From NCBI GenBank assembly GCA_027604705.1, contig JADHYV010000042.1, forward strand, positions 62,001 to 126,000: a DNA stretch of 64,000 nt, read 5' to 3'. Below are positions 1 through 64,000 of the stretch, piece after piece; the first letter of the stretch is position 1, and each line of letters opens with the position of its first letter. A program made the translations under genes and the position numbers. This DNA comes from Allomyces arbusculus. Its lineage: Eukaryota; Blastocladiomycota; Blastocladiomycetes; Blastocladiales; Blastocladiaceae. Below the pieces are notes generated by a model. That model was not told the DNA's origin, made no database searches, and was given only the letters and a program-made list of their open reading frames with translations.

Positions 1-64
1 GTACATTCACTTGGTCTTTTTACCGGGGTGGAAACGCCGTTCTGAACTCATTTTTGCAATACAG

Positions 65-1651
65 ACCTTCTCCACGGTCGCCATGACCTTCGACTACTCG
101 ACCCGCCCGACCGACCTCGCCGCATACGTGAACGCTCTCCTTGACCACGCCGCCGGCCCGGACCGACTCGTGGCCGCGACCGCGCTCTCCTCTCTCGCCG
201 ACACGCTCCCGCAGTTGTCGACCACCGCCATTCCCGCTGGCGTCATTGACCGCATCCTCGCGACCGCGACAGCACCCAAATCCGGCGCAGGACCCGACGC
301 TTGGCGGCTCGTCGCGCACCTTGCGCCGTCCCTCTATCCCGCACAACTTGATTCAGCCTGGACCGCGACAACGACCGTCTTCACTGCTCTCCTCGCAACC
401 GCTGAACCCGCTCCGGCGGTACCGCCACGCACGACCTCCCCGCTCGCCCCACCCGTCGTCTCCCCCGTCCTCGTCTGCGTCGAGTCCCTCGTCGCGGCCG
501 CGGCCGCACAAGATCATCGGGAGGCCGACTGGTGGCAGGCAGTACTCGATACAGTCATCCTACCGCTCGTCACGAGAGAAGTACCGGGCGAGTGGGTCGC
601 AAGCGGGTGGCACTGTCTCGCTTCCGTGCCGGTGGCGGTGTTGGACGGATTGCCGCGCCCGATGCAAGTGTTGCTGATGACGACGGTGCTCGCGCACGCG
701 GCGGCACCCGACGAGGACGGGGAAGGATCCGGCTCGGAGACGCAGGCGCAGGTCCGGGCTGCGGCGTGTCGCGCGGTTGGGGCGATGGTGGTGGTGCCGG
801 CGTGGCAGGAGGTACGCCTTCACTTTTATGTTCTGCGGCGGGTCGTTGCACTGAGTCTCACCGATTTGCGATTCTAGGACGACCAATTCCTGCACGACGC
901 GGCACACACTCTCCTCTCCGCCTCCACCGCGTCCTCCCTGCCCATCCGCGTGCGTGCCGCCTGGGGTCTCGCAAACCTCGGGTCCCTCCCCACTCTCCCG
1001 CTCCCGGCCCCGCTCCTGGCGGATATGACGCACGCGGCCCTCGCCGCGTCCACCGACCATGACAAGTGCCGCGCGTCGGGCGTGCGCGCCCTGGGGGTTC
1101 TCTACGCGCGGCTGCTCTCGCTCGACCAGCGTCGACCCACGTCCTCGCTCGAATCGCAAGTCATGGCCGCGCTGTCCAAGGCGATCGCAGCCGGGCCCGT
1201 GAAGGTGCGGTGGAATGCGTGCCGTGCGGCCAAGTGTGTTCTCGAGGCCAAGTCGCAGTTTGTCCAGGCGGAAAGGGTGGTCGGCGCACTGCGCAAGGCG
1301 ATGCGGGTCGGGAAGAATTTCAAGGTGCGTATTCACGCGGCTGCGGCGTTGGGGGCCGTAGGTTCGAGGGTGGATGTGGGGGTCGCGACGGAGGTGGTGA
1401 CAGAGTTGCTCGAGTTGGTGGATAAGGAAGGGGGCGGTGGTTATGTGGGCGCAATGGCCGAGTACCAGCGCGAGTTGGTCGTGGCGGCAAGGGCGGCTGC
1501 GGATCGCGTGCTGGCGGTGATGGAGAAGGAGGACGCGGGAAGGGTGCGCCAGCTGCGCGAACGGTGGAGAGAGTTGCAAGCCGCGGATGGGGTCGAGGAG
1601 GGTATGAGGGCGATCAGCGTGCGCGACGACACGGATCGCGACGCGCCGTGA
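65..1651 (+). CDS. HEATR6-like HEAT-repeat protein, 3' part
   Basis: The 5' part of the gene lies outside the window. The first bases (GTAC...) read as the start of an intron that ends at the AG at 63-64. The visible exons are 65-811 and 878-1651, joined in phase 0 across a 66-nt intron (GTACGC...CTAG), giving about 506 residues. The join restores a typical HEAT repeat, running from VRAAACRAVGAMVV through AWQE-DDQFLHDAAHTLL to VRAAWGLANLG. Alternating Ala/Leu-rich helices continue to the stop. The pattern resembles the C-terminal half of HEAT repeat-containing protein 6, an armadillo-like scaffold with no known catalysis. The in-frame ATG at 83 is probably internal rather than the true start. 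Family assignment rests on repeat pattern and remembered similarity only. Confidence 0.7.
812..877 (+). other. 66-nt intron of HEATR6-like gene
   Basis: GT at 812 and AG at 876-877. Removing it keeps the frame (phase 0) and joins two halves of a HEAT repeat. The donor GTACGC shows the C at +4 that recurs in nearly all introns of this window. Confidence 0.75.
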
Positions 1652-2394
1652 CGAAGAACACGAGTTTTGACGTCGAAGTTGGTCCTGGTGCGCGATCGTG
1701 TCGAGAGCGTTTGTGGTCGTCCTAGCACGTCTCCTGGCGCGTCTCTCTCCCTTTCAACTTTTTGGTTTTTATCGTGGCGGCGTCTGCCGCGTCCCTCGAG
1801 TCAGAAAGCGTGGTTCCGGGGCGGGCGATTGGCGTGCTTGCATTTTCCAAACGACAAGCACAGCCGCCGCCTTCTCCGAAAATGAGCGCATGTTGCTTTT
1901 TTTCAACCAATCGCCGACTGATCAGCTGCTGCGGCATGCTCCTCTACCGTTCCCAGGGCGCCCAAAAGACGCCATCATCATGCCGCCCGCGACGCGTCTC
2001 GCCTCGCCCGACTTGTGTTCGCGTGCCGGTTGGACGAGGGTGGACGGCGACGGCGACAGAGTTTTCTAGCGCCGGCTTGGCGACGTGCACGCGGACGTCG
2101 CGCTCTTGACCCATTGCGGGGAGTTGCGCGCGTACTCCACGCCTTTGACGACGACGACGACGAGACGGTGTTGGCGGAGAGGATAAAAGGCGGCCAAAGC
2201 GGAGTCGGTGTGCCGACGCGCTTCTTTCTCTCGCGATTTGCAAGCACTGCCCCAACACGCACGGCCAAACTGGACTCAACAGCACGACTGTCGACCATCA
2301 CTTCCAGCAAGTCTTTTCTCTCCCCTCCGCTCACAACTTCGACCGCACGCGGTCGCCATTTACTGCCACCTCGAACCCTTTGATCCAGCCCACC
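1652..2394 (+). promoter_or_regulatory. Intergenic and promoter region of thiolase gene
   Basis: No gene is seen here. It carries a CCAAT pentamer at 1908-1912, a (GAC)n run at about 2146-2164, a TATA-like GGATAAAAGG at 2181-2190, and a pyrimidine-rich stretch leading to the thiolase ATG at 2395. The roles are inferred from motif and position only. Confidence 0.4.
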
Positions 2395-3855
2395 ATGTCC
2401 TTTGCTGATCGCGGTAAGCAGGCGACGACGCCATGATCCGCATCCCCCTCGCTCCCTGCCGCTGATCACGCCGACCTGCACACCAGATGTCTACATTGTC
2501 GCCGCCGTGCGCACGCCCATTGGCGGGTACAATGGGTCGCTGGCCTCGCTGAACGCCATTGACCTCGGCAAGATTGCCGTGCAGGGCGCGCTCGCCAAGG
2601 CGCCCGTCGCCGCTGCCGACGTCGAGGAAGTCTACTTTGGCAATGTCGTCAGTGCCGGCAATGGCCAGAACCCGGCGCGCCAGGTCGCTGTGCACTCCGG
2701 GATCCCGAACACGGTCCCGGCCACGTCGGTCAACAAGGTCTGCGCGTCCGGGATGAAGGGTACACTTCGCGCTTCTCGTTGCTGACTGTCGGTCGATGCA
2801 AACGTGGAGCCGGAGCTGATGAATTGCGACATTCTGTTTGTAGCCGTCGCCCTCGCCGCGCAGGCGATCCGGCTCGGCGACACGCACGTGGCCGTGGCCG
2901 GCGGCACCGAATCCATGTCCTCGGCGCCGCACCTGTTCCCCAAGGCGCGGTTCGGCGTCAAGTACGGCCACACGGAGCTCCTCGACGCGCTGGTCGTGGA
3001 CGGGCTGACCGACGCGTTTGGCAAGTACTCGATGGGCATTGCCGCCGAGGCCACCGTCAAGGACTATGCCCTGACCCGTGCCGACCAAGACGACCACGCG
3101 ATCGCGTCCTACACGCGCGCGCAGGAGGCGACCAAGGCCGGCCGGTTCAGTGCCGAGATTGTGCCCGTGGAAGTCGCGCAGGGCCGTGGGAAGCCGCCAA
3201 AGGTGGTCACGGCCGACGACGAGGTAGCGAACTTGAACCCGGACAAGCTGCGCGCTTTGCGACCCTCGTTTGACCCGCAGGGGTCCGTGACGGCCGCCAA
3301 CTCGTCGCCGCTCTCGGACGGCGCCTCGGCGATCGTGCTTGTGTCGGGCGCCAAGCTCGCGCAGCTCGTCAAGGAGGGTAAGGTAGCCAAGGGCACGGCC
3401 GTCTTCAAGCTGCTCGCGTCGGCCGATGCCGAGCAGGAGCCGATCAAGTTCACGACGACGCCCGCGGTCGCTGTGCCCAAGGCCCTGACCAAGGCCGGGC
3501 TCAAGGTGTCGGACGTGGATTTCTTCGAGCTCAACGAAGCCTTCTCGTGCGTCGCGCTCGCGAACAGCAAGATCTTGGGGATCAAGACCGATCAGGTGAA
3601 CGTGTTTGGTGGCGCCGTTGCCATGGGGCACCCTCTCGGGTGCTCGGGCGCGCGGATTATCACGACGTTGACTTCGGTCCTGAACCATCATCAGGCCAAG
3701 GTACGCTCAAAGGTTTACATGAGGACGGGGGGGGGGGTGAGTGGATGGTATGACTAACCGATGCGACGCTTGCCCTGCGTTAGATTGGGTGTGCCGGGAT
3801 TTGCAATGGTGGTGGCGGTGCGTCGGCGTGCGTGATTGAGCGCGTCGTCGTGTAA
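2395..3855 (+). CDS. ERG10: Acetyl-CoA C-acetyltransferase (acetoacetyl-CoA thiolase)
   Basis: Condenses two acetyl-CoA to acetoacetyl-CoA, the first step of the mevalonate/sterol pathway; the reverse reaction serves ketolysis. Four exons: 2395-2413, 2487-2759, 2844-3700 and 3784-3855, giving 406 residues. The joins restore unmistakable thiolase motifs: DVYIVAAVRTPIG at about 7-19, the nucleophile Cys92 in VNKVCASGMK, NEAFSCVAL, GGAVAMGHPLGCSGAR with the catalytic His, and CAGICNGGGGAS near the end with the second catalytic Cys. Exon 1 codes only MSFADR plus one base. The N-terminus has no Arg-rich amphipathic presequence and the protein ends without a peroxisomal SKL-type tripeptide, so a cytosolic enzyme of the Erg10 type is most likely. 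Length agrees with cytosolic thiolases (about 400 residues). Intron 3 has a clean CTAAC branch site. Confidence 0.95.
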
Positions 3856-4315
3856 GGTCCGTGTCGAGGATTGCACTACGAAGCGTTTGCCGTGGTCTTC
3901 TCTGTGAGGCCCGAAATGAAATGCTGTTGTTTGCGACCGTGAACATGGGCGAACAGTTCCAATCAGCACACCGACCCTAGGAGGCAGAAGATTTTCGACC
4001 ATCGTCAGCGCATTTCACTCTGAAATCTGAACGTGGGCCTCATGTGGGATATCGACAAGGAGTCCAGCAAAGCGAGCAAATTAGGTTGTGGTGCTTTGTG
4101 AAAGAATGCTCGGATGACGAAAGGGCTGCTTTGGACAATCTTGTAAGTCACGGACAGGGAGTGAGGCGGACCTGCCTGACATCTTCTTGTGATCGCTTCG
4201 ACAATCTCTCCGGCTTTTCGACAATCTCTCCGGCAGTGCAAGAAACGGCGCTCGCTCGTACTCGTGCTCCAACACCCTGCACGTAGCGATCCAAAGGCCA
4301 AGGAAGTTACTTCAA
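3856..4315 (+). other. Intergenic region with a short tandem duplication
   Basis: No gene is seen. An 18-bp unit beginning TTCGACAATCTC occurs twice in tandem, at about 4197-4214 and 4217-4234. This is the upstream region of the first F-box-like/LRR gene. Confidence 0.4.
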
Positions 4316-6163
4316 ATGCCCAACAACGCATCCCGACTGTTGCTGCACGAGCTTCCGGTTGACGTCCTGCGTTGCGTTTGTTTGGCCGTCAACAACATCG
4401 ACCGCGAAGCTCTTTCAAACCTCGCTCTTGCCGCTCCGTCCCTGTTTGCGCCTTCCATTCGAACATTGATTCAGTCTCGCGGTGCATGTGGCTTGACCAA
4501 CGACGAAATCGTGACGGGAATCACATTTGGGCGACGTGGCGAATCGTTTTGGCCCCATCCTTTAGGCAAGACACCCGAGCAGGAATCAACGGACCGTCGA
4601 CCATTTCGCTATAACCCGGGCATGTTTGGCGTTGCTATCAATGGCGATGGCGCTGCGATTCTCAACCTTGACGGTCATCCGTCGTGGTATTTGATTTTGC
4701 CGGTTCGTGACGGCTCTCGGTTAGCCTTGGATGGTGCTCCCGACGACCAATTGGTGTCACGCACGCCCTCGGCCCGTTGGTCCCTTGTACGAGTCCAAGT
4801 CGCCCAGTTGCGGTTTTATACGTTGACCGACACGCAGCCTGAGTTGTTCATTCCTCCGCAGTGCCGGCTTCTGCGCTACTTCGGGGATTTTGATGGTGAC
4901 TTCGGTGATATTGATGGTAGTGCCAGTCACGGTGAGAGCCGCAGTGATGGGGAAGATGGAGTGTGGAGCGATGCAGTGTGGAGCGATGCAGTGTCATGTA
5001 TTCCGACCACGGTCCGCCATCTCGTCCTTTGCGATTGCGACTCGTTTTATGGCATCACGCGACTCCTGGCGGGGTCGTGGCCTTCAAGTCTGGACTCGCT
5101 TTCGATTATTACTTCGGATTGGTCGGAGGACCGCAGGAAACGGGGCCTTGAATCATTGCTCTCTAACGCGCCCAAGGCTCTCCGCTCGCTTGTGTTTGAC
5201 ATGCCATGGTGCTCAGATGACTGGCTGTCTTGCTTTCAAGCGCTGTTCTGTTACCTCGGTTCCACCAGGGACCACCTCGAGTCGCTGGTTTTGAAGGCCG
5301 AGCTTGAGCCCATTTACATGCTTTCGCTCTTTGTTGTGCTCAAATTCTTCCCACGGCTTCGCGTTCTTTCGGTGGCTCTGGACATTGGCACCCTACCGTC
5401 AATCCTGGACCAGGTCCTTCAGAACGTCCCTGCCCAAGTGCAGCAGCTCACGCTCTCCATCCAACCGTTTACGGGCCATGCGATTATGTCTTGCGGAATC
5501 ACGTCGCGGATAGAATTCCCGCACGCGTTGCGCGACCTCACAATCGAGTTGCCTCCGATACGCTCACTAGAATCGGAGTTTGTCCTACCGCCCAACCTTG
5601 AGCGACTGACGCTGATCGGATCGTTGCGGGGCGAAAATACGTTCGCGTTCCTTCTCCCGCGCTTGCCCGCGGCACTCAAGACGCTCGCCCTTGAATTTCA
5701 TCTATTTGGTCAGTCCAAGAACGGAGCCTACAAGTCACTTCTCGTCGAGTACCTCCCGCAACACCTCGAGTCGCTGACAGTCTACATGGGGAACCTGACA
5801 TTTGACGATGTGACAGCACTTGCTGTGCGCGGGTGGCCCACGACGCTCCGCCGTTTGGATTTCCGACACAATGCACTTGTCGATTTACCGCCCCTGTTCC
5901 CGCCGCGACTCCGGTACCTTGGTATTGCGCATAATTCGATGCGCGAGAGCGACGGTGCCTGGGTCGCGGCCCTGCCCAATACGGTGCGCGTGATTGATCT
6001 GAAGGCGGTGGACGTCAAGGCGGCGTGGATCCCGCATTTGTTGGCGTGGGCGGCGCAGGTATGGGAGGAGCACGCGGTTCGTGTCGAGTTGCGCGGTTCC
6101 TTCTACTATTTGCCTCGCGCGCTGCGTGCGCAGTTGCAGGAAGCGTTTATGTTGCCCCATTGA
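4316..6163 (+). CDS. F-box-like leucine-rich-repeat protein, copy A
   Basis: Single-exon, 615 residues, with an apparently intact frame. Residues about 8-50 form an F-box-like helical motif (LHELPVDVLRCVCLAV, then ALSNLALAAPSLFAPSIRTLI). A conserved middle module follows, with the family signatures SWYLILPVRD and ARWSLVRVQVAQLRFYTL and then IPPQCRLLRYFGD. About residues 185-220 are an acidic insert with a 15-bp internal duplication (VWSDA twice). The rest is irregular leucine-rich repeats (LPxxLxxLxL), such as LPPNLERLTLIGSL and LPPLFPPRLRYLGIAHN. F-box/LRR proteins usually select substrates for SCF ubiquitin ligases. That role is inferred, because the F-box is divergent and SKP1 binding is not shown. 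It is closely related to the broken copies at 6566-7437 and 12078-13428, and more distantly to the gene at 8596-10440. Confidence 0.75.
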   Translation: MPNNASRLLLHELPVDVLRCVCLAVNNIDREALSNLALAAPSLFAPSIRTLIQSRGACGLTNDEIVTGITFGRRGESFWPHPLGKTPEQESTDRRPFRYNPGMFGVAINGDGAAILNLDGHPSWYLILPVRDGSRLALDGAPDDQLVSRTPSARWSLVRVQVAQLRFYTLTDTQPELFIPPQCRLLRYFGDFDGDFGDIDGSASHGESRSDGEDGVWSDAVWSDAVSCIPTTVRHLVLCDCDSFYGITRLLAGSWPSSLDSLSIITSDWSEDRRKRGLESLLSNAPKALRSLVFDMPWCSDDWLSCFQALFCYLGSTRDHLESLVLKAELEPIYMLSLFVVLKFFPRLRVLSVALDIGTLPSILDQVLQNVPAQVQQLTLSIQPFTGHAIMSCGITSRIEFPHALRDLTIELPPIRSLESEFVLPPNLERLTLIGSLRGENTFAFLLPRLPAALKTLALEFHLFGQSKNGAYKSLLVEYLPQHLESLTVYMGNLTFDDVTALAVRGWPTTLRRLDFRHNALVDLPPLFPPRLRYLGIAHNSMRESDGAWVAALPNTVRVIDLKAVDVKAAWIPHLLAWAAQVWEEHAVRVELRGSFYYLPRALRAQLQEAFMLPH

Positions 6164-6565
6164 GTCGTGAGCCATACTGTCACGGCTTCCATTGTATTTG
6201 CTTCATTTCTCAAACAAAACCGAGTCCAATGCGAAGATTACTGAGTGGCTAACATCAAGCTGTCCATTGATCGTCAAGGAAAGCATCCTCGTAGCGGGAT
6301 TCCGTCAATACCATCAGCTCCACCACAGATCTCTCCGTCTAAACGTGCTTGAATGACAGACCCAGCGCTGTCCAGCGCGTTTGTGTCCGACCCGAGTCAG
6401 GACCGGGTCGTGGTTGCTTTGATAGGTGAGAGGAAGGCAAACAAGGAGTGGGCACGGTTACCTAGCACGAAACCACATTGATCACACCGACGCTCACTCA
6501 CTCACTCCAAGATCCAACACCCCGCACTTGGTGCATTTTCAGAGCTTCATACAACTATCTCATGT
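6164..6565 (+). other. Intergenic, nothing recognised
   Basis: Spacer between copy A and its decayed duplicate. No convincing coding, RNA or repeat signal was seen. Confidence 0.4.
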
Positions 6566-7437
6566 CCTGCAATACTTCCCGGCTGCTACTCCGGGCGATG
6601 TCCTTCCTGTGTCTGCGCAGCAGTCAACCAGATCAACCGACATGCTCTCTCGAACCTCACTCTGGCCGCTCCGTCCCTATTTGTGCTGTCGATCCGAACA
6701 GTGATTTAATCTCGCAGGGCATGCCATTTGACCGACGGCGAAACCGTCGCAAGGATCTCATTTGGGCGGCGTAGCGACTCGTTTTGGCTTCAATCCTTCG
6801 GCAGCAAATCCGAGCAGTCATCAAAGGACCGGCTCCCATTTTTCTATGAGCCTGGCATGTCCAGGACTTGGTGCTGCCGCCCACACTGGAGCGTTTGACG
6901 CTGTTGCAATCGACCAAGTTTGGACCTACCATCTGGTATTTCTTGCCGCGCCTCCCTGTCGCGCTCAAGGTGCTCGTTCTCGAGATTGCAGTGCGCGAGC
7001 GCCGCTTGGACGCCAACACGAGGGCGCTCCTCGTGCAATATCTGCCACCACACCTCTAGTCGCTGACCATCTGCAAAGGGGTTCTTCATTTCGACGACGT
7101 GCGGCTCTTGCAGCTCGCGGATGGCCCACGACCCTCCGTCGCTTGGATTTCCTCTCAGATTTACCTCCCGTGTTCCCGCAGGGGCTGCGGTACTTGGGGC
7201 TCGTGGGTAATCGCAGGCTCAAAACTGACGGCTCGTTGGTTGGGGCGCTACCGGTTAAGGTGCGCGGGAGTGCGTGTGGCTGAGGCCTGGGTCCCGCATT
7301 TGTTGGCGTGGGCGGCCCGGGTTTGGGAAAGGCGCGCGATGCGTGTGGAACTGCGCGACCCGATCTGCGAATTGGCGCACGAATTGTGTATGCAGTTGAA
7401 GGATGCATATTTGTTGCCTGGAGTTGGTCCATGCTGA
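6566..7437 (+). pseudogene. Decayed tandem duplicate of F-box-like/LRR copy A
   Basis: Aligns by eye to the gene just upstream. The N-terminal part (CNTSRLLLRA... through FYEPGM) corresponds to the start of copy A as far as its NPGM segment. At about 6855 the sequence jumps to the part equivalent to VLPPNLERLTL in copy A, so about 950 bp of the middle are missing. It then follows copy A to the end with several frame changes and stops; the C-terminal remnant is readable in one frame at about 7238-7434. The product would not be a functional F-box/LRR protein. It probably arose by tandem duplication followed by an internal deletion. Confidence 0.8.
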
Positions 7438-7799
7438 GTTGGCTCACGATGTTATTCGTTTTTCTATGTTCATATGGACCTGTGCCTTGAAGACTACAGC
7501 GGGTGGACAATGTTGGATTGGGTATGATCTTCACATGCACGCAACAGGAATTCTGTCACGCTGGCACTGACTTGAGGTCTTTTGCGCGATTTGCCGAACT
7601 GGTAGACTCAACGATGTTCGTGTAGGAGCCCGGGTCAGGTCCTGGCACCCGGAACGACTGCACAGATCTTTTCCTGCTTGAGAGCGCGCGATTCCACTGA
7701 GGAAAGTCGGGCAGCAGAAAGCAGACGTTCACCTGCAGAGAGTGATGGCAGAGTATCAACCATTAAGAGCCTACTCCATGACGTGGACCGGGATGGTCA

Positions 7800-8350
7800 T
7801 TGAAATGAATGCGCTCGACGTTTGTTCAGCGAGCAAGGCATTACATCAGCGACTCAATTTGCGATCCAGCTGCAACCGTGGGCAGCCGCGGGAAAAGGTC
7901 ACGGAGCGTTGCCGGATCGTCGCCGCGCGACAAGCTGAGCCGCGTCAGGCCCGATGTGAGCGGCAGAGCCCGAAGCGCATGCGCTCACGCCGAGGTAAAC
8001 GACTGAAGCCCCGACTCGGTAGACGGCTGGCGACTTGTTGTGGCCTTACACATCACGGCGCAATGAAAACTGGTCAGCGCCCGGGACGAAGATCCCAGCC
8101 ACAGAACCCACGTCGCGGATTGCAATGAGCGCCTGGACTTCCGGCGCAGGTGCGGCAAGAGCAAGATAGGCCCAAGATTGCGGTTGAGGACATGTGAAAA
8201 TCTGCAAACGTCCTTGAGAACGTCGATGCAAAGGTGGTCCAGAGCCAAAGGCTGCCTGGGTGCCTTGCTGATGGTTTCCGGTGCTGATGATGTTGCGTGA
8301 AGTCGAACGAGTATCAGCGGCGTTTGGGTCGTTTTGGAAGTGGAGAACTT
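7800..8350 (-). pseudogene. Fragments of an F-box-like/LRR gene
   Basis: On the minus strand, about 8060-8250 reads LDHLCIDVLKDVCRFSHVLN, equivalent to the family's F-box-like LSDLPIDVLHAVCKFVNRID, followed by a degraded ALAAP segment. Further downstream, at about 7845-7950, another frame reads GLTRLSLSRGDDPATL and DLFPRLPTVAA, a leucine-rich-repeat remnant. The pieces lie in the order and orientation of a family member but in different frames and with most of the gene lost. A strongly decayed copy is the best explanation. Confidence 0.55.
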
Positions 8351-8595
8351 GGGCAGTGCAGATGGAAGATAATGTGTTGTTCTGACGTGGACGAATCGTG
8401 ACGTGGAAGTGAAAATGAAGAACCGCAACTCAACCCCTCCTCCTCCTCAAGGGATTCTTCAGCGACGTTATCGAGCAAGACGTCTGACGGCCTGCATTGT
8501 GACGACGAGCCGTGAAAAAATCGACGAGGAAGCGAGCAAGCGACAGACAGAACGCTCCTGTTGTTGACCAAAAAATGGGAGTTGAACACTCAACT

Positions 8596-10440
8596 TCATC
8601 CGACAACGCAAAACGACGCTTTCAACCGGTCCAGCTCCTCATCCGATAGCCCACCATCCTCCTCGGCCACACGCCACCCGCGCGCTTTACCCCACACGAG
8701 ATCAGGGTCTAGCCACAGCGATAACCGCACCAGACCCCACCGCGGCGCAATCCCGTCAATAAGCGCGCGGGCCAGCTGCTTGACAGCATGCACATCCAAC
8801 GACCGTAGGTCAAGACACTCCATCGTGCGTGGTAAGTGGGCAAGCCATCCGACCTCTTCGAACGGGTTTCCGCCTACGACGAGCGTACGTAGCCGTGGCG
8901 GCAACGGTCCAGGCACGTCGGTCAATTTGTTGGCGCTCAGATCGAGGCGCGTCAGAGATGGCGGCCATAGCAGCAGAGCAACATCGTCGTGCGTCAAGTA
9001 GCAGTGGTGGAGACGAAGCGAGGACAATCGCGGCGGCCAGTGATGCCCGAGAATGACGACCGTATCCTCATCGCGCATCATCCACCACGACAGGTCGAGA
9101 GCGATGAGCGTGTGCGGCAAGTGCGGGAGCAGGTCGTTGAGTGTTTGGACCGACGTGGCCCAATTTGGTGGGTGCGGCGGTCCGTGCAGGCACAATCGGG
9201 ACAGGCCCGGCGGTAAGGACAAGAGATGGGCCATTGACAACCTCCACGGGGGCAAGTAGACCGTCAATTCGGACACCGGCGGTGGCAGAGAGAGTACGAG
9301 CGGCGTGTCGCAACACAGCTCGCCGCGGCGCAAAATATCAACCAGCCGCACCGTCAACGCGAGCCTCTCAAGTTCCAGCGGCATGTGACACATGAATTCG
9401 CAATTGTGCTCCAAATCCTTGCTCGACTCGACATGGATCGAATCGATCTCGAGTTCGCGGAGCCGCTGGACTTTTCGGAGCGCACGTGCCAGAGCTTTGA
9501 GACTCGACGATCCACTGCGCATATACGTGGACTTCAAAGCAAACAACTCTAAGCACACGAGGGTCGGGAGCGCGCGGACCAGCAGAGCAAACCCGTCCTC
9601 GTGAATCGTGCTGTTGAGCCACGGTAAACTCAGCGAGAGCCGTCGGAGCGTCGAAGGCAACGAGCAGAAAAGACTGACAGGTATATCGTCGTCGCCGCAC
9701 GTTGTTGCAACCGGTTCCGCGACCGAATCAATGACCAGTTCGTGTAGCCGGGCCGGTTTCGCGCCAAAGAATAGATCCATGACGTTAGTGTCGGGAAATG
9801 AAAACCGCTTGAGCTCCAGCCGCCGAATCGTATCGGGGACTGGCCGCGCCGACTGCGTGCCCTTGGCGTCTCCGATAAAACACATGGAGCGACATCGTGG
9901 CGGTACAAACCAGGCGATCTGGTCGCTCCGTCGCGTAAAAAACTGCAGCATTTCCACGGGCACGGGCAGGGTCGACCACCGGATTGACAGGTGCTGCATC
10001 GCGCGCGCACTCGTCGCGATCCATGGGCGCGGTTGCGTGACACGTTGCCGGTTGCGTGGCGGCAGCAAGAGAAACCAGCGCGATGGATCGACTTGCGGGC
10101 CGCCCTTTTTTGGATCAACTTGCACGGCAAACGTGCCGACGCGGTAGTCTGTGGAGTACGAGTGGCCGCCATGGAGTCGGAACCGGTCGTTGGCAAGGAC
10201 GACAACGCCCGCATGGAATTCGGACTCGGTGTCGGAATTGGGGTCCCATGCGCCGTGCCAGGCGAACAGCGTGCGAATGGCCGGCACAAAGAACGATGGT
10301 CCAGCGAGGGCGAGATGCGCGAGGGACGCGCGGTCGATGCGGTTGACAAACTTGCACACGGCGTGCAGCACGTCGATCGGGAGGTCCGACAGTGATCGTC
10401 GCGGATGAGGGCCGTCGATTGCTGATGGTGCAACGTTCAT
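8596..10440 (-). CDS. F-box-like leucine-rich-repeat protein, copy B
   Basis: Single-exon, 614 residues, opposite in direction to copy A. The frame stays open upstream to 10533, but 10440 is the first ATG and gives the N-terminus MNVAPSAIDG, close in length to copy A. Residues about 15-60 contain the F-box-like motif (LSDLPIDVLHAVCKF, then ASLAHLALAGPSFFVPAIRTL). The middle module follows (RWFLLLPPRNR, IRWSTLPVPVEMLQFFTRR, VPPRCRSMCFIGD). Leucine-rich repeats occupy about 200-600 (LPSTLRRLSLSLPWL, LPPGLSRLCLHG, WPPSLTRLDLSANKL, LPPRLRTLVVGGN). A role as an SCF substrate receptor is possible but unproven. The frame is intact and there is no acidic insert. Confidence 0.75.
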   Translation of the reverse strand: MNVAPSAIDGPHPRRSLSDLPIDVLHAVCKFVNRIDRASLAHLALAGPSFFVPAIRTLFAWHGAWDPNSDTESEFHAGVVVLANDRFRLHGGHSYSTDYRVGTFAVQVDPKKGGPQVDPSRWFLLLPPRNRQRVTQPRPWIATSARAMQHLSIRWSTLPVPVEMLQFFTRRSDQIAWFVPPRCRSMCFIGDAKGTQSARPVPDTIRRLELKRFSFPDTNVMDLFFGAKPARLHELVIDSVAEPVATTCGDDDIPVSLFCSLPSTLRRLSLSLPWLNSTIHEDGFALLVRALPTLVCLELFALKSTYMRSGSSSLKALARALRKVQRLRELEIDSIHVESSKDLEHNCEFMCHMPLELERLALTVRLVDILRRGELCCDTPLVLSLPPPVSELTVYLPPWRLSMAHLLSLPPGLSRLCLHGPPHPPNWATSVQTLNDLLPHLPHTLIALDLSWWMMRDEDTVVILGHHWPPRLSSLRLHHCYLTHDDVALLLWPPSLTRLDLSANKLTDVPGPLPPRLRTLVVGGNPFEEVGWLAHLPRTMECLDLRSLDVHAVKQLARALIDGIAPRWGLVRLSLWLDPDLVWGKARGWRVAEEDGGLSDEELDRLKASFCVVG

Positions 10441-10666
10441 TTTGCGGATACTTTGAACACGGAGGCAAAGGGCCGGCACTGGAATTTGGGTGCTCTGGTC
10501 TGCGGCAGCAGGCAGCGGTCGTTCGTTGATCACGTTGCCCGAGGCGGGCGGAGCTCAGGATCAGCATTTGGAAGCACCAGATGCAACAAGAAGCGCGCAG
10601 GTTTTACGGTTGCTGTAGTCGTTTATGAACCTATGGTCAACCGTTGCTGCGTCCTGTCCATATTTA
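10441..10666 (-). promoter_or_regulatory. Upstream region of F-box/LRR copy B
   Basis: Lies between the copy B start codon and the foldback element. No distinct TATA box or coding signal was recognised. Confidence 0.3.
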
Positions 10667-10991
10667 CTCCTTTTCAGGTTCAAAGTGGGGAAAAGTATCA
10701 AGCATGTGGGAAATCACAGGTCCCAATTGGGACGAAGCAAGAGCAAAGTGGAACGTTTTACCCAGACTGGGACTTGACGAAAACAGGTTAACGTGAAATC
10801 AAGTGAGAGATCCGAAAAACAAGTGGGATGGCAAAAACCAATTTGGGATCCCCAATGCAAAGTGGGACAACCCAAAAGGCAAAGCGGGAACCGCATCAAG
10901 CGTTTGGGAAAAGCATGGGCCAAAGTGGGACAACCAGGCTATGAATTTGGGATAAGAGTGGTTCGAAGTGGGACTGGCATAGGGTCTGGGA
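10667..10991 (+). repeat. Left inverted arm of foldback element
   Basis: Reiterated CAAAGTGGGA-like units in the + direction (for example near 10681, 10860, 10920 and 10967). Matches the reverse complement of 11726-12056 along its length. A well-conserved shared segment is ACCGCATCAAGCGTTTGGGA. Confidence 0.75.
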
Positions 10992-11725
10992 AAGGAGCTG
11001 TGTTGGGTGTCCTTGGTTGAGTTGGGCTGGTTGAGAGTGACAAACAGGCCAGAGTTCGCCATCGTCCACCTCTGGTTGAGCGGGTTCAAGTCAAGGCGAT
11101 GCTCGGTGTGCTCAACGAGGAGCTGCAGTTTCATGCCCTGGATGGCTCACGTTGTGACGATTTTGCGCTAGTTTGATGCATTGCTGATACTACCGCCCAA
11201 CCACGAACTTGTGCGCGCGCTTGCCCAGCAATTCCTGGGCAGCAGGAGATAGTTCCGCTCGACTTTTACGTTTCCACAGTGACCACAACCGTGACGCTGC
11301 AGCAGAACGCTGCTGCACTCACCACACCTCAATGCCTGCTAGTTCCGTTCTCGTCGATCAGGTCAACGTTCGAGCACAAGAACTCGGTGGAACCGGGCCC
11401 GATCACGGAGCGAATCCAAGCGGCCGCACAGCAGGCCACTGGGTGGAATGCTGGGCACGCGGTGCGTGACGGAGTGCCGATGAGTCGTGTGTATGACGCC
11501 CCCGCCCTGCGACTGATTGGTGCTGCGGGCACTGCGGGCGCGAGTGCGGTTGCAGGTGCTGTTGACGTGTTCTGGACGTTGGTGCGGATTTTGTTCAGTT
11601 TTTTTGTGCGCCGAATTTTTTTCCCGCCCACTGATAGTACCCTGGGCGTGGCAATTCAAGTCCCTGACCTGTTTTTCTCTCGCTTAGCTGGATTTCTGCT
11701 CGTCGAGGGTAGAAACTTGTAGCGC
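10992..11725 (+). other. Interior of foldback element with unidentified coding-like segment
   Basis: Between the arms a plus-strand frame is open from about 11200 to 11722. It contains QEIVPLDFYVSTVTTTVTLQ and an Ala/Gly-rich segment with a hydrophobic stretch (VDVFWTLVRILFSFFV). An earlier frame at about 11090-11165 reads VKAMLGVLNEELQFHALDG. There is no ATG in a convincing context. It does not resemble a transposase that I recognise and may be a captured, decaying gene fragment. No function is proposed. Confidence 0.3.
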
Positions 11726-12056
11726 GTCCCACGTCCAAGTGGCGAGTCCCACTTTGGACCACTCTAATCCCAATTTCATCCCTGGGCTGTCCCACTTTCG
11801 TCCATACTTTTCCCAAACGCTTGATGCGGTTCCCGCTTTGGAGCACATCTTTCCCTAATGGTGTCGCGCATCCCAAATTGATCTGAATAGTCTCAAATTG
11901 TACCTACTGATCCCAGTTTGCATTTGGATCGTCCCACCTGTTTTCGAAAAATCTCAGAATGGTTGAAACGTCCCACTTTGCACATGGTTTGTCCCAGTTG
12001 AGACCTTTGTTTTCCCATATGCTTGATGCTTTTCCCACTTTGAACCTGAAAAGGAG
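11726..12056 (-). repeat. Right inverted arm of foldback element
   Basis: Reverse-complement partner of 10667-10991, with TCCCACTTTG-like units on the + strand. Its outer end lies about 20 bp from the truncated end of the neighbouring F-box/LRR pseudogene at 12078. Confidence 0.75.
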
Positions 12057-12077
12057 CATTGCTCCTTCGATGATGGT

Positions 12078-13428
12078 TCAAGCAAGCCTGGGTGTGTGTT
12101 TGGTTTGCTGCAGTGCTTGGCGAGTCATGGCGAAAGCACAAACAAATACAGCTTCGAAACTGGGAATGTTAAGCAGGGCACCCAGCAGGTCTGGGCCATC
12201 ACTGATGTCTGCTGTCACGGAGAGGACTCGAAGTCGTGGAAACCACCCCATGGTCGCGATATACAATGTCAGCAAGTTTGGGCGCATCCTGCTCGGCCGT
12301 CAATATCAATTACTCAAGGCTGTTCCGGACGGAGGGCAAGTATTTGAGTAGGCCCCAAACACCTTGGCGCCAGTGGAACACTTCCAAAACCCCATCGGCC
12401 CAAACACAAAATCGCGTTTCTGTGCCTGTGTGCAACTATTGAACCATTGCTGCTTTGCATCAGAAGGACCAAAACAATGCCCTGCCATGGTGCAAAGGCA
12501 AAGTGGATGCGATTGCTGGTTGGCGAGAAATCGAGCTTCAAATATTTGAGTCGGGGAGGTGTTGGAAGTGTTCCAGTCAGAGTTTCACCACGGCGCGTCA
12601 ATCACGAGAGGGCGGAGCGTCTTGGGCAAGTCATAACAAATGTCCTCGAGCCCCGTTGCATTGAGATTAGCCGACAGGTCGGAAACAATGGACAGAGAGT
12701 GGAGGACAGGATTCCGACATCGGCAAGAGTCGTGCAATGCCGGGAAATCACGTCGCACAAGATGTTGCAGAGTCTGGGAAATGGGGCATGTTGCACAATT
12801 TTCCATTTGCGTCGCTGTTGCCATCACATTCGCCACTATCGCCACGGAAGCCCAAGTCTCCAACATTGCGCAACAATCGACACTGGGGAGGATGGATCAC
12901 TCGGGTTGAAGATCGGTGACCCGTGTAGTACCGCAACGTTGACACCAGAACGGGGATGAGCGACCACTTGCCGAAGGTGACGTCGAGAACAGGGTCATGG
13001 GTCCATTGTCTACGACTGTGGACCGTGCACAGTCGCGAAGCAGCAAGAGCAAGTACCAGGAAAATTGGCCATCCTCATCGAGCACAACATTGTCGTCATG
13101 GTCAGCAACAACGCCAAAAATGCCGGCCTCGTAGTGAAACGATGACGATTGCAAGTCCTCCTGCTTTGGCAGTTCGCCAAACTTCCGCAGCCAGAACGTG
13201 GTCGCATGTGATCGACCAGACATGAGCCTGGTCGCAACTTCGCCGTTGTTCGGGCCGCAAGCGCCGCGGTACCGGATCAACGTTTAAATGGAAACCGAAT
13301 ACAGTAACCGCGCTGGAAGGGCGAGGTGCGAGAGAGCATGTTGGTCGACCTTGTTGAGAGCCATGCAAATGACGCGCAGGGCCTCGGCCGGGAGCTGGTG
13401 CAGCGGGTTACGGGCACGGTTAGGCATG
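12078..13428 (-). pseudogene. Truncated, decayed F-box-like/LRR gene (copy A subfamily)
   Basis: Reads from an MPNRARNPLHQLPAEALRVI N-terminus at about 13428 through ALSHLALP, then in another frame RYRGACGPNNGEVATRLMSG, GIFGVVADHDDNVVLDEDGQ and SWYLLLLLRD. It ends with FPRLRVLSVTADI at about 12170-12250. Each segment has a direct counterpart in copy A, but they fall in several frames with stops. The C-terminal 40% is missing: the homology ends beside the foldback element. Non-functional. Confidence 0.75.
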
Positions 13429-13483
13429 GGCAATTATTTTCCGGGCTTGAGATGCACAGCGCACTGGTTTTGCCTTGAGTCCG

Positions 13484-13964
13484 CTGTGGACGCTCACGAC
13501 GCTGAGTCTCGAATCGTGGCTTCTGGGCGGTAACGGTGCCATAGCGCTGCTGGCGCGCCATATGCCGCCGCGCCTCCAGTCGCTGACGCTCGTTGATTGC
13601 CATCTCGAGCGCACTGACCTTGCAGCTATCACGAAATGGCCGCGGTCGCCGACGCACCTGCGTTTGCCGTTCAACCGGATTGACGCTCCCCCGGTCCCGC
13701 TTCCGCCGCGTCTTCGATCTCTGCTTCAACCCGCTCAAGCAGGAAGAGTCTGCGTGGATTATGGACTTGCCGGGCTCGCTGCGGTACCTCGAGTTGCCGT
13801 CGACGACCGATGTGGAAGCGTGGCCCACACCGTGCCTGCTCCCTCTCTTGCCGTGCAACAGTCCGCACGAAAAAATCATGCTCGGGATGGATGTGAGCAC
13901 CTTGCTAGAGGAGATGCGGGGCTGGATGAGAGAGGCGTTTATTATTTGGAACCCAAACAATTGA
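13484..13964 (+). pseudogene. C-terminal fragment of an F-box-like/LRR gene
   Basis: The plus-strand frame reads LLARHMPPRLQSLTLVDCHL and PLPPRLRSL, the family's leucine-rich-repeat pattern. It continues after a frame change with WIMDLPGSLRYLELPS and TLLEEMRGWMREAF, equivalent to the last residues of family members. The F-box and middle module are absent. It lies head-to-head with the pseudogene at 12078-13428. Confidence 0.65.
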
Positions 13965-14100
13965 CATGTTTTTCCTTGCTGCGAGCAGATTGGGTCACAG
14001 ATTGTGTTCCGCTTCCGTTGTGTCTCGCCCTCACCACCTTCCACCTGCTGCGTTTTCCACCGCCTTCCACCAATATCTTCGAGACAATGCTTGCAGCATC

Positions 14101-14420
14101 ATGCTTGGCGAGCCCGGCATGCATACTAGCCTAACAGAGGTCGCTGCACCAGGACCCGCGTCGATAATGTCACCTGCCGCACTTGACCAACTGCCGTACG
14201 ACGCTCTTCCCCGGCTCGTCGAGCTTGTGAGTTTGATCCATGATAGCTGTCTTCGCGCTTTGACCTATTGCATTTTGCTCTGGCTGCACCGACTCTGTTT
14301 GAACCATGCATCACAGTTGCGATCCGCCTGGGTGCTGGATCTGATTCTTCCGTCGACCAACTGCGCTTCGACGAGTCGGATCAGGTGAACATTCGTGGCA
14401 TTGATGTGGGGCGATTCTTC
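14101..14420 (+). pseudogene. N-terminal fragment of a copy C/D-type F-box-like/LRR gene
   Basis: Begins with ATG at 14101 in the context GCTTGCAGCATCATG, which matches the start contexts of the genes at 15192 and 17389. It reads MLGEPGMHTSLTEVAAPGPA, then LDQLPYDALPRLVELV and, after a frame change, ALAAPTLFEPCITVAIRLG and LRFDESDQVNI. Homology is lost after about 14420, so only the F-box-like part survives. Confidence 0.7.
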
Positions 14421-15191
14421 ATTGCATGGCGGAGCGCCATGGTCTTCATATTCCACTTTTTCGTGATAAGCTCTTTGAAAGACCTTGATTGCTCTTCCAC
14501 AGTTTGCTGTTGAGCATTCATGGCTTTAATGCATGTGGAGCTTGACGACCTGGTGCTTTGGACGTCATGATCTGCGGCTTTGGCCGGCGGTAATTGGCAA
14601 AATGACCGCCATCCCGCATCGCCACGACGCCAGAGCAGCCCGCCGCGCCGTGTAGAGAGCATACTTTCGCCATTTTGATACACTCTACGAACCCCTGGGC
14701 AAGGAAGAGCGGAGCAGAGCGCTTGTGCGTGAGCAAGCATCCGCAAGCATCCGCACGCATCCGACTCGGCCATGCTGGCTGTTGGCAGTCTGGCGTGGGA
14801 CTCTTCGCCCGACGCGCGTTGTTCTCTCGTCCAAAGCCCAGGGTTGACACCGGTCACCTGCTGGGCGCCGTTGGCAGGGTTGGTCGAGGCGCTGAGAAGA
14901 GGCACGGCGAGGTTGTGCTGGTGGTTTCAAGTCGGGTGGCGTTTCTCTTCACCTCCTCCACCTGATGGCATCACAGACCAGTCTACTCTCTTGGGCTGGA
15001 CCAGTGTCTCCTTTCCTTCTCGTCCTTCTTCGCAGAGGATTGGGAGAGGAAAAGTTAAAGATGGCGGCGACCCGTCGCCTCTCGCTGTCGCTGCTTGCAC
15101 TGACCGCACTCCTCGCACCGCCTTGCACACAAGTTGCAGAATAGACCGTCGCCTCCATTGTTTCACGTCAAGAAAGAACACTTGCAGCAAC
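14421..15191 (+). other. Spacer and upstream region of copy C
   Basis: No gene recognised. The frame of copy C stays open upstream to 14772, but the sequence there looks like non-coding translation. A 10-bp unit GCAAGCATCC is repeated about three times at 14733-14762. The last 40 bp before 15192 are conserved with the region before 17389, which supports the chosen start. Confidence 0.45.
14733..14762 (+). repeat. 3 x 10-bp tandem repeat
   Basis: Two exact GCAAGCATCC units followed by GCACGCATCC. Confidence 0.8.
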
Positions 15192-16958
15192 ATGATTTGC
15201 GAGCCCGGCACTCTCGCACACCCGGCCGAGGTTGCGCAAGGGTCTGGACCCGAGTTGAGCAGCGCTTGCAGCAACATCATGCTTCACGAGTCCGACACGC
15301 TTGCACGCCCGGCCGTCGTCGCGCAACGGCCCGAACCAGAGTTGCCACCAACCGCGCCGCGATTACTTCCCACGCTCGACCAGCTCCCGTATCACGTTCT
15401 CTACCGACTTGCCGAGTGCATGAGCCAGCCGTGGTTGCCTGCGCGCGTCGACATGTTGCACCTCGCCCTGGCGGCACCGACGCTGTACGAGCCATGCATC
15501 GCTGCCGCGATCCGCACGGGCACCGGAATGAATTCGCCCAACTACCGGCTTCGTCTCGTTTATCCGGACCGAGTCGACTTGACCGAACACGAGATTGGCC
15601 ATTTGGTCAGCGTGACCAACGTGGCGACCGACCGGCTCCAGTACTACTTGATTTTGCCGCCGCGCAATCACCAAGGGGCGCTGCTGCCGTGGGCCCAGGA
15701 CAAGGGACGGTTCGGGCGCACCAAGCCCAGCCGCTGCTCCCGGAAATGGTCTCTCTTACCCGTCCCGCTGCACCAGAGGCTCACGTTTGACATGATTGGC
15801 AAGAACCCGAGTCTCGCTCTGCCGCCGCACTGCAAGTACATGTACTTGTACCATGCCGCGCCGTGGCGCGACCCGCAGTTCCACTTCCCAAAGTCGCTCG
15901 CGATGCTTCATTTGAGGAATACCGTACCGGAAGGTGTTGACGCGAGCCAAGTGCTGTCGACGCTTCCTCGGCATTTGATGCGGCTGACGCTGTCGTACAG
16001 TAAGCCGGACCAGTTTGCCATGGTCCTTCCGCAGCTCTTGCCCCACATTCCTCCGACTCTGACGACAATGACCGTGGACGGCCAGAAGGCGACGCGCGAG
16101 GACATGCATTGGATTGCACAACTTGTTGGCAGCATGCCCAACCTGACAACGTTCTCCATCTCGCTGCTTCGATGCTGCGAGAAGTTTGAGAATGTTCTGG
16201 CCGCGCTTCCACGGACGGGTCTCAAGAAGTTGTCGGTTTACGCATTTGATTCGGGTTTTGCCCTGGGATACGAAACGGACTCGGATATCGACGACGACGA
16301 TGTTGCCACCGACCATGACGTTGACGCCTCGGAGAATGGCCTTGGGGTAGGTGTGGAGGACGAGATTGGCCCTGCCGAGCATGCTAACGGCACCGCCAGT
16401 GCGACCGCCGCTCCCGTTTTTGCTCGGCGTCGTTCTTCTGCTCGTCCCACAACGTTGCGTTATCCGACGACGGTCGAGTTCTTTGAACTGCGTCTCTTGT
16501 CGGCCGATATGCGCCGTATTGGTCTCGTCGGTCGTGATTTCCCCGCAGTCACGCGTGAGCTGTCGATTGACGTGTCAGACTGGGGTCCCAACATGATTCG
16601 CACGTTGCCGCTCGCATCGACGCTCCGCCGGCTCAAGGTCCATTTTTCGGAGAACGCCAATGTGGATTCGATTGCGGCGGCGCTCTTGCCCCGTCTGCCG
16701 GCGTCGCTCCAGCGAATCGATTTTAGCGACAGCCCACTGGGCGGCACGGTGTTCGTTCCTGCCCTTGCGCAGCACCTTCCGCCGCAACTTTCCGATCTCT
16801 TGCTCGCAGATTGTGGCATTTCGATTAGTGACGTCGCGCAGTTGGCTGGGCGCTGGCCGCCAACGTTGCGGCGGCTCGACTTATCGAGTCGGTGTCTGTC
16901 CCGGACCAACGAAGTGATGAACCTTCTGCCCACTGGATTGCGTGAATTGCGTGTTTAG
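15192..16958 (+). CDS. F-box-like leucine-rich-repeat protein, copy C
   Basis: Single-exon, 588 residues from the ATG at 15192. This start is chosen because CTTGCAGCAACATGATT is shared with the paralogue at 17389. The F-box-like motif is LDQLPYHVLYRLAECM with LHLALAAPTLYEPCIAAAIR at about 60-110. The middle module has YYLILPPRNHQGAL, RKWSLLPVPLHQRLTF and LPPHCKYMYLYHA. Leucine-rich repeats follow (LPRHLMRLTLSYSKP, LPRTGLKKLSVYAF). At about 355-400 a strongly acidic, Asp-rich insert interrupts the repeats before YPTTVEFFELRLL. The end reads LPTGLRELRV. Copy D is its closest relative in the window, over its whole length. Probable adaptor or receptor protein; biochemical role unknown. Confidence 0.75.
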   Translation: MICEPGTLAHPAEVAQGSGPELSSACSNIMLHESDTLARPAVVAQRPEPELPPTAPRLLPTLDQLPYHVLYRLAECMSQPWLPARVDMLHLALAAPTLYEPCIAAAIRTGTGMNSPNYRLRLVYPDRVDLTEHEIGHLVSVTNVATDRLQYYLILPPRNHQGALLPWAQDKGRFGRTKPSRCSRKWSLLPVPLHQRLTFDMIGKNPSLALPPHCKYMYLYHAAPWRDPQFHFPKSLAMLHLRNTVPEGVDASQVLSTLPRHLMRLTLSYSKPDQFAMVLPQLLPHIPPTLTTMTVDGQKATREDMHWIAQLVGSMPNLTTFSISLLRCCEKFENVLAALPRTGLKKLSVYAFDSGFALGYETDSDIDDDDVATDHDVDASENGLGVGVEDEIGPAEHANGTASATAAPVFARRRSSARPTTLRYPTTVEFFELRLLSADMRRIGLVGRDFPAVTRELSIDVSDWGPNMIRTLPLASTLRRLKVHFSENANVDSIAAALLPRLPASLQRIDFSDSPLGGTVFVPALAQHLPPQLSDLLLADCGISISDVAQLAGRWPPTLRRLDLSSRCLSRTNEVMNLLPTGLRELRV

Positions 16959-17388
16959 AGCGGCAGCGTCCGCGGTTTGCTTTTTGCTGTTTGTAATTCC
17001 CTGTCGATACTGTAGTTTCTTTCATTTGCAACTTCTTCGCGCTGAGCATCGTCAGTCAACGCTCGCTCAATCCGCTGGCAGGAAACCCGCTCATGCCTCC
17101 AGCAAGATGGCGTGGGCATGGGTCACACAGTGCCTTGCAGCAGTCCATAGCTTACGAGTTTTTGCGAGTGATGGTTTGAGGCTTTGAGAATGTGTCGCTC
17201 TCGACTCATGCAAGCTGTCGCACCCACCTCTGCCAGACTTTCATGGCAAAAGACTGCAACGCAAGCAAGGTGAACTGAGTCAACGACGCGTTACAGCTCC
17301 TGTTCTTCATCCCCTTTCTCTGCTTGCCAGTACATCGACTTCAGCGACCCGCCATCGTTTTCCGCCAAGAGACGACACTTGCAGCAAC
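16959..17388 (+). other. Spacer between copies C and D
   Basis: No gene is seen. The last roughly 40 bp resemble the leader of copy C. Confidence 0.4.
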
Positions 17389-18960
17389 ATGATTGGCGAG
17401 CAACGCAACACGCACAAGAGCTCGGCGGTGGACACCACACACGATGAACCCGCGCCAACACTTGCCGCGCTCGACCAGCTCCCGTACCATGCTCTCTACC
17501 GTCTCGCCGAGTTTATGAGCGAGCCCTGGTCGCCTGCGCGGGTCGACCTGCTTCATCTCGCCCTCGCTGCGTCGGCGCTGTATGAACCGTGCATGACAGT
17601 CGCGATTCGCACGGGTACCGGATTTGATTCGCCTCGCTGGCGTCTCAAGCTGGTTGAACCGGACGAAGTAGATCTTGGCGAGACCGATGTCGGGCACTTG
17701 GTCGGTGTGACGGACGAGGTGACGCGCCGTGTCCAATATTACTTGATCCTGCTGCCGCGCGATCATCATGGAGCTCTGATGCCGTTGGTCAAGGGTTCCG
17801 GCCTGCATCGGGACAAGAAGTTCTGTCGCGCTTCCCGGAGGTGGTCTCTATTACCCGTCCCGCTGCGGCAGCGTCGCACGTGTGAGCTAATTGGCAAGCA
17901 CCCGAGTCTCGCGCTGCCGCCACACTGCGAGAGCATGTTTATCTACCTTGCTGCCCCGTGGCGCGACCACCAGTTCCGGTTTCCCGAGTCGCTTGTCTCC
18001 CTCCATTTGATGAATTCTCCGGCGCGAGACGTGGACGCTCGCCGAGCATTTGCGACGCTCCCTGCCCACTTGAAGTCGCTCATGTTGACGTACAGCAAGC
18101 CAGGCCAGTTGGCGAAGATTACCGAGCAGCTCTTGCCCCACGTTCCGTCGGCATTGACGACCGTTGTCGTATACAGTCATGACGCGGCGGATGACAACGT
18201 GCATAGGATTGCCGAGCTCGTGCGCCGATTGCCCTGCTTGACGTCGTTTTCCATGACAGTGCCGCGTGGCAGGGCTGGGATCGACTTGGTTCTGGCTGCC
18301 CTTCCTCGCACTGGCCTCAAGAAGCTGTCTATTTGCGCTGACCATGGTGACCAGAGCGAGGACGAGGGTCCCGACGCTCTTGATCCGGCCGGTCAGGCTG
18401 GATTTGAAGCGACAGATAGCGGTGGAAATGATACCGGTCCTGCTCCTCCTCGTCCGACGCCACGTTTCCCAACGACCGTCGAGTCACTTGAGCTGCGTGT
18501 CCCATATCCCCAAATACGGCGGATTGGTCTCGTCGGTTCCAATTTCCCGACTGCCACGCGCGAGTTGAACATTGACGTGTCCGATTGGGACGCGACTATG
18601 CTCCGCACCGTGCCGTTGGCGTCGACGCTTCACCGGCTCCAGGTCTTCTTCTCAGACGAGGCCAATTTCGGCACGATTGCGAATGTGTTTATGCCACGGC
18701 TTTCTCCGTCGCTCAAGCAGCTCGACTTGAGCGAGAGTGCGCTGGGCAGCACGGTCGTGGTTAGCGCTCTTGCGCGGTATCTTCCGGCGCAACTTGCGAC
18801 GCTCACGCTCGCGGATTGTGAGATTTCCGTCAAGGACCTCAAACAGTTTGCTGGCCGGTGGCCGCGCACGCTGCGGCGGCTCGACGTGTCGGGTGGGCTG
18901 CTACATGCGGAAGGCAAGATACCACACTTGCCCAAGGGATTGCGCGAGCTGCACGTGTAG
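17389..18960 (+). CDS. F-box-like leucine-rich-repeat protein, copy D
   Basis: Single-exon, 523 residues, tandem with copy C. F-box-like motif LDQLPYHALYRLAEFM with LHLALAASALYEPCMTVAIR. Middle module YYLILLPRDHHGAL, RRWSLLPVPLRQRRTCEL and LPPHCESMFIYLAAPW. Leucine-rich repeats run to the end, which reads LPKGLRELHV. The acidic insert is at the same place as in copy C but shorter (about 320-345, DQSEDEGPDALD), directly before FPTTVESLELRV. Near-collinearity with copy C points to a fairly recent tandem duplication. The frame is intact. Confidence 0.78.
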   Translation: MIGEQRNTHKSSAVDTTHDEPAPTLAALDQLPYHALYRLAEFMSEPWSPARVDLLHLALAASALYEPCMTVAIRTGTGFDSPRWRLKLVEPDEVDLGETDVGHLVGVTDEVTRRVQYYLILLPRDHHGALMPLVKGSGLHRDKKFCRASRRWSLLPVPLRQRRTCELIGKHPSLALPPHCESMFIYLAAPWRDHQFRFPESLVSLHLMNSPARDVDARRAFATLPAHLKSLMLTYSKPGQLAKITEQLLPHVPSALTTVVVYSHDAADDNVHRIAELVRRLPCLTSFSMTVPRGRAGIDLVLAALPRTGLKKLSICADHGDQSEDEGPDALDPAGQAGFEATDSGGNDTGPAPPRPTPRFPTTVESLELRVPYPQIRRIGLVGSNFPTATRELNIDVSDWDATMLRTVPLASTLHRLQVFFSDEANFGTIANVFMPRLSPSLKQLDLSESALGSTVVVSALARYLPAQLATLTLADCEISVKDLKQFAGRWPRTLRRLDVSGGLLHAEGKIPHLPKGLRELHV

Positions 18961-19142
18961 CTGCTGCATGCGAACCCAAGCGGCCAGCTGATGGGCTTCA
19001 CGTTGGAAGCGGTTTGAATCCGTGGTTGGTCGATGTCTATGATGATTTTGCCGGACTCTTCTCATTCCCTCACATCAATATCACATCTTACAAGTCACGA
19101 CAGGTATGGGCTGCGTTCGACTGCGCGCGTCATTTCACGCCT

Positions 19143-19159
19143 CCATTGGCCATTTATAA
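19143..19159 (+). promoter_or_regulatory. CCAAT/TATA pair upstream of copy E
   Basis: ATTGG (an inverted CCAAT) is followed within a few bases by TTTATAA at 19153-19159, about 130 bp before the ATG at 19290. This arrangement fits a core promoter. Confidence 0.5.
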
Positions 19160-19289
19160 CCAGCACAGCAGCGCAATCCCTATCCATACCGCCCTCCCAC
19201 TTCCAGCACACCTCTCGCTGCTCGGCAATCCATCGAGCGCCTTTACGTGCAGGACTCGCGCACGACTATCACACACCACTGTCGCCAGG

Positions 19290-20972
19290 ATGACATTACC
19301 GCCACGCTCGCTCATTGAAAATTTGCCCAACGATGTGCTCCTGACCCTTTACGGCAGCATGGCGGAGGACGCCGGACTCGATGCGCTCCTTTCGTTTGCG
19401 CTCGCGACCCCGATCGCCTACGCGCCTGCGATCAAGGCGGCCCTGGCTCGTGCTCACGGGATCTCAAATCGGTGGAGCATCGAGTTCCGCGACCATGGTG
19501 AGACCATTCGTCTGGAATCACGAAAAGTTATTGGCAATCTGATCCACGCACGCTGCCCACGCTTGCATGTCGGGGAATGGTACCTGATCATGCCGTTGCG
19601 CGACAAGAACCGTCAGGACACATGTTGCAGCGGCGGCTTCCGGCTTGTAGGTTCATTTGCGTGGTCTCTCCTGCCGATTCGCAACCTCGACCCGATTCGA
19701 CATGTGCATTTGCAGGCGCGCGGGGACGTGCCCGAGTGGATGCCGAGTGTCTTGCCGCCGTATCTCTCGACACTGTCAGTTGGCGGCGAATGGTTTGATG
19801 AACGTCGTGACTGGGACGATGTCCCACGCACAGTTACGCATCTCGAGTTGCAATGGTGCCACATGGACGTCGACATCGCACAGGCGTTCATGGCGAGCAT
19901 GCGCAACACGCTTCGTCGGCTGACGATCAAGTACTATGAGCATCACCGTGCCAAATTCATGGATACTATCTTGCGCGCGTGTCCGCCCGGGATCAAGCAC
20001 CTCGAGCTGGTGAGCCGCGGGCCGTATTCGGTCGCGGCCAATATCGGCGCGCTTCTCGATGTGATTCCAACACTTTTGCATTTCGAAACGTTTCGTGTCA
20101 CGAATTGTCCGAACAGGATGTCGCTGCAACTGCTCGCTGCGCTCGCGGCGGCGCCAAACTTGCATGTAATCCGGTTGGGGTTCCACGTCGACCCTGACGA
20201 CCTTCCCCCCCAACATCCGCGCATTGTTTGGCCGCGGGCCGTGAAAGTCATTGATCTTGCCGTCGCGACGACGCTGGAGAATGGGCGCTCAGTCTCAGTT
20301 AGTTCAGCCGGGATCGCTGCCGCGGAACGGGCCATGCTCGAGTTCCTCAAGGGTTTGCCCATGGCAACCGACCGTGTGAGCCTTGATGCACCGTGGTGGT
20401 CTGCAGATATGGTCGAGCAAGTGGCGCGGATTTGTCGGCCGTCACTGACGTCGCTCACACTTGTGGCTCGGGCCGGAAATATTGCGGCTTCATCGCTCAC
20501 CAACGCGCATGTTCCCGCTGGGCTCCGGTTCCTGGCGCTGCATGGCTTCCAAGGATGCAACGTTCCGACGGTGCAACCATCCGTTGCTGTTGCTTCAATG
20601 CGCGGTCGCCATGAAGAGACGACTGCAGCATCGCTACCTTCCTTCGCCTCGGTGTTTCCGTTTGATCAAGGCACCGTGACCGATACGTGGGCAGGTTGGC
20701 CTCCGAACTTGCAAACGCTCGACATCTATAATTGTGACTTCCCGCTTGACGGGGCATGGATCAAGACCTTGCCATCGACTTTGCGCCACCTGTCCGTGCG
20801 GCACTGCAGGCTGAGCGACGACATCGCGCAACATTTGATTGACCGGAGTACCACGATGGGAAATAGGACCGTTGTGGTTCGGCTGAGCCTGAGTCTCACT
20901 CGAATCATGTCACCGGAGATGCTGGCCAGGCTCCAGGAATCAGTGAATTATCGGATGCAGGGTTTGCGGTAG
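19290..20972 (+). CDS. F-box-like leucine-rich-repeat protein, copy E
   Basis: Single-exon, 560 residues from the first ATG after the TATA box. The open frame extends further upstream to 18858, but that part overlaps the end of copy D. F-box-like motif LIENLPNDVLLTLYGSM with LSFALATPIAYAPAIKAAL. Middle module EWYLIMPLRDKNRQDT, FAWSLLPIRNLDPIRHVHL and MPSVLPPYLSTLSV. The leucine-rich repeats are shorter and more divergent (MRNTLRRLTIKYYE, WPPNLQTLDIYNCDF, LPSTLRHLSVRHC). It is the most divergent intact member in the cluster and forms its own subfamily. No acidic insert. Confidence 0.75.
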   Translation: MTLPPRSLIENLPNDVLLTLYGSMAEDAGLDALLSFALATPIAYAPAIKAALARAHGISNRWSIEFRDHGETIRLESRKVIGNLIHARCPRLHVGEWYLIMPLRDKNRQDTCCSGGFRLVGSFAWSLLPIRNLDPIRHVHLQARGDVPEWMPSVLPPYLSTLSVGGEWFDERRDWDDVPRTVTHLELQWCHMDVDIAQAFMASMRNTLRRLTIKYYEHHRAKFMDTILRACPPGIKHLELVSRGPYSVAANIGALLDVIPTLLHFETFRVTNCPNRMSLQLLAALAAAPNLHVIRLGFHVDPDDLPPQHPRIVWPRAVKVIDLAVATTLENGRSVSVSSAGIAAAERAMLEFLKGLPMATDRVSLDAPWWSADMVEQVARICRPSLTSLTLVARAGNIAASSLTNAHVPAGLRFLALHGFQGCNVPTVQPSVAVASMRGRHEETTAASLPSFASVFPFDQGTVTDTWAGWPPNLQTLDIYNCDFPLDGAWIKTLPSTLRHLSVRHCRLSDDIAQHLIDRSTTMGNRTVVVRLSLSLTRIMSPEMLARLQESVNYRMQGLR

Positions 20973-21410
20973 TGGATGTCGATGTGACGGATGTCGAGTT
21001 AATTTGTTACGTGTTGATGCCTCTGGCTGAATTTGACGGCGCCCGGCGCAAGAGGAAAATATCCGCAAGCCAACTGGCTGTATTGCAAATGGGTGGAGAG
21101 CGAAATGGCAAAGAACCGGAAATGCAAAATGATGATGAAAAGGGATGGTGGCTCCGCGTGAGGGGCGCGCGTGTGTGGGAGAGGCCTGGGGACCGTCCCG
21201 GAAACAGGCCGCGCAAGCACCGAAGACTCGAGAAGAGCCCCCCGACAAACGGCGGCGGAGCCGTGATGCCGGGGCGAGGCCGGGCGCGAGCGTAGCCGAA
21301 CGGCGAGAGGTTACGCGGGGCTACATCGCAGGTATTTCGGACCCAGAGGTAGATGTGGTCCGTGGCGGAATCATGAAGACCAGGGATGGTGGGCGGGGCG
21401 CGAAAACGTG
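20973..21410 (+). other. Spacer, nothing recognised
   Basis: GC-rich spacer downstream of copy E. The open frames on both strands have no recognisable domain. Confidence 0.35.
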
Positions 21411-22039
21411 CGATTCTGAAGAGAAGTGAAACGGTCGCTGCCGCGGCAGAGTGCATCAGCGGTGGAAAGCATCTCAGCAACGCTTTCCCCCGGGAGGCAA
21501 GTCACATCGAGACCCCGCAGCGACGCGGGCAGCACTTGAAGCATCCAATTAAACGACGCCAGGTTTGCCGCGCGCCGGTAGTTGTCACGCAGGTTGAGCA
21601 GACACAGGCGCGGCGGGAGCGTTAACAGGACGCCATCAAGTTGGTTTCGCTCAAGTCCAAGCACTGCAGCGAGTCGGGGAAAGGCAGCACTCGGCCAAGC
21701 GTTGGATTTGAGATTGCATCCGGGAAGACAAGAGAGCGGAGGCACGAGGGAACGTGCATCATGAGTGTGCGCAAAGCTGCCTTGCAACTGAGATACTGCT
21801 GCTTGACCATGAGGTCTGTCAATGATACAGCAAGCGTGGGGCAATGGTTTCAATGCCTTCTGCCAGGCCTGTCCCGACGAATAAAAAAGGGAGAGACGAC
21901 GCAGTGTTGCCGTCAACGGAGCCGCGCACACATAGGGGTCGTCCAGACTTCCTAAGCATGACATCCAATGAGTCCGTTGTGCAGGTTGACCTGAACTCGA
22001 CTCTTTCTCGTTCAAGATGGTGAGCTCATCACCTCGCAT
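21411..22039 (-). pseudogene. C-terminal remnant of an F-box-like/LRR gene
   Basis: The minus-strand frame contains LTATLRRLSLFYSSG, AVLGLERNQLDGVLLTLPPR followed by LCLLNLRDN, and LPASLRGLDVTCLPG, all of the family repeat type. There is no F-box-like start, and the upstream part is not readable as the family. Probably the broken 3' half of a member. Confidence 0.55.
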
Positions 22040-22229
22040 TTGACTCTGACCAGCAGGATCTCTATAGCAGCTGTTCTATTGAGCATTACGAATCAAACAC
22101 CAAGGATAATGCCCAAAGAAACAGTCAAGTTCATTCAGATGTCACCGCACTACAGGCGCCTAAGACTCCAAAGCTCATCGCCTTGAGACCGACCCACTCC
22201 ACTCCATGTTGTGGTCAGGCGGTTCACTC

Positions 22230-22560
22230 CTGGATCGTTACTGGTCTCGACAAATAATCAAGCGCGCTCACGTACGAAGATGTGGAAGCGCTTTTCCATC
22301 ATGGCTTGCCCTCAACCCTCGTGCGTTTGCCTCGGGGAATATGCCTTGGACGCACTAGCGCCCTTGTTTCCGCGGCGCCTCGCAAGCTCGATTTGTGTAG
22401 AAAAGCGCTCGACGCCAGTGAGGCCAGCGACTGGATCGCAGCCCTTCCAACAACAATTCGGTGGCTCGGCCTGAGTGAGACACAGACGTGCTGCGTTGGC
22501 GCCCGCGCTTCTCGCAGATCTTGCTGGCAAGAGCGCCGTGGAGCGAATCACGTTGGAGGT
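22230..22560 (+). pseudogene. C-terminal fragment of an F-box-like/LRR gene
   Basis: Reads LTYEDVEALFHHGLPSTLVR, then SAAPRKLDLCRKALDASEAS and WIAALPTTIRWLGLSE, equivalent to the last repeats of family members (compare AAWVAHLPVTLTVLDFGN in copy F). It has no N-terminal part. Confidence 0.6.
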
Positions 22561-22608
22561 TGTGGACGAGACTATTCCATGCACCGTGCATGCGCGGTTG
22601 GAGTCGGT

Positions 22609-22617
22609 TTATATATT
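22609..22617 (+). promoter_or_regulatory. TATA-like sequence upstream of copy F
   Basis: TTATATATT about 320 bp before the chosen ATG of copy F. The distance is long for a TATA box unless the leader is long or spliced, so this is a weak call. Confidence 0.3.
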
Positions 22618-22935
22618 TGAGTGATAAGTGACAACGGTTCCATGTTTACAAAGCATACTGCTGCCAGTGTGCTTCCTCCCCAGGTTCGCAAGAGATTCGG
22701 AAGTTTGGACGTGGTGATGAGTTTTCACAACAAACAAGGCTCACTTACCAGCCAATTTGCACAGTCGGGAGTTCGGTTCCTGTGGTCTCGTGCGCCCCTT
22801 CCTCATCTTGAACTCCAACAAAAACCTAACATCTCCAGCAACGCCCCCACTCGCCGCATTCGCGTTCTCGCTGTTATCGCTGCATTTGATCGCAAGCAAG
22901 AACCTGAATCAGTCGCCGCGGCGGATCTGACCAAA

Positions 22936-24639
22936 ATGGCGTCGCCTGGCCAGTCCACACCCAATTATGGCCAACCCCAATTGACCCTCGACAAACTCCC
23001 GCACGATATTCTGCTCGCCATCTCAGCCAAGTTGCACGACCGAATTCGCGGTGCGTCATTGCTTCAACTCGCTCTCGCTGCGCCCGCCCTCTTTGCTCCG
23101 GTCGTGCAGACTGCAATTCGGCATGCGACCCAGGCAATTCGGAGCCCGAACCAAATTTTTGGCGCTGGCAGCGACACTGCAAAGGACGTGGTCACCGTTA
23201 GGTCAACGTGGACTGGCATGCAGGTCCACTATTTCGTGCAGGACGATGGCGTGGAACGGCCCCAGTCGTATTTAGTATTTTCGCGCCGATCCAGCGACCG
23301 CATGCTCGTGACCACCAATAGCAAAGACAACTGCTCGCGGAAATGGTCTCTTATTCCTATCGCCGAGCACCAGGTCGCCCACTTTACGATTTACAGGCGT
23401 CGGGCCTCTACTGCGATTCCACCGCGTTGTGTCAACCTGTCGATTGACAATATCCCAGACTCATTCTGGGCGCGCCTTCCGCCATTTCCGCAATCAATAA
23501 CGCGACTCTCGATTGCCCATTCCGACCCCTTCGAGTCGAGTGCGGTGATCCCGGCTTTGACCACATTGCCGCCCGGTCTCCTTTCCGTGTCGTACTCGCT
23601 TGACCCAGGGCTCTGGATGGCGCGTGCTCCGGATTTGCTTGTGCTCTTTGAACAGTTACCGCCGTGTTTGACTGAGCTGAAATTGAACATTGGTCATGCC
23701 ATGGACACTGACCAAGGGCGCTCAGCACTCTCGGCCGCACTGGAGAAGCTGCCCGCTCTGTCGTTGTTCACGCTCCAAGGGTGGAGTCCCATTGGTCTTG
23801 ACCAGGTCGTCAACAAACTGCCGCGCACAGGCTTGCGTTTGCTCCACCTGCAGCTTGTTTTACGGGAAACTGCGGAGTTTCTTTCAGCATGCAAGGTACT
23901 TGCTGCCAGTTTTCCAACGACCGTTGAGCGATTCGAGCTTCGTGTTCTCGAAGATGGTGTGGTGAGCTCGACATTGCTCGCTCTTTTATCTGGAATTCCG
24001 CTCGCCACTCGCGAGCTGATTCTCAACGTGCCGAATTGGAATATGTCGATGTCGCGTGCACTTCCGCTGGCTCCGACCCTCCAACGCTTCACGGCCGGCC
24101 AAAGTCAGCCCGACATTCGTGGCAAGCTTCTCGAGGCCTTGCTTGGTCGCATGCCAGCATCACTCAAGCACCTCGACGTTGCCGATTGGATCATGGCGAG
24201 CTTTTCACACAATGTGGCGGATGCCTTGCCGCAGCATCTGATGTCGCTTCGCTTTGCGCCCCACCACCTCAACGATGTCGACATGTATCTCCTCACGTCG
24301 TCGTGCCCAGCGTCGCTGCAACATATGGTTCTCGTTGGCAAGCGCCTGACCAGCGTGCCCTTTGTGCTTCCGCCACGTTTGCGCACGCTTCGTCTCGAAT
24401 CGAATGCGGCGCAGATGGACAGGGACGCGGCATGGGTTGCGCATTTACCGGTCACGCTGACGGTACTTGACTTCGGCAATTTGAAGCTATCCAGCCAGGC
24501 TGTAATGCAACTGCGGCGATGGTTTCCCACCCGTCCAGGGCACCAACGCGTCCGCATCCACGTCGGTCGCAACGTGGGCCTGTCACAGACGGACTTCGAA
24601 TCGTTGGAGGCACAGTTTGACGTGGTGCAGTCGGAATAA
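22936..24639 (+). CDS. F-box-like leucine-rich-repeat protein, copy F
   Basis: Single-exon, 567 residues from the ATG at 22936. The frame is open upstream to 22621, but family alignment begins only at LTLDKLPHDILLAISAKL. F-box-like part LLQLALAAPALFAPVVQTAI. Middle module QSYLVFSRRSSDR, RKWSLIPIAEHQVAHFTIY and IPPRCVNLSIDNI. Leucine-rich repeats include LPRTGLRLLHLQLVL, FPTTVERFELRVL, MPASLKHLDVADW and LPPRLRTLRLESN. It lacks the acidic insert of copies C and D at the equivalent place. It is the closest intact relative of the broken minus-strand copies at 26753-28390 and 28440-28945. Confidence 0.78.
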   Translation: MASPGQSTPNYGQPQLTLDKLPHDILLAISAKLHDRIRGASLLQLALAAPALFAPVVQTAIRHATQAIRSPNQIFGAGSDTAKDVVTVRSTWTGMQVHYFVQDDGVERPQSYLVFSRRSSDRMLVTTNSKDNCSRKWSLIPIAEHQVAHFTIYRRRASTAIPPRCVNLSIDNIPDSFWARLPPFPQSITRLSIAHSDPFESSAVIPALTTLPPGLLSVSYSLDPGLWMARAPDLLVLFEQLPPCLTELKLNIGHAMDTDQGRSALSAALEKLPALSLFTLQGWSPIGLDQVVNKLPRTGLRLLHLQLVLRETAEFLSACKVLAASFPTTVERFELRVLEDGVVSSTLLALLSGIPLATRELILNVPNWNMSMSRALPLAPTLQRFTAGQSQPDIRGKLLEALLGRMPASLKHLDVADWIMASFSHNVADALPQHLMSLRFAPHHLNDVDMYLLTSSCPASLQHMVLVGKRLTSVPFVLPPRLRTLRLESNAAQMDRDAAWVAHLPVTLTVLDFGNLKLSSQAVMQLRRWFPTRPGHQRVRIHVGRNVGLSQTDFESLEAQFDVVQSE

Positions 24640-25213
24640 ATGGTCGGCTCGAGCTGTTGCGTCTGTCACGTTCCATATGCTCGACTGATGTTCACCTGTT
24701 GCTGAAGGGTGTCTTCCTCAGTCCATGAAGCTCTTCAAACATTGGCCCAGGCTGATTTCAGATGCGCACAGGGTCAGCCGGCATGCCTTCGGCTATTGCC
24801 CGAATGCGTTTGAGTTTGACGGCTTCCTGGCATTCACTATGCACGAACTACAGCGTTTCGATCGAAGTATCGCAAATCGATTGCTGTTGTGGTTCAACAC
24901 ACGACAAGCGCCAACCCGCCACGTCGTGATGACGTGGCTTCGCCGGGCATGCTTCAAGAGCCCGGAGGCATTCGTGTCTGTTTGTGCTGCAATGCTCAAT
25001 ACACTCCTGCCTGCGCTCCACAAAGCTCCACCACTCGCACCTTGCTCATCTTGCCCAAGAATTGATTCGCTCGTATTTCTGAATGCTGGGTCGCTGACAT
25101 GGGTACTCTTTTGGCATCCCGACCCTCCGACCACCAACCTCCAAGGACGTCCGCGCTGCGCCAAGACTCCTGCCGCCAATACAAGTTGGATGTATGCCTG
25201 ACATCAGGCCGCA
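24640..25213 (+). other. Spacer with an unrecognised 158-residue open frame
   Basis: A plus-strand frame at 24725-25201 (MKLFKHWPRLISDAHRVSRH...) has no recognisable domain and a mixed composition. It may be chance or a remnant. No other signal. Confidence 0.2.
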
Positions 25214-26540
25214 GTGGCACCGCGCCCACGGCTAGATGAGCTGCCAGACCTGGTCGTGACACATCTGGCGGAATGGGTCGTTCGTCTTGACTCGAATCGC
25301 ACACTTTGCTTTCTTGCGCTTGTGGCTCCAACGCTCTATGCACCTTGTTTGCATGCCGCGATCCGGGCGGGCACTGGGTTCAGTACAAGAAACGTTTACC
25401 CGGTCTTTGACTTTCGCACTTATAACAATTGCATTGGAGAGTTTGAGGTCAGCAAGCATCGACTAGAGGGCGTGGACCTGATCCTTCCGCCCCGCGATGG
25501 CAATCGTACGCTGATTTCGTCGGGCATGGTAATCAAAAATCGATCCTTGGATTCGGCTGCGATGCCTTACAAATGGCCTTTCCTGCCAGCGCCCATTATT
25601 TTGTTGCGATGCTTCTTCACCAAGTGTGCCCATGGGCATGCGATACCACCGCTGGTTCATCGCCTGGCTCTGGTGAACCGCAAGAAGTTTTCGTGGATGA
25701 TTATTGCGATCCCAATGACGCTGGTCGAGCTCGAACTGGATGACGCGGTCCTCCCGAGCAGCGATGACGGAATACAGCATATCAACCTGCCGCTGAGCCT
25801 GCGCAAGTTTACGCTGAAGGAGCTCGCTCGTCGTGATGGCAACAATGCTGCGGCTTCCAAGGTATATGGCTAGGCCGTGGGTCGGGTGCTTTCACTTCTC
25901 CCGGCGACGATTACGTTGCTCGCATCTGAAAGGCAATATCAGCCATTCCCGAAACTGGCGCTGCGTGAGATTAATGCGCTCATTATGCGGCTGCCGTCTC
26001 TTACGTCATTCGCTATGGCGGGGGAAGTCGCGTCCGAATTCAAGCGCGTATTTCGTGCGCTCCCGCGCGATAAGCTGTTGCTCCTTGACCTTCGTCTCGA
26101 TTTCTGGTACAATATGTTGCCGAAATGGTCGGTGCTCCTTGAAAAGCTGCCCATATCGGTTGGCACGCTTCGATTTTGCGTGATATGCCGGACACCTCAT
26201 GCCCGTGTTGCACTCGATGTTGTCCATCTTCTGCGGCTCCCCCTTGCAACGGAAAAGACGTTTGTACGCCTTCCCAATTAGTCGGAGACAATGTGTGAGG
26301 AACTCCCGCTCTCACCAACATTGCACAAACTTTCCCTGGGGGTGACACGCCACAAGGCCAACAACCCAGTTTGGGCGCCATCGCGCCGCGTCTGCCCGCA
26401 TCGCTTATCCACGTGGAGGTCAATCGATAACGGATTGGTCCCGCAGTCGCTTGCACGACTCAATGGCTCACCTCCCGTGCTTCGACAATGTCGTTCTGGC
26501 TTTTCCTTGTGCACGTGGTCGAAGTCCTTGGATTGATGCT
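25214..26540 (+). pseudogene. Recently broken F-box-like/LRR gene
   Basis: Reads as a family member over most of its length: LDELPDLVVTHLAEWV, FLALVAPTLYAPCLHAAIR, VDLILPPRDGNRTL, MPYKWPFLPAPIILL and IPPLVHRLALV, then repeats. It opens with GTG where an ATG would be expected. In-frame stops lie at 25871-25873 and 26279-26281, with the same frame resuming after each. A frame change follows at about 26370-26400, after which GAIAPRLPASLIHVEVNR matches the family repeat. The good preservation between breaks suggests recent inactivation. Translation of a short 219-residue F-box and middle-module protein cannot be excluded. Confidence 0.75.
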
Positions 26541-26752
26541 GCTGTTCGATTGTGGAGAAGAAATATCTCCGTTATTTATTTGGCTGCAGGCACATGGATA
26601 TCCACGAATTTTTTTGTGAGAGGCACCAATTCGATGTGAAGTCCTTGCTTACCCCCCTCCCCTCGAGGCCCTCTTTAATTGCTCTTCTCATTCGCGCCAA
26701 TCTCTCCCCCAAGTTCCCGCCGCTCACTCTTCGTATACGGCCGTTACGCAGC

Positions 26753-28390
26753 TCACCTCATTTTTAGCGACTTTCTACAGCTTCCTGGCGCTCTTGTTGT
26801 CAAGGGCAATCTGGTTGCACAGCCACCAACAAGCACGAAGCCACGCAATGTGGTGGGCAACAACGACGCAAAATGCCGCAGGTCGCCATCGTTGAGGTGG
26901 TTGGGCGTGAAATGAAGCGACACCAAGCTCTCCGGCAACGCGTCCTCCAATTTGGATGGAAACTTTGTCATGTCCCATTTGGCCACGTTGATGTGCTTGA
27001 CCAATGTAGGTAGACGACTGAGTAGGACCACGAGGCGAGCGCCATCAACGGCGTACTGACCTTGTGCAATGGTGACACGTTCAAGGGACAGAGCGAGCGG
27101 GAGAGTATGCAACATGGCCTTATCGAGACTTCGCACAATAATGGTGAGCTTGAGACTGGTCAACGGGAGACCAGGGAAAAGTGGGGCTATCAAATTTGGC
27201 TCAGAATCCAGATGCACGTGCAATTTGAGCCGCTCAACGGTAGCTGGGAAGCAGGTGGCCAGCACCATGCATGCAGGACGGTCTGCATGGTCATAAACAG
27301 CAAGCTGCAGATCGAGCAGCCGCAAGCTTGTGCGTGGGAGTGAGGCGAAAACTAGTTTGAGACTAACAGAGTCGTTCACTTGAAGCGTGAAAGACGACAA
27401 GCTGGGCAAATTATGGATTGCTGACGCGAGCATCGATTGTACTAGTTCCGTGCCAAACGTGAAGCCATTACCCAGCTCAATTTTGATTCAGGCCGATGGC
27501 AAGCAGGCAAGGAACATGAGAAGTAACTCGCGAGCACCTACCTGCATGCCGTGAATCATGCCAGTATGACGCAGAACAAAGGCCGTGCGGTAACGTGTTG
27601 AAGAGTTTCTCCATGATGTTCGATTTGGCAGGGAAACCGCTGACAATAAACAAGCGTTTCAACGAGGGCGGAAAAGGCGGGATACGAGACCAAATATCAC
27701 CTGGAAACTTGGCCATTGACAAGTCGGTACAGTGCACTGGGACGGCAGTGCAGGCAGGTCCCAGCTTCGTGGATTGCAATAAGGGTCAATTGGCAATTAG
27801 GAACGTTCAGTAGTGACCATGTGATGTGGAGCAGAGCTCCCCATTGATGTGGAGCAGAGCTACTTGTCTAGCTCCTGTTGCATGCTTGTTGTTGTTGTTG
27901 ATTCCCGCTTGTCATTCACGTATAAAGCTGCCCAACTGTACCTCTGGGTACGACAGGCTCATTCTACACTCGACACCATATCACCATGTCCCTGAGCACT
28001 GGTCATTGAAGTAGCTCTCATCGTCGTCGACTGCCAACAAAGGGTGCTGACCCTCGCCACGTCGTGAAAGTATCAGGAACAACTGGATACGCTCCACGCC
28101 ATTCTTGAGTTCACAACAATGAGCAAGCATCCCAATCAATTTAGCTTGATGGTCACCAGGTCTGCAACAGCATTATCATTCACATCAAACTTGTAATTTG
28201 GGTTCTGAACAGCCCTGACAGCTTGCAGAATTGCAATGCACACAGGCGGGACAAACAGGCGGGCGTGGCAAGAGCGAGTTGAAGGAGTACTACACACGGT
28301 CTGGAGCGTGCAATTTCCTAGAGATGAGATGGCAAGCAGAATGTCGTGCAGGAGTCGTTTTGAATGCTGAAGGTTGATCATCACCCTAAG
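26753..28390 (-). pseudogene. Decayed copy F-type F-box-like/LRR gene
   Basis: Three minus-strand blocks in order match copy F. About 28384-28140 holds the F-box-like start (LLHDILLAISSLG, AVQNPNYKFDV). About 27779-27480 has LSMAKFPGDIWSRIPPFPPS. At 27433-26753 there is a 226-residue open stretch with LPRTSLRLLDLQLAV, FPATVERLKLHVHL and PESLVSLHFTPNHLNDGDLR. The blocks lie in different frames and part of the middle module is missing. The long open 3' block shows that decay is not old. Confidence 0.75.
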
Positions 28391-28439
28391 TCAACCCATT
28401 TTGGTTACAATTGACCGGAGCAAGGAGGACCAAAATCCT

Positions 28440-28945
28440 TAGTTGAGACCAATAGAAACAAGTAATTGAAGACAGGTAGTTAATTCCCTTGGTGAAACTT
28501 GGATGCTGTCGTGTGCTACTGCCAACGGTGCAAAAAGGGTAATGAAGCTTGGGGCGAACAGGTACAACAAGACTAGCACTCGAGTCTGGCAATGAACAAG
28601 CAAGCCAATCCAACTCGGTTCAATGGTCACCATTTCCGCTGCCGCATCGTTGTTCAGAGAGCTGGTGAGGCCAAGGGAAGAGATGTGAATTGGGCCCTGA
28701 ACCGTCTTCTTTGCACGTCGGATTGCATCGTGCATTACCAGGAAAATAGGGCGGGCGCGCCAAGAGCAAGTCGGAGGAGTGACGGGCCACGATCCAACAT
28801 GTGCAATTGATTGAAGAGGGCGAGCTAAGCAACGTTGGAGAGCTCTTCGAGCATTGATTGGGCATGTGACGCCATGTTGGTTTGACAGGTCACCGGCCGC
28901 GGTAATTCGGACCGGCGTGGCAAGAAAATTCATGTAATCGTTCAA
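28440..28945 (-). pseudogene. N-terminal fragment of a copy F-type F-box-like/LRR gene
   Basis: The minus-strand frame reads RPIFLVMHDAIRRAKKTVQG, then AAAEMVTIEPSWIGLLVHCQ, equivalent to copy F APVVQTAIRHATQAIRSP and DVVTVRSTWTGMQVHYF. No leucine-rich repeats follow. It lies directly upstream of, and parallel to, the pseudogene at 26753-28390, so the two may be products of one duplication. Confidence 0.6.
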
Positions 28946-29118
28946 TTGCGGTCAGTTTGCGACCTTGGAGGACAACTTGCAGGAGGCGATGGAACAATGG
29001 GTCAATGTTGATGAGCCACTTGTCCGTTAAAATGAGGCTACATCATAAGAAACCAACGAAAATGCAAACCTGCATGCAGAGCCAAACCTTTTGCGCCAAT
29101 CACCAATCCATCAACGGT

Positions 29119-32100
29119 TTACTCGTCCTTGAGCTTGAGGAAGTTGTCAATCGCCTTGGACAGCAGCTCAATTTCGGCATCGAGACTCGCGAGCTTACCC
29201 GCCGTCGCCTCGCGCACGTCGGCCTTGACCTTGGTCTCGTACCCGTCGACCTGTGTCTTGGCGCGGAGCGCTTTGGCGGCGGCCTCGGTCTTGGCGCGCT
29301 TCGCCGCAATCTTGGCCACCTCGGCATCGACATCCACGTGGCCCTTGACCATGAGCCCGACGGCCGCCTGCTCCGACAAGTTGGCGACAGCGCACCCGGC
29401 CGGGATCGTGGCGACGACTTCGGCCGTCTGCAGACCCTTGATCAGCGCACCCATGACATTGGCCGACCCGCGGAACTGCGCCTGCGTCGCGGCCTCGGTC
29501 GCACGGATGTAGACGGCCGCGTTGGCAACCGAGTACTCGGTCATGAGCGACCGCACGGCCTTGACCGCGTCAAGCACCTGCTCAAAAGCGCGTTCCGCGG
29601 CCTCGTTGGCCCAGTCGGCGCGCGGTTCCGGGTAAGCCGCAATTACAATCGACTCGGGCTGGTCCTTTTGCCGCGGGAGGCGCTGCCAGAGCTCCTCCGT
29701 GACAAAGGGCATGATTGGGTGCAGCATGCGCAGACCCAGGTCGAGGCACGTGTAGAGCGTCGCACGCGACGACTCAGTCGTCAGAACCTTGCACGCCTCG
29801 AGGAACACGTCGCACAGCTCGTAGAGCCAGAACTGGTGCATGGCCGTCGTCGTGTTCATGAAGTTCATGGCCTCGAGCTGCGCGTTCACCTCGGTGATGG
29901 CCTTGTTGAGCTTGGCCAAGATCCACTGCTCGACGAGACTCAGGTCCTTGACCGACCAGTTGGCCGGCATCTTGAAGTCGGCCGGCAGCTTGGAGAGCGC
30001 AAACCGCGTCGCGTTCCACAACTTGTTGCAGAACTTGCGGTACCCTTCGACGCGCAGAATGTCGAGGTTGATATCGCGGCCTGTCGACGTGTAGGCGCAC
30101 AGCGCAAACCGCAGCGCGTCGGTGCCGCACTCGGGAATCCCGCGCGGGAAATCCTGCTTTTGCCCGGCCTTGGCCTTTTCAACCTCGCGCGGGTCGAGGT
30201 TGCCCTCGTCGAGCCGCGCCTGCAGCGCCTGCAGCGTAATGCCCTCAATCACGTCGAGCGGGTCAATCACGTTGCCGAGCGACTTGGACATTTTGCGGCC
30301 GTGCGCGTCGCGCACCATCGCGTGGCAAAACACCTTCTTGAACGGCACCTTGCCTGTGAGCTTGATCCCGAGCATGACCATGCGCGCGACCCAGAAGAAC
30401 AGAATATCCCAACCCGTCTCGAGCAACGACGTCGGGTAGAAGAGCTCCAGGTCCTTGGTGTTGTCGGGCCACCCGAAAATCGAAAACGGCCACAGACCCG
30501 ACGAGAACCACGTGTCGAGCACGTCCGGGTCCTGCTCGAGCGTGAACTTGGCGTTCGGGAACCGCTTCTTGGCCTCGGCCATCGCCTCAGCCTCGTTCCG
30601 GCCAGACACCCAGTACTTCTCGTCATTCTCATCAATCGCCTGGCCGGCAATCCGGATCAGGTACGCCGGGATCCGGTGGCCCCACCAGAGCTGCCGCGAA
30701 ATGCACCAATCCTGGATGTTCTCGAGCCAGCGGTACCATTCCTTTTCCGAGGCTTTGGGCGTGATTTCGAGCTCGCCGGACCGCACGGCCTCGAGTGCAG
30801 CAGCGGCCATGTCCTTGCAGTTGACCCACCACTGCGGCTTGAGCCGCGGCTCAATCACGTCGCCCGACCGCGAGCACGTCGGCACAACCATCGGGTTGTC
30901 CTTGGTCTCGCGGTAGAGGCCCTTTTGCTTGAGCGCATCGAGCACCGTGTACCGCGCATCGAACCGCTTCTGGCCGGCGAACGGACCGGCGTTCTCGTTG
31001 AGCGTGCCATCGTCGTTGAGAATGTTGATAAACTCGAGCCCGTGCCGCTTGCCAATGTCGTGGTCGTTCGGGTCGTGCGCGGGCGTGATCTTGACGGCAC
31101 CGGTGCCAAACGCCATGTCGACGTAGTCGTCGGCGACGATCGGGATCTTGCGGTCGGTAATGAACGGGTGCGCCGCAAACTTGCCGACGAGGTGCGCGTA
31201 ACGCGTGTCCTTGGGGTTCACGGCAATCGCGGTATCGCCGAGCATCGTCTCGATACGCGTCGTCGCGACCACGAGCTCCTCGTTGGTGCCGATGATCGGG
31301 TAGGCAAACGAAATAATCACGCCAAACTCGACCTTGCGGTCGTAACCCGGCAGCGACAGGAGCGTGCGGCCCTTGAGCTCCTTGTTATCGACCTCCAAGT
31401 TCGAGAGCGCCGTGTTCAGGTGCGAGCACCAGTTGACGAGCCGCGTCGCGCGGTAGATGATCCCCTCTTGGTGCAGCCGCACAAACGCCTCATTGACGGC
31501 CTTCGACAATTTCGGATCCATGGTAAAGCAGGCGCGGTCCATGTCGCCGGAACTGCCAATGCGGCGCAGCTGCGTGTAGATGCGGTTGCCGTACATGTTC
31601 TTCCACTCCCAGACCTTTTCGAGGAACTTGTCGCGGCCGAGCGCGTGCCGCGTCGTCTTGGACTCCTTCCAGAGCCGCTTCTCGACGACCGACTGCGTCG
31701 CAATGCCCGCGTGGTCGCACCCGGGGTTGTAGAGGACGGTCTTGCCCTGCATGCGGTTCCACCGGGTCATGGCGTCCTGGATCGAGACAGTCAGGGCGTG
31801 GCCTATGGAATCGCGACGCGGTCAGCTCACACGAACACCCTCCAAGGACTCGCCCACCCACGTCCATGCAAGAAAACGAGAAAATGTACCGAGATGCAGC
31901 GACCCCGTAACATTCGGCGGCGGGATCGGAATCACATAGGTCCCCTTGGGCGACGCCTTGCCGTCCTTTTCGAGCTTCGGGTGGAAGTAACCCTGCTTCT
32001 CCCACCATGCGCCCCAAGCGGCCTCGACCGCCTTGGGGTTATACGCGTTCGCCATCGGTGTCGACATGTCCTTTTTCGCGCCGGCGGGCGTCGTGTCGAC

Positions 32101-32601
32101 GACAGCCACGGGCTCCGCAGCCTTGGGGGCGGGCGCGGCCTTCTCCTTCTTCTCCTTCGGGACGGCAGTAGCGGCCTTGGCGGCCTGTGCGGCCTGCTTG
32201 GCCAGGAATTTCTCGAGCTTGGCCTTCTTCTTGGCTTCGTTCTTGGCCTGGTTCTTGGAGAGCTCTGAAGCTGCCGCGTCGGACGCGTCGGCGGCGGCGC
32301 CAGCCGCCGGCGCAGGGGTCGCGGCGGGGGCGGCCTCCTTGGGTGCGGCAGCGGGAGCGGCGGCCTTTGGCGCGGCATGAGCCTCGGCGGCCTGCTTCTT
32401 GTCGGCGGCGGGCTTCACATCTTTCTTGGCGGCCGGCGCAGTGGCGGCAGCGGCGGCAGCGGGCGTCGACACGGGTTCCGCGACGGGCACCGACGCGGTG
32501 CACGCGGCCGTCGTGGCGGTGGCGGCGGGCGCCGACGGCGCGGGCGCGGGCGCGGCCTTCTTGGCGGGTTGAGCGGCGGCCTTGGGCGTCTTGCCGGCCA
32601 T
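29119..32601 (-). CDS. VAS1: Valyl-tRNA synthetase
   Basis: Charges tRNA-Val with valine. Two exons, 32601-31890 and 31802-29119, joined in phase 1 across an 87-nt intron, giving 1131 residues. The join restores the class I HIGH-type motif as GSLHLGHAL. The KMSKS-type motif is [14 protein letters not shown]. The editing (CP1) domain region has the usual [19 protein letters not shown]. The anticodon-binding domain and a C-terminal coiled coil ending [14 protein letters not shown] follow. The first about 175 residues are an Ala/Pro/Lys-rich extension of low complexity in place of the GST-like domain of animal enzymes. No clear mitochondrial presequence is seen, though a second Met at about 179 ([15 protein letters not shown]) could give a shorter form. 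The long open frame on the opposite strand is a GC-driven shadow. Confidence 0.97.
31803..31889 (-). other. 87-nt intron in valyl-tRNA synthetase gene
   Basis: Donor GTACAT and acceptor CCATAG on the minus strand. It interrupts the HIGH-motif codon for the second Gly of LHLGH. Confidence 0.85.
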
Positions 32602-33056
32602 GGTTGCGGAGGGCAGCGAGTTGCGGGGCGCAGACGGGTCCTGAAGGGATCTTATCGCGCGCGTCGCGGTCGTGTGTGCGTGGATCGAGGATGGGGGTGT
32701 GGCGGTTCGGCCGTGGACCAGGACGAGCGCGACTGTGTGGCGACGGACGTGGGCGTGTTGCGTTGGTCACGCGGCGCCGAGTCTGGCGCACGTTGACGGT
32801 TGCTCACCAAGCCAAGTCACTCCAAACGAAAGGGTCAAACCCACGTCGGTTGCAATGTCGGAAGAAAAATGGACACACTGATATGCTAGCAAAAATTACA
32901 GGCTGGTCCGGAGCAACGACGAGGGCGAAGTCCGAGCGAGCGCGTGTGCAGCGGCGGTTGACCAGCGAGCATGCGGCCAGGGGACGCGCGTCGCCACCCG
33001 CGACCGGGAAAAAAAAAATATCACGAAACTGAATGTCAAATGAGCAGCATCCCACT
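32602..33056 (-). other. Spacer between chitinase and valyl-tRNA synthetase
   Basis: Promoter side of the synthetase gene and 3' side of the chitinase. No TATA box or coding signal was recognised. An A9 run occurs at about 33009. Confidence 0.35.
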
Positions 33057-34814
33057 CTACGCCATGGCGACGAGCACGGCACCAAGCACGGCGACGACCG
33101 CAGCGACCACCGTCGACACCCCAGCGTGCGCGGCCGTGGCCGCCGCGTTCGCCGAGAAATCACGCAGCTTACCCGGCGTCGCCCCTTCAGCCGTGACCAA
33201 CGGGTCAATCAAGGGCCCGTTCCCAACAACGGCACCGTTACTCCCCGAGTCGGCCAGCGTCTTGTTATCGAGCGTGTCCGGGGCTGGCACGTAATCGCAA
33301 TGCAAGTTGCAGTACCGCGACTGGTCCATGCAGTACTTGTTGGTGCGAATCGGCGACGTCGACACCGGGTAGACCGAGTTGATGGCGTTGATCAACGATG
33401 TCGCATTGTCGAGCAAGTCCTGGTTCGAGTTCCACAGCATCAGGCCGCCGTAGCCGTTGCTGGCCGCGTACTTGGCCTTTTCCTTGACCGTGTCGGGCGT
33501 GTCCATGAACCACACGGTCGAACCGTTGTAGTAGACGTTGGTCACGCGCGCCTTGTCATTCGTCGATGTCCACCCCTTGGTGTTGCGCAAAAACTGCGTC
33601 ATCAACGTGTTGTAGGCGGTCGGCGTCGTCGTCACCGCGTTCTTGACCGAGTACCCAAAACCTTGAATGTTGTCGCGGAACGGACCCGACGGAGGGATGT
33701 TCGACCACCCGATCCCGTAGAGCGGAATGCCCATGACCAGCTTGGACTTCGGGAAGCCCGAGGCCACAAACGACTTGAGCCCACTATCGACCGTGTTCTT
33801 GATCTCGTCGGCCGAGTCGCCGGGACCGGCCTGCAGCGCGCCGCCGGACCGGGTGCGGTCCTGGTTGTGCTGGTACTCGTAGGCCATGACGAGACCGTAG
33901 TCGAGCGCGTTGGCGATCCGTGCCCACGCGTCCTTGGACCCGGCAAAGACAAAGCCCGTCAGCGCGGCCGTCAGTTCCCAGTCCTTGTGCCCGCCCTTGT
34001 TCCACGTATACTTGGCCTCCTCAAGGAACGACGCGAAATTGACGTGGTCGTCGTTGCGGTAGGTGAAGGTCGGGTTGTCGTCTTTCTTGGTCGCAGGGAA
34101 CTCCCAGTCGATATCGAGGCCATCGAACCCGTAGGTCTCCATGAGCGACGTGGCCGACTTGACCGCCTGCGTGCGGCCCGACGACGACGCGAATGCGTCG
34201 GAGAAGTTGTCCGACCAAATCCAGCCACTATGCACGGTCAAAAAGGTGCGTTAGTATCACGCGTGCAAACGTCTCCAACCCACCCACCCGTCAACAACGT
34301 ACCCGACCGACAAAATCAACTTCATGTGCGGGTACTGCTGCTTGAGCAAGAACATCTGGTACAACTCGCCCTTCAAGCACGACCCCGTGCAGTTGCATTT
34401 CGTATCGGAGTGGCCAAACGTGCGCTGCGTGGACTGCTTGATATTCAGTTTACCGGCGGGCGTGTTCGATGGGCCCTCGAGTGTGATCGTGCCGTCCTTC
34501 CAGATATTCGCAAACGACCAGACCAAGTGCGAGATTTGCTGGCCCGGAATTTGCCACGGCTTGACGCCCGTCTCCTGGTAGTAGTAGTACGAGAAGACGA
34601 GGTTCTTTCCGCCCTTGGATGCGGGCGCAGGCGATGAGTTGTTGTCGTCCTTGTTGTCATTGTTCGAGTCGTCCTTCTTGGCTGCGGGAGCTGGGGACGG
34701 GGACGCCGCGGGTGCGGGTGCGGGGTTCGACTTTTGCGGCGAGGCGACGACGGCCATGGCCAGCATGGCCGCGAGCAGGACGGCAACAACCGCCGTCAAC
34801 GACAGGCGCGCCAT
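33057..34814 (-). CDS. GH18 chitinase, secreted, probably GPI-anchored
   Basis: Hydrolyses chitin, probably at the cell surface during wall remodelling. Two exons, 34814-34303 and 34227-33057, joined in phase 2 across a 75-nt intron with a perfect ACTAAC branch site, giving 560 residues. The N-terminus is a hydrophobic signal peptide (LTAVVAVLLAAMLAMAVVAS), followed by a Pro/Ala/Ser and Asp/Asn-rich linker to about residue 65. The GH18 catalytic signature DGLDIDWE is at about 205-212 with the acid Glu intact. LILSVGGW spans the splice junction. The last about 20 residues are hydrophobic (VVAAVVAVLGAVLVAM) after a small-residue stretch, which fits a GPI-attachment signal. No carbohydrate-binding module is obvious, although a Cys-rich piece (NKYCMDQSRYCNLHCDY) lies near the C-terminus. 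Confidence 0.93.
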
Positions 34815-36668
34815 GGTGCAATTGGGCGGTGGAGAAGGTCGGCGAGTAGAGCGTCTATTCGTTCGTGCGAAATTCGCTGGACGGCGAGCGTGTTGAGCGT
34901 GACGCGCGAGGTTCGGTCTATTGCAGGGAGTCTATGGGCGCGACCGGCGTCGTCGTCGAGCTCGGCTTCGTCGTCGTTGTTGAGCGCGCGGTAATGAAGC
35001 TCGTGCGTCGCGCGCGGGGGTGGGTTCTTGGTGCGTGGGGAGGATTGGGTGACGAGGGTCAGGAAGACTTGGTTGGGTGTCGCCGCGTGTGGTGAACGGC
35101 CGCAGCAATGAATGAATGATTACGCCAAGCTGGATGTGGCGCAGCACCTGGGCCAAACGCCTCCATGCGTGCAGGTGGCTGCAAGGCTTGGCCCAACTTT
35201 CGCGAATTTTTCGCCTCCCTGGGGTGGAGGTCGCCGACAACCTGGTGCTACAACCTAACGATCGACGCGTCTCGCACTTGGCCCAGACGATTCGCGCGGC
35301 GACGGCAGAGATCACTGTTCGCTCGAGGTCGGCGTCGTCATGGGCGGCGTCCGGCGGCCGCGGAGCGCAACGAGCAGCAACGTTTGGCAGTGCGCCACGC
35401 CATGCCGCGGAACAGCGCGAGCGAGGCCGTCACGATCCCAAGGGCTGGCGCGACATTCCAAAAGCAAGGGCGCGACGTTGGCAGTGATCAAAAACATGGG
35501 AATCAGGCGCGTTGGTCGGGCCAAAAGCTCAAGTACATAGCAGCGGGTAGCAGCGCGCACCACTCGCTGCTTCAGTGGGGAGACTGGGAGAGATGCGATC
35601 TGTGTCGAACGCCAAATTGATGCGGCCCGTTGAATACAGCAATGCGCGGTGCGACATCTTGATCCCAAAGCCGTCTCGACAAAGCGGGCAAACTCGCGCG
35701 TGCAGCTGACCATTCCGTACTGATGCCCCGTCCAGTCGTGTTCTAGGAAGATCTGTTGGTCGTCAGTCAGGCTCCATTCGAAGAGATTCGTTGACTGATC
35801 ACGTCGAGGAAGGTCGATAGGTTACATCACCTCCTCCTTGGCGATCGGGTTGTGCCGTTCCCCGTCTGACGAGGATCAGCGGACGTGCATCGAGCGGTCA
35901 ATGCGAGTCCAAGAGGTGCAAGTCCGTCATAATGAGCGGTTGGGCCGCCGGCCGCCTGGCAAAGACGATCCATGTTTGCGCGATGGCTGGTTTTGCTGGT
36001 CTGGACCGCCGCCGCTCATTGTCAATTGGACCAGGTCAACAGTAGACGCGTGTGGTGCCAATGCGCAGGCGCGCGTCGGAGCCACTTTGAGCGAGCGCTG
36101 AGCAACGGCAGGATGCGCGTAGGTCCGTTCGAAATCGACCGTGGGGATGCGAGTGAGAGGGCTGCTGTGCGGTATGTGAATGAGCGGTCTTCCTTGCGGG
36201 TTGATGAATGAGCAGTCCGTTGAAACGTACAGCCTGATGAGCATGCCATCGGCATCGAATGTGGGAGCGGCGCGCTCGCGAGCATGCGAAGTGTGCTACG
36301 GCATGAACGTGGAAACGAGTGTCGGCTGCAATTGATGGCCAAGGCAGAAGCAGCACTGCTGACGGGGAACCCGACAACGGTGCGATGGACGGGCACGGTT
36401 GGCGGCAAGCATCGACGTGATCCTGCCGCTGACAGATTCGACGATCGGATCGACGATGACAACGAATGAATGAGGAGAAAAGAAATGTATTGTCGTCAAG
36501 AAGCCAGACAGAATTGATCAACTGAAGCATGAAAACGGTCATGAAGCGGAACACTAAAATGCCCTCATTTGGCGCACGGAACCTGGCGGCGCGCCAAAAT
36601 GGGGAAGGGAAGGAGGGGGTCAGCGTTGCATTCGCGACCCGCAGCGAGGCACCGAGGCCAAGCAGCAT
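34815..36668. other. Long spacer without a recognised gene
   Basis: About 1.85 kb between the chitinase start and the SR-protein stop. Several overlapping open frames exist on both strands (for example + 35116-35487 and - 35312-35713), but none shows a domain, a convincing start or a splice pattern. The part nearest 34815 presumably holds the chitinase promoter. A decayed gene or a non-coding transcript is possible. Confidence 0.3.
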
Positions 36669-38318
36669 CTAATCGCGCGACGGCGACGGCGTGCGCGAGT
36701 ACGACCGGCCGCGCGGCTCGTCGCGATCACGGTCGCGACGGTCACGGTCGCGCGGGGGCGTGCTAGTCGATCGAGAAAATTGTCAGTCATTTGTGTCACA
36801 AAGCAACCAGCCGAGGAACAAGACTGAGTAAAAACGTACCGAGACCGCGAGCGCGAGCGCGAGCGCGAAGCGTGGCGGCGACTGCTCTCACGATCGCGTC
36901 CACGGCGCGACGACGACACGGGCGACCGGGACCGGGACCGGGACCGGGACCGCGACACATGGCGGCGCGGCGGCGTGCGCGACCGCGACCGGGACCGCGA
37001 GTGGTGCCGGCGCGAGCTGCGGCGGTACGATGACCGCGACCGCGAGCGAGACCGCGACCGCGAGTAGCGGCGCGAACTACGGCGGTATGGCGACCGCGAC
37101 CGCGAGCGAGAGCGCGAGTACCGCCGCGACGAGCGACGGTATGGCGACCGCGACCGGGAGCGGGACCGACGACGGGGCGGGCCGCCGCGGTAGGAGAGAG
37201 GCGGCGGACGGCGCGCGAAACCCATGCCGCGGTCCTCGTCGCGCATCGGGCAGTCTCGCGACCAGTGGTTCGGGTCGCCGCACCGGAAGCACGCGTTCGA
37301 GCCGGGCTCGGCCTTGCGCGCCTGGTGGAGCCGATGCAGCGAGATGAGATAAAGAGGGAGCACAGCAAGAAGGTGGAGAGGGAGCGATAGAGGTCAACAA
37401 AGCGATGTGCAAGAGAGAGCAGAGTGCGCGAGAGTAAATTCAAGTCACGGTCAGTCCACACGTTTACGCAAGGTGACGACGACGGCTTGGACGGCCTTGG
37501 ACTGCAGCTGCCTTCAAATAATGACTTTCCACTTGCCCATCGGCATGGCTTGGGGGGGGTCACTTGGACATACAGAACGGCACGTCCGGCACTTGCGCCT
37601 TGGTCCACCTCGCCACCGCCACCTTCATCTTCTGCTCCTCCATCTCCGCACACGCGCTCGGCCCGGATCCACTGCTCTTGCCCTGGCCGTGATCTTGGGT
37701 CTTGGACACTTCCCACTCCCCCTCCCCTCCACCTCGGTCCTTGGTCCCACCGTGATCACTTCCAGCCGGACATCGAGCGAATAAAATGAGTGGATCCGCC
37801 CTCGCGCTTCCGCGCCCGTACCCGGTTGTCCAAGAGAAACGCTCCCAAGCCATGTGCCCGACGAACCGTCCAAGCCGAGGGAAGAAACAGGATAGGTGCA
37901 CGAACGAACCTTGGCAAACTGCACGGCGATGCGTTCGCCCATGAACTCGGAACCGTTCTCAACGAGCGCGTGCTCGGCGTCGGCGCGCTCGTAAAAGTCG
38001 ACAAAGGCGTACCCGCCTCGCTTCACCTCGCAGCGACGGATGCGGCCGTGGCGCGAGAAGAGCCGCTCGAGGTCATGCTTGGTCGTGTCGAGAGCGAGAC
38101 GGCCTGCGATGGCGCAGCGGGAGGGCTCGTCAGCGTCGTGTTCTGGGCATTCGGGGCTTGGGTGTCGGCGGGAATGGGGACGAACCGATGAAGAGCGACG
38201 TCTCCTCGAGCTGGCGACCGGTGCCGTTGACGCTGCCGCCGTGGGCGCTGCCGCCGCCGCTGCCAAAGGGCTGCTCCTGCGGCAGCTGCTGCTGGTGGTC
38301 GACGTCCATGGAATCCAT
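36669..38318 (-). CDS. SR splicing factor: RRM, CCHC zinc knuckle, RS domain
   Basis: Predicted nuclear pre-mRNA splicing regulator of the SRSF7/RSZ type. Exons 38318-38186, 38103-37910, 37321-36840 and 36762-36669 give 300 residues. Residues about 40-109 form the RRM, with RNP2 SLFIGRLA (restored by the first splice) and RNP1 KRGGYAFVDF. A single CCHC knuckle follows (CFRCGDPNHWSRDC), then an RS domain made of RSRSRSPYRRSSRRYSRSRS-type repeats. The last exon ends RSYSRTPSPSRD. The first about 35 residues are Gln/Gly-rich. The intron between the RRM and knuckle exons (37322-37909) is 588 nt, far longer than any other here; SR genes often keep regulatory poison exons in such introns. The exon 3-4 join is supported by continued RS/RD coding up to a stop. 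Confidence 0.9.
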
Positions 38319-38988
38319 GGTGGTTGGGTTGTTGGCTGGCTGGATGGAAACGCAGGGAGAGCCAACACGGGAACACGGCGAAGGGCTCTGAGAAGTGACT
38401 TGGTGGATTGGCTTCGTTGATGGGCATGCGGCTGCCACGTTCTCACGGCAGCCGTGGCACGAGGGGATCGATACACGTGCCGGCACGCTGCGAGTTGCCG
38501 CTGACAACCACGAAGGACCACTACAATGGGCGTGACAGGTCTGTCACTGGCGTTCAAGAACAGAGCTCACAGTCTTCGTCCTTTGCGTGTGGCAGCTCGA
38601 CCCCGCATGTATTCTCACCACGGCAACCCGCCATTCTTGCCGACCACGACCACCGCCGCACGACCACTCCCCGCACTTGTTTTGGCCACGCGCAAGCTGC
38701 AGTCCGACGGCGCGGTGGTCTAGGCGCTCTCCGCGTACGAGCAGTGGCGCACCGACTTTGGCGTGGACCAGCTCGTCAGAGAGTGGGGACGGTGTTCCGG
38801 GCCCGAACACCCATTTTCTTCGTCCCCGCCGCCTTCCCCGACCAATTGCTGCACTTCCGGCCTTTCAGCATTTTCCATCAACCATTCAACGAGGCTCGAC
38901 CCAACGCACCCGACCAACCTGACCGACCGGGCACCCATCTCGACCGCCTGTCCGACCACCTCGCCAACGACGACGACGACGCCCGGCC
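38319..38988. promoter_or_regulatory. Shared divergent upstream region
   Basis: 670 bp between the divergent starts of the SR factor (-) and the membrane/Gln-rich protein (+). No TATA box or known motif was recognised. The open frame of the downstream gene runs back to 38763 but appears untranslated. Confidence 0.4.
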
Positions 38989-41900
38989 ATGCGTCTCGTC
39001 TTCCACCAAGACGGCCTCTGGCTGTGGCTCTCACACGCCAACGTCGTCATTGCCGGCATTCTCGTTGTCATCCAGGCCATTCTCCTGTTCGTCCAGGCGC
39101 TTCTCGCCTTCCGGTCGGCACGCCATGGTCCCGCGCACGCAGCCACACGCACGAATGCGGGTCTCGACCGCCCACTGCCCTTGAGCGAATTACGCCGCGC
39201 GCTCTACGCGGTCGTCGATGCGTGCTGCGACATCTTGGCCTGGTTCCTGTTTGTCCTGTCGTGGATCCCCTGGTCGCTGTCGGTGCTCTACTATTGCCTG
39301 TGCTCGGTCGCCGTGTTCCTAGTCGACGAGGTGCCGTTCCGCGTGCGGAGGGGATGGAGCATGGTCAAGGCCAAGGGCGTTTGGAGTATGGTGTTCCCGT
39401 GATTCTGCGTCCCGGTGCGGCCATCACGATACTCATCAATCGCCGACTTGTAGAACCGCTCGTCTGCACCATCGTGTGCGCCGGCAGCTTCTACTTTGCC
39501 GAGTCCACCGGGTTCTTTGCCGCGCTCCTTCCGTCGACCTGGTTCTGTCCGTGTCCCACCCCTCTCCCGTTTCTCCACCCATTCCACCACTCACATACCC
39601 ACCGTTCCGCATTAGACATGTCCTCGTATGGCGACGTGCGCCGGCTCGAACCCGCGACCCCGACCCCGTCCGCCGGCACCACCGTGCAGCAGCGGTTCCG
39701 TGCGGCCACGACCAAACGTAAACTCGCGTTCCCCATGACCCCGTCGCGCCCGGGGTCCGAGGCTTGGAATGCGCGCTTGCGCGCGATGCGCAGTCGGTCC
39801 GACCAGCAGCGGCACGATCCGCGACACGACCCGGCCGTTCGGTTCGCGCACCCGGCGGCGCACGCGCATCGGCGGAAAGTCCGCCCGCGGACGCTGTCGG
39901 ACGAAGCGCACGAGAACCCGTTTATGTTGCGCGAGGTGGATGGGCAAGGGCAGTGGACGGGGGAGTCGCATCCGGATTACCACCACGCGACAGGGTCGCG
40001 GGTCGCGCCCGAGGACTTGCGCCAACAGCAGCAGATGGGGTACCAGCATTTCGCGCACCCGCAGCACCAGCAGCTCCAGCAGGGATTGCGCCCGTCGCCG
40101 CAGCAGCTCGAGCAGATGGTCTACCAGCAGCAATACGAGCAGCAGCAGTACGACGAGTACGTCGACCACGAGTACCTGCACCAACAACAGCAGTACCAGC
40201 GGGTCCAACAACAACAGCAGTACGACGCGCTGCATGAACCCGAACAGCCGCCACCACCTGCCGCGGCACCAGCGGAACAGCGCAGGAGAAAGCTCAGCGC
40301 GCCGGCGCGAACGAACGCTGTCGCAGCCAGAGCCGCCGCCGCCGTTTCCGCCGCCGAGCAACGTCGTGCCAAAATGGCCAAGCTCGAGATTGAGCGCGCG
40401 CGCCGGGCCGCAGCTGCGTCGTCGTCGGCACCGTCTTTACCCGAGGTCGGACTCACCGCGGCCGAGCGCGCCGCACGCCGACGTAGTTTGTCGCAGCCGC
40501 CCGAGCGCAGGACGCCGAGGCAGCAAAGGGTGTATGATTCGGCGTGGCACGAACCGAGAGAAGCTTCGGCGGTGCCGTTTGATGAGAACAGACCGATTGC
40601 GGCGCGTGGTGGGTATTGGGGTGGCGAGGTGCCGTTTGACGAGCAGCCCGTCGGCGGGCAGCAGCAACAGCAGCAGTATGACCAGTTTGGGATGCCGTTC
40701 GTGGACGAGTATGCCGCGCACGATGACCAGTACTTCTTGCAGCAGCAACAGCAACAGCAGGAACAGTTCGGGTTCGGCCGGCAAGGCATCTCGCCGCCTG
40801 CGCAGGCGCAGCAGCAGCAGCAGAGACAACAGCCCACGAGCTGGTCGATCCCCGCCGACCCTCCGGCCGCGACTTCCAGATGGGCCGCACCCGCTGCTGC
40901 CGCCAAGCCCGAACCCGTGTCGCACCTCCCGAAACCCGTCGCGCAGACGAAACCCGCGGCGGCGCGGCCCGCGCGCAAAACGTGGAAACCCGTTGATGAG
41001 CGCACGCCCGCAGTCGGAACTCGCATGACGGCCGCGACGAACGCGATCAACAAGGCCGCGCCCGCCGCGGCGACGACTGACTCGCCGCGCGGGAACGACG
41101 GGTTCCCGGATTACCGCAAGCACGCGACGGTTTTCGCGAGCGACCCGCCAGTGCTCGAGTCGCCCGCGAAGAAATTCCAGGCGGTGGTGTTGCAGCCGCG
41201 GAAGCCGGCGCCGCCCGGCCGGCCGAGAGGCAAGGTCGGTGCGACGACGGCGACGGCGGCGAAGCCCGTGACCACGAAGTCGACCGCGAAATCGACGACT
41301 TCGGCAGCAGCAGCGAAAACGACCACATCGGCGGCACGCCAGCAGCAACATCAGCAGTCGAACAATAATTGGTGGAGCGAGCCCGCGCCCGTCGATCCCG
41401 ACGCGGTCCCGCCGCCCGGCCGCGGAATCCCACGCACCCCGCACGTCCCGCGGCAGCCGTCGCACTTGCGCGAAGTCATGAACTTGTCGCGCGCGTCGAC
41501 GTCCCCCGCGAACCCGACCCCACCGGACCAGCAGGCCAACAACGGGTGGTTTCGCCCGCCGCCGCAGGACGCGTGGAGCCACAACCAGCTCGACGACGAC
41601 CTGAACCAGTACCTGCGCCCCGAGGATCTCGGCCCTGCGGCGACACAGTTTGGTACCGGCAACGGCAATCTCTATGCGCCGCCGCCGACACTCGGTTTCC
41701 AGTCGCCGCCGCGCATCGAGGACACGTTCCACGAGTCCTTTTTCCACGACGACCCGGACCACATTTTCGGCGCGCGCGCGTCGTACCACCAGGCAATGAC
41801 GCCCGAAGACGACGATCTTCCGCCCAAGGGCACCTTGCAGGACGAACTCGTGCGGCACGAGGCACACTCGGTCGCTCACATGTTTGGCAACCACGGTGCT

Positions 41901-42194
41901 GCCGCCGCGGCCGAAGGATCTGGCAGACCGGGCGGCGGCGGGTTGCGGTCCGCGCGCGACGTGCTCAACAAGACGCGTGTCCGGCCCGGTGGGACGGGGA
42001 CGACTGCGCGGCAAGCGCTGGGACGGACGGCCCCGGCGGCTCGACGTGCGGCCGCGGAAGTGACCCCGGCGCAAAAGCACTTGGCGCTGGCAGAGGCCGA
42101 GAGCCCGTTTGCCTGGAACATGGACGCAAGCGTGACAAATATTATGGACGCGTCTCCACCAATCGGGGTCAAGGCCGGGTTCGGGCGGCGGTAA
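38989..42194 (+). CDS. Membrane protein with long Gln/Ala-rich tail, unknown function
   Basis: Model: exons 38989-39385 and 39454-42194. Splicing at GTATGG/TTGTAG joins WSMVKAKGVW to KPLVCTIVCAGSFYF in frame and avoids the stop at 39400. The N-terminal part has about three hydrophobic segments (VVIAGILVVIQAILLFV; ILAWFLFVLSWIPW plus SVLYYCLCSVAVFLV; PLVCTIVCAGSFYFAEST). The remaining roughly 860 residues (from MSSYGDVRRLEPATP at 39618) are hydrophilic, with poly-Gln tracts, Ala/Lys-rich stretches and no known domain. A second in-frame intron of 69 nt (39547-39615) is possible. Alternatively these are two genes: a 137-residue membrane protein ending at 39402, and an 858-residue Gln-rich protein starting at 39618. 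The function is not recognised. Confidence 0.55.
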
Positions 42195-43462
42195 GGGTAG
42201 GGGTGTACAGTGGGCGTCTCGTTGCGCAGAATACATTGATCCGCGCGTATGGCCCTGGACGGGAGGGACGGGACATGTGCGCGGGGAGTTTGGGTGTGTT
42301 GATGATCTTGGGTTGGGTTGACTTGGCGCGCGCGCCGCGCACGCGTCCTGCGCGAGACGAAGAGGGAGCCTCGAGCGTGCGTGCGACGTGCGCGCGCATC
42401 CATGCATGGATGGGCATTGACCGTCGCCACACATCTCGCCCGAGATCAAATCAAATTTACTTCGTCGTAGGGTGGATGTGGCGACGCCAGCTCCCACTCG
42501 CGTTCCTGCGCGGGGTGCGCATGAAGAAAGCAAGTGTGCTCGTGCGTCCCAGCCAGTTACCGTTGCCATGAACAAGGCTCGCCGAAAGAAATGAAAATGA
42601 ACCCATGACTGGTCATTCGAACTTTCGCTGCGCAAGCAGCCGGCTCCCCACTTTTTCGTCCAAATGATCCGATGACCTTGGACGCCGCGCCGAAATCGGC
42701 CTTCCAATGCTTTTGCAACACAAAAACTCATTTGCCTCGTCTTGGTGGCAGCGCCACGCACTTTGTTCAGCTGCGACGCCAGTCATGGGGCACCGGCAAC
42801 AAGAATTCCGCGCAAAAACAGCTGGCAGGTCATTTGTTCCGATGACCAACAGAACACTTACTTGTCCACCTGGTTTCTCGTCCTCGAAAATAGTTTGTCA
42901 TGCGATGTCCCTGTGGGCGGGGTGGTGCCTGGTCGATTGATGGGGCTGGCCGCGCGGCTCGACGCCCGTTGTATGGGCCAGGCGATGGATTGACCGTGGC
43001 TCGCGACTGGCGCACGACCCGGCTGGGTGCTGAACGAGCCATGAACTGCACGGTCACAAGACGGTTCAGCCGGGCAAGTGCTTGTTTCCACTGCCCACCA
43101 GATTCGACGGCGTGGCCGGCCGGCCGGCCATGGACTTGGCAGCGTGTGCACCGCGAAGGAAACGGGCCTCGTCACCACCATCGACCAGCCTCAGGATCCT
43201 CTCAACGTTGGGCCCACCGCGAGCGCGCACGGATCCCCGGCAGTGTACAAAAGCGGACGAGGCCCCCGGCCAGCCGTTCTTCACCATCAATCGAGCTCGT
43301 CCAGCACCCTTGCCTTCCGGCGCCGATATCCGCCGTCCGCACTCCCCGGTCGGCACCAACCACCCGCTGCTCGCCCGCCCGATCCAAGCATCTGTTTGCT
43401 CTCGGCACCCGACTCGACTTTCTCCACCCGGCCCCGACCAACCTACTTTGCATACCATCACC
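42195..43462 (+). other. Spacer and upstream region of the transporter gene
   Basis: 1.27 kb with no recognised gene, RNA or repeat. The frames opposite and downstream of the Gln-rich gene are shadows. Confidence 0.35.
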
Positions 43463-44845
43463 ATGGGTGCCGTCGACGCTGCCCCCGCTGGTTCGGCCAG
43501 CGCGCTCCGTGTGTTCCTGCTTCTGCTCAAGTCCAACATTGGCACCGGCGCACTCTTCCTGCCTTCGGTGCGTATTTGATGCTCGGAACTCGCCATTGCC
43601 CCTGCACGCCCACGCCAGATGCTAACACATCAGCGCTTCGCGTCCATTCATTCAGGCCTTCCAAGATGGTGGTTTCGCTTTCTCGATCGTTCTGCTCATT
43701 GTGCTCGCGTACCTGTCGACGGTCGGCATGGTGCTGCTCGCCAAGACCAACCTGATCGTGCCCGGGTCATTCGAAGAGATGGGCAAGAAGATCTACGGCC
43801 GGGTCATGCACGGCCTGATTCTTGGGTCGGTCGCGCTGTCGCAAATCGGGTTTGCGTCGGCCTACACGCTCTTTGTTGCGTCCAACACGATCGAGTTTGT
43901 GCGCCGCGTCACGGACGGTGCCGTCATCTTGCAGACCTGGCACCTGATCCTGATTCAGCTCTGCCTCTACATTCCGTTTGCCATGGTTCGGCAAATCAAG
44001 AACTTTGCCGCGTTTTCGCGTACGTTCCTTTTGCTGCTTCCTTGGCCTAATCCGTGACCAGAGTGCTGACTCTTTTCGACGCGCCGATGATAGTCATGGG
44101 CAATGTTTTCGTGCTCTTCGGCCTCGGCGTGATCGTCTACACTTCGATTGCCCAGATCGCGACGCACGGTGTCGGCCCGGACATTATGATGTTCAACTCG
44201 AAGCACTTTGCGCTCTTTATCGGCACGGCCGTGTACACGTACGAGGGTGTCGGCCTCGTCGTGCCCGTCGCGCAGTCGATGAAGAACCCGCAGCGGTTCC
44301 CGCTGGTCCTGTCGCTCGCCCTGGTCGTCACGACCATGGTCTACCTGGTCGTCGCGTCGTGCGGGTACCTCGCGTTCGGGTCGAACATCAAGACGATTGC
44401 GCTCTTCAACTTGCCCGAGGGCCCGTTCTCGTCGTCGATCTACATTCTCTACATCATCGCGATCGTGCTCTCGTGGCCGTTGATTCTGTTCCCGGCGACC
44501 GTCATCGTGCAGGGCGCGATCCTGCCGCCCGTCGACCCGGACAGCAAGCAGCAGGTGCGCGGCGCCAACTGGTCGCCGACCAAGCGCTACTGGGCCGAGA
44601 ACGGCGTGCGCACATGCCTGGTCCTGTTCGTCGCTGGTATCGCATGGGCCGCGGGTGACAAGCTCAACCTGCTCGTCTCGTTGATTGGCGGGTTCGGTTG
44701 CGTTCCCCTGTCGTTCATCTACCCGGCGCTCCTGCACATGAAGACATTCCCAGAACAGGGCGTCTTTGGCCGGTTCATGGACTGGTTCCTCGTCGTCGTC
44801 GGAACTGTGTCGACGGTGTATGTGACCGTCATGACTTTCGTATAA
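43463..44845 (+). CDS. AVT3/SLC36-type amino-acid transporter
   Basis: Vacuolar or plasma-membrane amino-acid permease of the AAAP superfamily. Exons 43463-43567, 43656-44019 and 44094-44845 give 406 residues. The first helix carries the family signature LLLLKSNIGTGALFLPS, restored to AFQDGGF by the first splice. About ten or eleven hydrophobic helices follow, with FIGTAVYTYEGVGLVVPVAQ SM then KNPQRFP in the middle, typical of AVT3 and PAT/SLC36 members. The N-terminus is very short compared with yeast Avt3/Avt4, which have long cytosolic regions. Start ATG context is CACCATGG. The 3' end of this gene is duplicated in decayed form near 45775. Confidence 0.9.
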
Positions 44846-45774
44846 CGGGCGTCGCATCGACCTGGCGGCGGGCATGTCGGGTATCTTTTTTTTTTGGCGG
44901 CGCTCGTCATGGCGCCATGTATCTATATCTTCGTGCTTCCGTTTTTGTCCGCCTGGCCGCAGCTGCCGGGCGGACCGTTCTCCCATTTTTGTTGCCGTTG
45001 TAGCCATCTAGTTGCGGTTTTCTTATACAGAGTAAATCGTTATTCCTTTGCATCATCAGCTTGCAGCGCCATCCCATTGCTCCCATCATCAGGCTGCCTT
45101 GGTCACCGTGAAGAGTGCCAGCGCGACGACGCGGCTCGGTGCACGCGACAAGCAGCGCCAGTGGCCCACAGAAGTCTTTGGAGTGGTGGCCGACGCCGTG
45201 GAGATGGAAACGAAGGGCAGTCAGGACGTAGCAGTCATACGTTATTGACGTAAACAATGATCTGCTGCACTGCTTTGCTGGTCATGACCGCGTCACGATG
45301 CCTTGCCGCCCTCTCCACATCTCTCCTCACCAGCTCCATGCTTTCAACTCGCTGCAGCAGACAAACTAACTCGCAGGCGCCGACGCCCTCCGGTTCGATG
45401 ATCTCGCTCTCGCCACCGGGCAATGCACGTGGCGTTTGGCCAGCGGCCCGGCGCTTTTCGCCGACCTTGAAGGGCAGCAGATGGCGCGCCGTGTGTCGCT
45501 GCACGTACCTCGATCCGCAACGTGTACCACGACATGGCCTGCTCCTTCCGCAGTGGCAAGCCATCCTTCCCCCGCCCGACCACGCGCGTCTCGGCGTTCA
45601 CCCGGCGCCACGACCTCTGAGTTGTGCAGCCCCCCGACAACCCGGTCTCAACGAGCACGACGCTCAACTGCGCTCCGCCCAGTGCGCCGCCGCCCGCAAT
45701 GCCGCCCAGATATGAGACGGCGGGTGGTGCGGACGTGATCTATTCCGAAGACTGCGCGGGTACTAGTTGCTTCG
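44846..45774 (+). other. 3' flank of transporter and unidentified gene remnant
   Basis: 44846-45060 is the transporter 3' region, including ATACAGAGTAAAT. About 45470-45770 has coding-like plus-strand pieces (YHDMACSFRSGKPSFPRP, ADVIYSEDCAGTSCFG) interrupted by stops. I do not recognise the source gene. Confidence 0.35.
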
Positions 45775-46080
45775 GCGTGACAGTCATGACTTTCGTGCAA
45801 TGGCCGTCGGATCGACATCTGCGCGAACGCGCCGCCGTGGCGACGTGGCGACCATAGCGAGCACCTGCTCTTTCGCCTTTTGACAACGCTCATTATGGTG
45901 CCGTGTAAATATTTTTTTCCCTTCGGCGAGATCCAGAGATTGGCCGTCTGTTCTTTAGCTTTCCCTTGTTCCTCTTTGGCCCGCCTTGCAGAGGCCGCTG
46001 GGCGGGCCGCTCTCCCAATTTTGTAGCCGTTTGTAGCCATCTACTCGTTGCGGTTTTCTTTTATACAGAGTAAATTGTGA
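45775..46080 (+). pseudogene. Decayed duplicate of the transporter 3' end
   Basis: GTCATGACTTTCGT at 45781-45796 and the following about 290 bp match the last codons and 3' flank of the transporter (44828-45040). Shared landmarks in the same order are GGATCGACAT/GCATCGACCT, GGCGG(G/A)CC followed by CTCCCA, TTGTAGCC, GCGGTTTTCTT and ATACAGAGTAAAT. The stop codon of the parent is CAA here. Divergence is high, so the duplication is not recent. Only the extreme 3' end is present. Confidence 0.65.
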
Positions 46081-47188
46081 ATTCTCCGCATTTGCTTGTT
46101 ACTTCGCGCAGTTTCTTTGCTAATTCTCAGCGGGCTTGCATCAACGGTGATGGACCGAGTCGAGATGTGTGAGGCCACAACTGAGGGTCGCTGACGTTGA
46201 TACATGACCGCAAATAGCCTTGTGCCGCCCTGAAGGCCTTTTCATGCCTGATGCCCTTAAAAACTGGAAAATAAACTGGAAAATATTCAAACCGCATTCA
46301 AGTGTATCATCATACCATGAGCGACCATAACCGTGTGTCGCTCCAGCCTTCCTGGCATCGTACTCTCATTGGTGCAAGAACAGCATGTCAGAAAGCCCAG
46401 CTGATGGTTCCTCAAAGTTGAATGAATTCCGAGAAGGGTTGGAACGATTTTCTCTTTACCGGTCTCCATTCCATTGCCCAATGCATCTGCATTCATGTGG
46501 GAATTTGGCGGTTGATTCGCTCTGCTATCCTCTGCACCCACCAAAGTGACATCGCAGCAAGTGCGCTGATCGTGTGAACGGGGCCCTCGCACAGTCAAAT
46601 TATGTCATCTACATCCGGAACCACGCGCTGCTTGAACGGTGTCAAGGGGGTAGAGACGCATGAAGGCAAGGCCTGCTGCTGGGACCATTGGGTTGAGGAT
46701 CTTCTCACGCTCCAGTGCAAGGAGGCAGGTTCGATTCCTGGCAGCAAGTGATAAACGATATATCCGAAGGAATTGCGCAGCACCTCGTACATGTGATCTT
46801 GATTTTTTGCTCAACCTTTCCATTTCTTTTATGCGACATGGTCCGATGGAGAATATTCTGCTGGGTCCCTGCAGTTTTTATGCACGCGCCGTCTGGCTCA
46901 CCAAACACCTGCATCATTCTGATGGTCCTGAACGTGGCGAGCATCGGCTTGCGGATAAAAACAAGCAGAAAATGATGAGGTTCTGAGCACATTGACGCCA
47001 AGAAAGACACTGCTTGAAATATTGATTACATTTAGTATGTGGAAACAAAAATCAAGGCACTGCTAAGCCGAAGAAATGAGAGATGTACAATCCTATGGCC
47101 TGCAACAATACAATCGCAAAAATCAATTGCCGTCAAATCGAGAGACGGACGATTGGCCCACAACCAACAAGGCCTGCAGTTGATTTGC
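46081..47188. other. Convergent spacer with lower GC, no recognised gene
   Basis: Between the transporter duplicate and the 3' end of chitin synthase. Noticeably more A/T-rich than its surroundings. Contains an exact B-box-like GGTTCGATTCC at 46728-46738, but no complete tRNA fold could be drawn. Confidence 0.35.
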
Positions 47189-50100
47189 TTAGCAGCAGCC
47201 AATCCAGTGGCCAACCCAGTAAACGAGCGACCCGATGAACCGGAACAGCGTGAGCACAAGCACGCAGAGCGACAAAATGAGCAGGTACCAATTTTCGAAC
47301 CCAGGGATTTTGATCCCCAGCGTATCTGGTGACAGTAGGCCGACAATGAGCACGCCATTCACCGCCACCCAGATCCCGACAAATAACGTGCGGAAGCTCT
47401 TGAAGTTTTCCAACTTTTCCTCCTCCTCCCTGGCCTGCCGAGCCGCTTCACTCATATTGGATACATCCATCGGCGGACGCTGGTAATCGGGGCGCATTTT
47501 CGGCTTGATTTCGTCGTCAAGCACACGCGTCTGGCTAGCAAAGTAATCGTTGGGCGGAATTCGTTCAATCGCAGCAAGCACATCCTGTTGGGTGCCGCTG
47601 GCGCTGCCAGCGCTACCATGCGCACCAGCACTGCCACCGCCAGTGTCGCCCTTGGTACCCCACGACAAGTCCGAGATGTTGCAATAGGCGTAGATTTGCA
47701 GGACTGTTGGAGAAGGCGACATGCGTCAGGTGCAGTCAGCTTTTTCTGCAAATGAGAGCATAGCAGAACGTGGAGGTCACCAACGCACCATTGACATAAG
47801 TCGGCAGCAGCAGCGTGTACTGAAGCATGTTGAGGACGACATGGTACCACTCGAGGTAGAGGAACGACGAGACAAAGTAGACGCCATAGGTTGCCACAAG
47901 CGAGACGAGCGTCAACGTGATGAGCGCGCTGGAATCGCCCTGCTTGGTCACATTGGCCAGTTTGAACTGAGCAACCTTGGCGGCCACGTTCGGGTTGACT
48001 TGGAACTGAACCGACGTTGAAATCACCACGAGAACGAGCATTACGAGAGCAATTAGGGCAAAGATCCCAATGATCGTCAAGTATCCGCGCCGAGATGACT
48101 TGGGTGCGTTGCCCAGCGACAGAACAAACGTGAGACAAATGACGAGCACATAGAGTGGCCGCATCAGCTTGAGAATCGCCTTGACGACTTCGTACAGGGC
48201 GGGCGACCTGGCTTTGGTCGGGACCATGCGAATGGTCGCTGCATCCTTGCTCTCCATGAGATCGAGGTATCCTATTGTTCGAGCGACCATAAACGACCTC
48301 ATTCGTTAGTTGAAACTTCCACCACATCGTTCGTCCATCCATTCCCAATCGCAAGTACCTTCGATCACGTAGTAGAACGCAGCGAAGAAATTGGCAAGCG
48401 AGAAGTACGAAAACAAGAAGTTGATGGACGCGTAGAGCAGCTCAATGACAATGCCAAATTTGCGGAAGATCGACTGGCCTGAGGTCAAGAACTTGCCCAT
48501 GTTGCCGACCGCGTAGAGGAACGCAAACGTCGACCCATTGAGCCAGCGGCGGCGCTGACTGATAAATTCCGCGTATGTGGCGGGCGCATCAGTCACAGCC
48601 TGCGAGTCCTTGACATAGCGCAAGATCCATTTGCACTCCTTTTTCGCGACAAGCTCAAAGCACAAAATGCGATCCTCGGCCAGGTACATGTTGGCCGTGA
48701 AAATGTCACCTGAGTTGTGCAGCGTCTCGCCTTTGAAGTACTCTATCAGCGGGCGGCCTTGGAGGGCCGCGTACCGGTAGGCAGAAAAAGCACCAGGAAG
48801 TACCGAAATATACCCAAAGACCGATTCAAGCGGCTTGTCGAGAATGCTGGTGTGAAACATGATAGCATCGTGGTTAGTATCGACTGAACCATCACATAAA
48901 GCCGCAGACGGAGGACCTTGGGCGTTACTAGAAAAGTGAAAACTTAGAACCAAACGTACTTGGACATCTTGTACTCAAAGTTCTGCCCGGCAATGATCGG
49001 GTTGAGCATCGACCAGAAGTTACCCTCAACAGCAATTTCACCACAGGCACCGCCGACTTGTGGGTTCAAGAACGCGCGCCAGAGGCGATAGATCGACTTG
49101 GACTGCGGTTTGGTGCCAACGTCGAGCAAAACGCACACGTTGGGTCTGAGCGACGCGGCAAATGCGTTGAAAAACCAGCGGTGCGAGTTGATTTTCTGTC
49201 CACGACGAGCGAAAACTTCAGTTTGTACGCAGAAACGATGAAAGTGAGAGCGCTCAACAGCATCAGTACCTTGGCGTTGGCCTCCTTCAGGCAAAACAAC
49301 AGCTGCATGGGCACAACCCCTTCCTCTGCGTCACGGTGCGTGACGATGCGAACATCTGTGCGCCAATCAAGTCATATATGCGACCATCTTTCCAAACAAT
49401 ACAGCGCCAAACAGTGATCAAACAGCGTACCTTCCTCTGGCTTTCCCTGCCAGTTCATTTCAGTCGTGACCTCGAAAATATGCGCCTGCGTCTTCTTGCC
49501 GTTTGCGTACTGCCGCATCAAACCCTCTTGATAGCAACCCATCAGCGAGATGAGCGTGAGCGTGTCCTTGTTGATTTTGCTGCGGCCGTCCGAGACGATG
49601 GCGACAACGATCCTTCTCCATCCATTGGCATCCCACCCATCTTGCCTGAGCATTTCGCGGATATTGTTGTGCACGCCCTGGAGAGTAATCATGAGTAAAG
49701 AGCGAGCAGAAGTCGAAATGAGCGTTTGCAACCAAGATAACCACGTACCTGCATCGTTTTGATGAACAGCTCCGGTTCTTCGTTGTACATGGTCACGACT
49801 AAAAGCTCAGATGGTCAGAATCAAGACGAAGTGACGAAATGACAGACGTGCAGACGAACCAATAATTAACTCGATTTCCTGGCCAGTTTGGCGCAGATGG
49901 TAATTTTCGGCGACAAAGTTGTTTGGATCGGCCGTGCATGCCGTGTACCGCAGAGTGCGAAACTCGGTGTCGGAGCTCGAATACATGTCGGAGAGCTGGG
50001 CGGGAACCGGCACATCCATGACCAGATGCTCACCTGGCGAAATGACGACGCTGGAATCGACACGACCCGTTTGGGCCGGAGGACCCATATTGACCAGAGG

Positions 50101-50301
50101 AGCGGGTGTGTGCATCGCCAGATAATCCTGGGCAACGCCCGGGCTGCTGACGGCAGGCATAGCGCACTGCGGATGCTGTGGCAACAGTGGCTGCTGTTGT
50201 TCGTGGTGTGGCTTGGGTTGCATGTGGATGGCCGGCGGCCCTTGGAATGAAGGCATCTGCTGGTGCCCGGGTACCGGCATGTACCCAGAGTTGCTTTGCA
50301 T
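47189..50301 (-). CDS. Chitin synthase, division 1 (class I-III type)
   Basis: Membrane processive glycosyltransferase that polymerises UDP-GlcNAc into chitin. Eight exons: 50301-49860, 49798-49749, 49677-49431, 49355-49270, 49195-48960, 48846-48359, 48271-47789 and 47703-47189, giving 848 residues. Every join restores family sequence: [12 protein letters not shown] across exons 1-2, KPEED across 3-4, [12 protein letters not shown] at exon 5, [14 protein letters not shown] across 5-6, [12 protein letters not shown] across 7-8. Catalytic motifs are intact: EDR at about 411-413 and QRRRW at about 451-455. The hydrophilic N-terminus (about 110 residues, Pro/Gln-rich) is shorter than in many class I enzymes. 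Several transmembrane helices follow the catalytic domain and two close the protein. The exon 6/7 acceptor is chosen for frame ([10 protein letters not shown]). Exon 2 is only 50 nt. Confidence 0.95.
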
Positions 50302-50393
50302 TCTTGGAGAATGGGTCTGGTGTCGAGGCGAAGGCCGGTTGGAAAGAAAGAGTTGCCAGAGGGGTGCAAGAGCGACTGGGCGGACCGAGCTCG

Positions 50394-50402
50394 CCTTTTA
50401 TA
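50394..50402 (-). promoter_or_regulatory. TATA box of chitin synthase gene
   Basis: TATAAAAGG on the minus strand, about 95 bp upstream of the start codon at 50301. This is the cleanest core-promoter match in the window. Confidence 0.65.
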
Positions 50403-50975
50403 GGCAAGGGCCGACGCCGGACTCGATCAGAAAGTGACTTGGAGATGTGGAAAGTCTAATTACTGCTCGCTCCGCTGTCAGTGTGAAGGGCGAACAACTT
50501 CCAGATCACTTGCTGGTCATCAGCAAACGCCGAGGGCACAACAACCACGTCACTTGATCATGGACTGATCCAGCGCGACTTCTGGTATTCATGGGTTGAG
50601 GAACGATATTCTGTACCTATGCTGCTCGTTTGGTGATCTGCTCAGGCAAGCGCACGAGAAGAAAGCCGTATGGTCAACAAATGAACACATAATTAAGCTT
50701 TTGTTGGTTGAACAGGTGTATTATCTTTTACGGCAAGAAAGCTTTCTGACGCTCTTTGTGGGTCAGAAAAACCGAAACATTGGCTCATACTTAATTGTGA
50801 CTCGACGTGACCTGCTCGCTCCTCTGTTACGATTGGTGGGCACATCTATGGAGGCCTTGCAGCATGAACTGGGGTGCCCCGCCCAGTTCAGCGCCCATGG
50901 GGAAGATATGTTTTTTGGTCAGCTTCTGGCCACTTGCAGAACATCCTGAATATCATTGTCCACCACCCGAGCGTC
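50403..50975. other. Upstream region of chitin synthase, partly repeat-derived
   Basis: No gene is seen. From about 50915 it shows diverged similarity to the flank of the second dispersed repeat copy (62031-62160, reversed). Confidence 0.35.
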
Positions 50976-51191
50976 TGCACTCGTCGAGGCAGCGCCGGAG
51001 CGGCCAAGTTCACCCAAGACTCTACTTTCTTAGTTTATGCACCCGTGCCCCAGCTTCGGCCAGTCCAAGGGAGCAGAAGTCCCCGTTCTTAGTTTAAGCA
51101 CCGTGTTGGAACAGCGCGGCCAGGCCAAAAGAGCCCGGGATCGCGGCAATCGTTTGCATCACGTCACTCGAGGGGTGACGTTGCGGGTGAG
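50976..51191 (+). repeat. Dispersed repeat, copy 1
   Basis: About 216 bp, nearly identical to the reverse complement of 61816-62030. It includes an ACGTCAC-N7-GTGACGT palindrome at 51161-51181. The repeat contains no recognisable protein domain. A short open frame shared by both copies (MHPCP, then SKGAEVPVLSLS) is probably fortuitous. It could be a non-autonomous element; no terminal repeats or target duplication could be defined. Confidence 0.85.
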
Positions 51192-51337
51192 TATGAAGTT
51201 GAAGCATGTCTTGAAATTGCGTACCGATTCTTGATGATCACGCTTGTTGCTTGGTGGATAATGAGACTCTGGCTGCCTGATTTGTGGATGTGATGGATGG
51301 GCGGGAGACATGCGTGTGTGGTGCCTCAAACGTCGTT

Positions 51338-51362
51338 AAACGTCATCCATGAGGTGACGTTT
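51338..51362. repeat. Imperfect palindrome AAACGTCA-N9-TGACGTTT
   Basis: Eight-base arms with a 9-nt spacer, containing two TGACGT-type half sites. It lies about 160 bp from a similar palindrome inside the dispersed repeat, between chitin synthase and the O-fucosyltransferase-like gene. Confidence 0.6.
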
Positions 51363-51532
51363 ATGTGATGTGAGCGGCCTCAAGTCTGTTGTCTCAGCAC
51401 CAGGTCCACACCAATCCGCAACCACATCCCGTTCCCCCAAAATCGACCGCTGTTACGTGCGCTACTCATGCAATGCTACCGTTCGCCTACCCAGTCCCAT
51501 CCAAACCCAGTCCCGTTCCTCAAGTCCCAAGC

Positions 51533-53427
51533 TCACACGCGCACCGCGCGCGCCGCACACTTCCTCCCAACCCCGCCCATGACCGTCCCGCAAGCGCGCA
51601 AGACCCACTGCCGCACGACCTGGTACGAGAACGCGTTCCCTTCGGCGCCGACAAACGCGGCTGCGGCACTCGCGACCACGCCGTCGACGGCCGCCCACGC
51701 TGTGGGCGCGGCACGAAGGTGCCGGCCGATGCCCGTTTCGTCGTAGAGAGATAGGAAGTTGGCGAGGGTGATGGTGCACGGGAAGTGGTCCGTGATGGCG
51801 CGGATTTGGGCGGGAGTGGTGGCAATCAGGAAGATGGTCGGGCCGGTCGTGCTTGGGCAGAGCGCGCCTGGTCGGAGGGGAGAAGGACGGGTTACCGGGG
51901 TGCCGCGAGATCGAATGGAGAGGGCAGGGAATGCGTACTGGATTGCTGTTCCAAGCTCGGGTTGAGCGCGAGTTGCGCCTTGATCGCTGCGGCGACGCGG
52001 TGCGCGACAGCCTCGTCGTTGTCCTCGTGCGACCAGAAGTGCGCAGCGACGAACCGGCCGGGTCCGCCGAGAAGCTTGACGATTGACAGCGCCGCCGATT
52101 GCGCGTCGGGACTGGACAAAACGGGTTCGAAGCGCGTCAGTTTCGCATCCACATCGCCTCAACCAGCATCCTCGGAACTGTACCTCAACTTCGGCTTTGC
52201 CGTCGTCTCCATAACCTTCTCCCGCATCTCCACCCACGCCGGCCGCGCCAACACGACCCGATCCTGCGCCGCGAGCGACCCGACCACGACCAGATCCGCA
52301 TCCACAGTCTGCTCCACCAACTCTTCGATCCGAATTGCCGTCGATCTCACCTCATCATCGTCCGTGATCGGCGCATTGCCCGGGACCAGGTACACGTGCG
52401 GTTTGCGCTCGGGTTCCGCCGGGTCCAGCGGCATCCGCACGCCACGCTCGGCCATCGTCGTCGCATCGAGTTCCGGCACGGATTCGCTGGTGGAGGAGCT
52501 TGCGCTCGCGACCGCGCGCATCACAGCAACTGCGCCCGCACGGACCGGGTCCGTATCGTCGTCGTCGACCGCCTCCTTCCCGGCCATCGCGGGCCCGACC
52601 AGCGTCCCCACATCTTGTTCCCCGTGACCCCACCACGACACTTTCCCCGCGGACGCCCACCACCGCGCCGTCTCCGCAAACGTGGTCGTGAACAGCACGT
52701 CCTCGTCGTCGGCCCACTGGAACTCGCCGCACCACGACCGCAACCGGTCGGTCGGGACGTTCAGCAGCGCACGCTGTAAATCGAGCATTGGTGCACTTCT
52801 CAAAGACCCGGGACCGACGAGGAGCGGTGGGACGAGTAAGTTGCGCCCGAGCGCCTTGGCGAGGACCAGCGCGTGCTCGAGCGCTTGTCGCTGTGCTTGG
52901 TACCCGCCGTGCGGGAGGTACGTGAGGTACTTGCCCGGGCGCAGATCGGACGAGGGTGGAGACGCTGCACGGATGGGGGAAATGGGGTCGTCGGGCAAGT
53001 CGTCGTCAAAGTCGACTTGTACGTCGTCGGGCGGTGCCGAACGGGCGACCGCACCCGAGCTGCGCGCGTGGTGACGGGTAGATACAGCGTGGTACGTGAC
53101 GAGTAAGAGCGCGAAAATAGCGATAGCAAGTACGGCGCGGACAAGCCGCGTGCGACTTCGAGAACTTCCAGTCGCCAAAACGGCCGTGCGCCGCCACCAC
53201 CGTACGAACGGGCTCCGAGCGCCGGGCGATGTGGTTCGGGTCGTGCGTGTCGGCAAGTAGAGTTCGGGTCCAGGGCTTCGTGAGCGCGTACGGTCGGAGC
53301 TGCTGGGGCCGACCACGGCGTGAACGGCATCGCGCAACGGCCGCTGCAGGGAAGCGAGCACCCAGTCGAACTGGCGCTCATGGCCGCGTTGCGAGGATTT
53401 TCGCGGCGAGGCGAACGCCGAGATCAT
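51533..53427 (-). CDS. O-fucosyltransferase-like type II membrane protein
   Basis: Exons 53427-52184, 52111-51939 and 51867-51533 give 583 residues. An Arg-rich cytosolic tail of about 95 residues precedes one transmembrane anchor at about 96-115 (RAVLAIAIFALLLVTY), as in Golgi glycosyltransferases. The lumenal domain begins PGKYLTYLPHGGYQAQRQAL then EHALVLAKALGRNLLVPP, the nucleotide-sugar-binding start seen in GDP-fucose protein O-fucosyltransferase-like proteins. It ends with VGAEGNAFSYQVVRQW, comparable to the family's EGNxFS-type motif. The expected HxR segment reads VAAHFWSHEDND, so the Arg of the usual HLR motif is not evident; catalysis may differ or be lost. The joins are supported by frame and by continuity around SPDAQSAALS and QQSSALCPSTTGP. 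Confidence 0.75.
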
Positions 53428-54380
53428 GGTGCGGTTGGTTGGTCGCGAGCTGTTGAAAAGCGATTACTTGAAGAGAGAAAGAAGACGACGAGGAGAGAGC
53501 GTGAAGCTGGAGGATGGGATTGGGAACGGGAGCGATCAGCGACTGTCCACCATGCTCATTGCCCGAGCTGTGAGGACTGTCACCTGACGGTCCTGACAGC
53601 GAGGGACGATGTGTGTTGTCCGAGCCCGAGCCAACACGAGGGGTGCAAGATGTGCCTCCCACCCGGTTTCTCTGCGGCCAGAATGGGCGGCCGACTTTCC
53701 CGTTTTCCCACCCCGTCTTCGACGGGCACATCTGCTCCGTTTTTGGTGTCTCTGATCAGGGAGTGGGGATGCTGACGGGTTGGGGGCGAGGGTTTGTACG
53801 CCTCGACTGGGCTCAGGCGGTCAAGCCTCAGGCGGTCAAGCCAAATTTGTTCATTTCTCAGAACTGATGTTCCATCATATGTTTCATGTTCCTGAGATAG
53901 TGTCGATCGATCAAGCCCATTCAATAAAGGAATAGGCACATCACAGCACCCTGAGGTGCAGCGTACTTGCAATCTATCGGTGGCGTAAGCAGCGAAAGTA
54001 TACCGCCTTGCGCTAATCGTGCATGAGATCGTTCTGGTTTTGCTCACTGTGCATCATCGCCACTTCGAAGCCTCGCTTCAAAGCCGAAGATGAAGTGTGG
54101 CAGGGGCGGGAGGGACACGGTTCGTGACCACTCGGCACTCTCCACCATCTCACCTTCGCTTCTCTTGCGTGCCTGCTGCCTTGCTCATCCGGCGCCCTTC
54201 GAAAAAAGGGACAGCCATCACGACCAGCGCCAGCAACTCCGCGCACCGGCTCAGATCCGCCACGCGCTCTTGAAATCCAGCAACGACTGCGTCGGATCTT
54301 CCCGACCTGTTCCTTCGACTTTTTCCCGACGCACCCGACGAGCACGGCTGGCCCCGCGCGTACGCACCCAATCAACAACC
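53428..54380. promoter_or_regulatory. Divergent upstream region with a 15-bp tandem repeat
   Basis: 953 bp between the O-fucosyltransferase-like gene (-) and the MESH1-type gene (+). CTCAGGCGGTCAAGC occurs twice in tandem at 53812-53841. No TATA box or gene was recognised. Confidence 0.4.
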
Positions 54381-55205
54381 ATGGCGACGCTGCAACTGTT
54401 CAGGGCGAGCGACGACGACGCGCCCACGACGGCGCTGCTCAAGGCCGCGCACTTTGCCGCCATCAAGCACCGCAATCAGATTCGTAAAGACGGCGCTACA
54501 CCTTACATCAACCACCCAATTGGCGTCGCGACGCTTCTGGCAGCCGAAGGCGGCGTGACCGACGTGGCCGTACTGCAGGCGGCCGTGTTGCACGACACGG
54601 TCGAGGACACGGATGCGTCACCGGAGGAAGTGCGTCGATTTTTCGTCAGCGTGATGCGAGATTTGAGTGACGAACGAGGATTGACTTGCGATCCGACGCG
54701 GATGTGATGCGTAGATTCGCGAGTACTTTGGCGACCGCGTCGCGGATCTCGTTGCGGAAGTAACGGATGACACGTCGTTGTGTGCTGGTGCGTTTCTCTC
54801 GCGTTGATCACTCCTTCCTCCCACTTCCACGAACTCACGCTGAACCTGACCGCGCAGCTGACCGGAAACAGCGCCAAGTCGAGACCGTCAGGTCCGCGTC
54901 CGACGACGCCAAGCTCATCAAGCTTGGGGACAAGCTGTACAACCTGAGGGACTTGACGCGCAAGGCGCCCATTGGCTGGACGCCCGAGCGGATTCAGCAG
55001 TACTTTGCGTGGGCCAAGCAGGTCACGGATGGTACGGACGCCGCGGCGCGCATCCTGTCCACCATCGTTTGCCTGGACTGATCAATCGTTCTGGATGATA
55101 GCGTGCAAGCACGTCAACCCGCGACTGGCCGAATTGCTCGACGACCTCTACGAAAACGGCGTGTTTACCTGCAACGGCGAGTCTTACAAGTGCTTGATCG
55201 TGTAG
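54381..55205 (+). CDS. MESH1/HDDC3-type HD-domain hydrolase
   Basis: Predicted Mn-dependent pyrophosphohydrolase related to bacterial SpoT; metazoan MESH1 removes the 3' diphosphate of ppGpp and also acts on NADPH. Exons 54381-54629, 54715-54787, 54858-55031 and 55102-55205 give 199 residues, close to the family's about 180. Motifs: KHRNQIRKDGATPYINHPIG at about 29-48 with the metal-binding His45, AAVLHDTVEDTD with His71-Asp72, and later KLIKLGDKLYNLRDL with the Asp that completes the HD site. The splices restore SPEEIREYFGDRVADLVAEV and AKQVTDACKHVNPRLAELL. No synthetase or regulatory domain is attached, as expected for the stand-alone form. Confidence 0.92.
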
Positions 55206-55337
55206 AAATGAAAATGAAAAAACGTATATGCTCTTGTAGATTTGATTGTTCGTGTGTGCCAAGCTGGCTCGTGGCCAGTTCCTCCAGGTTGAGAAAAAGA
55301 CACTCCAAATGTTTGTATTTCGCGCGAAGCGATCAGC

Positions 55338-57132
55338 TCAATCCCACCCGCCAATCCCAAGCCCCATATCGACGTCCCCATCCGCATCCTTCTTCTCCAA
55401 CAGGGCAACCACCTCCTTCTTCTGATTCTCGGGCACACGCTTGCGCCGGTCAATGATCCCGCGCACACCCGAAAGCGTCGCTTCTGGCGTAACCGCAGCC
55501 GCGGCAGCAGCAGCGGCCGGTGCGCTCGGAGTCGGCATGGAACTCGACGGCTGAGCGACAGGTGCAGGTGCAGGTACCGCAGGCGCAGAATCGGCCGCGG
55601 GCGTCTTCGCGGGCGCTGCCTTCTCCGCCGATTTCGCAAGCGCCGACTTCTGTCCCAACGCCCCTCCCTTCCCGCCGCGCTTCGCCGTCGATGACGGCTC
55701 GCCCAACGCACCGGCCTTCAGGAACGCCTTGCTGCGCGCGCCGCCCTCCACGACGGGCCCCTTGCTCTTGGCCGGCCCCTTGAACCGCTTCGCCGCTGGC
55801 GGGTCCACCGCATCGTCAGCACTCGACGTCGGCGTCGGCGACCCCCGCGCGCCCACAGCACCGCCGACCCGCGGCAGTGCGCGGCGGTGCGGCTTATCCC
55901 CGTTGTCCCGCGCGGGCCTGCGCGGCGCATCAGTCGTCCGTGCCGGCGCGTCCCGCTCGCGCGGCCGCTTCTTGTCCCCTGGTGCGGGCGCATCGACGTC
56001 CATCTTATCCTCGTCCCCGGAATCCGAACCGGATGCGGCCGACCCGGACGCAGCCGCGGCTGCCTCCTTGGCGGCGCGTCGCGCAGCACGCTCTTCCTCG
56101 CGCTTGCGTTTCATGACGAGGGCCTCGCGCTTTTTCTTGTTCTTGAGGAACCGCTCGTCGAACCGGACATTGTCGAGGATGCGCAGCGACGGGAAGAGCG
56201 CCTTGACTTTGGCCTCGTAGTCGGGTTCCGCGCAGACCGGGTTGCCGCGCAGCGTCAGTTGGTGCAGGTTTGGCAGGGAGGCGAGGTGGACAATGTCACT
56301 GTTCGATCAAGCGTTCGGTCAGCGATGGCGACGGGGTCGTGTTGGCGAAGGGATGGGCGTACGTGAACTGCGTGATCAAGTTGGACCCGAGATCAATCGT
56401 TTCGAGCGCCGGGTTCAGGCGGATGGATTCCGGGATCGCCGTGATCTTGCAGTGGCTCAGGCGCAGGTCCTTGAGCTGCGCGTTCGCCGAGAGGTCCGGA
56501 ATCACGCGAATCGGGTTGTGCGAGGCCGACAGTTTCGTGAGGTGCTTGAGCGCGCCGAGGTTCGACAAGTCCGTGAGCTTGTTGTGCGAGAGGACTGCAG
56601 GCCGCAAAAACAAAAAGGCGGGCGGGAGCGTGTGGCACGGGCGGTCAGTTCGCGGTCGATGCGCGGGTTGGGCGGTGCCGAATGAAGCGCGAATCGTCGG
56701 TTGCCGTCGATTGTGACACGCACCCAGTGTGTTTAGCTGCGTGCAGTTCGCCAAGTTATCAATCTTGGCAATCAAGTTGCCGTTCGCGACCAGCGCTTTC
56801 AGGTTCTTCAAGTGCAGCAAGTGCGTCGAGAGTCGCGTGATTTCGTTACTCGCGACGTTGATGGAAATCAGCTTGCGCAGCTTATCGAGGCCGGCAAAAG
56901 ACTCGAGCTTGTTGCAGGACAGGTCGAGGGTCGTGATGGCCTCGTTGTGCGAGAGTCCATCGAGCGCGTCGTTGGTGAGGAGGTTTTGCTTGAGCGAGAG
57001 CTTGGCCAGGCTGACACAGGCCGACAGGTCGTCGATCTCGTCAATGTCCTTGCCGACCAGCGCCAGGTCCTTGATGTCCTGCACGTGCTGCTGCACGTGG
57101 TCCGCGATGAAGACGGGCGTGAGCTTGACCAT
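55338..57132 (-). CDS. SDS22-like leucine-rich-repeat protein with basic tail
   Basis: Exons 57132-56724, 56594-56363 and 56298-55338 give 533 residues. Start MVKLTPVFIADHV. Residues about 20-230 are regular 21-23-residue SDS22-type LRRs (ITTLDLSCNKLESFAGLDKL, LVANGNLIAKIDNLANCTQL, LSHNKLTDLSNLGALKHL), closed by an LRRcap-like segment (RGNPVCAEPDYEAKVKALFP SLRILD). The C-terminal 300 residues are Ala/Lys/Arg/Pro-rich and disordered, with many KR clusters that fit nuclear or nucleolar location. This is distinct from the F-box-like/LRR family (different repeat type, introns present). The exact orthologue is not recognised; phosphatase-scaffold or RNP roles are both possible. Confidence 0.85.
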
Positions 57133-57623
57133 CGTGGTGGGTACGGCTTGGGGTTGGGGGAGGGTGCGGCGCCGGTTGCTGGGCGCGGTAGAGACGAGAT
57201 GGGGTGCTGGCAAAGCGGTCGCCCGGCTCGTTGTGGTGTTGCGGAAAGTTGGGAGCGGTCTCGTCTGGCCGTATCCGGTCAGCTTCGATGTGGATGAGTT
57301 GCTGCCAATGTGGCGAGGTTGTTCGATGGGCGATGAGTGACGTGGATTCATGTGCGACATGGTCAGGTGAATCCAAGTGACGCGTTGCCGAGCCAGCTCC
57401 GCCACGACGAAGTGTCCTTTAAGAGCTCGGGCGCTTATGCATAATCCCTGCATGGATCACCTGTGGGCGATCGTCCCCAGATTGCTCATGAGAACGCTGG
57501 TGCACCATGTCGTTGATCGCAACCACCATTCCCGCCGAAACGACCTGATCTCGGGCCATAGCCACCAGCAATCCATTGACGACGACTTCATCCAACTTGC
57601 GCGCCAATAATTGTCAAGCTGCA
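57133..57623. promoter_or_regulatory. Shared divergent upstream region
   Basis: 491 bp between the SDS22-like gene (-) and the CEP70-like gene (+). No TATA box was recognised. Short intergenic distance and divergent layout suggest a bidirectional promoter. Confidence 0.4.
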
Positions 57624-60600
57624 ATGCCCCCACCAACCAACGCCAGCATGTTCTCGCCCGGCGGTGACAGCGACATGGCCGACTCGGTTTTTTCAACGCC
57701 GCGACCGCTACGTACTTGTCGAGTTCAAAACGCACGAAATGCATGGATACCAGGCTCATCGACTTGAAACGACTTGAAATGAATTGCGTGTGATAGTGGA
57801 GAATACGGCCATTCACACGGCCGACGCCGTCAAGTACTTGCTGCACGGGCCCGCACCCGGTGGAGCCGAGCCGTCGATTGATTATGCGGCCTTGCGTCTT
57901 GCGCTCGACCGCGAGGAAGTCGAGTACCGGTCGTACGGGACCCGGTCGCCGTCGCCCAAGGTACTTGATGTTGTGGGGAATAGACGACGTTCCCATGCTA
58001 ACTGTCCCGATGAACACCAGACGCCCGACCACCTCAAGAGCCAACGCGCACCACGCCCCGCATGGGCCGTCGATGAGGAAGAGCGGCAGCGGTGGGATCA
58101 GCAAACGCGCTTTGGACAGCGACCGCACCAGCAGCAGCAGCAGCAGCAGCCGCCTTCAACCCCCGCTGCCGCACGACAACCATCGCCCCTTCGCCCGGCC
58201 GCGCTGCGCAACTTCCCCGACATTCCCGCCGATACACCGTCACGATCCCCCTCTCCACCCGCCCAATCGTTCCTGAACCGAACCGACGGCCCATTCGCGT
58301 CCTTCCGGCCGCCACCACCAGCGCAACGCGCCTCGGCCCCACCGGCCGTCGAGGACTTGTCGACAACGATCCGCCAGCGCGACATTATCGCCGCTGCCTC
58401 GGCTGCCGCAGAATGCCCTGCTACTGCACGTTCTCCACTGCCGCGCTCGCCATCACCCGGAGCTGCGCGTCCCACGAGCCTGCCGTCGACCGGCCCGCTC
58501 CCGGACCCGAACCCGCCGTATACGGAATTCCACATCCCGTCGCCCGGGACATCAAGTCCCGAGTCCGCTCTACTCGCGCACCGCCATCGCGCACCTAGCA
58601 CGCGCCCGTCCAGTACGACCTCGGTCGCGCGCAATTCCCCGATCATGCCGGAACTCCGGCGCGCCGCGAACCGTGCCGCAAGGGAGCGCGCACGGTCGAC
58701 CTCGGTGCGCGGCCATGAAGACTTGTCGTCGCACCCGTCATCAGTGTTGCCGGAAGTGCCGTACGCGGTGTCGCGGAAACGCGCGCACCGTACCGCCACC
58801 GGGCGCGGGAGGACGGTCACAGGGGGCTCGGCCGTCTCGTCCGAGGCCTCGGGTGCGCCGTCGGTCACGTCCGTCCCGAGTTCCGCCATGTCGCGGTCGG
58901 CGTCGTCCGTCACGACCCCGAGCTCCTCGTCGTACGCGACCTCGTCCCGCAGCGCAAGGTCGCGTCACCGGGCGTCCGCCGCGGCCGCACGGTCGCGCGC
59001 TTTGCGCGAACTGTCCGAGTTCATGCAATCCACGGGCTTACCGCCGCTCCCGCCAAACGTCGTCGACGCGAAGTTGCCCGAGGGCGTGCAGGTGTCGCTC
59101 GACCACGCGATCCCGCACGTCATGAACGAGTTCAATCGCCGCGGGGACCTGATTCGCGAACTCGTGCAGCGGTTGTCGAAGGAGGAAGAGGAGGAAATCG
59201 CGCGACGGCGGGTGCGCGACGCGATCAAGGCCGCGGGCGGCAGTGGGGTGGATGCGACGCAGATTGACCGGATTCTGGCGGCGCAAAAGGGCGGCGCCAA
59301 GAATCACGTCGAGGATTTGCGCATCAAGTACGAGCAAGTACGAGCGCAGGCCGAGCGCGACGCGGCCGAGGCGCAGGCGTTGCGCGACGAGCTGAATTCG
59401 GTGACGACCAAATCAACGGCGCAGCAGAGGCGTGCGGAACAGTCGTTTCAGGCGGTGGCCGCGCAGTTTCGGAAACCGGGGCATGGCGCATTGGATCAGG
59501 TCACGACTGAGGTCGTCGACGTATATGAGCGCAAGGTCGACGGGTTGCAGCAGGAAATCAAGAACTTGCGCGACCAGGTGCGCAAAATGACACGTGCGGA
59601 GGGCCATTCGCCGACGCCGCCGATGCTCGACGAGGTGCCGGCGCCGCCGGACCAGTTTTTGCGGCTCAAGCATACCCTCGAGCAGCAGATTGGCCTGCTG
59701 CAAAAGAAGATTGATGAGCAGCAGAAAGTGATTCACCGCGTCGAGGAGGAGCGCGACTTGCTCAAGCTGCAGCTCGTCAATTTCGAAAAGATCAAAACGA
59801 TTGCCGGGCCGCAGCGCGCCGAGCGCGACCAGCCGAACCCTCCGGCACCGCCGACGGGTGGGTCGACGCGCGACCGGATTCGTCGTGACAAGCTGCACTT
59901 CCAGCTCAAGCTCTACGAGATTGACGCAATGTCCGCGGAACAGTGCCGCGACGTGCTCAAGGACGTCTGTATTCGGCTGCACGTGAAGGACGTGCACACT
60001 GTCGTCGATGCTCTCGAGGAAGTGGCGAAAGTCGTGCACATGGTGCCCAAGATGCAGCAGTATATTCGACAAGTCGATGAACTCGTCTGGCGCCGCCCAC
60101 TCGTCGACCTGGCCGACAAAAACGCTAAGCGCACGCCCGGTGCTGCGAAATTAAAGTTGGCCGACCCGCAGGGGATTCACGCTGTGCGCGATACGTTCCG
60201 CGTCCTGCAGTTCTGGGCGCAGGAACTCGAGGCGCTCGACCACGCGCGCACCTACCGGACCCGTCTCTTTCAACTCCTCGGCGTCGACCCAGACCGGCTC
60301 CCCGGCGAGAATCCCGACGAGGACGCCGAGCTCATGGCCGTCGAGGAAATCAAGCGTCTGCTTGCATTCGAAAAGAACACGCACCGCCGCGAAACGCGGC
60401 AGTTGGCCGCGGCCACGGGCGAGGGCACGTCGCCGGAAGCGACCTACGCGCGCGTCGTCTCGCACTTCTGTAACCTGTTTGAAGTGAGCACACTCGCCGA
60501 CGCGTTCCCGAAACTGAACGAGCTGTTTGTGTTCACGACCGAGGTTGAGAATGGGTTGCGCCGGTTGCGCGATGTGTTGGGGGTCGCAGAGGGGGTGCCG

Positions 60601-61035
60601 GTCACGCCCGCGGCGGTGCTGAACCGCGCGGCGGACGAGTTGCTCGTGCGGGTTTCCGGTGCGTCGTTCCGTCTCGAGAATACCGAGGATGTGCGTGACA
60701 TGGACCACGTGCCGGTGACGTTCTCGATCAACGAGCCGAAACCGCGGGTGCCAACCGGGACGCCGACCGCGTTGCGCCGGTCACCAGTGGCGGCGTCGGC
60801 GTCTCCAGCAACGTCACTCATACGAGCGACGACGGCTGACTACGGTCGCGGCAATGGACCGAATGATGTGCTGCGCGACCTGGAGGAGCTGCTGGATCGT
60901 GTCAGTCACGAGGAGGCCGAGCTCATGGACGAGGAAGCGGATTTGGAGCTGCCGTCGTTTTTGCGGCGCAGCCCCAGTCCAAGGAGGCGGGGAGATGGCG
61001 ATGATGATGGGGACGGCCTGCAGATAGGTGCTTGA
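57624..61035 (+). CDS. CEP70-like centrosomal/basal-body coiled-coil protein
   Basis: Exons 57624-57711, 57797-57960 and 58021-61035 give 1088 residues. Exon 1 gives MPPPTNASMFSPGGDSDMAD, joined in frame to ENTAIHTADAVKYLL. The second intron is 60 nt with a CTAAC branch site and is in frame without a stop, so it is easily missed. Residues about 80-420 are Pro/Ser/Arg-rich and disordered with a poly-Gln tract. Residues about 470-700 form coiled coils (LEQQIGLLQKKIDEQQKVIH). The C-terminal region (MSAEQCRDVLKDVCIRLHVK, and HFCNLFEVSTLADAFPKLNE followed by LFVFTTEVENGLRRLRDVLG) resembles the conserved C-terminal domain of CEP70, which binds gamma-tubulin and supports cilium formation. Presence fits a flagellated fungus. 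Family call is from remembered motif similarity. Confidence 0.75.
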
Positions 61036-61815
61036 TGTGGGCCGGGCTTGGTTGTGATGAGAGTGGGCAATAGACCCGTGCGTCCAAAACGTTGTAGAGA
61101 TGTGTTGATCTTGTCGGAACTACTGATTGCTCATGCTCACATCGCTCATTTTGCAACTTGACGAGGCAGTGGTCTACGCCCTCGCTCATGTCTCCCCCAC
61201 GCTCAATGCGTTTGAGATCATTCCGTTGGTGCCCGCGAATAGGTACGGTAAATTCTGGATCCCAGCTCGCCACCGGAGCGACATGTCAACTGATGTGCTC
61301 ATTCTCCTCGAGATCCTGCGCGAGCAATTCATGAGCGAGACCAAGCTCGTGATTGCTGACCCGAAATACGGCCTCAACGGAGCGCTGCGCATGGATGAGC
61401 TCGTCGCGTACCTGCGCACCGAGCACCTCGCCGCGCTCGCGCGACAGCACGCATCGATCATTGCTGTCGTCGTGAGGTTAGGAGGTGCGCTCGGCCGTTC
61501 GCCCGCTCGCTGATCGCGCCCCTTGTGCTGGCCGCCGGCCATGCCCCCATTTTCATGCCGGTGATTGCGCACACGATGGCGCGCATTGTGCCGAGCAGTC
61601 GTCGCAAGGATCAGTGGGGCGGTCGTCGTGTTGACCGTACTGTTGATGGGCTGCCCGGCGCGTCTTGCAGACCTCGGGTTGCAACGTTAGAACATCACGT
61701 TTTGAGCCACATGAGATTCGATACAAGACGGATTCGCTGGTGCGCGCACGCGTGGACCTCCATGCTCTTTCAAGAAACCACTGTATTTCAAGACACGCTT
61801 CCAGCAACGCTGATG
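61036..61815 (+). other. Spacer with an unrecognised coding-like segment
   Basis: The plus-strand frame 61127-61513 contains STDVLILLEILREQFMSETK and NGALRMDELVAYLRTEHLAA. It is followed in another frame by a hydrophobic piece (APLVLAAGHAPIFMPVIAHT). Composition looks coding-derived, but no domain is recognised. Probably a fragment of a decayed gene. Confidence 0.3.
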
Positions 61816-62030
61816 CTCACCCGCAACGTCACCCCTCGAGTGACGTGATGCAAACGATTGCCGCGATCCCGGGCTCTTTTGGCCTGGCCGCGCTGTTCCA
61901 ACACGGTGCTTAAACTAAGAACGGGGACTTCTGCTCCCTTGGACTGGCCGATATTGGGGCACGGGTGCATAAACTAAGAAAGTAGAGTCTTGGGTGAACT
62001 TGGCCGCTCCGGCGCTGCCTCGATGAGTGC
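61816..62030 (-). repeat. Dispersed repeat, copy 2 (inverted relative to copy 1)
   Basis: Near-identical reverse complement of 50976-51191, about 10.6 kb away. Weaker similarity continues to about 62160. It lies just upstream of the last F-box-like/LRR gene. Confidence 0.85.
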
Positions 62031-62238
62031 GTACACCGCTTGAGTGGATGTAATGCTGCGAGATCCATCGAAAATGACCAGAGACTGACCATAACCTGAC
62101 TTGAAATGTGGTAATCAAGCGAGCTCACGGACGCGTTGATAACAACACGTTTCAAAAAACCTCACTCCAAGAACAAGTGCATGGGCACAAGGGGACACCG
62201 GCGAAGACAAGTGATGTGTTTCATCTCGTCACTGCTGA

Positions 62239-64000
62239 ATGGCTGGCCGACAAAACAGACCGATTGAATACTCCATGACCATTTTCCCCGACTTGCTGCA
62301 ACTTGACAAGTTACCTCACGCCGTACTGGAGCGTATCGCCGAGCTCCTGCACCGCCGCGACCACCGCGCCTTGGCTCACCTGGCCCTTGCTGCACCAGTC
62401 TTATACGCACCTTGCCTGCAGGTCGCGGTTCGTCGCACCGAACTGTCAGTGCAACCTTCGGGCCCTGGCTACACTGACCAGCCACTCAATGTTGCCGAAC
62501 TTCACCCGTTGATGGTTGGTGCTCTCCTTGACTCGAAAAAGGACGCTCGTCCTGGTCGTGTGCGGTGGTACTACGTTTTACCGCTCCGGACTGCCGATCG
62601 CACCCCGATGCCTCTGCTACAAGATTCCTGCCAGGACGGTGCATCAATCGATTGGCACTGGTCGCTCCTTCCTGTTGTTGCCAAGAAAATCCGGCGATGC
62701 CGTGCCTCCCCAGACCACAGCTGGGATGCGGGCACCATGGCGCCACAGTGCAGAGAATGCGTCTCTTCGAAGTTGCCTTGAAACAAGTTGATTTTCCGCC
62801 GTTGCTTGTCAACCTGCGTTTGGACGGCGTGACTGATGCCGATGGCCATCGTGGTATTGGTGTCCGTGCTGTGCTGCCGCACTTGCGCAAATTGTCCATT
62901 TCGTTTGCATCGAGCCTGGCGGTGGACGGCACGAAAGCGGTTGCTGTCGCGAACGCGCTCTTTTCGATCGCCCCGGCCTCGCTCACGCACCTTGCTCTGG
63001 CTGATCTGGGCGAACACGCATGGCAAAAGGCAGCTGAGCTCGTGCGCCGACTGCCGTCTCTTGCTGCGTTGCACTTGTACGCGGATCAAATTCCCAGCAT
63101 CAACGGGTTCGAATTAATCCTGGCCGAGTTGCCACGCACTGGGTTCGGGCATCTCCAGTTGGCTCTAGAAATCGACAAACAGGACGAGGACTTAGAGGAC
63201 GAGGACTTGGAGGAGGAAGGGGATGTTGATGATAAGGAGGAAGCGATTTCCAGACTTGTCGCTAGTCTCCCAGAGTCTGTCACGTCGTTGGCCCTCTTCT
63301 CCAACTTCCCGCTCACGCGCGTGCCGCTGGCAACCCATTCACTCACAATTGACCTGCACCGAATCGCCAGCATGGACCCATTGCCGTTTGCGCCCACGCT
63401 TGAGCGCCTCATGCTTGACCTCGGTGCAGACGACCGTCGATACGACCAGGAACTGGACTATTTGCCACCGGCGCTTGAACAATTGCCTGCTTCGCTCGTG
63501 CACTTGGGCTTGCGCAATTCGGAAATCGCGGGCCCAGCGATCGCCGCCCTTGCACGGTCGTTCCCGCCGCGGCTCGAGTCGTTCGCCGTGTCGAATGCGC
63601 GGCCAGATGTCGAGAGCATGGACCAGTTCCTGACCACCGCCTGGCCATTGACGCTGCGCGACTTCCATTTTCATTCATGCAATCCCCGATTGCCCTCGGT
63701 TCCCCCTCATGCACAACTGGTTTCGGTGAATCTTATTTGGCCGCTGTATAAAGAGGGCGGGGATGCGGTGGTTGCTTCCTGGATCAAGGCGCTCCCTCTG
63801 TCGGTGCGCACGCTGAAATTAGCGCTCAATTCCAAGGGCCGGTCCTTTTTCCGCGTCAATTTCGTGGTCACGTTCACGCGCAAGCGAGTGCCGGGATGGC
63901 GCCGCGTGGAGGAGCGGGAAGGCATAAGGGCGTTGCCTAGTGATACGTTGGCGGCGCTGCAGGAGCATTTTGCGTCGTATGATGTGTCTACCGGTTTTCC
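62239..64000 (+). pseudogene. F-box-like/LRR gene, copy G, with one frame break; runs off window
   Basis: Starts at ATG 62239 or 62275. F-box-like motif LDKLPHAVLERIAELL with LAHLALAAPVLYAPCLQVAV, then WYYVLPLRTADRTPM, WHWSLLPVV and MAPQCRE. At 62755-62757 the frame shifts: one base appears to be missing where paralogues would read CREM(R/Y), and the sequence continues in the next frame as MRLFEVALKQVDF. From there it stays open to the window edge with LRRs (LVNLRLDGVTDA, LPRTGFGHLQLALEI, LPASLVHLGLRNSEI). An acidic insert (DEDLEDEDLEEEGDVDD) lies at the same place as in copies C and D. A single break in an otherwise open 1.7-kb frame means recent inactivation or a sequencing error. The 3' end is outside the window. 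Confidence 0.75.

Follow-up and report, generated by a model that had tools for sequence, protein, structure and literature searches.

An F-box-like leucine-rich repeat gene family of Allomyces arbusculus: clustered, mostly old paralogues that may encode SCF substrate receptors

Expanded F-box families accompanied by pseudogenes or gene loss have been reported from plants (PMC3030570), Caenorhabditis (PMC8665587) and the Parachlamydiaceae (PMC4209131). The plant F-box superfamily, with 198-1350 loci, is described in terms of birth and death and genomic drift (PMC3030570), and besides the expanded F-box families of Caenorhabditis (PMC8665587) a set of 21 Skp1-related genes is reported for C. 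elegans (PMC4063957). Among fungi, 74 F-box proteins are reported for Aspergillus nidulans (PMC9744329) and five LRR-bearing F-box proteins for Macrophomina (PMC7991009).

The Allomyces family analyzed here resembles the FBXL proteins, such as TIR1 and Skp2, in its N-terminal F-box-like helices and its C-terminal LRR solenoid, and TIR1 is present among its fold and profile matches, whereas it differs from them in a weak Pfam F-box match, a conserved module, approximately 115 residues long, preceding the LRR part and repeats of the type LPxxLxxLxL. Some mushroom-forming fungi also possess large F-box-like families. The same machinery is proposed for the Allomyces family as for the canonical fungal F-box proteins of Aspergillus nidulans and Macrophomina, but about 55 long-frame members of a single LRR class stand here beside 14 canonical F-box matches. 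With the plant superfamily it shares many loci, many pseudogenes and relaxed purifying selection, but the host is a fungus, the loci are fewer and little recent duplication is seen in the sample (PMC3030570). Clustering and lineage expansion are likewise features of the Caenorhabditis F-box families (PMC8665587, PMC4063957), whereas a single SKP1 match contrasts with the 21 genes reported for C. elegans (PMC4063957). Birth-and-death evolution of ubiquitin-related adaptors is also described for the F-box and BTB families of the Parachlamydiaceae, which, unlike the present family, are bacterial and have been suggested to be secreted effectors (PMC4209131). Among the literature matches listed, in which subscription journals are thinly covered, no title or beginning of an abstract described this family. 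The type of expansion is known from plants and worms; the version present here is old and strongly diverged, and the family differs from the described ones by its diverged F-box, its middle module and its large LRR class.

The window, that is the whole stretch of 64,000 bases that was analyzed, comprises bases 62001-126000 of contig C42 in a eukaryotic genome of 25.9 Mb and 197 contigs. The region 4316-28945 contains six long single-frame genes of the family, eight clear broken copies and one weak remnant (Table 1). The six intact single-frame genes recognized in the preliminary description are thus borne out by their long frames, by pairwise BLASTP links (E 4e-44 for m1 and m2, 4e-167 for m3 and m4, 1e-28 for m6 and m2) and by the scores of a 35-member family profile, although the pairwise link of m5 is weak (best E about 2e-6). 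The "about ten" broken copies of that description hold in so far as many decayed copies are present, the count being eight plus the weak one, and the seventh member placed at 62239-64000 does belong to the family but carries a frameshift. The genes m1 to m6, all of which are part of the profile, scored 364-504 bits each, and m7 and the remnants, which are outside the profile, 10.7-211 bits; since the reversed window yielded no more than 0.1 bit, chance is excluded as an explanation of these matches. The genes m3 and m4 lack the last approximately 80 residues that are present in the other four (m1, m2, m5 and m6) and in most members of the family; two loci elsewhere in the genome (L053 and L055) also end early at the C-terminus. 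Frames that are open upstream of the chosen starts of m3 and m6 make a longer N-terminus possible in both, and for m6 the later methionine at 22936 is likely to be the start, rather than that at 22642. The cluster also contains a 99-base inverted repeat (10880-10978 and 11742-11840, 87% identity) with a spacer of 763 bases.

Table 1. Members and remnants of the F-box-like/LRR family in the window
Feature	Position	Strand	Remarks
m1	4316-6163	+	Intact F-box-like/LRR gene, 615 aa
Broken copy	6608-7419	+	Nearest to m1, 63% identity over N-terminal part
Weak family remnant	7877-7996	-	10.7 bits
m2	8596-10440	-	Intact, 614 aa; structure modelled
Broken copy	12570-13430	-	N-terminal half m1-like; contains stops
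Broken copy	13457-13943	+	C-terminal LRR part
Broken copy	14080-14468	+	N-terminal part, m3/m4-like
m3	15369-16958	+	Intact; family homology from 15369, ATG-initiated frame from 14772
m4	17389-18960	+	Intact, 523 aa; sister of m3
m5	19290-20972	+	Intact, 560 aa; longest branch in 35-member tree
Broken copy	21467-21934	-	C-terminal LRR part
Broken copy	22255-22491	+	C-terminal LRR part
m6	22936-24639	+	Intact; ATG-initiated frame from 22642
Broken copy	25214-26421	+	In-frame stops; first part m3-like
Broken copy	26753-28881	-	In pieces, m6-like
m7	62239-63998	+	Near full length; frameshift between 62757 and 62766; reaches window end

Each family gene consists of one long frame, whereas the neighbouring frames of a valyl-tRNA synthetase and a GH18 chitinase are split and that of a thiolase lacks its N-terminal part. 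Judged from the frames alone, this pattern fits the presence of introns in the neighbouring genes and thereby the contrast that had been drawn between them and the one-frame family genes. The window further contains a Chitin_synth_2 match besides the chitinase, and the genome a match to an axonemal dynein light chain, as would most likely be found in a fungus that forms flagellated spores; structural RNAs and tRNAs were not found in the window at the thresholds used. Eight of the nine frames compared in the neighbourhood have GC3 values of 0.77-0.88, above those of the family genes (0.64-0.71); the exception is a chitin synthase piece with 0.69. A 218-base inverted repeat with 98% identity (50977-51194 and 61813-62030) bounds a segment of 10.6 kb, its second arm lying approximately 200 bases upstream of m7. 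A single search of the genome at the DNA level gave these two matches only, and the repeat possibly reflects an inversion or a recent duplication. Another repeat, direct and 40 bases long (44822-44861 and 45777-45816, 85%), is located where the frame of an amino-acid transporter ends and perhaps represents a partial duplication of that end.

Seven single-protein searches of the genome (queries m4, m2, L028, L066, m5, m6 and L063), the hits of which were merged at E 0.001 or better, yielded 141 family loci on 42 of the 197 contigs. As each search scores its best candidates only, distant members will have escaped detection, and other LRR proteins may account for some of the weak matches among the 141 loci that cover the LRR part only. 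An open frame of at least 500 codons is present at about 55 loci (read off by hand), not counting m7 and a locus at C42:127188, in which the main frame exceeds this length but a different frame encodes the N-terminal part. Contigs C6, C42 and C59, with 32, 20 and 12 loci, respectively, carry most of the large groups, and 93 loci have another member within 10 kb; the family thus occupies several sites in the genome, of which the cluster in the window is one. The high copy number implied in the preliminary description, as well as birth and death that leaves numerous decaying copies behind, was accordingly found in the window and genome-wide in the form of clusters, pseudogenes and numerous copies, and it goes along with a profile-profile similarity to F-boxes that is presented below.

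The reading preferred here, with a probability of about 0.7, is that the family comprises cytosolic F-box-like/LRR substrate receptors of SCF ubiquitin ligases that undergo slow birth and death under relaxed purifying selection. The conserved N-terminal F-box-like helices would dock on SKP1, the receptor bound in this way would join a cullin-1 SCF ubiquitin ligase, and the variable LRR solenoid would hold the target for ubiquitylation; the family would expand through local duplication and through dispersal, with its copies decaying at a slow pace. One SKP1 match and cullin matches on five contigs indicate that the partners are available, and SKP1 binding and ligase activity of the proteins are considered most likely.

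The architecture was deduced from an alignment of 35 members, obtained from 38 frames of extracted loci by dropping three (L038, L048 and L068) and replacing m5 with its full-length version. The N-terminus comprises about 45 conserved residues of the pattern LxxLPxDVLxxxAxxLxxxDRxxLxxLALAAPxLyAPCLxxAIR, and the following module of about 115 residues with the conserved motifs WYLxLPPRxxxR and SrxWSLLPVPxxQ separates it from the solenoid, which ends in most members with a piece containing WixxLPxsLRxLdL. Conservation is highest in the F-box-like part, with a mean frequency of the top residue of 0.52 compared with 0.33-0.39 elsewhere. Since the N-terminus is conserved and the LRR part variable, the proteins fit receptors that dock through an end kept constant and bind their targets through a variable one. 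C-terminal leucine-rich repeats, the feature of the FBXL class, are evident from several approaches: each of the two commonest Pfam LRR models matched 13 of the 35 members at E 0.1 or better, TIR1 and a GALA protein are among the LRR chains matched by profile, and the solenoid in the model of full-length m2 (mean pLDDT 64.6, LRR blocks mostly 60-93) matches known LRR structures with query TM-scores that reach about 0.5 within the best 50 fold matches, internalin A being the first and ribonuclease inhibitor and TIR1 being among the matches listed. The middle module gave no significant match in the fold search, and apart from the LRR, FNIP and F-box models and isolated weak hits, of which STAS_2 (E 0.004) was the best, no Pfam family was matched in the 35 members. 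These results, together with the profile-profile match of the N-terminus, uphold the assignment to one F-box-like and LRR-bearing family.

The Pfam FNIP model matched six of the 35 members, and the family resembles in this respect, as in its fold matches, the F-box/FNIP-repeat proteins of giant viruses, which combine an F-box with LRR-like repeats and are also found in amoebae. A viral origin was rejected: viral contigs were searched once with m2 under strict conditions, requiring near-exact short peptides, and contained no relative at this setting, and fold matches to giant-virus LRR proteins were dismissed as generic LRR matches.

The paralogues are mostly old. Of the 35 proteins, 31 share 32-59% identity with their best partner and the other four 62-78%, and dS of the 14 most similar pairs ranges from 0.35 to saturation, being saturated in one pair and high in several. 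In a tree of the 35 members, m3 and m4 are joined with support of 100/100 and m1 and m2 with 90/89 within a six-row group at 100/100, whereas m6 and m5 stand apart from both pairs, the placement of the long-branched m5 being unsure. Contig labels are clustered on the tree overall (19 changes, shuffle mean 24, none of 200 shuffles as low) and for contig C76 (none of 500 shuffles as low), but no such clustering was detected for C42 and C59, for which 57 and 101 of 500 shuffles, respectively, were as low. A rapid recent tandem expansion finds no support in the sample of 35, as the window members fall into several separated groups and the C42 labels are not clustered. The cluster is thus a mosaic of old paralogues or subfamilies with a few younger duplicates, namely m3 and m4 (dS 0.92) as well as m1 and the adjacent broken copy. 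The low identities and high dS values speak for slow birth and death and against the rapid turnover that had initially been suggested.

Of the 14 most similar pairs, 13 allowed dS to be measured; their dN/dS values are 0.24-0.40, and relaxed purifying selection is most likely to act on these sequences. Seven near pairs, three of which share members, differ at 30% of the sites in the F-box-like part, 46% in the middle module, 44% at exposed strand positions of the LRR, 40% at other LRR positions and 14% in the LRR core; the F-box-like part accordingly differs least, the LRR core aside. The proteins therefore appear to be maintained, with no sign of diversifying selection either in the dN/dS values of the 13 pairs or in the comparison of exposed LRR positions in seven pairs, both of small power; positive selection on a recognition surface is thus not borne out by these data. 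Genomic drift, in which copy number wanders with little functional meaning and many members are hardly used and decaying, is a serious competitor at somewhat less than even odds, as long open frames are confined to about 55 of the 141 loci, GC3 is 0.64-0.71 in the family genes and 0.69-0.88 in the nine neighbouring frames, positive selection was not seen, and the same reading has been argued for plant F-box genes (PMC3030570). However, long frames and dN/dS values well below 1 despite ancient splits indicate that many copies are kept by selection.

An intracellular surveillance, in which the LRRs would recognize parasite, viral or mobile-element proteins and target them for degradation, is regarded as unlikely. 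Architecture, copy number and decaying clusters resemble such systems, and SCF components of C. elegans are reported to be induced by microsporidia, their knock-down modestly raising the pathogen load (PMC4063957); moreover, two genes on different contigs, L028 and L031, are near-identical around codons 406-540 (dS 0.05-0.09, compared with 0.2-0.6 in other windows), and this tract inside otherwise diverged genes suggests gene conversion. On the other hand, exposed LRR strand positions show no clear excess of changes (44% versus 40%), the paralogues are mostly old, and one SKP1 match faces the 21 Skp1-related genes of C. elegans (PMC4063957). The farther-reaching proposal that a germline set of some fifty intact cytosolic SCF receptors, based on a diverged F-box and a middle module without a counterpart elsewhere, provides intracellular recognition of parasites or mobile elements and would thereby be the equivalent in a fungus of NLR arsenals or of the F-box arsenals of nematodes, is less likely still. 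Drift, endogenous regulation and surveillance are the candidate explanations for the family, and a role in self/non-self recognition, as mentioned in the preliminary description, is likewise conceivable.

The assignment of the N-terminus was examined by comparing the profile of the 35 N-termini with seven canonical F-boxes encoded in this genome, which represent seven of eight loci fetched from the 14 found. The hhalign comparison yielded a score of 26.3 and a probability of 73%, the alignment spanning the LP..vL segment. None of 200 column shuffles of the F-box alignment exceeded 14.1, the reversed alignment scored 8.1, and when the family alignment was scanned in 26 windows of 60 columns, the first scored 25.1 and none of the others more than 12.4. 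Because the match withstands these shuffling, reversal and position controls, homology of the N-terminus to the F-box is likely. The F-box prediction of the preliminary description therefore stands at the level of profile-profile comparison, but curated Pfam models give weak matches (F-box best E 0.029, three of 35 members at E 0.1; F-box-like 0.063, two of 35), m2 with 14.7 bits staying below the curated F-box cut-off of 20.5, and the only PDB chain matched by the N-terminal profile up to E 10 is not an F-box protein. Three N-terminal helices were modelled (pLDDT 72), the corresponding part of the full-length m2 model being poor (block pLDDT about 45-53), and a Foldseek search with the N-terminal model revealed no F-box among the best 50 matches (best E 0.32). 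The weak Pfam scores and the missing F-box in the PDB profile search and among these fold matches would suit LRR scaffold proteins that work without SKP1 and carry a helical cap at the N-terminus; the position-specific profile match to canonical F-boxes makes such proteins improbable.

As to the location of the putative receptors, a crude hydropathy scan, taken from the start nearest to the F-box-like part, gave 12-residue maxima of 0.39-1.80 in the first 45 residues of m1 to m6 compared with 2.92 for the neighbouring chitinase, and the lack of a strongly hydrophobic leader argues for the cytosol. F-box/LRR effectors exist in bacteria and a GALA protein is among the profile matches of the family, but secreted or injected effectors acting on the ubiquitin system of a host are very improbable in view of these hydropathy values.

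The 14 matches of the Pfam F-box model in the genome include none of the family loci, whereas the family has about 55 members with long frames. The F-box load of such a fungus would therefore be badly undercounted, because the model misses the family. If the proteins bind SKP1, a single adaptor would serve a very large set of receptors, and the family would provide a fungal system for asking whether drift or conflict drives the expansion of F-box genes.
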